DNA of 64,000 nucleotides from Ricordea florida (taxonomy: Eukaryota; Cnidaria; Anthozoa; Corallimorpharia; Ricordeidae). Shown piece after piece: positions 1-64,000 of the stretch (positions are counted from its first letter, which is position 1; each line of letters opens with the position of its first letter). The stretch spans positions 32,778,218 through 32,842,217 of the forward strand of contig OX453275.1 of the NCBI GenBank assembly GCA_949710005.1, given 5' to 3'. The position numbers and the translations under genes are program-made. Below the pieces are notes generated by a model. That model did no database searches. It was not told the DNA's origin and was given only the letters and a program-made list of their open reading frames with translations.

Positions 1-27
1 ACTGTGGAATCGTTAATTAAAGCTTAC

Positions 28-1197
28 CGCTCCAGCCAGGATCACAAATACATGTTTGTGACGCCGTCAGGCACTGCCCATGTCCTGAGCAGTCCTTTTG
101 GTAGCCAGGACACCCTTGCTTTTCACAGTACGTTCCTCTCCAACCAATAGAGCCACAGTCGCATTCACCATTCTCGTCACATGTACCACCATGACCAGAA
201 CACAGCATATCACAGGCAGGCCCGTTATAACATGGGTCGCATTTACAAGTATGGTCACTCTCGGGCATGCCAAACTTACACGGCAGTTCACACGCTATGC
301 CCATCCAACCTTTAGAGCAATTGCATTTCGGTTCATCATTGTCTGTGGCAGGAGGTTCACAAACGCCTCGATTGTTACAGTCTGGAGAACCCGGACAGTC
401 TGGAATGTCACACGCTTTCCCAGACCAGCCAGGAATACATCGGCAGACCATGGTCCCTTTGTTGCATGTTCCATGATTACTACAGTCATACGGCCATCCT
501 GGGCAACTAGGTATATGACAAACATCACCTTTGAAACCTGATTCTTTGTCGCAGACACACTTTTTATCAACGCAGTGCCCGTTTTTGGAACACTCCAGAT
601 TGCAGCCTGTCCCCGAGTAACATGGATCGCAAATGCACCCTGATAAGTTTCCAAAGTTTGTTCCCTTGATGCATGGAATTTCACACGCCTCGCCAGCCCA
701 GAGCGGTTCACAGTTACATATCCTTGGATTGGTATTGCTGCAAGCACCGTGGCCTGAACAGATAGGATTACCTGGGCAGTCTGGCGTGCTGCAATCATCA
801 CCGGTCCACCCTTGACTGCAAATGCACTTCTGCAGTTTAGTGTTACAAAAACCGTGATCAAAATCGGTGCACTGTCCTGGACAGCCTTCTAGTTCGCAAT
901 ATTTGCCAAGATGAGCAGCGCCTTCTTCTTGGTAGCATATACATTTGTCACTTACACACTCTCCAAATCCAGAACATTCACTCTGGCATCCGCTTCCAGT
1001 GAAGCAGGGATCACAGACACAAACACCTTTCTCAGGATGGCCATGTATACACGGATCGTTACACGCCGGGCCCATCCAGCCACTGGTACAGTTTATACAT
1101 TCCGGTGTTACTCGGTTTGTTGAGTTGCAGAATCCACGGCCAAAGCAGTTTGGAACTCCTGGACAATCTGGGAGATGGCATCCGATTCCCGTCCAAC
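28..1197 (-). CDS. Exon 40: EGF repeats 22-34, continuing beyond the window
   Basis: It encodes residues 10791-11180, phase 1 to phase 1. It begins WTGIGCHLPDCPG and carries three full quartets, with classes PDC, DPC/IPC, EC/LC and PGC/EGC/PSC in fixed order. It ends in a PGC-type repeat at CDPGWSG with donor GTAAGC at 27-22. No stop codon occurs, so more EGF repeats or another C-terminal region follow outside the window. The four-class order is retained although sequences have drifted (LPCKFGMPESDHTC lost the PMDSG string). Confidence 0.92.
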
Positions 1198-4100
1198 CTA
1201 GTAAAACATTTGATCAACAATACAAAGAGTAAGAGTTAAAAATAAAAATCCCAATACAAATATGAAGAAAAATGATAGCAATTTTATCATAACTATAATT
1301 AAGGATTTTTTTCTTGGGGTGACAAGCAACAAAATAAGCTCAAAAATACTATTTAGATGAACGTTGTTCTCAGTTCGCACTTTTAATTTGCCACTAGGTG
1401 GATTGTGGGGAAAAAAACGTGTTGCAGGCATACTTTGAGCAATGTTTGCTTTTAAATAATGTTTGACACAGTACTTGGCTGTGAATATATGGGATAAATG
1501 TGGATGAAACTTGAAAACAACGTTGTAAGTCTTGAATTTGCTACGCAATGCAAACAGTTATTCCTTGTTAAGACTTCCACAAATATGTATAATGAATGTA
1601 TAATGATTGGCTGGTGGGATAAAATAAGATAGTGTTGAGTCAATTTTCAACACCATCGTTTAATAGTTCCAACGTGACTTGGTCGTCGTTTAATGCCATC
1701 GCATGCGCAGTTTAAATCATACCCTTTAAGTAATGGTCCGCGTAAGAACTAGGCAGGTCAAACGCAAAATCGATTCAAAAGTGTGAACTCTTAATTATTA
1801 ATATCAATTAAATCGACGAATCTGATTGGTGGACGGCCAAAAATCGCCGAAAAAACAATGAAAAACCCGACATAAACAACATTTTTCTCCTTAGTTTTCC
1901 CCTGGTCCCTCCTGTCTACCTCACGGTCAAATATTAGCATTGTTCTATGCGCCAATCAAAAATTAGAGCTATTGCACTAGCCTATTGTTCTTTTGCCTAG
2001 TTCTTACGCGGACCATTACTTAAATGGAGATATATTATACAACTGCCGTCGAGACATAAACACTTTTTCACAGGGTCACAGAGTCACAGGGTTTGTTTCA
2101 ACTTTTCGATCACTAACCTGGTTCACAAATGCATTCATGATTAGCACTGTCACACTTTCCATGTCCACTACAGTCCTTCCCATCAGCCCCTGGACATCCG
2201 GGTACTTCACAAAGTGTACCACGCCAACCTAACAACTGGTCACATACACATTTATCAGCAACACAAGACCCATGTCCATAGCACTCTACATTGCATCCTC
2301 GCCCCGTGAAGCAGGGATCACAAACACAATCGCCACTGTCCATAGGTGTCTGCGTTCCATTTGTGCATGGGTCATCACATGCGGGGCCCATCCATCCCTG
2401 TATACAGTTCGTGCATTTTGGTGGATCTGATGATGAGTTGCAGAAACCTAAAAGAAAAGGAAGCCGAATTAACCCACATTGTAATCCATCACTTATTTTC
2501 GCTCAGGCGCAATTGGCCAAAATGCATCATATGACTCGACAAAACTTGGCTAATGGGTTGCTACGTATTTACATGAAGTTATACAAGAATTTATACATTA
2601 TTCGATGAAGGAAACAACTAAAAACATCAAACAACAACTATAAATTCCGCCTCTGATTAAAATGCCGCAGCTTGGTATCGATTTGAAAGAGAACTGTGTT
2701 GTCTACGTACCTCTGTTTGTACAATCTGGATTTCCTGGACAGTCTGGAATGTCACATCCAATCCCTGTCCATCCATTGTGGCAAATGCAGGTATGGAGGG
2801 CGCTGTTGCACTCGCCATGACCACTGCAATCGAATCCAATCCCTGGACACCCGGGATTTTCACAATACGTTCCACGCCAACCAACATCACAATTACACGT
2901 GTCATCAACGATCTTACCATGTTCTGAACATTCACTGTCGCAGCCAACACCGACCCAGCCGGGTTGACAAACACAGTTCCCACTGTCCATGGGAATTTGT
3001 TGGCCGTGTACACAGGGGTCGCTGCAAGCTGGACCCATCCATCCTTGGACACAATTTTGGCACTGTGGGGGATCTAACGAAGCATTGCAGTAACCCTGTC
3101 CATTGCAGTTTGGAGAACCAGGACAGTCAGGTATTTCACATCCTTTCCCATCCCACCCTTCGTTGCAAGTGCATACGTGAGTCACAGAGTTGCACATTCC
3201 ATGGCCAGTACAGTCAGATCCAATGCCAGGGCAGCCAGGATTATCACAGAGTTCTCCTCTCCATCCCTCCTCACAGTGGCACGTGTTATCTACTATCGTT
3301 CCATGCTGAGAACATTCACTGTCGCATCCCACACCTAAAACACCATAACAAATGTTGCCATATAAGTCTATTATTTTCTTGCGGTTTGGACAACGAAACG
3401 ATCTACTCCATAAACTAAATAAACGCAATTCAAAAGAGATTTTGACATTCAACTCTTGTTCTTTCAAGGTATACAGTGGTAAGGTATACAGGCGTCTTTG
3501 AGCTTCATGTACTTTTGAAATTATTTATTGTACAACTACTATAGCAATTACCTGTGTAACCAGGCCAGCAAAGACACTGACCACTATCCATTGGAATCTG
3601 CTCCCCAAACTTGCAAGCATCAGCACAAGCGGGACCCATCCAGCCTCGAGTGCAGTTCTGGCATTCGGGAGGAGAGAGGGATGCATTACAGTATCCGCGC
3701 AAGTTGCAGTCAGGTGCACCAGGGCAGTCTGCAATATGACATCCAATACCAGTCCAACCAGGATAGCATGAGCACTCACGCGTGCCGCTATTGCAGTCAC
3801 CATGGCCGGTGCAATCTTCGTCAATGCCTGGACACCCCGGAATTTGACAAACATCACCTCGCCAACCTAACAGTGGCTCGCAAAGACAAGTACCACTATC
3901 TGAACAAATTCCTCTTTCCATACATAAAGAATCGCAGCCTTTTCCCGCCCAGCATGGTTCACATTTACAAAAACCACTGTTCATGGGTTCTTGAATTCCA
4001 CGGACACAAGGATCGTTACAGTCAGGGCCCATCCATCCGCTTGTGCAGTTAACACAAATTGGACTGGGAGTATCTACAACACTGCAATTCCCACGGCTAT

Positions 4101-7100
4101 AACAATCCGGCTCCCCTGGGCAGTCTGGTTCACTGCAGTCGTCTCCACGCCAACCTGGATTACAGAAACAAGTGCGAAGCACGCTGTTGCAGATGCCATT
4201 TCCTGAACAGTCATTTGGACATTTAGGAACTTCGCAGAAGTCACCTTTCCATCTACTATCACAGCTGCAAGTTTCGTTGTCACACGTGCCATGCCCAGAG
4301 CAGAGGGAATGGCAGTGTTTACCTATAAAGCACGGATTGCACTGGCATTTACCACCGACGCAAGTTCCGTTACCAGAACACTCTAATTGACAGTCATCAC
4401 CAGTGAAACATGGGTCACATACGCATTGCCCGGTAAAGCTGCATCGTCCATGCCCGTGGCAATCAGCGGTCGCACTGCACTTATGTTCACATCTATAGCC
4501 AACGTACCCTGGATCGCAGTCGCATCCACCAGACTGTGAGCACTGTCCATGACCAAGGCAGGTAATTGAAGAGTTGCATTGGTAAGCACAGTTTATTCCA
4601 TAATAGCCAGGATCACAAAAGCATGTTCTGGATTGTAGTAAGAACATACCATGTCCACTACACTGGTTTCCGTCTCCACAAAGTTGCCCTCTTGTACCAG
4701 GACCAACGCCTGACGCTCCAGCTCCTCCCTCAAGGTTCATGTTTTGCAAAATGTCTCTTCGAACGTGATCAGGTGAGAAGTATCGAAGATATCCTCCACC
4801 ACCTCCACCACCGTGGTGGTATCGATCGCAACAGTGAGAACAGCTTGGAGAATGGAGGTAGCTCCCGCTACCACCCTTGGCAGTGAGATGGCCATGTCCT
4901 TCAAGGTGTCTGCCAGTAACCCAAAGCGTCCCACCACTTGCTCCACCGCCTCCACTGTCACCACTGTCACCATCGGATTTAATCCACCCATCCAGCTCGA
5001 GCAACTTCTCCGCGGTTACGTAAATGACACCACCACCGTACGTTGAACTCTTACTTCCACCACTTCCAGCCATGTGCGCGGTACAGGGCTGCTCGTATAC
5101 ATGACCAGCTGATGAAAGGAAAATACAACTAGAATGACACTGAAACTTTGACCATCACAGGTTCGACGAAGAATTGAAAAAGGGAGATTTAGCTTTCGCC
5201 TTGAAAAGAATAGACTTCAGCGGTAATGGAGCCACACTTAACTAAAATGAGGACGTTCCAAAGCTAATATCGTCGTCTATTTCACTGAGTTAGAAACAAA
5301 AAAGAAGACTTGCTGTCCTTAACAGGGAATAATCAAAGAATGTACTAGCTTATAAACAGCTTCCTCGCACAAACGGTGCCATTTTGGAAGAAAACGTAGC
5401 CAGGAGAAGTGGCAAAGAAACTCTTAAGGCTTGTAAATGGCAGCGCCATGTTTCACCATTCTGATTGCGGAAGGAGCGGGTAATAGTTTCGAGAAAATAA
5501 GGTATATAAATGGTATTATGTATCAGTAAAATGATACCAAAACATAAGCGAGATTACAAATAATTTAAACGGGATTAAAAACACCTGTGACAAGCAGATA
5601 GAGGGCCTTGCCAATACTTTTAAGCCAATAGACGTAACTGAAAAATAGGACAGCCGCAAACATACAACATTCCTAACTCAACAACGCTTACCTCCATTGC
5701 TGTTACATGCTGAACATCCGGTAATTTTTCCCCAGCCTCCTGATCCACCGTGGCCAGCACCGCCAACGCCTTCACAGGTTGTATGACTTCCAGGGCCATT
5801 TTTGGTTGACCAACCAAGGTGGCTTGCATCGACATGAGAATCAGCCTCTAAGCTGATATAGTCGGAATACACATTAACAGTATCTGCTTTCACGCTTCCC
5901 GTATAATCTAGAGCAATCATGGACAAGTGAAGATGCACAGTACTCGCCAAGATGTCTGTCGATGTACTTTGTACCATGACATTCCCACCGAGCATGACCT
6001 TCAGCTTTCTGAACCAGTAATGCCCAGCATATGGCGCTGAGTAGATACTGCTGCATTGTAGACAGGACGAACGTCCTTGCTTTGTTATAAAAGCTTTTAC
6101 GTTGGAGAACAACCTTAACTCCTCGATACCATGGATTTCGCCATTAACGTATAAAGCACTTGATCGAGTTCCACGAAGAACAGTAGTAACTGGGAATACA
6201 ATCTGCCCTCCTGAGTCTACTTGGTAGTTAACTGGGGCTTCTGTACGAATACTGTGTGTCTCCACGTGTATGCGAGTTTTACTCACGGCCACTAATAGAC
6301 CCGTCTTGTCTCCCGTCACTTGCCCAATGTACATCTCGGAAACCGCTCCTGGAACCTACAAGCAAAGAAAAAAAGACCAAGGATCTTTCTAATATGCCAA
6401 AAAAAACATACATTTCCGTTGAAACACAAAAATTATTCAGTCTGGCCCGGTAAAATTTCAGTTGAAGGTATTGTTGACTACTTTCAAATGGAGTCCAGAG
6501 CCAGTTCAACGTTGGTTGAGCCTAATTACCAAGACTTGAGGACCAGTCTAAAAAAACCTTGATTCCAGTCCTACTTTACTTAAATGTAATCGAAATTTTG
6601 TTAGATCAAATTGTGTTTATCTTTTTTCTGCTCTTAGAACAAAACTACTCTCCTCTGCTGCTCGCATATTTGCTGATAGGTGGACAACCACGTCTGTTTC
6701 GCAGTTAACATCAGCCTTCCTGTTCGGTGCACCATATCTGTCGCTAAAGCATGAGATTTTAAGGAAATATTTAATTTTGTTTTGTCCTACCTATTGGCTT
6801 CTTTTTTCACTTATTTTTAGTTCTGCCTTTTCTGACCAAATCCGAATTTACTGGTATTTGCAGCAGCGGTTATTTTCAAAGTGAGCCCTCGTGTTGAGCG
6901 TCGTAAGTCTTAGGGCAAACTTCGTCGCATAGAAAAATGTTGAAATAATATAAAATGATATGTTTCATTCTGAAAATAGCAACCATGTATTGCCTTACCT
7001 CTCGGATGGCAATTTTGCCGTTTCTTGATAAATGAACTATTTCAAACCGGTAAGCCGTTGTGTTCTCATCAAGGACGACAGGTCCAAGACTATCTCTGTT

Positions 7101-10100
7101 CTGATGGTCAATCTTTATTATGCGGTATGGCTCCTCTCCAACATTCACTTGAATATAAACAGTTCCACTTCCACCAGTTCCACCATTTGAGTTGGAGGCA
7201 CTTGCACCACCCAGAGTAGTGAGAACTCCCCTGAAGACTAAGCGTTCTGTCAAATGAACAGCTATGCGGCCTCCTGCGCCTCCTCCATTGTAGCTTGGCC
7301 CTATTAATAATGGTAATTGAACTGAGTGGAGTGCAATTTGGTTTGAAATCATACACGTGATTTCAGACCAAAATTGCACTCCACTCAGTTCAATTACCAC
7401 TTCATTACACTCAATTTGAAATCAGAGTTTTCTGTCAATACTTATTTATCCACTTCAGGAAGCCCAGTTTTTGAAAAAGAAAAACTTTTTAAAAATGATG
7501 CGATTTAGAACAAAAAATGGTGCAATTTGTGAATAAATCACACTGCTATGGGCCAATCAAATTGCAGGGATCACCAGTGATTTCAAAATGGTTGTAATAA
7601 ATACAGAAAATTGTGTCAGTCTCCTGTGACATAAGTTAAATCTTGTCATTGCGGTAACAAACGAGCAAACAGAGCGTCACTGACCCACAAGACATAACTC
7701 ACCTTGTTTCCTTACATTGCCCAAGCTTTGATTTATCGATGTAGAGACTTATTCTTAAACGGAGTGTGTCAGTACCATAAGATTACTCTCTTGCTAAGTC
7801 TTCAAGGTCATCTTTTTTTATCCATGATGCATGTACAGTTATTGTACAGCAACCCTAAATTAATTTCCCCTTGTGTATAGTGCACATTCGTAGAGGGTTC
7901 TGAAAGGGGGGGGTACCAATCCCACATTTCAGTGCTCAGATCCCATTCCCACTGGCAGAATTCGAAGAAAAATTCCCATTCCCAGTGACCGAATCCCAGT
8001 CCCAGTGACTTAAATCCCATTTTTTCCAGGGCAAAACCCGGCCAATCCCAATTGTCATTTTACCCCTTCAGGACCCTCTTCGTAATTAAATTCTCATTAC
8101 TTTATTGATTTTGTTGCTTGACATTAATTCACTCGTTTTGAAATGAACATTGCTTTAACTGCGCACCCACTTTGTGGTCCCTATTTGCGCATTTAAGCCA
8201 TCGATTGCCAGTAAATGCTTGTAGATTTCACGCTCCTATATTATCGGCCAAAAAACAATAACCTTTCAGTACAAATATGTTAATTAACGATTATTCGCCT
8301 CAGGCTCAGTGATTATCGGTGAATATTCACCGAAACGAGGTCGAGGTGAATAATCACCGATAATCACTGAGCCTGAGGCGAATAATTGTTTTAGTATAAA
8401 TACACAGGTGATTATTTCAAAAAAAAAAAAAAAAGGATCGTACAACACGAAAACACACACACATTGTATGACTGGCAGCCATTTTGTTCGTCGAGGTGAT
8501 TATCAGCTGATAATCCAAGATAGCGAACCAATCAGAGCGCGCGATTTTGTATAATCACCTGAGTATTTATACTAATATGCAATAAACCACAGTTTCTATG
8601 GGTTAACCGGCGCAATAAACAACAAGTGATGTTGGAAGAACACTAGAGTTGCTTGTAAATGACGAGCCGCAGACGAGTGATTTACAAGCCCTTCGAGTGT
8701 TCTCCAAAATCCCAAGTGGTTTATTACGCCGGTAAACCCATAGAAACTGCGGTTTATTGCTTTCATAAACCAACTTTAAATAAAAACAGAAAACGTTTCT
8801 CTTTTCGATGGGTTTACAATAACCCATAGGTTTTCGACCAATCAGTGCGTGCGTAGTATCTGAGTTATTTTATAAGTATGCATATACAGACCTCCATGTG
8901 ATTCAACAGTTCCGGTGCCTTTTAGAAACAAGGTCTGAACAATGACAGAGCCACCGCTTCCACCACCATTGTGATTAGACAAATCTCCGACTCCATTTGA
9001 CTTTACAGTTCCTTCCAAAATCAAGAGATTCCCAACATGAATATATAACCATCCACCACCCGCACCGTAGCCTCCGCCACTTCCGGGATCCTGAGGCCAA
9101 TAAACTGAGCCGTATTGAGTACTCGTAGACACTTCACCGCCAGGTGAGGCGTAACTTCCCCCTTCATTTCCTGTGCCTTTACCAGGTCCAGTTCCGGCTT
9201 GGTAACCACTCCCTGATGCGTCCACAAGGCTTTCACTTTCAATGATGACGAGATCGGCATTTATGGTTACGTGTGTTGTGGCAAGCGTGAGTTGGCCACC
9301 TGGCAAAATTGGAATAAGAGAGTGACACAAACCAATCTACAAGAGTTTTGGAGCTCTGTTGGTGGAACAAAACACACTTAATATCTCTATTCATAATTCT
9401 TGCTCCTTTCTTGAACGATTTGAATCTAACTTTTTTGATAATACTCCCGTCAACGTTGTAATTTAATGGCACAGAAATTTCTTGTATCGAGAAAGAACCA
9501 GTCAGCTCTAAACTGAGGAAATTCCACAGATTCCAAGTCAAACAGAACAAAACCAGCAGTTCAAACCTCTCCATTTTCTAGTGTTTTTCTTCATATGTAT
9601 AAATGTAAAAGTCAAATTTACAGTGTCGCGGAACCTAACGTTTGTGTTTATTTGAATATTTTCAACGTACTTTATGATCCCATGACTCAAAAACCAAGGA
9701 ACCAGCGTCATCTTATCATTCTGGTGCAATGCGTAGAAAAACGAATTTACCTTTCTTAACAGTGATGTGTGCTACTTCAAGAACAGGTCTCACAGGATTC
9801 ATATTAATCCTCACCACACCCAAATTGTTTATAACAAGGTCTGGTACAACAATCAGTCCAGGAGTGAAGGGATTGAACGGGTTGTTGGAAAGCCACTTCG
9901 ACTCTTCAGGTAGTTTAGCTGTGTGCGCTGTTCCTCCGAACTCCACCACCCCGTTTCGTTCAAGAACAAGACGTTCTACGCCAGTCATTCGTCCCCTTAT
10001 GGTCGAACTTTCTCCACGAAGAATAACCTCGGTAGGGAGAATGATTTCTGCATATTCATCCACGTAAAAATTGCAAGGCGCATCCATGTAGGTATGTGTC

Positions 10101-13100
10101 GATTCAATAACAAAAACAAACAAACGCTGCCTTGCTGTTAACTTGATAACTCCAGTCTTATCTCCTGTGACTTCGTGCGCTATGACCGTCACATTTTTTG
10201 CATTCTTAGGGTGATAAAAGATCGCTGTAGAATGACCTTCAACTTGCATTTCATCAAATTCGTAGAACAACGTTTCGTTTTCCATGATTACCGTTGGTGT
10301 TGTAACGCTGATGTCTTCGTTGTCGACCTTGACTTTAGCATGTTCGGGTTTGAAGGTCGTTAGATTTGCATCGGGATTATACTTGAGTTCACGGTACTGC
10401 GGCCCACGGCGACTTTCATACTTATAAACAGTACCAGCGGCACCCGCGTTACTGGCGTTGTCTGGGCGCACACTTTTACCACCTACAGACCGGAATTTAC
10501 CTAAAATGTAAAAAAAATATCTCTTCTTTAAACGATGATGCATACAAATCTACTGCATTACTACATTAGTGTTATAATGTCCTAAAGAGAATCATCTAAC
10601 CAGAAATAAATGTTTCTGTTACAGTCTAAGTGTCCCAAACAGAATCCTCTAACCAGAAATAAAACGGTCCTATCTTAGTCCAACAATGTCCTGTACAGAT
10701 CAGCTTAACCAGATCCTATACAAAACGATCCCTCGAATAAAAATCCCGTTTTACCTTAAGACATAGATAAGGAATCCTTACAGTAACCCAAATGCATCAC
10801 ATCATTCGACTCGAGCATCACCTCCGTACATTTTACAGCGGAGCTGTTCACGGTAAGTTTTTTCAAAGGACATAATATCTGGTAAACAAAACGTTTTAGC
10901 AACTCACCTGAATTTTCCATGTGGTTGATTTAGAATAAGTTCTTACTATTATCACACACTTTGTTACCAAACGTTCAGGCAAAAGAGTAAAATCAATATT
11001 CACCGCCAAAGTTATTCTGGAAGTCAACGTGTATTCCAATCCGTCCTCCTGCTCCTCCTCCTCCACCATCGTTGCCATCTCCTCCATTCACTACAATTTC
11101 TCCATGTCCGGTGACGTTAGTTGTCTCAACAAGAACGCTGCCTCCGCTGCCTCCTCCACCATACCGGGATTCCGCGCTCTGGCCTTTGGATGAGATCACT
11201 CCGTCCAAGTGAAGATGTTTACTTACTATCCATCGTAAGGAGCCCCCTCCTAACAAAACACAAGCAACGGTTCACACACTTTAAGGTTTCGAGACAAGTA
11301 ACATTTATTACATGTTAGTATAAATACTCAGGTGATTATACAAAATCGCGCGCTCTGACTGGTTCGCTATCTCGGATTATCAGCCGATTATCACCTCGAC
11401 GAACAAAATGGCTGCCAGTCGTTCGCACGCTTTTGATGAAATAAAATGTTTTCGTGTTGTGCAAGGCCTTTTCTTTTCTTCTTTTGAAATAATCACCTGT
11501 GTATTTATCCTAAAACAATTATTCGCCTCAGGTTCAGCGATTATCGGTGAATATTCACCGATAATCACTTTGCCTTCGGCGAATAATTGTCAATTAAAAT
11601 GAAGACCTCGTCCTCGAAACGTTTGTGCAATTGCGATTTAGCCTTAAAAGGGAACGAGATTCGGACCCGGGACCTCGCGAATACCGGTGCCACTATAGTC
11701 TTAATGAATCTGTAAAAATATGCCTCGTGAGGAGCCTAAGCTATTTACCTAAGGCATGAAAAACGAATGGAAGCACACAAAAAATAAAAACCACGCAAGG
11801 AAAACAAACCTGCACCACCGCTACCACCTCCTCCGCTTCCAAGAGACAAAGGCTTATAGACAGATCCATATGCACTTCCACCAGCATGAGTATTATATGC
11901 CGTGCCTCCCTCTCCACCAAAGCCGCCACCTGAGCCCCTCGAAGATGACGACAGAGAGCCAGCTCCAGGTCCACTAGATGCTTGATGACCAGCGCCATCC
12001 AGTTCTAAGAGGCCTTTAGTTTCAAGTTCGGCAAACGTCGAGTAAAACACCCCGTGGTTCACTTTAATGGTTCCTTTATGGAGTACTTCAATTAAGGATG
12101 ACGTCAAGGACACAATGACGTCATAAACACGAACGAGGTCTAAAACGCCACCCTGTTTGATTATAACATGTGCAAACGAACTGTTCCCAGGTTGCGTTAG
12201 GTCAATATAAGTCCTGTTTTCTTTTATCGCCGTTTGTGCAGACGCGGCTATTTTCAAGTTGGCTCCGTTCTCCAGAAATAAGAAATGTACTCCTGTCATG
12301 AGGCCGTATAATTCGGACCTAACACCATGGACATGAAACTCAGCCGGTAGAACGATTTCAGCTCCTTTATCTATTAAGTAGCTACAAGGAGCTTCAGTTC
12401 TATTGGTTTCAGATTCAACAACCTCCACATAGATTGTTTGATTGACTCTTAGATGGAATTGGCCGGTTTTATCACCTATAAATCTATGGGCTACTACTGT
12501 GACATCGGTGATATTTGGATGGTATACGATAAGCCGAGAGTACCCGGTCAATTCAACTTCGTCAAACTCATAATAGACTGTTCCTTCTTCCATCAGTACC
12601 GTCGCTTCTGGCACATCATGGCCCTCATTGTCGACATGTAAGTAAGTGTGATCAACAGCTAGAAACGTTGTATTGGTTTCCTTGCTGTACTTCAATATAC
12701 GATACTCTAACGGACGGAAGTTCTCTTCCTTGTAAACGGTTCCTGCTGGAGCCCCATAAGCATTCTGTGCTCCGAAACCTCCGCGGTCTGAGAACTTTCC
12801 ACCGTAGGTGTACCTCCAACGGCAGTGTATTCCTACACGGCCTCCAGCTCCACCTCCCCCTTGGCCAGTGTCGCTTGCGGATCCCCCAATAACGGAAATC
12901 TCGCCGTGACCGGTCATGTTCGTAGTACGGATGAGAATGCTCCCACCACTACCACCTCCAGCACCGTTTCCATCTCCATCACCACCTTTGGCGGATATAA
13001 GTCCGTTCAGCTCCAGCCGTTTACCAACCTCCCAAAGAAGTTGCCCACCTCCAATTCCACCTGAACCCTCACCATTTCCTCCGCCACTTCCTAATTTCAT

Positions 13101-16100
13101 CGGTTTGTACACCGACCCGTAAGCCATCCCGCCTTTACGGCCCCCTCTTCCACCGTGTCCAGCACCACTACCAATTTGAGAGGGAGATACCCCAAACGTA
13201 TACCCAGCACCGGTTCCATTCTCAGAGGCGTGTCCTCCATTATCTAGGGTCAGATGTCCCTTGCTGTCAAGCCAAGCAAACGAGGAAAATATCTCCCCGT
13301 GGTTCATAGCCAGTTTCCCCTCGTATTTAATTTTCAGCTCGTCACACGAAAGTCTTAAGAATCCAGTATTCTTCCTAAATTCGATATCGCCCTTCCTCTT
13401 TACAACAAGAAGAGCAAAAGAGATATTTCCCGGCTCTGAAATTGCATAGTAGCTCTTGTTTGCAATCAACGCGGTCTGTGAAGTTGAGTAGAAATCTGCT
13501 ACTGAACCTGAGGAGACCAATAAATCCCGTACACCGATCATCATTCCCTCAAATACCGAACGAGTACCATGCATTGAAAACTCCGACGGTAGAATTATCT
13601 CTCCTCCTAAGTCAATCCTGTAACTGCAGGGTGCTTCAGTTTTGTTGGTCTCCGACTCAACATACTCCACGAAAATCTTTTGATCCTTACGGATATGAAA
13701 CTGTCCACTCTTATCACCAATGAATCTGTGAACCACTACTTCAACAATCATATTTCCGGGATGGTACACAAGAAGGCGCGAATATCCCGTCAATTCCATT
13801 TCGTCAAATTCGTAGAATGTTGTGTTTTCCTCCATAAGCATAGTTGCCCCTGGAACATCAAAGCCATCGTTGTCGATATGGACGTAAGTGTGATCTACAG
13901 CTAACATTGTCGTATTCGTCTCTTTCATGTACTTTAGATGGCGGTATTGAAGAGTTCTGAAATTTTCTTCCTTGTAAATTGTACCAGCGGGACCACCATA
14001 TTTGCTTCCTTGGCCTCCGTGATCAGTGAATTTTCCACCGTATCTGTAACGCCACCTGCAATGAATTCCAACTCTTCCTCCAGATCCTCCACCTCCTTGT
14101 CCAGTTCCAGAGCCACCAGAAACAGCAATCTCACCATGTCCCGTCATATTTGTCGTAATGATTAAAATGCTTCCCCCACTTCCACCACCGGCGTTTGATC
14201 CTGTCCCTGCTGTTCCGCCGGAAGAAAGAAGCCCATTTATCTGTAGTCTTTTCGCCACATGCCAGAAGAGAGATCCACCACCCGAGCCACCCACCCCTTG
14301 GCCGTTTCCACCTCCACTGCCAAAGAAATGCGGAGAATACACAGAATCGTATGGTAATCCTCCTTCAGAGAAATCTGTCTTGCCACCTTCGCCACCATGG
14401 CCCGCACCAGAGCCAACATCATTCTTCGTTGCTCCGGATCCGATACCTGTCTCGGGTCCAAAACCTGTGCCATCAAGAGACAAGGTTCCTTCGCTCTCTA
14501 TCCAAGCAAACGCTGACAAAATGTATCCGTGATTCATTGTCATGAGCCCTTCATATTTAATTCGAAACTCGGAGCATCTCAAACTTAGTGTATAGTTTAC
14601 TATACGACTAAATGTCAATTTCGAATTTCGTTCAACTGTTACTGTGGCAAATGAAAAGTTTCCCTTCTCATCTATCTCTACATAACGGCGATTTTCAACT
14701 CTGGCCGTCTCAGCGGTCGATGAAATCTCAACAAAGCCCCCACTGGCTATAATGAGATGTTCCACACCAGTGATTCGTCCCTCTATAATGCTTCTTGTAC
14801 CGTATATGTTGACTGTGGCTGGAAAAACAACTTCAGCTCCTTGATCGATCTTGTAACTACAGGGCGCTGTAGTCTCGTTGCTCTCTGATTCAACAACTTC
14901 AACGTATATCGTTTGATTTTTCCTTACGTGAAACCGTCCTGAACCATCCCCGAGAAAACGATGGATTATGACGGTAACGTTTGTACTCCCTGGGGGATGT
15001 CTGACCTGCAGATTAGATTGTCTGGTTAAGTACAACTCATCAAGTTCGTAGAATAGATGTTCACTCTCTTGCATCATCGAGGACATCTCCGTTTTCCGAT
15101 CTTCGTTATCTACTTCCATGTATCTGTGTGTTGCTGTCGTGTAGGTCGTGTTGGTGATCTTGTCATATTTCAAGTCAGCATACTGTGGTCCTCTTGACGT
15201 TTCTTCAACATAAGCTGTGCCTGCAGCTGCATATGACTTTCCTGCCCCTCCATACGCCTTGTATGTCCCAGCATACTTGTGTCTGAAGCGTACAAGCACA
15301 GAGATTCGTCCCCCAGCGCCACCAGATCCACTTGGATTAGACCCGTCTCCTCCCTGCACGTTTATTTCACCATAGCCTGTGAAGTTCGTGGTCTCAATAA
15401 GGATGCTTCCACCGCTTCCTCCACCAGCACTTGTTCCTATGCCACTCCCGCCTCTTAGTGTGACGAGACCATCCAGCTCAATTTCTTGCCCTATTCTCCA
15501 ATGAAGCATTCCTCCGCCGGATCCTCCACGCCCTTGCCCACTTCCTCCACCACTACCGAAGTGTAAGGCGCGGTAAATGGAGCCATAGGGTTCGCCTCCT
15601 TTCTGTCCCTGTTGGTACGTACCACCTTCGCCTCCATGTCCTGCACCAGACCCAATCAGGTTCATGGTGTTACCTTGCCCTGGGCCGGTCTCGGCAGAAT
15701 TTCCGGTGTAGTCTAGGACAAGTTTCCCTCCGCTCTCAACCCAGGCCCATGCTGAATCAATTTCACCATGGTTTATGTTTACTAAACCTTGATACTTCAA
15801 CCTGAAAATAACTGCTGTAAAAACAAGGGATTCATTTATACGGGAAAACTCCAGCCTTGAACCTTTCTGTACATAAACCTCAGCAAATGTGATGTTCCCT
15901 GGTGTGGTAAGGAATCTAAACTTTCTATCCTCCTTGATACCCGTTTGGGTTGTGGATGCAAAGACGACGTCAGCCCCTTCAGCAACAGTAAGACTATGGA
16001 CTCCTACAATTAAGCCATCAAACGAACATCTTGTCCCTAGAAGTGTTAGACTTGACGGGTACACAATTTCGGCGCCCTTGTCAACCTTGTAGCTCACAGG

Positions 16101-19100
16101 AGCAACACTGTATCCTTTCTTAGATTCTACAACTTGTACAAACATTTTCTGCCCGGACCGAAGGTGAACAAGTCCGGTTCTATCTCCAGTAAAGTTATGG
16201 ACGACAAAACTTGAGTTGCTTCCGTGCACGTGCAGCAACGCGTGATTCTTCATTTCCAACTCATCCACTTCATAATAAGAGCTGTTCTCATTTATAATTA
16301 TTGTTGGTATATCTGGGTTACGATTCAAGTTGTCGATTGTTAGTTTTGTAAAACCTTCACCAAAGACAGTGTGGTTTGCCTCGTTAATAAGCACAGGTCT
16401 GTGTGTGAGTCCTTGGTTTGTATCCGTGTAGTATACGGTGCCCGCAGCTCCAGCTTTGAAACCTATGAGAAAAAAAAAACAAGTCAGTTCTTAGCATTTG
16501 TGCTGATAAATGTAAAAATCCGACTCTTCTAGGTCGGAATTGGGTGCTAACTTGTAATTCTGGTTCGTAATTTGGTTTGCGCATATCTGGTCTCATGCCA
16601 GCCAGTTTTAGGAGTATCCCAAACTGGTAAAACGACCGACCTCAATTTAGGCTTTCGTAAATGGAGCCGACGATTATATATATAGCTAACGCGTTTTCTT
16701 TAAATACATTTTGTTGCAAATCACTTCCGTACAAACCTGTTCCACCAAACGCTGAGTAAAGTCCAGAATACTCCCGTAACCAAGCAACATGCACAGCAAC
16801 GCGCCCGCCCGAACCACCACCTCCACTTCCGTCACCACGTCCGCCATCGGCTACGATTATTCCGTGTCCAGAGAAAATTACGGTCTTGATAAGAACGCTC
16901 CCTCCGCTGCCACCACCACTGTTCGCGGTTCCATTTGCGCCTTCGCTGGAAATGATCCCGTCAAGGTGAAGCGAGAGGCCAATGTTGATCTACGGACCAA
17001 ATTTAATAACCCAACTTTAATGTGAATCATGCAATTAAAAATGTCACCCTCAGACTACGTAATTGCAACTAACAGATCCTCTTGAATTTACCTTACCTAA
17101 GGATTTCTTAGGTGTTAAGGTGTTATATGTGTTAGATGGTGTTATAGCGATAATTCACAGTCTATTAATTATGAATGTAATAAATTTAAAATTAAACATT
17201 AACACTTTAACCACATTATAACACTTCTTACTGCTTTTAAACATGTCATTGTTATATATTTAGACTTTCATTCAACAAAACGAGCACTGTGATTGGTCGA
17301 TTCTTGGTCACGTGCCTCTGATCAAATTCAGATGCAACCGACAGGGATACAATTGCGCAGTTGTTGCCCACGCGACGAATATAACAGCACGTGGCCAGTG
17401 CATGACTAAATTAAAAGTATCGGCGTGATCTTCTAAATACATGACAAAGCACTCAATGTATGATCCCTCTAGTTAGTTTTGTTTTTCCTCGAGTCCTGAT
17501 CTTCATCAGGACTCTCGGGAAAACAAAACTAACTGTATCTATACGGTCTTTCATATATATATTCACTTGAAAACCAGCTGTTTCCCTCGGGAATAAAATA
17601 AAATATAAAAGCATTGTGACTTCTTCAAAAACTAGCTTCGCGAGGTTTTTGCAGGAGTCGTATTTCTAGTCAAAACCTAAAGAGAATTTTATAACAAATG
17701 AAGACAAGTCTCTTCATGAGATCAGTTCCTAAATTCTCGTGAACCTCATAAAGAGAACATGTTTCAAAATCACTTTGAAGGTGAAAGGTACAGATCGGAA
17801 AAAGGGTGTACTGGCCATCGCGTCTCCTAAAGGCAATGAACAACGAAGCCAACAGCTTACCTCTACTGTACTCCCTCCTGCCCCACCGTTGATACCACCT
17901 CCTCCGCTGCCTTGGTGCATGGGATAAACGTAGGAGCCGTACCCTGTACCGCCTGATGTGGTACTCCCCGGACCACCGTGCCCCCCATGACCAGCTCCGG
18001 AGCCTATGTTACTTAACGAAGACCCAGCACCGTCGCCAGCTTCCGCCTTTGGCCCTTTACCGGAGCACGTGATTCTGGAGCTTCCTTCAAGGTGAACTTC
18101 GTTCAATGCCATGGTGACGGTGTCTGCCGATATTAACGCCTTTTGCCGCATGTACAAAGTGCTTATTTCAAGTTCCATATGCTGAGCAAAAAGCAGTTGC
18201 GAAGAGGCCTCCATGATTAATATCCCGAAAGTTAACTGTCCGTCTACAGGTGTTTCAACATAAAGTTTGTCTTTTAGCAAAGCACTGCTGACGTTCTCGC
18301 CAAGAAGCACCACTCTTCCCTCAGCAAGGCTAAGGTTTGATACTCCTGAAATTCTTCCATCAAGCTTAAACGCTGGGTTCTTTTTCCCGGCGACGAAGAA
18401 GTCTGAGACTAGCATTACCTCTCCCGCATAATCTATTTCGAAATTCACTGGGGGAAAAGACCTGCGTCTGGTAAATTCTTGATATTCAATAAAGAATGTT
18501 TGGTTTTGTTGGACGTGCAGTGTAGCTGAACCGTCCCCTAGAATTGTCTGCACGGAAATAGATGGACGTTCTTTCACTCCCAAATCTGCAATTCTGAAAA
18601 CAGCCTGAAAATGAAATTGATAGAGTCTATAAATCATGTGAGACCAGGGGTTTCAAGTTCCATTGTCAAGGTGTATGTAGGTCTAAAAAGGACTGTTATT
18701 GACGTTGACTGACGTTTTGACAACCCAGGCGGAAGTCATCACCAGAGTAAAGAGAGTATTCACATCCAATCACATCGCCGCTTTACTGACCATCACCGAA
18801 CTGATATCACGGCTTTAAGAATCAAACTATTCGAGCGAGACACAAATACACCACTAGTTGGCGACACACAACTCTCTTGACTTTGATGATGACTTCCTCA
18901 GTTTGTCAAAACGTTGGTAACGTCAAGGAAAGTTATTTTACGAGAAACTTGCACAGGTTGCCATAAGGGTGATAAATTTAAGACAAAAAAAGAAATAGAC
19001 AAGACAAAACTCACATTGCCTTGCAACATTAGCTCATCAAATCCGAACTCGGCCCCGTTTTCTTCCGTGGCGTTTCTTTCCACCGTTTTAGGATTCATTT

Positions 19101-22100
19101 CGTCCAATAGAAACACCTTGGGCGGATTGGCGTTTTGGTTGTCAATGTACAACCTCCTGAAGAACCGATGCCCCATGACTTCCTCCACGTACACACTTCC
19201 TGAACCGCCATGTTGGCTACCAGGAGCTACACCACCCAGAGCATAGTAACCTCCTCTGAATTCGTCTTTGATGTTCACATGAATAGCGATCCGTCCTCCC
19301 GAGCCACTTCCTCCCACCGCCGTGTTGTACGTGTTGCCAGTGCCACCGCGTGCAGACACGGAACCATGACCTTGAAGGTAGCCAGTGGTTATCCATACGC
19401 TTCCACCACTCCCACCACCGCTTCCTGTTATAACATACAATGATAGCTTATTCATCTGGAATGTGACTTGAACTAGCCAATAGCAACAGGGTTCTACATA
19501 CATTATGTTGCAGGCGATAGAAATTGCTCTAGTACGTTACGATTAACCAAAAACGGATTTAAGCTCATCACGTGTTAGTGCCAACAAAACTCAATGACCA
19601 AGAACTCATTGATCAAGAACAGCACCCAGTTCTCTTAAAAGCTTAATAGTTAAAATCTCTAAATAAATGCTAGAGCCTGGTCCTACGAAATTCGATAGGG
19701 GCTAATCTGCATTAGGAGTTGATATTAATGCACCTATCAATGTTAAGCCGGCGGGGGGGAGTCAGGGCATGGGGTGGGGATTTTATTGTCTTTGTTGGCC
19801 CTGGGGGAGGGCATTTGACTGACCTTGTTCTCCCGGGGGAGGGAATATTTGAATCTTTCTTTGCCAGCCTTGGGATATTTGACAGCGATGTGCAGCTCGG
19901 GGTGGGGAAATTTGGTTGCATTTGACTGGAATGATTTGCCCGTGGGCAGGGAATTTGACGGCAAATTTGTCAAAAATGTCAAATCCCCACCCCATGCCCT
20001 GACTCCCCTGGAAATGAGTGATTTGATCTGAGCAATAATTTTGTTTCTAAGAACACCAGTGTGCTCGAGTTTTTTTTCCCAACTTCTTCCATGTAGGTAT
20101 TTTTATATCATCTTTATGCACGACTACTTTTGCTTCCATGTCTGTTTGCAGGATTTTTTTTCTGAAATCAACCAATCAACGCCCTAAAAAAGGTCATTTG
20201 CTCATTTCAAGCCTCAACTAAGCTTAGCACCGATTGATTGTCCTATAATCCGGTCGGGTTCCAATAGTTTCACAAGCTGCGACTAAAGAAAACTATATAC
20301 CGCCGACCGGTTAGCTCAGTTGGTAGGGGACGGGACTATCGTGCGGGAGGTCGTTGACCCGAACATTGGCCGGACCAATACACAAGGTTTTTAAATTACT
20401 GAGTGGTTGAGTGCCTTTGCATTGACATCTGTGAATGGTTAGGCTTTGTAGTCTTCTCGGATAAGGAAAATATACCGTAGGTCCCGTTTCACACCCCTTG
20501 TTCCTAAAAACGTTTTTGGGAAGTTGAAGAACCCAGTCACTGTTCGCGAAGAGTAGGGGACGTAGATCCTGGTGTTGTGGCGTAATGCAGTTCGATGCTG
20601 TAAGGCGCAGTTGAATATTTACACAGAATCTGCGCGGTATAAATTCATTACTAGAAATACGACTCTCGCAAAAACCTCGCGAAGCTAGTTTTTGAATAAG
20701 TCACAATACTTTTATATTTTATTTTATTTTGTATTTTATTTTTTATATCAGCGTTATCCCCATTTTTTAATTTGTTATGCTGTGTTTGGTACACAATTAG
20801 TGACACCTGGTGCAAATTACATGATCAGTATACCGCTCAGCACAGGGCTTAAAAATTGACCTTCATTTAGCTCTTTCACTGCCACTGAGATTGCACGAAA
20901 GGGAATAGTAAAATTATTTGTTTTCTTGACGGGGAATACAGAGTCAATGAAGTATCACAATAATATTCAGTTAACACAAATTGAAAATTATTGTAAATCT
21001 TTTGAAGGTGAAATATTGAAGAGTTGATATGAATGCTTGTGTTTACCACAGTGTAAAAACCTGGTTTCTTTTTGGAGTTGTATTTTCTTAGTCTCTACTG
21101 CTTTGTCTTCTTTGTTGTACATCACTTTTAAACACAATATGTTCTTACACCGAGGATGAGTTGAATGCTCCAATTATTTTTTGTTTATGTTTTTTTCTAA
21201 TAATTGCATGAGATTCATTGTAAGAAGAATCTTCTGATTAGATATTTTATTGTCTACTGCAGTCATTATTTCATTCCTAGGTAACCACAAATGAGAGCAT
21301 TATGAATAGTGCATGTTTCAATTTGTGTACTCTCTTCAGTTGCAATGGTACCCCTAGTGGTAGATAGAAAAATTCCTCTTCCCTCAAAAGAGATGCCATG
21401 TCAACAGAAGTGTGAGATACAATGTCATTACATAAAAAAAATGGGGGTAAAACAGTTGGATTCTACAAAAACTTCGAATAAAGGTTTGGTAATAGTGAGT
21501 GCCAACTGTATAGTATGTGGTTGTGCTATTTTTAGGTCATATCATAAAAACAATACATGTAAGAAAGAGTTATTGAAATCTTAACATGTTGAAAAAGATT
21601 GCTCCACTATGATGTACTCCTGTAAGAATATAATGTGAAATCAACATCAATCAGTCACAAGTATATACCACATGAAAGTTTAATTGTGCTGTTACAGAAA
21701 CAGGCAAAATATCCATACCCAACCAGAGAATAGTATATTATTTTGAATATATGAAAATTTCTATTATAAAAACTGCAGAAGAAAGATTTATGATAAGGAT
21801 GGTATTTCATCGAAAAAGTCATGGCAGCCAGAGGTATTGAACTTGTAACCAATGACATATAGTAACGAGAAGAACTATCATTATAATTATTATCATTATT
21901 ATTATTACTATTATTATTATTACTGGTATTGATATTATTATTATTATTATTGTTATATTTTTTATGTTAAACATAATATATTTTTATGGGGTGGGATGCA
22001 TGTGCTAATCTTGGTAAAGGTATTGTTACTCTACTACTACAAGCAATACAAAAATCTTCTTAATAGGCTTTCCATCAGAGGTGGTAGTAATCAAAACAGC

Positions 22101-24121
22101 TCCAAAGAATACCATTTCTTCTTTAATGCTTAGAATCTAGTGCAGTCATTTGTCTAAAAAGTTAGTGTGGAAAATCATTATTGAAAGCATACTTTAGGGC
22201 ATTTAGGAAACTTGAAACACTTGTTACTACATACAGCACACTTGCAATGAATATATGAGAAAGATTATAAACATTTTGGCATTACAAAATTTATTTTCTT
22301 CTTTATGAAGTTCTTTCAATGTAAAAGGTTAACTGTATGTTGTGGTTGTTATTAAAGATTGATATTTGACATCATAAAAATGAAGTAAACAGCAGAAAGT
22401 AACAAGGTTATTATGTTATGTCTAACTTTGCAAATTAAGGCTTGAATTAACATTTCATTTGTGGGAAAAGGGCAAGGGTTCTAGATAGCAATATTATCAG
22501 GGGGGTCATTGAACTCTAAGGTAAAACTGACCCATTGTGAAAAGGCTATGAAACTTGTTGTCTCTATGCAATATTATTGAAATCTTTCAATCAGAGAATA
22601 CATACATATATATATATATAGCAAAGAGAAATACTACTCAGAAGTAAGTAATAACATTTGCTTTATTTTCAAATGATGGCATTGATCACTGATAAAATTG
22701 CAGAACCAGTACTTTATAGTGACACTGGGTATATATTCTGTTGAAAATTCTAAACACAACTGCTAGATCAAGAAAATTTACAATATTTTCACTGTTTCAA
22801 TGATATCAGATCACATCGTTATAAATGATTGCTATAACAACTGCAAGTCTCTGTGTTGGGAATTTCTTCAAAATGGAAACACTATCGTTTTATTATGACA
22901 AATACCAACTTACATTCTTTTGTAATCTGTTGGTCGTCTTGCGATTCCGTTTTTAGACTAACAGAATTATTTTCCAGAGACATCTTCAATCGTTGAAGTC
23001 GTTCCTACTCGGTTTCCCTTCTAAGTCGTTTTGCTAAATTTAGTACGCCAATATATTTCGTTATGTAATCGTTCACTCACGTCCTGTATTTCTATCAATA
23101 ACACATTCAAATTCAAAACTAACTTGGTTGAATTCCTGGTCCTTTTCCCTGCTGTTTCGTTGGCTTTTTTCTGAAGCGAGCGGTTGTTGTCTTTGCTGCG
23201 ATTTCTGTTGTTATTCTCCCTGCTGTCGTTTCTCTATCCCTGCTTTGAGTCGTGCTTTCCTTGTGTTGATTTTCACGGTATTCGAACTTACTCGGCGACG
23301 ATCTCGGGCTAATCTTTCTTGAATATCTCGGAGATCATCTTGCTGGGATGTACCTCCAGGACGAGTGAAATCGGTTTCCACAAAATTTACATTACCTTCA
23401 AAAAGGCATCACCGAATTCTCAATGGCGGAAATTCAGCAGTTCTCAAGTGCGCTACTATTGCCAGGTAACCTGGCCTGCGAACGGACACCTTTAAAATAT
23501 AGATATATATATATTTATTATATCTGCAACCCTTGTATATGAGCAAACGCGCGCTCTGATTGGTTCCCTACTCATTGTATATCAGCTCATATACCATTGG
23601 CACGGAAAACGGCCATCATGGAGGGATGATTTCTTGAATTAGACAGGGAGAAATTCAAGTCAAGCTTAAAAATCATACACCAAAGAAATACTACCGAAGT
23701 AAATAAATATGGGATGAAATTATTCGACGGTAAGTGAGCAAATTATACTGCGAAATTGTTTATTACGAACGAACGTGAAACTCTTACAAACAGCCGCCAT
23801 TTTGAAAGATCTGTGAAGCCCGTAAACTGAGTTTTTATTTTATTTCTGCCTACTTTTTCCACTTTAAAATTCTTAAACTAATTTGCTAACTCGAAAAAAA
23901 ATTGACAAGTACATTAAAGAGATGTTTAAAAACGAGCCGGACTCGTGTTTGAAACTTTTTTACACATCGGCTCTACAATATGTCGGCTCGACAACAACAT
24001 GGTTCTGTTCAAAAACAATAACAAAGTCAATTCTTGTCGTACAAACTAATTCCAGTGTCTCATAAGCGAGAGTTTTTATATATTTAGCAATTATTCCACT
24101 CAATCTCGTCGCATATGAGCT

Positions 24122-24154
<33 letters not shown>

Positions 24155-27100
24155 ATTAGCTCATATACGACTCGATTTCGTGGAATAATTGCTAAATATA
24201 TAAAAACTCTCGGCTCGATTTACTCGGGCTTGCGAGCCACGTGGTCTGACCGGAACCGACACGATTAGTAACCTCGCTACGCTCGGCCTTCGGCCTCGCT
24301 TCGCGAGGAACAATAATAATACCTGAGTTGGCTGATGCATCGTTAGCATCCACTTTAATAACACCATCCAACCAGAAGGCAAATCCTACATTCACACGCA
24401 CGCGGCCTCCACCCCTACTGCCGGCTGCACTCCCAATTCCTGCCCCTCCTCTAGCACCGGGTAATACCGGTTCATATATGGAACCGACTTCGTCGCCTCC
24501 TGCGGTATCTTTCCCATCACCACCGGGAGTAGCATGTCCTGCCCCGGAGCCACCCAAGATTGAGCTCCTACCCAAGCCTGCAGCTGAATTCTCAAATCCT
24601 CTTCCAACACAGTCCAACGTGGCGTCCGGCTCAAGGTAGAAATCTGTGGCTAGAATCTCGAAGAACTCAGCTGTAAACAAGGAATTGAACTTAATATCCT
24701 GAAAGAAAGATGTTCAGTGTTGAGTTAGTAAAAGTAAAATTTCAAAAACCAGAGTGGAGTATGTTACGCTAAACTACGTCTACTGCCATTACCTCATACG
24801 AGAGACGGTACGTTCTTTTATGTTAGTGTCTTTCTTATCTTTAGTTGTCTTGACGAAAACCTAAGAATGAGACCGAAATATTTATGCAGTTCATTTACCT
24901 TTTTCATTCAAGTAAATCATATTGAGGGGTGTTTTAGGACGCTGTTGAGGATCTATTGAACGAGCATTCGCTGGTATTGCTGTTAGAGGGCAGAATAAGA
25001 CGCTTCCAACAATCCACGAACGTTAGAAAGCCACAGGAGTCAAAAAGACGACGAAAACATATATTTTCTCTAGAGAAATGAAATAAAGGAAAAGTAAAAT
25101 TTGCGAGTGCCTTAGTGTGGTAGTCTGTACATACCAGTAGACTAACGATGAAGTTTACTCCCATAGGCGGTGGGTAGTGAATGACAGAGCCACTTCCAAA
25201 TTCCAAGGTAGAGAAACGAAACGTTCCCAGATCATCTATGAACTGATATCTACGGTTAGCAATTCCAGCGGTATGTGAATGAGGACCGATCTTTATTTTT
25301 CGACCATAGGCCACGTAGAAATGCTGCACGTTGATCAGACGGCCATCCCAGTCGAACGCGACTTCACCCCTACCAACAACATGTACGGATGTCGCCATGA
25401 TGGCATTTGAGTCCTTGTCAAGCTTGAAGTTGGCTGCAGTTCTTGTGATGGTGTAAACCGCATCTAGAAACTCGGCTTTAAGTGTTTGGTTGGCATGAAC
25501 GTGAATCAAACCAGTCCGATCACCTTCCACTTTGTGAACAGTTAAGTTCACACGTTTTCCATTAGGAACCAAATGAATGGAAGCTTTTCGTACAAGATGC
25601 AGCTCATCAAATGTATACGAGAATTTGCTCTCATTCAAAGTGACGTAGTGATCCCAAGTTCTACCTTTGTTGTCCAAACGAAGTTGTGTGTGCACATACT
25701 GATTTCGAGTGTCTTTCAAATACACAGTACCGGGCCCTCCGGCGTATTGCGTTGCGTCCTTTGAATGGTCGCCAGATTGGCCTCCAATAGCGGTATAATC
25801 ACCGAGGTAATTAATTTCTGTTGGTGTGTCAATAGCAATTCGTCCACCAGATCCGCCTCCCGAGTTAGAGCCATCTCCTTTGCCACCGTTTGTAGTGATA
25901 AGTCCATGTCCACTGAATCTTCCGCACTTTGTCCAGACGCTCCCTCCACTACCTCCACCCCCGTTAGATCCTCCAGGAGCATCTTGTCCATTGGCATCAA
26001 TGGCACCGTCAACGTACAGTTGGTCACCAATATCCATGAAAATGAAACCGCCACCTTGTCCACCGTTACTGTTTCCAGGGCAACCGGGGTTGCCATAGTT
26101 CTCAGGTGTGAAAAGACTGCCATGAGGTGGAAGTTCATTGATACCAGTATGACCTGAGAATAACAATATACGTGACGCACTAAATAGCAAAGGACAAGAT
26201 CGACTTCAAGATTATGAAAACGATAGACTATGCTATGACTCATTTGACGAAAATGTTTACACTTTTTATCTCGAAAACGTTTAAACTCATTTATTCATTT
26301 TCTGGATCAGGCCATGTAGAATGACCATTATTTAAAAAGCTATTAAACATTGTTGCTCTGTGGTACTGCTTGTTTAACTATACAGTGTGGTTTAATTCCG
26401 ATATCTTGTTCATAAGTTACACCTTACCAATTCCTCCTTTACTTCCATGGCTTCCGCCGGATCCACTGCATGAGCTGGGTAGGGTAGAAACATCATACGC
26501 ACTTGGACGATCCGTTCCGGAAGAAGTAATTCGACTTCCGGTCTCTAGGAGAAGTGTTGTCACACCCAGATGGTACGTGTCTGCGACAATTGTTGAGCCA
26601 TACTTCATATGAATGAGTCCCACTTCGCATCGCATTCCTTGTACATCGGGGAAAAACAACTCGGAGCCGTCTTGAATCTCAAATGTGGCAAGAACAAAGG
26701 TACCGATTGCACTGACAGTTAGGGTGTCATTGTGTAGGTCAGCAGAATGTGCATGGGATAGAAATCGCGATTTTAACCGTTTTGTTAGGAAAAGATGAGT
26801 GACATCTGTCATTCTACCATCTGAAGTGAAGGAAGAATCCCCTTCTAGTTGGCCAGTTTTCTTTGCGCCGTCTCCGATCACATAAAGAGAGGCACCAAAC
26901 ACCATATTGGAATACCTATCAATTCGTAGGTTAACTGCAGGCTTAGAGACACTGTGATCAGTTTGAGAAGCCTCAAGGTATACCGTCTGGTTGGCCCGTG
27001 AGTGAAGAAGTCCTGTGCGGTCACCAAACAATCTTTTCATTCTTAAAACTGTGCTTTCGCTTCTTAACGCAAGGTTAAGTGCAGCCCTTCGGAACAAATG

Positions 27101-30100
27101 GACCTCCGAGAATTCGTGAGAGTATATGTTCTCTTCGTCCAGCGTAACAGGGTCCTCCACAGACCGCATGAGATTGTCGATTCTGAGTTGTGTGAAGGGC
27201 CTCTTGAAACGAATATCCTGCAGGAATACGATACCAGGTCCTCCAAACGACGACGAACTTCCACCAAACGCCAAATAGGTCCCTCTGTAGGTGTTCCGAT
27301 TTGCATAGATGGCAATTTTCCCTCCAGACCCACCACCGGCATTGCTTCCCCCTCCATTACCACCGTTGACATTCAAGTCACCGTAACCTTGGACAAAACG
27401 AACGACATAAACCAATGAATTTTTTTTAAAAAAAAGATGGATCCGTTATGGTTTTCAACAATATGGCTATCACGAGAGAAAATTGAACACAACCCTGATG
27501 AGATTGTTACACTGTGCCCACCTATAGTTCCCCCTTATAAAGTCTTAGCTTTATATCAGTTAAAACTGATCGTTCTTAGAATGTTATTGGCTATAAAAAG
27601 AGAATCGCACTTACCTAAGAACACATCAGTTCTGAAGTATAGACTTCCTCCACTCCCTCCTCCTGCGCCACTTCCGTCAGACGCGCTTCCACCCGCTGCT
27701 GTTATAGTTCCATCATTAATGAGCGAGTTGCCCACATCAATTATAACATACCCCCCACCGCTTCCACCAATGGCTCCACTTCCTGGACCGCTTGCACCCC
27801 GGCGACCAGACTCGGTGGGTTGATATAGAGACCCGTAATATGAACCACCGGCGGCACCCCCATAGCCTTTTCCACCGTTACTAGCGTGTCCTGCTCCTGC
27901 TCCCCTTGGAAGGGTGGAAACTTCGGTGGATGGTACAGCCTGTCGCGCCTGGTTATCACCAGCAGCACTGAGTAGCCCTCCTGTCTCTACATCCAAGGAC
28001 GAAGTGAGGATCTTTAAGAGGTGAGCTTCAAGGGAAGCATGAAACTTGATATTCAAGAAGCCAATCACCATCTTCAGTTCCATTTCATCTTCCATCGTTG
28101 TCGTACTCCCGCTGAACAGCTTCATGTTTGAGAACATAAATGTTCCCGGTGGCTCGTTGTCCCTTGAGGTCCTAGAGCCCTTTTGAAGTTTTACAACCCG
28201 TCTTTGAGTGACGTAGAAATTTCGTATACCATTTAAAGTTCCGTTACATTGTAAAGCAACTGCGCCATCACCGACTATGTAAGCGGTTGTTGCCATAACA
28301 GCTTCCGCGCCACTATCAATTCTGAAATTCACAGGCGTCTTCGTGGTTGTAAGCTGTGCTTCTACCACTTCGATAACCCCTTTGTGATTCTGATAAAAAT
28401 GTAGGAGTCCGGAGCGGTCACCAAAGAGTTTCCGGATATTTAGAGTTAATGGACTCTGTTCATCATTAGAAACCTGAATCATTCGAAGAGAAGCATTGCG
28501 CTCAATATGAAGTTCATCAAAGTCATAGGATACTCTACTCTCATTAATGGTAACATAGTTCTCCCAGTCTTGACCTTGGTTGTCGATTCGTAACTGATTG
28601 TAGGATAATTTGTAGCGTATATCCTGAATATACACAGTGCCGGGTCCACCGGGTTTTCCGCTACTTGTCGAAATCGCACCTAAGGCCTGCAGAGTTCCAC
28701 GATATGAAAATTGAGTCTTCTGATGGATCGCAATCCGGCCACCAGCACCACAACCACCGGATGAATCTCCACGTCCACCATTCGCAGACAGAGTTCCTGT
28801 CCCAGAAAACGTGGTTTCTATGGATATGTGCAAGCTGCCACCACTCCCTCCCCCTGCTTTTGATCCGTCGGATGCATGACCCCCATTTGCTGTTATAAAT
28901 CCATCATTCTCTAGAGTATCAGTAACAATGAGTATAACCCCACCACCCTTGCCAGCCGTATTTGAAGCACTTCCATCTCCCCCAGGACTCCCGGGTTGCT
29001 CAGGTTCATAGAGTGTATCATATGGAATGCCTCCACCTAAACGATTATACCCACTTCCACCAGAGCTTCCGTGTCCTCCGCCAGAGCCTCCGTTTGTTGA
29101 CATTCTTCCACGGCCAACAGAAATGTCATCATCGTCGATACTGGCGCTTGTTGTCAGTGTAGCTCCACGTCCAATAAGAAGGGTTTTGCATTTGATATTA
29201 ACAAGTTTCCCACGAAGTACAACTCCATTCTTCATGTCTAATTTGCCAACACTAAGCTTCAAATTTAGCGGAGCACCAAAGTCAGAACCACTCTTTAATG
29301 TTACACTAGCAAACTGCTGTGTTCCTGGATCACTTTGAAAGACAAAAGTCTTGCCGTCCATCAAAGCTGTCTGTGATGTAACTCCAAATTTGACGGTACT
29401 TCCTGACTCAACAACCAGGTGTCTAACATTCGATAACCTACCATGTAGGGTCAGCGTAGCCCCATCTATGGTAAGATTCGAAGCCACTACCAAGTTTGCG
29501 CCTTCCTCCACGAAAATATTAGTTGTTAGAGTCAAGTGGCTCTCCTTTGCTTCAAGAACTTCAGCGAGTAGCGTCTGGTTTGCTCTGATGGCAATTTCGC
29601 CAACTCCATCAGAAATAAATTGTGTCACTTTGACTGTTTGAAGACGTCTCTGTAAGTTGTAAATTTCAAATCGCGAAGATCCTTCAAGTCTTAGTTCGTC
29701 GAAAAAGAAATCAGCAATGCCCGGCTCATACAACACAGACTGCGGTTTGTCACCAGATGTTAGACGATTATCAATCCACAGACGTTTCCGAGGGATACGA
29801 TTGTTGTTGTCTTGGATGTAAACCGTTCCTGCAGCACCAAGTTGTTGTCCGTCTCCACCCCGAGAATGCAAAGCCCCTTCAAAGCTCATCTCTTTCTGTA
29901 AGTAGACTCCAATACGCCCACCACTACCTCCACCCCCCTGTGCATTTCCCTCTCCACCATCGGCAGTTAAAACACCATTACCGAATATGTCTTCTGCAGT
30001 GATCCAAATACTTCCACCACTTCCTCCACCACTGTTGGAAGCCTTCCCATTGATTCCGCTCACTGATATTGTACCTTCAAGTCGTAATGACTTCACAACA

Positions 30101-33100
30101 GTTAAGTGTAGATATCCACCACCCTCCCCTCCAGCACCGACGGTAGAACTACCACCCCCGCTTCCAGTAGCATTTGGATTGTAAGCAGAGCCATACCATG
30201 TACCAAAATTTCCAGTACTCATTCCACCAAAGCCACCATATCCACCACCTGTTCCAGAATTCTGAAATCGTCCACCTGCACCTGGCCCGCTCTCACTTGC
30301 ATGGCCTTGTCCAGATAGATCTAAAGTCGCTCCAGAGTGCAAGACAACGTCAGAAGCTCTAATGTCAAGCCAGCTGCCTTTCATAATCGCCCCAAAATTT
30401 AGCTCCAGTCTTCCAACTGTAAGTGGGACTTTCTTAAGCTTTGCATCTTCAAATGAAAATGATGCATCATTCTTTATTCTTAAAGAGGAAAATCTGTATT
30501 CTCCACGCTCTGTTATAAAGGTATATTTACCATCAATGAAGCGAGCAGTTCGTGCTGAATTTGAGAACTGTGCCTTCCTATTTGCACCAATTATCATGTC
30601 AAGGATCCCAGTTAATGTGCCTTTGATAATATTGTCACTTCCAAAAAACGTCACAACGTCGGGAATGCGGAGTTCCCCTTCACGATCAATATGAAAGCTA
30701 CAGAAAGGTTGAAGATAGGGAGACTTTGACTCAGCAGTAAGGACCACATTGTCTTGCACGTGAATAATGCTATCAGAGTCCGTCAAGAGCTTATCAACAT
30801 TCATATCTTTTTCTAGGTGAAGTATGACCTTTCCATACAACTTTAGTTCCTGGAGATTGTAGGAAGGAACAGACGATTCGTTAAGGAACACAGGGAGTGG
30901 TACGTGGGAGTAAACGCCAGCATTGTCTACGGCAAGCTTTCTCACACGCAGGGCAGTTTGTGCTTCTTCAATATGAACAGTTCCAGCTGAACCACTGTTG
31001 GTGGACGAATTGCCTCCTCGCGCACTAAAGACACCTTTATATTTGTTATCTCCTGTAAGGAGTACAGAAATGCGACCACCTCCGCCAGCACTTATTACCC
31101 CTCCAGCTCCTCCCCGAGCCTCAATTTGTCCACGGCCACTAAATTTTTCTGTTACGGAGATGTCTACACTACCCCCACTACCACCCCCAGTCGTGGTGTT
31201 GTCTCCGCTGTGGCCATTTGAAGATATCACTCCATCAACTACAACAATAGCGGCTTGAACATCTATGATTCCACCTCCAGAACCAAAATCTTTAACTTGA
31301 ACGGATGAGGTACCACCTCCACTTCCAAACTCCGATGCCTTGAACATAGAACCATACACTCTACAGATGTCAGATGTCTCTCCGCCACCGCAGCCTCCAT
31401 GACTACCACCAGAAAGAGTTGAAGACCTACCAGCGGCACGACCAACTCCTGCACGATTTCCCAATCCACTTGCTGATAGAGTGCCACTGAAAGCAACGTT
31501 CAAATGAGGTGTTCGTACCTTTAGGTATCTACCTTCCAATGCCCCACCAAAAGCAACATCAATGGATTCTGACCAAAGCTCTACGGCGACCTTGTTATTC
31601 TGGTCTCCTTCAAATGTAATACGACCTCCACTTGAGACTTTTAACGAGCGAAACGTATATATTCCAGGTTTATCGGTAAACGTTCCAATTAATCCAGTTT
31701 TCGCAATAACAACAAATGCACGTTGTCCGACGTTTACTTCGTTACCACCAATAAGTTTACCAGCGAGGTACAGGGAGGGTGAAGCTACCGTTCTGGTAAT
31801 AAATAGCACTGATGCTAGGTCTAGTGTGGCACCTTCGTCTACAATCATCGCCCAAGGAAAGAGAAATGGTCTTAATGACACGGCTTTGCCTGTTCCTAGG
31901 TTCAGCGTTTGATTGCGGTGTACATGAAAGGTTCCACTTCCATCTCCATCGAGGTTCAGAATTGTAATTTTCATTTGAGCATTTGGGATTGACGCGACTT
32001 CAAGACGAGCTCCATTGACGAGTCTGAGCAAGAGCATCCTGTACGAGATTTTATCCTCATGCATAATCATTGTCTTGGCAACCGTTTCTCTCTTTCCATT
32101 GTCTATTGTTGTAGAGTTTAGGGGAAGTCCCACCTTATACTCCCGGACAAAAATCGTACCAGCGGCACCACATGAACTACCACATCCACCGAAAGCAGTA
32201 ATTTTCCCAACAAAAGATGTCTTATCCGTAACATATAAGGCAACGCGACCCCCAGATCCGCCCGCTGAGCTTGCTCCCTGCCCACCGTTTGACACTATTT
32301 CACCATGACCTTTCAAAGTTTCCGCTCGTATTAAGACACTTCCTCCGCTGGCACCTCCAGTAGAATCATTCCCTCCGTGTGCGCTGACGATTCCAAAGAG
32401 GGTAAAGGTTTTTTTAACTTCTAGATAAACTATTCCGCCTCCGCGGATGTTATTTCCACTGCCAAAATGCTGTGGTGCAAACACCGAACCATACGCTGCA
32501 CCTCCTTGGCTGCCACCACCCGCTCCCCCGTGCCCACACCCACTACCTAAACTTTCAGCTTCACCTGGTCCACCAATTAAACCTCCATTATCAGCGGAAA
32601 TTTTTCCTTGATTGTCTACTATCATGTCATCAGCGGTAATATTCAAAAATTTAATGCCAGCTTCTGATGTTAGAGTTGCGCTCTCGCTAAGGTGTATGAA
32701 GTCCGCCTTGAATGTAACATTCTCTCCAGAAAAAATAAGTTGAGCACCAGTTTCAAGCCAAAGGGAGTCTACATGGAACTGCATTTGCGATGAGATCTTC
32801 TTGATTTTGGCATCAGCGTCAACGTGAATGATAGAACTTTTGAGAAGTCTTAACCTGTCAGTACTCAATTCTCCGGTAGGTAAGAGGTTTAACATTTTGT
32901 TTTCCCCCAACACTGGGTCTGTTGCTTGCAAAAGGCCTGCAATTGTTACGGCAGGAGAGCTTGAACCAGCAAAAATTGATTTAGTGTGACAGTGCAAAGA
33001 GCCACCTTCTTGAATTTCGAGGTCGCAGGCAAACGTACCATATGTTGCTGAAAAATTAAGAATGTCGACCCTACTACCATTTGAGACACTGAATTTGCCA

Positions 33101-36100
33101 GTTCCATCAGTAGCCAGGTTCTTTATGGTCAATGATGGATGTGTCGCTAAGAACGTCTCGTGGCTCTCGATGCGAACTTCATCATACGTGATTGGTGACA
33201 ATGATGCTGGTAAAATGACCGGAGGGTAACCTTTTCTAAGGTTCCGCAACAGCAAGGTTTCGTAGAAAACACCTCGGTGTAAGTCACGTATTAGCACCGT
33301 CCCAGAGGACCCTCCATTCGATCCACTTCCACCGGTAGCATCAAAGTTGCCTTGAAATTCACTACGACCATTTCGTACTGTTATACCGATTCTGCCACCA
33401 CCTCCTCCACCGCCGGGATGAACAGCGTCACCGCCACGTGCTTGGAATGTCCCAGATCCTTGAAGAGAGTCTGATGTTACCATGATACTTCCTCCACTAC
33501 CGCCACCGGACCCTGATGTCCCCCTTCCGCCACTCGCATCGATGAGGCCATCATTAATTAACTGTTTAGATTGAAGTATAATGACACCTCCACCTTTACC
33601 GCGGTATTGAATGCTCCCTCCACCGCGGGAACCATACTCAGTAGGGAATGAGATATTGCCATACAGAGATTGCCTATTGGACTCACCTCCTCCAAGACCA
33701 CCATAACTACCACCACTGTTACTATTTGCTGGAATAACGTTTTCAAAATCAGACGTCTTCGCAAGTAAATTCCCACTCGAGTAGATAGTAAATTTAGAGA
33801 CAGTTAACGTGGTTGTCTTTTCTCGTACGACGTCTGCCTCAATGAACATGGTGGCACCACCCTGGATCTCGAGCGAATTGTATGAATACATACCAGGTTC
33901 CAAAGTACATGACTGACCTGTAAGAAGTACAAAGTTGTCATAGTCGCAGGCGATGAAATAGGTTACGTTATAATGCGTCTCGTTGACAATGATGAACACA
34001 GTTTCATTTGGCGAAATAGCTTTGGAAATATTCTTAAAGACCAAGTATGACTCGTTACTCTTCTTCGAAATGTGTTTTCCCACACCGCAAGGATTGTAAA
34101 GAGTTTTGGAAGCAAGTTCGATTATTTCATAACCATTAGGGCAGTCTTGTCTGTTAAGTGGCGGACCATTATTATGCTCAACTTTCTCCTTTGTATCAGA
34201 AGGGATACCAGATCCGAGGTTTGCTCCATAATCCAGCTGTAAGCGATCGGTTTTCAAGTGTACTTTGTTCGGTGACGTTGTTGTCAAGCTACCGCCATTT
34301 TTTATACGAACAGAGGTTATCCCAACTGTTGATATGCCTTGATCAGGTTTAATCCTGAAACCGGTGTGCCCAGGGTATGTTAGCTCTAACAATCCATCTT
34401 TCTCGATGGTCAAGTATGTCACTCCAACAAGGCTTCCACGAAGACTCACCCGAGTGTCTTTACTGATTACAAAACTAGAAGGAACGGAAAGAGTTCCGCC
34501 ATCTTTTATTTCAGCATTAAAGCTTAGCTCTAAATTAGGTGAAATAACACCAGTTACACCAATGTAAACATCATGATCCGGTTGGACTACAAGCCAAGCT
34601 GTCTTATCACCAGCTATTGCTGAAGTGATAAGGGTCACAGGACTACCAGGTGTACAAGATACCAATGACAATGTGCTGGCTTTCAAAAGTTTGATTTCGT
34701 TAAAGCTAAAATCGATTATCTTGGGATCGCAAACAAGAGTACTGGGGGAATTGAGCGACAACTGACCACTACCCTCCAAAATCAGCTGCGAGTATTCATC
34801 ATCTGGAACGGCTCTTTTGCTATATAAAAACCCAGTTGCACCTAACGTTTTTCCAGCGCCTCCTTGTAGCTTGTGTGCAAAATAAAGGGAAGATGTCTTG
34901 TAGTATATCGCGGCTATACCACCACTTCCTCCGCCACCTGATGTGGCCCCTCCATCTCCCCCACGGACATCAAATAAACCTGTACCATCTAGATAAGTGA
35001 CATTAACAAAGAGGCTTCCACCAGCTCCACCGCCACTTATGGAATCTTTAGAGTTTCCACCTCTGTTGGGAAAGAGTGGGAAATAAACATAGGTTAGCAA
35101 CCTTCAAAATTGTGATGACAGAAGTACTCACCTAGTTAAACACTTGAGTATAATCTACGGAAAATTTCTGAGATAACGAACTAGCTGGAGAAGAAATATC
35201 ATGAATCCAATCTGACAGAAAAAAAAAACAATATAATAAACCTAATCAAAGGCTCCTTCGAGCTACCTCATGGTATGTGGTAATTATTCCATGAAGTGCT
35301 GTCCTTTCCCCCAGACCATAAAGCGTTCATTCCGAATAGTTCGTTTTGTGCACTTTTGCTGCGACTGATCTATTACTCGTCGTCCAAATTGGAGACATGG
35401 TCACTTTTAAGACTTTAAAACCCATTTCTTTCCACTCGAGCATTCCTGAACACATTTCCTGTTCCTTCGCGAGAACTTCAAAAGTGTATTTTGATCAAAG
35501 ATGGAGCGAAAGGAACGAAAACCCGCCTTGACAATCTTTGCGTCGGCCTCGACACAATAGACGCCATTTTGTAAACATGTGCTGCCGCTTTATCTCACCC
35601 GTTCCCCCCACATATGAGAACATAAAACAATTACACGATTTTGTGGACAAAACCAAACCTAGTAGGGGAGACAGGGGGGAACCTGTTTAATTCACATTTA
35701 ATGCGGATTTAATGCATAAGTTAATTGTCTAACGGGAATGGAGTGACCAATCCAACCATCACTATACCTCATGGTATGTACCTCATGGTATGACCTACAT
35801 ACCATGAGGTAAAAACGATAACAATACCAGAAGTATCTCTGCTTCGAATAACACTCACCTGGACGAGATTTCTCCATCATTTGTTAGCGTTCCACTAATA
35901 GTCACGTTCAGAACTCCGCCACCATATCCACTATTGCATTTTGAAGCAGAGCGCCCAGCAAATCCAGCCTTGCCAAAAGCACGCGGACGAAACACTGCAT
36001 CAAAAGGTTCCGTTCGCTTGCTTCCGACCCCTTGACCGCCGTAACCAGAGTGGCTACCACCAGACCCTGCGTAATAAACATCGGCATCAGGACACCTCTC

Positions 36101-39100
36101 ACCATGAGCGTCCATGCTTATTTTTCCTGACTCATCAACTGTGACTGTTTCTGAGACGATGGTAACGTTTCTGCCAAGTAACATTCCACCTGAGTTTACC
36201 AGGAACAGTACAGTGTTTAAGGAATAGTTGGTGTTTCCTGCCACCATTTCTAAGACACCTTCTTTCATGAGTCGAACGGATTGAAACTGGAAATGCATAG
36301 GCTGAAGGTTGCCGGTTGTCAGTGCCCCTGAGTTTGCTCCGAAGGTCACTTTGCACTGAGATATCGTCAAGTCATGAACACCGACAAGATATCCAGCATT
36401 CAGAGACAACGAGTTCTTGTGAAGTATGACTTGAGCAGGAAGTTTGACGTAGCCCGATGGGTAAATCTTCAAGTTTACTGGGATGTAATAATCTGTGTCT
36501 GGTATGGTAAGAAACTGGCGAGGTCCAACGTGGAGAAATCCATAACTGTCACCTTCATAGGTGCCATAAAATTTCTTGAACGTATGCAGCAGGATGGTGG
36601 TGTTATCAGGTTCAATTGCAAGGTGGGCAGAACCTCCCAGCTTTACTTCGTCAACAGTGAGACCTTTGTACATCCGAAATCCAATATCGACATCCAGGAT
36701 GGAGGCTGGTTGGACTGATTTAACAATGTACTCGTTGGACAGCCAGGTGCGAGCACTATCCCTGTTTAGATCGGTGTAATCAGAGATCTCTGCTCTTGAT
36801 GGAGTCCTTCCACGATTGAAAACTTCTAAAATACTGTAATCTTTTGAAGTGTCTCTCACATAAATTGTTCCAGCTGCTCCCGTCTCAACAGACGATTCTC
36901 CTCCATATGCAGAAATTGTTCCTGAGAAATAGGTCACGTTGTAGTACACGGCTATCCTTCCTCCACTTCCACCTCCACCTGCTGCCCCTCCACCAGCACC
37001 GCCATTTGCTTGAATAATTCCCGAGCCATCCAGATTGCTTGTCTTGATGAAAACACTTCCTCCACTGCCACCGCCATTGTCAGAGCTTTCCAAAGCATCC
37101 TTTCCGTTTACTGAAATGATTCCAGCATGCACCATTTGCTTTGTCGTTATCTGAAGTACACCACCTCCGTAAGCCACAGTATCATCGTCTCCGCCTCCAC
37201 CAGAGCTGCCGAAAGCCTCCGGGCTTTGGAAGTCTCCATAAAACGACCCGGTTAATATCTGGGATCTGCCTTGGCCGCCTCGCCCGCCGTGACCGCCACC
37301 AGAAGATCCGTCATAGTGGTAAACTCCAGCCCCAAGTCCTGCACCAGCTACGAAGGCCTAAAAGATAAAAAAAGAAAACATGAGTCCTGGAGGGAATGTA
37401 AATTGATAGTTGATGTGACGTTATGCTAGGGGAAACGCTTCTCCATTCATTCCCTTTCAATGTATTCGGATAAACACTGACGGAAATTCCACAATTATTT
37501 GAATTCAGGGACGTTGAGAATAATACAATGGGTTTACCGAAGCCGCAGAGGTCTCGCCGTCAAATGTATATCGCGTTAGTTGACAAAAGCTTCTTACACA
37601 AAGAAACATTGAGGACGTAAAAGTATTCAGATACAAAGTTCACACTTTGGAATTCGGATTTATAATACCCGCAAACAATAGCAAATTGAGAATTACTTTG
37701 ACAGTTGGAGGAAGTATGGAAGTGAAACTTGGAGTGTTTGATACCAAAGAGTTAACTGTTCATTGCGTCTTTTTTTCCTGGCAAAGCGTCAAAAAGAGTA
37801 AGTAGTAAGAAACTGAAGAAAAACTCTGCGACTTAGGTACCTACGTAGTGACTTCTAAACCAATTGGAAAACCTCATCTACGATCTGCTTTCAACCAAAT
37901 AGAAAGCGTATATTACTATAAAGAGGAAACTATTTCTTATTACCTTGTAATTGAGGTCAATTACACCAGATTGCTCAATGGTGACGGTGGTCGCAACTAA
38001 AGAAAGTCGGTCAGCAGTTAGCACGCCACCACTGCGAATCCAAAGAGACGAACACGTGATTGACAGTCCCTCTTTGTCGCTCTGTATTTCTATCCTTCCG
38101 CCTCCTTGGATCTCGATTTCGTCAAAATTCAGATCTCTGGAACTCTGGTTATTTGACGCAATAAGTTGCCTGTAAATGACAAAAAGGCAGACAAAAGCAC
38201 TTCAACAAAACAATTACATCAAACGGTAAAGGTGCGAATACAAACACGGAGGAAAGAGGTAACTAAAACAGAGACGAGTGGTGTACATTGGAAGGGCCGT
38301 GTTAATTGCCAATAACAGTTAGCGAGACCCAGATCTTTAGTGAATAAAACAAAAACCGAGGCTTTGCTCAATCTCTAGAGGGTTTAGTTTTATGACTAAC
38401 TCTTTCACCGTGAATCATTTAAATACATATTAACGTAGGACAAGTTCAACTTATATAGGTTTTGAACACAAAATATTTTTTAACAAAAGTAGAAGAAAGA
38501 ACGAACAGAAGAGCAAACAAGTGCTAAGCTTCATGTGCTAAGTTTGTATACTCACCTTAAGATCAGCTTTCCATTGTTTCCCACCGTTACATTTTGAGCG
38601 CCACTCAAACTTCCAGCAACTATCATCTTTATCCCATCAATTACTAGATTTTCGGGAAGTTTTAGATCACCTCTGGGATAAACATTAACTCCCCACAGCA
38701 GCTCGGGCTGTTGTCCTGTGTCATCAGACAGTGTCATCTTCAACTCTTGATTAGCTCTGACGTGTAGGATCCCTGAGCGATCGCCACGAATACCTCCGAT
38801 GTCCCAACGAACAGGTGCTTCAGCAGGAGTCGTACGCATGGCAAGTTGTGATTGGCCCCGAATATCAACTCGATCGAACGACATAGCCACTGTGTTGGGT
38901 TCGGGTGTCAGCCAAGTTCGACCTCCATCGTAATCGATGTCAGTGATGTCATCTGTCCAAGGCGAGCCGACATTGTTGTTATCCACAATAAGCTCCTTAA
39001 AATCTTTCAGTTTGTCGTGACGATAAATGGTACCAGCACCACCTGACTCATTTCTACTTCCTCCACCGAAGGCTTCTATCTTTCCAATGAAGGTGCTGTT

Positions 39101-42100
39101 ATCATAATATATGGCAATCCTTCCACCACCCCCTCCTCCTCCATCAGATTTTAGTCCACTACCACCGGAAGCTCGTATGATGCCATTTCCTGTGAATTCC
39201 TGACACGAGAGCCAAACACTTCCACCGCTCCCTCCCCCTGAAAATTGGCTATCGCTATCGTTGCCGTTCGCTCCAATACGTCCGTCTATGTTTATGTTAT
39301 TGCGTGCAGCCAATCTGATTATTCCGCCTCCAGCAACTGATGAACTTCCACTGCCATGAGAAAGGGGACCGCGAGCTGAGCCGTACGACTGACCTGGGGC
39401 CGAACCTTCATTCCCATGCCCTCCACGGCCTCCATGACCTGCACCAGCAGAGTCTGTAAACAAGTTTTAATACGATAGCCATCAGGAAATGAACTTAAAC
39501 TCTTTTACTCCCTAGATCAAAGGTAGTCGTTCTCATAACTTGGTGTGATCTTAAGTGTTTATTCACAGAATTTGATGCTATGTCAACTCAAAATGCTCAA
39601 GTTGATAGATTGTTCAATTCTTCTGATCTGCTTTCTTAACATTGGATTAATATTCAGAGATTTTTTTTTTTAATCAGCTATGGGAGTGGAAGGTTTTAAG
39701 GAAACTATGTTAGGAAAAAGATCAAGAATTAAGATGTCCTAAACATTTTACATTAATCTCGCTTTGGACAATTTCTACTCGTCCTGCCCTATCATTCAAT
39801 CCAAAATATCAGGGTTTACAATCGATGGATAAATCAAATCATGCATGTTTAAGGAAATCGTGAAATTAATTGAGGAACGAACGTAACCAATTAAAATTTT
39901 TTAACCGGTGTAGTCCTCGACGTCGTGGTGGTGTTTTCTTAAGCTCCCTTCTGTACTGAGAATGCTTCACTGGTACAAACTAAAACAATTATTCTCTTCC
40001 ATCTCAGTGAATAGTTGGTTTTGGAATATTTAGCTATATTTACCACCATCCGCCTCGATTTCAGACAATAATTATTATATATTTGTCTATTTACAGTGAG
40101 AAATCGAGAGGTGATTACTTGTGAGATTGAGTGATGAGTGTGTATTTTGTCGTTGTTACCCAAATGTATTGCTTCACATCTAGTCCTATTAAGGGAAATC
40201 ATAGGCCACCAGGACGAGTTCCTGGAGACTGCTCTAAGCAGAGAATAAACGCTGAGTGTAATTCTTATTGCTACAAATCGCTTCCTAAAGGCCCAACTGA
40301 GCGTTGGCGCCAGTATTAGAAAAAAGGGAACCACACTGAAAATACGAAAATTCATATGAACACGATGGGAATCTTTACACACAACTTTACCTTATTCTTC
40401 AGTTCTTGGAAACCTTAAAATATGTTTGAAATTAAAATGTCGATCACCTGAGGTTTGGCCCAGACCACTGTTAGCTCCGTACCCCAGTCCCTCTGCGGTA
40501 ACAACGCCTGACGCCTCCACGTCAATATCGCCAGCACTAATGTTGATCCATTTTCCTTGTACCAGTCCCCCAGCCATTACTCTCAACTTCGCGTCCAGCA
40601 GCAGAGTGACTGTTGGCGAGTCTGTAGTCGTGTCAGCAGCAATAAGCTTTGCACCGTTCATAAGTGTTAGAGAGCTCAAACGTATTGTCTTTTCACTATA
40701 GCCTTCAGTGTGACCCTTAGAATGAAAATCACAGAGCGCAATGTGTCTTCAGTTCAGTTAGAGACATGCGTGCTGGCATACATCCATATTTAAAAGTCAA
40801 AGAACAAAATCAAACTGAAGAACTCACATAATTGGAGCCTTACTTCTTCCTTGAATTAAATTTATACGACAGCTATCATTTTTTTGTCGATGGTCTGTGT
40901 TATTTTGACATCCCCAACCATAAGGAACTAGAGTTGAGCCATCTAAGCCCAGCACCTAGAAAACGTTTGGATCTAGTCTCAGATTAAAAGAAACTCCTCG
41001 GCAGTAAGCTTTAGATAATGCTCACCTTTGCTGTTATGACAAGCTCTGACCCTCCGCCAATTGTTAAGTTATCCATTCCACTGATCTTGCCTTCTAATGA
41101 GATCCTCGGATAGAACAAGTCCTTAAGTAAAACATTCTGGGGAAGGTGGAGAAATCCTTGGTAATATATATGAAAACTCGATGGGAAAAGAGTGGGTGCG
41201 AGATTTATGTAGACTCGGTTGTTTTCCGAAACGTGAATCAAACCACCAAGGTCACCTTCAAGACGGTCAACATGAAGGGTAAACGTAGGTGAATAATGAC
41301 GGAATGCCAGTTGACCCCCTCCACGTAACTGTAACAGGCTAATAGTAAATTCCGTCATGTAATCTGCCAGGAGCCATGCCCGTCCACCGTCGTTAGTTAT
41401 ATCTTTGTAATCTGAAATGTAAAGCTTAGAAGGTCGATAGCCATTGTTATCGATAATCAAAGTCTTGTACGTTGTGTTTTCCGCCAGGAAGACAGTTCCA
41501 GGTCCGCCAGCTTCGTTCCCACTGGAGCCACCATGGGCCGAGTATGAGCCCGCAAATCTTGTGGCTTCATAATGGATAGCTATGCGACCTCCCGCTCCAC
41601 CGCCAGCATCACCGAAAGAGGCACTTGCGACTTCACCCCCATTGGCCAGCAGTTTTCCTTTCCCGAGGTAAAGCGTTGATTGGATAAGAATGCTGCCGCC
41701 ACTTCCACCGCCGGTTCCTTTATTGGTGGCTTCCTCTGCTGACACGTCGAGAAGTCCATCAACTTGCACAATGTACGACGCAGTGAGTTTGATCGCTCCA
41801 CCTCCTGAACTGCCGGGCTATTGAAAAGAACGTTAAATGGAGAAAACGATAACTAAATCTCAAACTTTTCTTTTTCGTACTTTATTACTTAATAACCTTT
41901 TTCCCCTGCGGGAAATAACATCGCAACGGCCCAACGCTACTTGGCTTGGTCACGTGGTAGCTTATGAGACTTGCCCCAACTCAAACCAATTTTCTCTACC
42001 TCCATCGGTGCTGTCCGGCGCCAGGTGGTTAATTTTGAACCTACAAGGTTTTGTCCTTTCTTATTTATAGAGATGATAACTAACTTTTCACCTTGACATA

Positions 42101-45100
42101 AGGAATGTAAACTGTCAAAATATTATCGCACAATTATCTTATACAGCTCAATGGTATCAAATTCATTATTTACTCGGATCCAAAAGTTCTTTTTGTTCTT
42201 AAGTGGGCAATTTGTCAATTGGTGGAAGTTCTGATTATACTGAACTATGATTCAACCTCACCAAGTCTTGATAGCCTTGGCCGCCTCCACTCCCAACATC
42301 CAGTGGTTTCTCAAATGACCCATAAGCCCTTCCCACACGTGACTGATTCCAACTCTGTCCGCCCGCGCCACCATGCCCCGCGCCCGAGGCACTCTGGGTT
42401 GCTTTTATACCGGGCTCTAATCCTTTCCCAGAGGAATATCCTCGGCCATGCGCTCGCAGGACACCAGAAATGTCAATAAATATGTTGTGGGCACGTAAGT
42501 GGACTTGGGTTACATCCATTACAGCGCCTGCGTTAATGGTTATCTCTCCAGTGAGGTTAACAGCTAATTCAGCGGGCTCTTCGCTCCGTTGATAAAACAG
42601 ACCACCATTGAGAATAGCAATGCGATCCATTAGCATGGACCCTGTTGCAGGCGAGTTCACACGTGCTTTTGGTGTGATGTCAAAGCGGCTATCGTGTGAG
42701 ATAATGAGTGACTGAACTCCAGTCAACTCAGACTCGGTGTAAATCGATGACCGCTGCAGATACACTTCTGATGGCAAATACACCTTGGAACCCTGAAAAG
42801 TCCAGTTTCACTGGTTTTACAATTGTTATGGCAACTACTCTGACTTTCTTCTTCTATATATAAATCGTACAGTATCTTAACTATGCTTGCCATTGCAATC
42901 CAGCTTTTAGATAAATATTACTATAAATGTAAAGTATAATGTCAATAAATATGAATATTAAGAGAAATTTTGGATAACTTATGAGATTGATTCAAGGCAT
43001 GATTCACAGTCTAATAAAATACATGAAACAAATACTCGACTGCAACTGGCTAAGAACTGTGCAGTTCAAGTGTATCACCAGTGCAAAAAGTGTAACACCA
43101 TTGCAAAGTACTATGAAAATTTTTTTCATGTATTATCATTAACATGTAATCATACGCTTTTCTCGTTTATTTTGTGATTTATTTACCTTCGTAAGCTGTT
43201 TGAAAAACTCACCTGTGCAAATAAATCATAAGCTGAACTCGAAACCGTATGATTGTACTTACAAAATAGAATAACACATAAGCAAAAACTCACAACTACA
43301 AGAAACCACAAAGAGAACACCGCAAATAGCGATGAGAAAAAAAGCCACCAACTCAAAAAGAAAGGTTTCTCGGAGTTTTGCAGATGATCAATTCACTCCT
43401 GAAATTGATCAATATGCAAAACCTCTTTCTAATACCAAGGCAATGATGAGCACAGAGACGATGTGAATTGAGAAAATTAAGGACTCAGGAGCACCAAATC
43501 AATCTGATGCCAAATTCTCCCAACAAGGACACAAGAAAGTAAATGACAGTAACGGAGGAGAATTATTACTAACAACGTTGGAATCAAAGGGATAATGATG
43601 ACATAAGGCAAAAACATACCTGATACGTTCTTAGACTAAATGGAATTACTGAGTTGTTGCTGCGATCAAGATGCAATTCCTGCCTGTTGCCAACATGCAA
43701 TGTTCCAGTAAAATCTCCATTATACTTATTAACTGTTAAGTCCACATTGCCACCGTTGTTCTGAATGGCTAAATGCGCATGCCCACGGATGTCTAGTTCA
43801 TCTAGCTCCAAAAGTGTCTTTCCCGGTTCGTAGAACACTAGCCAAGTTCTGGAGCTGTCTTGTTGAAGATTGATGGTTTGAAACGTGGAATTTTCACTCC
43901 CGATATAAACGCTTATCTCACTCAGAGCGATGTGTGTCTCAAGCCTTGACAAGGTCAATGTAAATTTTGTGATAAAATCGTTAATTGACACGTCAGCAAA
44001 GACTCCAGTGTCAAAACAACCAGCAAAGGATTTTGGAGGTTCAGTTTTCAGAGATCCTGTGTTGCTATTCTCTGACGTCAGAGTGAAGCTGACTCGGTAA
44101 CCAAGGTGACAATACTAAAAGAATGCAAACAAAAGAGAACCCGTTGAAAATATAAAGTGGGCTTTAGCTTCGCGATTTGTTTGACTCAGCATTTTCTACG
44201 ATAACAAAATCACTCCACTTTCTCAACCAAAGAACTAAGTCTGATTGGTTCACGCGACGGTGTTGATTCATTGAGATTAACCAGAGGAATACCCTGAGTT
44301 TTGATTTTAGAACAGTCAGTTTATAATTGCCTTGATCACAATTACTGTAGCATTTCCACAGATCTGTTTATCTTCAATACCAACCACATTGGTCCCTTAC
44401 CCTGCTCTACTAAACAATTATATTATGAGCTCGAGATTTCTATGCATGGGTTGAAGCCAATCAGAAATGGACTGAGATGGCTCACTGTCATGTTTGGTGA
44501 TCCAAATTCCACCCCGATGCAGCACCATTTGGTTGACAAACTGTCCCTTTTAATCCATTTACGATCTCTTGTTCTCTGACCCTCACCCATAACCACATGA
44601 CCATCCATAATATATAATATATCAAAAGAGAGATTCAGTGTTTCAACACATATCAACACCGAGAAGAGAGCTGGAAAAACTACGCATCGCGGAGTACCTT
44701 AAGCGAAATTTGAGGTTTATGATACGTGTTGAAACACATGTATCGAGTATTTGAACGAGAACGAGATCATTCAGAAGAAAAACTTGACAATACCAAGTAG
44801 TGCTGTGCTTCATCAGATATCCAAACACGTCACGGTTAGTGATTTCTTTTTCTTTCTCTTAAACATTATTAATGATTTTGAGAAAGTACTGTACATACCG
44901 GGTACAGTCTGATGTGATGGATAAACATTTCCCATGGCAGAGTGACAGTGATATCAATAGTAGAGTACGAGGACCGTACTATATACGCGTTGTTGGTGTT
45001 TCCATCGCAAATCCGATAAAGTGAATAATAGTATGTTGTTGACCCGTGGGAGTAGCTCTGTGTTGCACCGCTGGATGAGAATTGCAGTCCACTGACGCTG

Positions 45101-48100
45101 GTATACACTGTAGAGTAATCGTACTGTTGATTTCCTGGATTAAGCCTCAGTTGTTCAACCTGAGGCAAAGAAAAAAAGGCAACGTAGACAGAAGACTAAC
45201 GATTGAAAGATAATTATCTTGCTTTGGTAAAACCCAGTACCAGGTTTAGGTGTAGTTTTGTACTATAACAAGCCTTGTCGCTGTCATCGGTATAACAATC
45301 ATATGCATGTGACTGGTTCAGATAAACTACTAAATTTGACGGGTCTACCTACCTCGTCCGTTCCTCAATTGCAAGGTTGTTAGTGGATCCGTAATTGGCT
45401 TATCAATCATAGTTAACAAACCTATGGCGTGGCATCTATTTCAATAGCGTTTAAATTTGGCTCAACTGCAATCTACGAAAAATTTCAGGAACGTTTAAAA
45501 GAAAAAAATTATTAATCTGCAAAGTGCTTCACTCCTAGTCTTTATTTGTAGTTTTATGGCGGTACAAAACACTTCAATCACACCTGGTTAATTCGAGCAG
45601 TGATAGGCGGTCGGCCTTTGTTGTCCACCTTCAGTGTGCGATAATGTTCTGAATTATTTTCCGCCTTTTCCACGAACACGGTACCAGCAGCACCATTCTC
45701 TGCATCGCCTCTTCCACCAGCAGCCTCTAAAATCCCATCGAAGAACCCTCGCTTGTAGTACAGGGCAATTCTTCCTCCTGACCCACCACCCCCTCCCCTA
45801 GTGGAGTCCAAGTAGCCATTACCTCCATTTGCCTGGAAAATACGAGAAACAAATGACAAACAACAGCAGTAAAACATGTGCTGTTATAAGGAGAACTTTC
45901 TTGAACCTGTTAACATGCGGATGTTTGCGCAGTCACGCAAAATTCCTTCTGGAGTGTTGTAGAACACACCATAACATGATGTAACCGACTTAAGTAATCC
46001 TACTATAAATAGTTAATATTGTAACCTTCGGAAAGTTCTGGAGTTCTTTGTAACTGTATATAAGGAACGTTACCACACGGCTTTATGACGCTCGTTCAGT
46101 AGAAGTTTGACGTTCGCCCAGGAGTTCGCTTACGTACGTATATTCGGACGTAGTCTGGAGTTGTTTGGAGATCGCGTTTGCAGTGAATTTTGAAGTTGTC
46201 AGGAGAAGCTATCCGAAGGAGAATTCAAGAGTTGTTTGCTCTCAAGTGGATATTTCAAAGGAGCTTGGGAGTTGTAGTATCAGTGGTGACTGAAGTTATT
46301 TAGTTTTGAAGTTAAGAGATAGCTTGTTTGCGTATATGTAAGTTAAGCGATCGCTCCCCTTGAAGACTACTTTCAATTGTCAGTTTCAAAGAAATAGTTG
46401 TGTTCGTGACGGAGGTACGTTTGTCTATTCTGTACGGTCTGAGAACAGGCTTATTTGTTCCGTAACAGTGTGCTCGAAAGAACACTTGAAACTTTTTGCA
46501 TATGTCTTTTTTTCGGTCTGTTCGTTTGTCAATTCAATTCATGGTACACAGTTTCAAACGTACAGGATACTGCAACAAGATTACCAAAGCAGTCTATGTT
46601 TTGTGATGTATTTTTCATCACTGTCATAGGGAAACTCGGAAAAAAGGAAATCCGAGTTCTCCCAACAGACATCGATCCTATGACCTTCTGATTACCTGTT
46701 GGGACGCACTACCACTGAGCTATAGGACACTCGTTGGAAAGAGGGCATTAAACTAGGTTCATGAGGCAAACATCCTGCACACCGCTAGGATTGGAATGTC
46801 GACGAGAAAACTTGTGAAGGATACATCTTCTGGCACTGCCACAGGCAAACTCGGAAAAAAGTGAGTATTTTGTTGGCCTGGTACCACAAGGAATAATCCT
46901 ACTGTGACGAGTGAAACTGAGATTAACCTGGGGCTGATGCTACAGGTGGATGCGGTGTGCATAAGATAAGGTATGTTAGGTCTGGCTATTGTCTCTTTCT
47001 TCCTTATGAACCAGAGGATAAGAAGTTCAAGTTCTGTTGACGCCTGTTCTTTAGTCGGGTGTTTCCTTCAATTTGTGTTAATACTGCGAGAGTAAAATCT
47101 TCAGTTCCAGAACCAAATAGGTAAATTAAAATAAGCAGTAAATAAAATAAGTAAATAGGCAGGAACTAGGCAGTGTTATGAGAAGCTGACACTCGAGAGA
47201 CACATGGGGAAATCCTCAATCAGTCCATCCCCAAGTAAAACTTCCCGATCATTTGTCTTGTTTGCGTAGCTTCTAAAAATTCAGGGTAAATATACTTTGA
47301 GTGAGCAAATAACAAAGAAGGACAAAATCATTAATGAAAGCAGAAAAAAATGGACGAATGGACAAACTTACTTGAACTGTGCCGCTGCCTTCAAACGCCA
47401 GGGTGTTTATGAGAATGCTTCCCCCACTACCACCACCAGAGGAAGAACCTCTGTTGTTGTCGCCATTTGTACTCAAGGTGCCTTCGATGTCTAGAGTGTC
47501 GCTGATATTAAGAAACAATATACCACCACCTCTCCCCCCGTGAGGACCCCCACCACTGCTACCTGTGAATTGAACAAAAAGCAGGATTTGTTTAAATACA
47601 AAAAAAAAAAACGACGAATTATCTCACGTGGAGAATCTTGTTAATAGAACAATGAAGTTTACATTCCTGGGCATAAATGTTTTGGACCCACTTAGACTCA
47701 GTTTAGGCCGAGCCAAGAGGCGAGGGCTACAAATGATGAGATTTGAGAAGGGCGCAAAACATATTTATGCCCAAGAACATAAGCTGTATAAGCTGTATTA
47801 ATAATACTACTTCGTATTACAAATACTGTATTACTAATATTACTCGGATACCTGTTGAGAGAATCTCATGTCTGATCAGTTGTAGTGAAACGAACGGTCG
47901 AAAAAGCTGAAAGGTGACAAGTTGTTTAAAGCAGGAGCCAATTACCCTGGTTAAAAGAGAATCTATTAGAAAACTTACCGAATTCTCTTGGATCGGTAAT
48001 GGAGCCATACGCTCTTCCTGTTGTGGCTTGTCCTGCAGCTCGGCCACCAAGACCTCCATGGCCTCCGCCAGATCCTCCAGCGAAGCCTGGGGATGGCGTA

Positions 48101-51100
48101 TTTGCCCCTGGACCTAGGCCTGCAAGGAGTGCAAAATCTAGGAATCTAGGTTGAAAAACTCACTCAAATGGGTTTACCGAATGAGTTGAAAAATGTAAGT
48201 TGTATCGCCGTAAGTTAATCTGAGGTATCGAGCATTTGCCTTTAATTCTATCAAATGATTCAATTTCCCACCGACGCAACAGCACCCTCTTGAGTTGAAG
48301 AACAGTTTTGGTCAGTATCGTAAGTTAGTGACTAATTAAAACTAACCCAGTGGTGTAAAGTCAATATTACTTTAACTGCTTGGAGTTTGCTTTGTGATTT
48401 GCTGTCTAGAAATTTTCCGACGACCGCCATGTTGGGAGCTTATGACATCAGTACGTGACCGTTGGTCAGTGCTCATTGAATTTGCGTTATTGACCAAGCG
48501 CGAGGTTAAGATGGCTGCATTTTGACCAAATTATTTAATGCGTTTCTGAAACCCAAAAGGGAACGAGGCCAATATCCACCCATGTTGACCAAACAAACTT
48601 GGTTGATAAACGATTTATTTTGTCATTTTGTTTTGTTTTGCGGGACAAAGCGGAAAATCTCAAACAGGCAAGATAGGCTTATATTACCCACTCGAGCAGC
48701 CAATCAGAACTCCGGAATCGCCTCATCTTGCCCGATGGCGAAACCAGTCATTTCTCGAACAAAATAACCAAAATAACTACTTCTACTGAGATACTGACTG
48801 GGCAAAATAAAAAAAGCTAAGAAATGCGCTCTAGCCCAGTTTGCACCATTATTAATCTTACCGTCATGCGCAAAGTTCTCCCCTTTGAGTGTGACAGCAA
48901 CAGTGGCTAGAGCATCGACAGTAAAGTTCATGACGTGAAGATGAAGGTTGACCGCTGAGAATGTTCCACCTCCAAAAACTTGCATTGTGTTGCCACGGAA
49001 TTCCCGGATTCTCTCTTGGTTTGTTACTAACATTGTACCTTTATTACGAACACTGATGGACGCGAAATAAAACGTCTGCGATCAGAGAAAAAAAAACATT
49101 AGTATATTTGTTCTCAGTTGTAGAAATGGTAGTATAGTTGTCAGCGTGTGGGACTCCCAAGTAGGAGGTCCGGAGTTCGAGCCTTGGTGATGACAACGTG
49201 TTCTTTCCTTTGGAAAGAAAGTTAACTCCACACTGTCCGTCTCTATCCAGATGTATAAATTGATACCGGAGATATAATGCTGGGGGTGACCCTGCGTTGG
49301 ACTAGCATCCCATCCAAGGAGGAGTGACAATTCACCCAGGTGCTTCATGCTACTGAAGTCGGGATAAGCTCTGGCCGTGTGGGCTTTAAGTCACGTGTGC
49401 GCCTTTATTTTTTGCTTTTTGTACCTTTTATATTTGTTCTCAGAGTTGAGGAAGGCACAAACTAACGTTAATCCAGAGAATTCAGGAAATAAGCGTTTAT
49501 GAATTATTGAAAAGTTTCACATTGACATTGCATACAAGAAACACTGACAGATACTAAACAACACAGATATACACAAAGAACACAAGACAGAAGAACATTT
49601 TAGATAGATTTGATGATTGACTAGATAAGTCGATGGCAACTTAATTGTTCCTCTTAATATCTGCTGAGGTCTTTACGCATGTTCGGTGATTTGTACGATT
49701 AAACTAAATGTGCGCTTATCATTGGTCCAGTCTGACCGGATGAACTCCTTTGTCCTGAAAATTGACTCCAAATAAATGAGTAGCACTTAAATTTTAGGTC
49801 GGCGGAGTCTTGGGATTGTCTGTGAGTGCCACATGAGCCAAAACGTTTCGTTGCAAAAATTGCGGCCACACGGAAGCGGCGCCTTTCATTTGACAGAAAT
49901 TGATCTAGTCTGACCAGTCCGGGTAAATGGAAAGCACCCTTAGAAGGCCACCAGAAATTGGCTCCAATACAAATAACTTAGGAAATACTGTGAAAAGTCA
50001 TTTAAACGATAAAACAATTTTAGCCATATTTTAGAAACATTAATATTTTTCCTCATTGTATAAATCAAACCAGTAGATTGCGATACGAGGAATGCTGTGC
50101 TTAGTTTTCAGTCGCATTTTTCATGCCCCCTTGCGGTTATTTTGTTTCCTTACCTTTGTCGGCTTGCCTTCCGTATCATACATTTCCCTCATTCGAATGA
50201 CACCATCATCAACCACGGTGATATTCTGACATCTTTTCAACACGCCATCCACCTCAACGGTTACCCCAGCAACAAGCAACTCGCCCTGCATTGTTGTCAG
50301 ACCGCCTTGGTAAATGATCATATCCATAGGAAGGTACGACTGAAGTGAGAGAAAAGTCTGATTGAATCCTAGATGGATTTTTCCCGTTCTGTCCCCTTCC
50401 ATTTGTCCAATCACAATAGATATGCGTGCCCTCGTGTTAGAGGGTTTGATGACCACCAGCTGTGCCCCTCCGTAAAGATGTAATTCCTCCAGTTCCAGAT
50501 CACTTTCATTGGCTCCCAGTCGTCGTTCGTCTAAAGTCAGCCATGTCCGGCTGGATCCACCGACAGAAAAATCGTTATAGCTACCACTAAGGTTTGCTCC
50601 TTGATGTCGAGGAGTCCGACCTAGTGCGTTCATATACAGAGTCCTATTTTGGACCCATTTTGTTTCATTGCCTACCGGTGCATCCTGCAGTATTCTTTCA
50701 GCATGGGCGGCTTCATCAATACGATCGTGGCCATAGGTCGCATTCATCCCTGGAACATTTTCCAGGAAAACTGTCCCGGGTCCTCCGGGCTCAAATGTGC
50801 TCACCCCTCCCGCAGCGATGAAGCGTCCAAGAAAGTGATTCTCTCTGTAGTACAAACACACGCGGCCAGCCGCACCACCTCCTCCTCCGTTGCTGTAACC
50901 ATCTCCGCCAGTAACGTCTATTTCTCCGTCGCCATGGATTCTTGAAGCATAGGCTAGAATACTTCCACCACTCCCACCGCCACTGCGAGTAACTTTGGAA
51001 TCCCCTCCACGGGAGGACATTGTTCCATCTACCACCAGTGTGTCATGAGCAATTATTTGGAAACGGCCTCCCCCCGACCCACCGGTGAACGGAAAGACAC

Positions 51101-54100
51101 CGGCCCCTCCTGAACTTCCAAACATCGTGGGTCTCCTATAGTCCCCATATGATATACCAACTTTTGATTGACCTCCGCCCATTCCTCCGTGGCCACCATG
51201 ACCTCCACCAGAAGAACCGGAAACGTGATCCCAACCTGCACCATAGAAACGGGATCCGGGCACAGGGTCGACGAGTCCATCGCCGGACAATGTACCAAAA
51301 GGTTCGACTGTAATGTTGATATAGTCCAAAGTGAGGCTGGTGGCTTCCACCTGAAAAGAGAAAACAAAACTCAAGATGTGGGCATCTCAGAAGTCAAAGA
51401 TTCCACCAAACACTGAATATTTTACAAAAGAGCATAAGGGCTTCTTTAGAAAACCTTACGTGTTAAGGAGACAATACAGCAGGTACCCAGAATTTATGAC
51501 ACAAAACAAAGTAAAAGAATAAGACAGATATTATGCATTTTGAGGCGATCGTCGAAGGCATATTTCTCAGCTTCTTTTCTGTGTTACTCGATCTATTTCT
51601 ATGAACTTTATTCACGGTCGCCACATCACACCTTCATCCGAATTCGGATTTCTAACTGTTGACGATGGATAGACTATAAAGTGCATTCTGCTCCTAGCTT
51701 TATTCTCCAAATTTGGAATTTTAGACATTTTTCAAATCAATACGATTCAAATAGTTATCTTAACAACGTGTTGCCTTCATTGTTTTTCAACTTTTTTTTA
51801 CAAATGGTCAAATTCATAGCTATAGTACCAGAACAGCCAACAATTATCGCGTGCATCACTGCCGAACTAATCTGACAAAATTCACAATTCTTTACCTAGG
51901 ACCAAAGATGTGGAATTTCCATTTTGTTACAATCACTTCGCTGTCAAGTTTTCCTAACTTCCTAAAAAAAAACTGCTAGAATGTTTGGTAAAATAATTCC
52001 TGAATTGGCTAAGCACTATCTATGTAAACATATTGTTATGTACGAGTTGGTCTCAACTACAAGCCCAGTGGTTTCAATGAACTATGTACACGCACATCCT
52101 TTATTGATGTTCATTATCTTCATCAGTAAATATTATAATTACAAAAGCTAAGGATAGAAATTTAAATTTCATCAGAGACAATGAAACACAAAGGCATCCT
52201 CTGCCCGCAAATAGCTGAGGCTAATCGAGGTGGGCAGAGGAAAAAAAGGAAAAAAATATTTTAATAACAGGAAGAAAGTTATAACTAGGAAGAAATTAAG
52301 AATTAATTAATTATTACAATTATTATATCATCAAGATCTATCTATATAAATGATTAACCGTATTATAATGTAATATCACAAAATATACAAACTATACAAG
52401 CTTACTTTACATTTCATGTCACCTTAATTTATTGATTTAAGTAGGTATGTCAACAAAAGTATCTTCCAATTCTAAGAGCTGATGTAAAGAAGCTTTAAAT
52501 TTGAGTCTACAGAGCACTTGGATACTTGTCAATAACTTGGAAATTGTTATTATCTTAGGAAAAAAGGCAAATAAATGATGACAGCGGACACCTAAAACTC
52601 AGTTAATAGGAGGAGATCGAGCAACACCAAAAAGAAGCTAGAACTAAGACAGATGTTGTGGAATAGGTAACTCACAACGATGAAATAATGCACAATGAGA
52701 ATTATTAATTGACAGTCCAAAATGTAAGCAATGACATCAAAAAAATCTTCCTATACGCTTCACCCACACTAACCTTGGCACCTCCCCGCACATCAAACGT
52801 CGTTCCGTTAACTTTCACATCTTTTCGATCCTCTCGGACTACAGCCATGTATCCACCAGTCTGAACAACAACGTGATCGAACGCAAACTCTGTTTCCGAA
52901 GAGTTTTCCAGTACAAAACGGCATTGCGGTCCTACCGTTACGTTGGACATATTCCCCATGATACCTCGCATGACCACCTCAACTCCTCGACAGTTCATGC
53001 TGGTTGGGAAGGTCACTGTGGAACCTTTTTGTGATAGCACCGAGAATGGTAGATGTCCTTCTGAGCCCCTCATGTGAATGGTCTGTGTTGGGCGCACTGT
53101 AAGGATGCCGCTGCTGTCGCCGACGATCTCGTCCATACTGACATGGACGTTGCTTCCAGATATGGAGAGGCTCCCTTCGCCAGTGACGTGAAGCTGTTGA
53201 ATTTGAACAGAAAACAAGAAGGGCGGTTTTCAGCCGACTGTGGTAAAAACAAACCCAATCATAAGAGACATACACTGTCGAATTAAGGAATTAGACCGCA
53301 AAGCAAATAGATGTCGACAGCAACAAGCGCGGGAAAACTCGTGCGACCTGGCTTAGTTTTGTTTCTGATTGGTTGAAAAAATGACACGATATTAGTAAGC
53401 AAACAATAAAAATGCAAACATTTTGATGCGTTGATTGGGTGAGAACAAGCCAGTTAATCAGTGCAGAAAGTTGAAATTGAGTGCAGAAATTAAAATTAAA
53501 GGCTTGAGCAATTTTTTCAATCTTTGAAAAATTTATTTGTGCTTATTTATTCCAAATTGCACTCGAATCCATTCACCTAAATCACCTATAACGGCAAAGG
53601 AAAACAGGTTTACCGTCGACTCAAAAGTGCCAGTGTGAGGAATTTTGACGCTAGATCTCCGTCTATTCCCATGCTTCATTGTGCATGGTGTAGCTTTAAG
53701 TTTCGTTCTTCTAAGACACATATGTTCTTACTTGTATATTCCTAGAAAATTCAGCTACAACATACATAATGAAGTATGGGGTGGTACGGGAATGTGACCC
53801 TCATTTTCAGAAATTTCGTGGTGTGAAATTATATGGTCAGAAATGCACGTTAATGAGATTCATACTCCTCATAATAGACACCGCGATGTGTCCTGACTGT
53901 TTTAATCTCACCAAAATAACCAATATATGTCCTAATTATTCCTTATTCCAAAATAGCCGCCTTTTATATATTCTTTTGTTTTCATTTAAGTCAGACATTG
54001 ATGCCTCGTTCAAGGTAAAAAATTCTTTTGAATTTTAGCTTAAGAACGAGGCATCAAGGGATGCTTTGAATAAAAACAAAAGAATATTTAAATGGCGGCC

Positions 54101-57100
54101 ATTTTGAAATAATGCGTATGGAGTGATGGAAATCCCAAATCACTCCTACAAACATGAAGTGTTTAACAATGTGTAGTGCATTTCTGGCCAATAGTGGTGA
54201 ATTGACACAAAATTTCAAAAGAAGCTACCTAGTTAAAACTACTTCTTAGCGCGTTTACCATTGTCATCAACACTAACACAGCTATTACCTCATCAAAGTG
54301 GTATTCCTTCACCCTTTCGTCTTCGCTCACAATCCATGCTGTGCTCGGACTGGTGTAGTGAGGTGTCTGGACCGTCGTGAAAGGACTTTCACGAACAAAG
54401 AAATTCACGTGACTCAGAGACGCATAGAGTTGCAGTTTCTTCAAGCTGATTATAACCTAAAGAAGAAATCCAGATATTCAATATTTCTATCATTAGATCA
54501 CTTTATTTATGTAGTATGCAGCCGTTTGTAATTTAGTGTTGTAAAATCGAAACAAAAGTAATTATTCTGACTATTAAAATGGACCATGATCAAATGAGCC
54601 AATCAAGGGATGCCGTCAGCACCAAAGGCCGGAAAACTCGACTAGTCACGTTTTACTTTCTATTGGATCAGAAAGTGGCGCACGATTGTTCAACCAATCA
54701 CATATTGTAGCAATGCAAGCAAAAAGATCGCTAAATTACAATGATGACAGTAAACTGAAAACAGCTCTGTTGTCTTAATATTCATCGCATATTACACAGA
54801 AAATCTTAGTTTGGCATATTTGTTTGAGAGAGAAGCTTCAACAGCAAAAAATGCAGTGGAATGATGACACCTTTATTCGGCGTTTTGGTTATTAATACAC
54901 GCAACTCGCAACATATCCGCGCAAATTATATATATGCATTTATTCAACAGAAAGATTAACAATGGGGTTGTGTATTTTCAGAAGTCAATTCGGATTTTAC
55001 AGGAGAAAACAAATCTAACCGTCTCAGTTTACAGTTTCTGGTGAATAGATTGTCTCTCATATGACTTTATAAGCCTGGTTCACACGTACGAGGAAAACAT
55101 AAGCACCTGAGAATGTAAATCATTCTACTCCCCTTATGCTTGCTTCGTTGTAGTTCCTGTCGCTGCGAAGGATCGTCGCGACGCCCTGTAAATAGGGACG
55201 ACGCAAGCATAACCACACGCATAAGGTACTTATAAAAGCACCTATTTTACAAAAAGGTTTCTTGTGTTTATTCCCGTGTTCGTGTTTTACATGTAAACCA
55301 GCCTTAAAAGATATACGATTGCACATCCCCGACTCTACTGGCAAAACCCCTGAAAAAGCGTATTTTACAACAAACAAAACCGCTAATAGCTTACCTATGC
55401 AACGAAAGTTTAGCCTCCAACTTACTACTTAGAAGTATACTGTGATCGTTTCGTGCGTGCGTTGAATGTAGATAATGATTTGTAATTAGCGTTTTCTTGA
55501 CCTATTCGGAACACGAGAGGAACTGTAAGGGTCAGTCATGAACGGTAGCCGTTGCGTGATTAAACGTGCAAAATTCGCGCACTTGGGTTTTCGTGCTGAT
55601 TCCCGTGTAAAGTACACCGTCAACAGGCTTTCTGTAATGAAAATTGTCGTGTAAATTAAGCATCAATGATTCGTACCTTGTCCACCTGTCGCCTAACAAC
55701 CATACTTGCTGGTTGCCCTTGGATACAATTGGACGGATCAATCCAGTTACTGGAGCTCTCGATAAGACTATCATTTAAGTAGATGTGAACCTGATAAGGA
55801 GTCGCGTAATTCCCACCACAAGCTGGATACACTACCAAATATTCCACAAACAAAGGCAATGGAAAAAGATAAGTAATAACAGGATTTGAGTCTCTTGTAT
55901 AGTACCAAACTGAGCTGGATGAAAATATATTTCCTAAGACTGAATTGTCAGTGGCGCAAATTTTACTGTCTGAAGTAGAGGTCCTTAGGCAATAGGGAGT
56001 CCCCGTTGTAGTTACAATAACTCCATTAGGGGCTTTATAAGTTTTGATGTAGTAAGGATAATCGAATGTATTTCCTGTTAGTACTAGCTGCTGTACTTCA
56101 TTCAAACGGGACGGTCCGCTTGGAGTCAATCCATTATCAATCTTAAGAACGCGGTACGGGTAAGTTGTATTTTGCTGATTTTCAACGTACACTGTTCCGG
56201 CGCCTCCCTTCTCAGCGGCGCTTGCTCCACCGTAGCTCTGGAAGGAGCCAATAAACGTGTAATTTCCTCTGTAGTACACGGCAATTCGACCTCCCGCTCC
56301 ACCCCCTCCATAAGGGACAGTGCTCGAGTAACCTGAACCCCCGTTCACCGTTACGGAACCTTCACCATCGAAGTTCAATGTGCGGATGACAATACTACCC
56401 CCGGCACCTCCGCCACTTGAGTCGTCCACAGGTCTTCCTCTGCCAGCTTCACCATCCGCATGAACACGCCCCTCGAGCCGTAACATTTGCGATACTTTAA
56501 AAACGATACGACCTCCTCCATATCCTCCCACGTAGATCAGACCGTTTCCACCTCCACTTCCAAATTGTGTGGGTTCATACAGTGAGTCATAGGCGTTCGG
56601 AGCTGGAAGAGCTGCAAAACCACGGCCACCTCGCCCACCGTGACCGCCGCCTCCTGCTCCGGTGTTGTACGACGTACGGCCACTTCCTCGAGCAGGTCCT
56701 TCTTGTGGACCATAACCTCTTGCGTCCGCTGATACGTCAGCTACATGCGTCACATGGAGAAAAAACGTTAATATGTACAAGTTTTCAAATGACTGTCGTT
56801 AAACCAAAATCAAACTGAATCGTGGAACTGAGGCGGCAAATGACGTCATCGATACCCTCCCTGGTGAAGATATGGAAAATACGCCACTACGGTCCCAGTA
56901 GTAGTTTCGTATGAATTTTACGAGTGGTGTAATTCCCAGTAAAACACAGACGCCTATATAAGATAATGCCATATATAAAAACCTAAAAACCGCGACACTT
57001 TATACATGGATTTGCCTTGCCTTCACCTGTCAGCAAGAATATAAGATTAACTAGAACAATAGAGGAGTTTGAGTGTACCGGATATATAGGTTTAATTGAA

Positions 57101-60100
57101 CTCTCTGATATGCAATTTTATGCCTTTCCTGGACGGAAGTTGGTTAACCGGGATGTTCTTTAAAGACATTTAAAATGCGCACAAGAAAAGACATTTTTGA
57201 ATTGGCATTCATAACTATCACTCAAATACGCGGCAACTCTAACTTTGATAAACAGAGGCAAATCTACCGATTTTTTTTCACACTTAAAAAAAATTGGAGG
57301 GAGTTACATTTTTATGTAATCTACTCACCAGCGACATCTATTGTGGCGTTGACTGTCTCTAACCGAAAGTCATTAACACTGGCCAGACCCCCGGCGTTTA
57401 TGACGAAACGTGTCATATTGAGAACAACTGGACCGTAAAGAGGAAGTCCAGTCGTGTGCAATAAACCACGTGACTTGATAGACATGTTGATAAACTTGAA
57501 GTGGCCTTGTTGTTCTCCAAAGGAGTTGGCAATCGACCAAAGATACAATTTGCCATATCTGTCTATTGTGTAATCGTCTGAGTCTGCCAATGTTCCATTG
57601 ATTTCCATGTAGACCTCTCTTAAGGAAAGTCGACGAGGTACTTCGAGAAATCCCTCGGGATAAACAAGACTATTGATTGGGAAATAAATGTCAACGAACT
57701 TGAATGTAACGGACTGGTAGCGACCAATATGGAGGACACCACTCCGATCCCCTCGAAGCGTGTGAGCATGGAGAGTGACGTTCTCGCGTGATCCGTTCCC
57801 GTACAAAGCAACATGTGAGTTGCCATGTAAATGAAATTCATCCACAATGTAATTGCTTGCTTCGTGGAGCCACGTGACCGCACCAACGTACCTCGTATCG
57901 TCGTAGATGCCGTTTTCGAGTTGACGAAGACGTCCTTCCGCTTTGTTAACAGCCCATGGGTACGCTAACCCGTAGTTGTTTATCTTAAGTACTCGGTAAT
58001 CGACTTGACTGCCGTTTCTAGTTTCAAGATACACGGTGCCTGATGCTCCCGGTTCGACACTACTCTCCCCACCCTTAGCGGAAAGGGTCCCATTGAAGTT
58101 TAGCATAGTGGTGTGAAAAATTGCTATTCGCCCGCCTGATCCACCACCCCCAGTGCTCGGTGACCCGGCTCCCCCCGTCACGGTAATCGTTCCATAGCCA
58201 TCTAGCTCCTCACACGCGATCCAGATACTTCCCCCGCTTCCACCACCAGATGTACTTGGAGGCGGACCATCCTCGCCATTTGCTGACAGATGCCCATCAA
58301 GTATTAAGTGACGTGTGTTGATTTTAAGTGCTCCGCCTCCTTGGCCACCGAGACCTCCCCGGGTGATAATGTTTTTCGCAGGACTGCTTGTTTGTGTGCG
58401 ATAGTCTCCAAAGTACAGTGTACCTGATAGTAAAGCAATCAAGAAAACAGAAAAACTCCCGCATTTTTGAAAATGTATATTACTCTTTCCATTGTGTCTT
58501 GTTCTATTGACAAACTACATCTAAAACCTGTATCTCAAAACTGAACGAAAGTGAATCGTAACCAAAGACTTTGTACAAGTGAAGAATTAACAGTAGTAAA
58601 TTGACCAGTCCTTAGCAAAAGATGCGTATATTTACCATAACAATTCCTACGAAATTTCTCTTTGAGGCACCAAGAAAACTTCGGTATGAATATTTGGCCA
58701 TCTGTCTCTTCAACTATCATCCCATAGAAATCTCGAGCTCATAATCTAATTGTTAATTAGTATACACCTACTCGGCAACCTTGGCATTTTGAGGTATCTG
58801 ATCGGGATCAGATCTCGGGATTTTCAACACTATCCACCACCTACAAGGTGAACAGTGCCGGGGATTCTGGGAAAGCCTAGTGCAAGTGATTTTCATTGTC
58901 ATTTCTGTGTGACTGAGGCTGCCTCATTGGTTTTTATAGAATAACTCAGATACTACGCGCGCGCTGATTGGTCGAAAACCTATGGGTTATTGTGCCGGTA
59001 AACCCATAGAAAAGAGAAACATTTTCTGTTTTAATTCAAGTTAGTTTGTAAAAGCAATAAACCGCAGTTTCTATGGGCTTACCAGCGTAATGATACCGAA
59101 AAAATTATTCTTTTCAATCTCGGTAGCTATTTTGCCACTATTCACCGCGATTTCAGAGAATAATTTTTTTTTTCAATTAAACAGCTTAGAAGAGTTCCTA
59201 AGTGGTTTTGAACAACTAAGCCAGCTTTTCCCAATTAGCTGAATCATACGAAAGGGCGACGATATGCGCTCACCATAATGCCGCCCGTAACCTCCAGCAC
59301 TTCCGTAGTCATACGGAGCTTTGTACGATCCGTAAAACTGACCCACGCGATTCGCACTTGTCCCACGTCCACCCGTCCCAGCATACCCTGCACCACTTGC
59401 ACCTGAACTGCTCCCAGACCCCTGACCAGGTCCCTCTGAGGGTTCAAATTCGTCTCCAGTCCTGCCATCTTTGGTGACGTAACCTGCATGGTTGTGACTC
59501 AGTTTTCCACCGGAATTAATCCTCAGCAGATGATGGACAGTTATGTTCAATTTGTTGTTGGATTTGAAGTGACCACCACCATAAATCTAATTCAACGAAA
59601 GAAGAACGATTTAAAGACATTTCAGCTGGGCATCTCACCTTTTGATCATTAGGAGTTTAAGCTAATAATAATTAGTTAAAATCTACTAGTATACCAATGC
59701 AATTGCCGAAATCTGATTGGCTGAGGTACTGCACACTATCAGCCATTAGAGTGCAGCACTTGGTTGAAAATCATTTTCAAAATGGCGACACCCTCGCGCT
59801 TTAGCGAAGTTTCGCAGGAAGATTTAGTGTTTTGGTATATTTTTTCACCGACACATTATTCGTTTATTATAATTTTTACTAAAACAATTAGATTATTCGC
59901 TCTCGATTTCTATAGTCGAATTTTTAATAAGTGCATACAGCCTGATGAACCAAACAAAAGCAAAAAAGATGTCAGAACTGGAGCGCGTGAAAACGCGTGC
60001 GAGCGAAGTTTGACTTCTTCGGATTGGTTAAGAAAGTTGCCGAGGATTTTTTTAGCTTTTCACTTTTCGTGGCAATGCAAAAATAACAAAATTACGGAAT

Positions 60101-63100
60101 TACTTTGGAAAACGAATTAGACACGCGATTGCGAATACCTTAAATGTTCGATAGTCGTACGGTTGCCCAAACATGGACGCTTGACTTTTTATAGTGCAAG
60201 AATAAGCACTGTCGTAAAATGAAAGTGCATAGTCGAGTTTTCCTACCGTGAGGTTAGTGAGCTTTATACGGCTGCTGGAATCTTTGTCATATGAATGAAG
60301 TTCAAACACTCCTCTGTCCTGGACGTGAAGGGCCTGGACCCAATATTCCCCTGGCAATGTTTCTTTCCCGAGGCTTGAATTTGAATCGGAGAAATAAGAC
60401 CCCCCATCAAACACAAACAAGTCTTGTACACCCCAGATCTAAACAGAAAAGAAAATTGAGACAGACGCTAATGAAAATTTCAACACAAACAAAATTAATT
60501 ACGATTACTCTAGTTTGTATTGGTCGAACGATATTTCCGGGATTTACCCAAAGTGGATGCAACATTTATCATGACAACCACCACGAAGTGTCTCCAAACC
60601 TCACACACACAGACTTATCACTGTTAATGGATATAAAAAACCTTACTGTCTCACAAGAAGCGGTTACTAAACAAAGATTTGCGCAAATCTCTACAATTAC
60701 CCGGTTAGGTTATCCTATGGCTCTCTTCCTACAGATTAGCAAACTTGCTGATAAAAGGGTAACGTTTTGGCCTGTGTCTGATGCATTAAAACAAGAAGTG
60801 GCGAAATGGCAAAACCAACTAATACGTAGCCTTACAATCTTGGCCAAAATGTTTCGGACAGTTTCCTGGATTCCCACTGAAAAATCAGTATCTCTGATTA
60901 CTCCCCACCCCCCCTCAAAAAAAAATGTTGATCACGAGAAGTCGGATACATGTGCAACATATTATGCAGTTTCCGTAGTTCAACACAGTGTAGGGGGGGA
61001 GCGATGAAAAATCTTTGTAAAAGGTTTCTGAGGAAGGACTATTTTGACGTTTTCAAATTACACAGAACCAGACAGGTGAACTGTCCCATAAGGGTTTGTC
61101 CACGACTGTAGCTATGTATAACAAGGCTTTGTATCCAGCTCTCACTTTCGCCTTCGTCTAACTCTCACATACCCACCCCTCCCTCCCCCCCCCCCCGCAT
61201 CCACATCCCAATCCAACGCGGCATCAACACAAACTCACAATCACATAGGAATTATAGAGTTTCTTAAGCTGATTCACATCACCTTTCCAGATGATTTGAA
61301 GCTGACTTGTTGGAGAAAGGCGCGTCTTGGAAGCAGCATACTACCATTTTCATACACACGCAGACCGAAAGGAATATCGGGATCAGTGACAGTAACAGAG
61401 AAGTTCTGTTTGTAACCGACATGAATGTACCCACTCTTGTCACCAAACACTCTATCGGCATGAAACTGCACGGGAGTCTGCAGACTGTTCAGTGGCATGA
61501 TAGCAAGCTGAGCAGATCCCCGGATATACACTTCACTGAAGCTGTGAAAATTAGTGCCAGCCGCTGGTTCTATCCAAGTTTTAGCCCCACCAAACCTCTT
61601 GTGCTTGTATCTAGAATTAAGAGACATGAATCGAAAATTCAAACAATCTTTTAAGAGCCGATAGACGTAACTAGAAGGTTGACCAGTGCGCACGGGAGGA
61701 GCGCGGGCGCACCAAAACACCTACGGCTGTAAACTGAGCTTAGGTCCGTTATTCCTGAACCCAAATACTTTGTGTAAGATCCCTCTATTGTCATATCCTT
61801 CTCAGGGGTTGTCTTTACCTATCAAGTGTCTGTTGGGTAACATTGTACTTACCACTAATTTGAGTATATGAAATGATTCATACTTGTATTGCAGGTGGAA
61901 ACGTATATGGAAATTTATCATTACATGTGCCCGGTTGGTCTACTGACCAGCAACTTCCTGTGACTACACACCCATCAAGAGTTACAAAAGTTAAGGGTGA
62001 TGTTTCTTACGTTCACACACGTATTCACGAGGAGGCGGGATCGAATCCCTTCCCAGTCTGTTCTTTTTCCAACTGCTAAATCGCAATTATTTGAATTGCG
62101 TAAATTATGCGGAGGTCAAATTCGTAACTGCTATTCCTACCTTTTCCACACCTCTTTTCCTGAAATAAACACCTCAAGCTCCAATAGAGGATTGGAGCTG
62201 GCTGAACGTGACAAATCCACATAAATCTTGGTTGCATTTCTCCTGACCGGCAGATCCACGTATGACCCCTGAACACAACCAATGCTCATTCTAACGTAAT
62301 TACTAGTCACAGGTACATCCATGTTCCCGTCATAAGTTGTCACCTATAATACAAGAACAATCAGTATCTCAGGTGCTTCGTATCATCGAGAGAGTGGGCC
62401 TAGCTTTGTAGAATTCTTTTGGGAGATTATCTTCGCCATGCAGATTATAAGATCGGAGAATTCCGAATTCTCAAATAGGGGTTTAAATGTATACGGAACT
62501 TCATTCTTTTGCAACATTCTAACACTGATATTCAAATCCAAGCAGTACGCAGGATGCTTGTCCCATGAACCTAGTTCAATGGCCTTGCTTTCAAGAGTCT
62601 CCTATAGCTCAGTAGTAGAGCGTCTGAACTAGTTATCTTTACTTTCAAGTCCTAACAGTATGCAGTATGTTTGTCACATGGACCTAGTTTAATGGCCTTG
62701 CTCCCACGAGTCTCCTGCAGCTCAGTGGTAGAGCGTCTGAACTAGTTATCTTTACTTTCAAGTCCTAACAGTATGCAGGATGTTTGTCCCATGAACCTTG
62801 TTTAATGGCCTTGCTTCCATAAGTCTTCTGTAGCTCAGTGGTAGAACGTATGAACTACTCATCGCAGGTTCATAGGTTCCACTCCTCAGTAATAAAACTT
62901 TTTATTTAACAAGCTTAATATACACCATCTTATTACATTAATTCACAATTTAATTTCCACAACGGTTGCCCATTTTCTGTTGATTTTAGACATCACACTT
63001 ACCCGGAAGTCAGAAGGAGTCCCACTGCAGTATGGGTAAATTCTAACGTGATTAACGAACACAGAACTTTTCAAATCCAATGTGAGTTTTGTGTTGCCGC

Positions 63101-63668: not shown

Positions 63669-64000
63669 CTAAAGAGAGGGAAGGTAAATTCACTCGCCTC
63701 AATTGCGGTAGTCTGCATTCATTTATGGAGACATCATCTACCTCTCACCGCCATGAGGTGGTGAGTAGTTACGAGCAAAGTTCTATATGTACCGCATTGA
63801 GATGCTTTTCAAAATTTATCTTTTTCAGCTTAAAATACTGAAGATATGGGGTTTCACTCTCTCTTGTTATAAGAGGGTTAATTAACCGTTAGCCGTAAAA
63901 CAGTCAAAAATATTAACCGTTAGCCGTAAAACAGTAAACAATATTAACCGTTAGCCGTTAAAGTCACCACCCCATTGAGACCCTCTTATAATTACCCTTC
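63669..64000. repeat. 31-bp tandem repeat inside a foldback, in the intron before exon 1
   Basis: Three copies of a unit starting ATTAACCGTTAGCCGTAAAA occur at about 63882, 63913 and 63944 (period 31). They are enclosed by inverted arms TTATAAGAGGGT (63869-63880) and ACCCTCTTATAA (63981-63992). This looks like a short non-autonomous element or satellite seed. The rest of the stretch shows nothing coding. Confidence 0.7.

What the first reader, a model, noticed from the sequence alone, without database searches (positions are those of the whole stretch)
28..63668. A single gene of more than 11,180 codons filling the whole window, open at both ends
Forty exons on one strand join with GT-AG sites and matching phases at all 39 junctions, giving 33,541 coding bases without a stop. 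Exon 37 contains both module types, so the glycine-rich and EGF parts cannot be separate genes. Few animal proteins reach this size. I recognise no named gene with this architecture.
Basis: partly seen in the sequence, partly recalled or inferred. Interest (0 to 1): 0.85.

Follow-up and report, generated by a model that had tools for sequence, protein, structure and literature searches.

The report
Giant beta-solenoid and EGF surface protein gene
The window is the middle of one enormous gene, probably from a coral-like or anemone-like animal, whose unstudied and misnamed relatives run in the same order from molluscs and starfish to amphioxus and, in part, a single-celled relative of animals.

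Summary
A splice model built here on the minus strand gives 39 exons, 38 introns, 33,295 coding bases (11,098 codons) and no stop, from 63668 to 28. Exon 36 (3582-5108) carries both the glycine-rich and the EGF parts. The single-gene reading is strongly supported by comparison. Thirteen predicted proteins of 12 named species align in the same order and continuously cross 36 of 38 exon junctions. Some reach 3,827 residues upstream or 4,376-4,884 downstream. The whole protein is therefore probably about 16,000-20,000 residues.

It is not without relatives: databases call them 'Tenascin-X', 'TENX-like' or 'uncharacterized', names that fit poorly. It is a chain of 24 modules of about 400 residues, predicted to be beta-solenoid, then 19 teneurin-type EGF matches. 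In two relatives these are followed by a homologous tail with a C-terminal transmembrane segment. The best reading is a very long, stiff cell-surface rod used as tether, spacer or adhesin; the function is inferred. Ten searches of an open-access library listed no paper describing the family.

The parts
63003..63668 (-). exon 1: part of a solenoid module, start of first discoidin-like insert
   Evidence: F5/8 type C match below cut-off
62141..62343 (-). exon 2: rest of first insert
   Evidence: homology to Asterias and Mactra, model
61283..61610 (-). exon 3 (boundary exon 2/exon 3 uncertain)
60247..60438 (-). exon 4
   Evidence: homology to Asterias, Owenia, Mactra, model
59274..59586 (-). exon 5
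57329..58423 (-). exon 6: most of a solenoid module
55677..56740 (-). exon 7: half module and second discoidin-like insert (weak acceptor)
54289..54456 (-). exon 8
   Evidence: homology to Saccoglossus, Owenia, Mactra, model
52774..53193 (-). exon 9
50154..51350 (-). exon 10: most of a solenoid module
48862..49075 (-). exon 11
47979..48119 (-). exon 12
47372..47562 (-). exon 13
45584..45832 (-). exon 14
   Evidence: junction 14/15 crossed by no relative
44899..45159 (-). exon 15: third discoidin-like insert
   Evidence: junction 15/16 crossed by no relative
43620..44114 (-). exon 16: rest of third insert, start of next half module
42262..42792 (-). exon 17
41026..41817 (-). exon 18: part of a solenoid module
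40448..40715 (-). exon 19
38556..39453 (-). exon 20: part of a solenoid module
37944..38169 (-). exon 21
35859..37357 (-). exon 22: solenoid modules
27615..35062 (-). exon 23, 7,448 bases: five complete solenoid modules, parts of two more, one Cys-containing insert
26428..27387 (-). exon 24: part of solenoid modules
25135..26153 (-). exon 25: part of solenoid modules
24323..24698 (-). exon 26
19015..19424 (-). exon 27 (after the 4.9-kb intron)
   Evidence: junction 26/27 crossed by 5 relatives
17861..18604 (-). exon 28
16737..16989 (-). exon 29
11810..16462 (-). exon 30, 4,653 bases: three complete solenoid modules and parts of two more
11004..11249 (-). exon 31
9751..10500 (-). exon 32
8892..9299 (-). 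exon 33
6999..7300 (-). exon 34
5692..6355 (-). exon 35
3582..5108 (-). exon 36: last glycine-rich half module joined to the first EGF repeats
2711..3334 (-). exon 37: EGF repeats
2118..2447 (-). exon 38: EGF repeats
28..1197 (-). exon 39: EGF repeats, donor at 27; gene continues beyond the window

Best explanation
The window is the interior of one very large gene of a cnidarian, probably an anthozoan. It codes for part of a membrane protein of roughly 16,000-20,000 residues. Shown here: one long spliced frame; 24 modules of about 400 residues followed by teneurin-type EGF repeats; collinear orthologues in a sea anemone, bivalves, an annelid, echinoderms, a hemichordate and amphioxus, and partly in a choanoflagellate; a confident all-beta model that aligns best to beta-helix proteins. 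Inferred: the modules stack end to end into a stiff solenoid rod more than 200 nm long. In two relatives a homologous tail with a C-terminal transmembrane segment follows, one of them with LamG labels, so the rod would stand out from the cell surface. It would work as a tether, spacer or adhesin, the discoidin-like inserts and LamG-type domains giving sugar or protein binding.
Confidence: 0.75

Rival explanations
1. Two or more tandem genes of one family lie head to tail, and the splice model has joined them.
For: A break in the 4.9-kb low-GC intron is slightly preferred when breaks are nearly free. Mya has two annotated models for the two halves.
Against: Junction 26/27 across that intron is crossed by 5 relatives. 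Both Mya models are listed with the same longest contig length, 64,373,224, so probably one split gene. The EGF and solenoid parts share exon 36. Potamilus, Saccoglossus and Amphiura models overlap through the middle.
Confidence: 0.1
2. It is a true tenascin-X or teneurin, as some database names suggest.
For: Teneurin-type EGF profiles match strongly; some relatives are named Tenascin-X or TENX-like. Tenascin FN3 repeats would follow the EGFs (recalled), beyond the window.
Against: Most of the protein is solenoid modules without a Pfam family above cut-off in the exons scanned. The precomputed Pfam list of Pinctada, which runs thousands of residues past the EGFs, has LamG but no FN3, fibrinogen or teneurin barrel. 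In relatives the only TM-like segment is C-terminal.
Confidence: 0.03
3. The locus is a decaying or silent copy (pseudogene) of the family.
For: No expression data; one weak acceptor at exon 7.
Against: The two largest exons, 7,448 and 4,653 bases, are open throughout, and the largest keeps 66-75% identity over 94-100% of its length to its 18 nearest relatives, as expected under purifying selection.
Confidence: 0.03

Closest known systems
Predicted 'TENX-like' / 'Tenascin-X' / uncharacterized giant proteins of invertebrates (Potamilus CHS0354_004948, Mya TENX-like and MAR_011998, Pecten LOC117331103, Patiria LOC119725183, Saccoglossus LOC100369350, Branchiostoma Bbelb_437250, Amphiura, Actinostola QZH41_005193)
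   Same: Same modules in the same order over thousands of residues, 34-61% identity; read as orthologues.
   Different: All are partial or split models. The exon structure is given here for one species, and my searches listed no study of them.
Salpingoeca rosetta PTSG_11389 (choanoflagellate)
   Same: Same modules, and a Cys-containing insert at about the same place (by eye); three collinear pieces over model residues 2843-7337, 28% identity.
   Different: Partial model; only 5 of 11 piecewise best hits lie on the diagonal; ends before the EGF part.
Glycine-rich beta-strand repeat proteins of bacteria (Planctomycetota, Verrucomicrobiota and others)
   Same: The first, glycine-rich half of the module (profile positions 1 to about 200) is repeated in them.
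   Different: In 13 of 15 bacterial, archaeal or unnamed proteins that I looked at, no near-full module was matched; P0160 and P0167 had 2 and 5.
Bacterial beta-helix adhesins (HMW1, HxuA, antigen 43)
   Different: No sequence relation shown; Foldseek alone not significant.
Teneurins and tenascins
   Same: EGF repeats of teneurin type.
   Different: Different main body; TM-like segment at the C-terminus in two relatives.

Membership tests
Invertebrate 'TENX-like' giant family | Collinear series of about 400-residue glycine-rich solenoid modules | tested here: met
   24 modules in the window; collinear with 12 metazoan models
Invertebrate 'TENX-like' giant family | Teneurin-type EGF array directly after the last half module | tested here: met
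   alignments of Amphiura and Pecten run through this join in one piece
Invertebrate 'TENX-like' giant family | C-terminal LamG-type domains, transmembrane segment and cytoplasmic tail | not testable with these tools
   lies outside the window; TM-like segment in Actinostola and Pinctada models, LamG labels in Pinctada
Tenascin | Tandem fibronectin type III repeats | tested here: inconclusive
   no FN3 match in 24 of 39 exons, about 9,790 of 11,098 codons; 15 shorter exons not scanned; the part after the EGFs is outside the window; Pinctada's precomputed list has no FN3
Tenascin | C-terminal fibrinogen-like globe | tested here: inconclusive
   outside the window; not in the precomputed Pfam list of Pinctada
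Teneurin | EGF array of teneurin type | tested here: met
   EGF_TEN E=6.8e-56, 189.9 bits against a cut-off of 65
Teneurin | NHL, YD-repeat and Tox-GHH barrel after the EGFs (recalled definition) | tested here: inconclusive
   outside the window; not in the Pfam lists of Pinctada or Pecten
Teneurin | Single N-terminal transmembrane segment, type II topology (recalled definition) | tested here: inconclusive
   N-terminus outside the window; in Pinctada and Actinostola the only TM-like segment is near the C-terminus, and both models are incomplete at the N-terminus
G8-domain proteins (PKHD1, CEMIP type) | G8 domain above Pfam cut-off | tested here: inconclusive
   21.4 bits against a cut-off of 22.9 in exon 23; precomputed PF10162 in Patiria and Mya MAR_011998
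F5/8 type C (discoidin) inserts | PF00754 above cut-off | tested here: inconclusive
   below cut-off in the first insert, no match in the other two; precomputed PF00754 in Mactra and Owenia

The most novel reading that the evidence does not exclude
A single gene for one protein of about 16,000-20,000 residues, with its order of more than 24 solenoid modules fixed before animals arose, builds one of the longest stiff cell-surface rods known. It has gone unnoticed because gene callers split it and name the pieces after tenascin.
Probability: 0.45. Interest if true: 0.78.

Novelty: new variant of a known kind. Interest (0 to 1): 0.62.

Why it matters
Giant modular surface proteins are a known kind, but this family seems to be undescribed in the papers I could search. 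Its module order is conserved across animal phyla and partly in a choanoflagellate, which points to strong, old constraint on length and order in a protein whose job is unknown. It also appears split, partial or misnamed in every named model seen here, so gene sets of many marine invertebrates are probably wrong at this locus.

Tried and rejected
Considered and rejected: chance open frame; separate glycine-rich and EGF genes (exon 36 holds both); tandem gene array (junctions crossed by relatives); bacterial contamination (38 introns, nearest named relative a sea anemone at 61%). The one genome-contig scan, with exon 30, gave 5 pattern matches and no relative; a scan with a single protein reaches close relatives only.

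Led nowhere: no tRNA and no Rfam family at gathering score in the window; one chance-like PDB sequence match, E 0.17; Foldseek against viral models, best E 0.0021. Ten paper searches listed no paper that by title and abstract start treats this family; several lists were cut (15 of 122, 10 of 52, 12 of 34, 15 of 497), so this is weak evidence of absence. Six gene or locus names of relatives occur in 0 papers. I saw passages of one paper, PMC10236652, which do not mention it; the others were seen as search listings only. That plant glycine-rich proteins such as AT5G47020 share the motif is recalled and was not tested; a search for three such names listed six papers, none a functional study by title.

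A first tree of exon 23 included a wrongly cut Amphiura piece, because that model covers only the end of the exon; it was dropped and the tree rebuilt with 23 rows, 17 of the 39 unnamed full-length relatives among them. A homology-weighted gene model had a spurious 5-base exon and poor boundaries and was replaced; searches use that earlier model's numbering.

Full report
Observation. A splice model trained only on the window found 36 exons on the minus strand with 32,695 coding bases and no stop. Searching the window with ten named relatives showed three further short coding regions. The final model has 39 exons from 63668 down to 28, 38 introns in matching phase, 33,295 coding bases and 11,098 codons. 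GT-AG ends and freedom from stops are demanded by the model. Introns have a median of 643 bases and a maximum of 4,898; 18 are in phase 0, 17 in phase 1, 3 in phase 2. The same model, with parameters trained on the minus-strand gene, gave on the plus strand 1,419 coding bases, on the reversed sequence 7,207 in 51 small pieces, and on three shuffles 195-790, against 33,400 on the minus strand, so the finding is far beyond chance.

Edges and breaks. Models that may start and stop genes found no break at a cost of 10 log units in the first version. Two later versions at that cost preferred an edge alternative: a start at an ATG at 63754, and a stop at 17 in place of the donor at 27. At a cost of 3 a break in the long intron appeared, with a gain under 4 units. 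These alternatives are weak, and the relatives, which continue past both edges, speak against them.

What it is related to. The largest exon (7,448 bases, exon 23) was searched alone: 489 proteins passed E 0.001 among 7,984 candidates scored, and the best 120 were listed. Of the top 41, 39 align over 85-100% of the exon at 36-75% identity. They come from unnamed sources and are 2,354-2,762 residues long, about the length of the exon, which suggests that this giant exon is itself conserved. Two more searches, set to find long proteins, brought named models (461 and 943 candidates scored): Potamilus, Mya (two), Mactra, Pinctada and Pecten (bivalves), Owenia (annelid), Saccoglossus and Ptychodera (acorn worms), Amphiura and Patiria (echinoderms), Branchiostoma (amphioxus), Actinostola (sea anemone), Salpingoeca (choanoflagellate). 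A weak named match was the alga Tribonema (E 3.7e-6).

One gene. Of these 16 named animal or choanoflagellate models, 13 (12 species) were aligned to the final spliced protein. The three left out, Asterias, Ptychodera and Solemya, align in three scattered pieces each at 24-32%. Amphiura aligns as one piece of 5,715 columns (46% identity), Potamilus as one of 6,759 (35%), Pecten and Patiria also as one piece each; the others in two to nine pieces. Together they cover the whole window with large overlaps. Of 38 junctions, 36 lie inside a continuous alignment (at least 14 of 20 columns on each side) with at least one of them and 35 with at least two; the exceptions (14/15, 15/16) flank an insert. 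Three of the 39 exons were found with the help of some of these relatives, so their junctions are not independent evidence. Cutting the solenoid part into 400-residue pieces, 101 of 137 piece-and-relative pairs had their best match at the collinear place rather than in another module; with 200-residue pieces and eight relatives it was 257 of 390. No shuffled control was run, but with well over ten modules in most models the chance rate would be far lower. This argues that the order of modules is ancestral. The junction across the long low-GC intron is crossed by five relatives. Two Mya models for the two halves are listed with the same longest contig length, which suggests a split gene.

Size. 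Mactra has 3,827 residues before the part that matches the start of the window's gene. Pinctada has 4,376 to 4,884 after the part matching the last exon, depending on how the EGF repeats align. Actinostola has 1,676 after its last match, which lies at model residue 10,667. Adding these gives about 16,200-19,800 residues. This is a sum over different species, so it is an estimate. No signal-like start was seen by eye in the orthologous models that reach upstream; Ptychodera, a more distant and shorter relative, begins with a signal-like peptide.

Architecture. A profile of 18 of the window's modules (396 positions) found 27 matches in the window, which I read as 24 modules: three are split by an insert of about 170-200 residues, the first is cut by the window's edge and the last is a half. 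All 214 forward sequences matched and none of the 214 reversed ones. The inserts look discoidin-like, but only weakly: the first is below the Pfam cut-off and the other two have no match; Mactra and Owenia carry the precomputed F5/8 type C label. The EGF exons 36-39 give 19 separate matches to the teneurin-like EGF profile (8, 5, 1 and 5) and EGF_TEN up to E=6.8e-56. In Actinostola and Pinctada the tails beyond the window are homologous to each other, and each protein has one TM-like segment near the C-terminus followed by a cytoplasmic-looking tail; Pinctada carries LamG labels.

Deep origin. The first half of the module is repeated in bacterial proteins; of 15 bacterial, archaeal or unnamed proteins that I looked at, 13 had no near-full module match. 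The whole module is found in animals and in Salpingoeca, where 8 of 9 matches are near full length. Salpingoeca aligns in three collinear pieces at 28% identity and shares a Cys-containing insert at about the same place, seen by eye. However, only 5 of 11 of its best hits are on the diagonal, so orthology with the choanoflagellate gene is likely but not proven. A careful tree of exon 23 (23 rows, midpoint root) keeps the four named bilaterians together, apart from a clade holding the window, with Salpingoeca on a long branch.

Species. The window is closest among named species to a sea anemone (61% over 3,562 aligned columns in nine pieces), against 34-46% for bilaterians. I infer Cnidaria, probably Anthozoa; the genome search that could have told did not complete.

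How it probably works. A membrane protein whose ectodomain is a very long solenoid rod, with an EGF stretch and LamG-type domains near the membrane, is best read as a tether, spacer or adhesin. The steps shown are the frame, the order, the conservation and the predicted all-beta fold. The membrane anchor is seen only in relatives. The function is inferred from architecture.

Names. Tenascin-X and teneurin fit poorly. No FN3 was found in the 24 of 39 exons scanned (about 9,790 of 11,098 codons), but tenascin FN3 repeats would lie after the EGFs, outside the window; Pinctada, which runs far past them, has no FN3, fibrinogen or teneurin-barrel label. Most of the protein is of another kind, and the TM-like segment of two relatives is C-terminal.

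Noticed in passing
62531-62857: Tandem array of a 113-base unit (2.9 copies, 87% matches) in intron 1 that contains a tRNA-like stretch (TAGCTCAGTGGTAGAGC); looks like a tRNA-derived SINE. ARAGORN and Rfam report nothing there.
   Followed up: no
19425-24322: The longest intron, with low G+C (about 35%) and a TAT microsatellite at 21876-21956.
   Followed up: partly
60261-61007: Open frame of 248 aa on the plus strand, antisense to exon 4 and the neighbouring intron; no evidence that it is a gene.
   Followed up: no
63881-63962: 31-base tandem repeat, 2.6 copies, upstream of exon 1.
   Followed up: no
relatives of exons 23 and 30: A group of unnamed proteins of about 3,300-3,600 aa that match the glycine-rich half module also carry a caspase-like peptidase label (PF00656 with PF24595).
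   Followed up: no
27615-35062: A 7.4-kb exon holds five complete modules and parts of two more without an intron, so module borders are not exon borders; this is unlike classical exon shuffling.
   Followed up: partly
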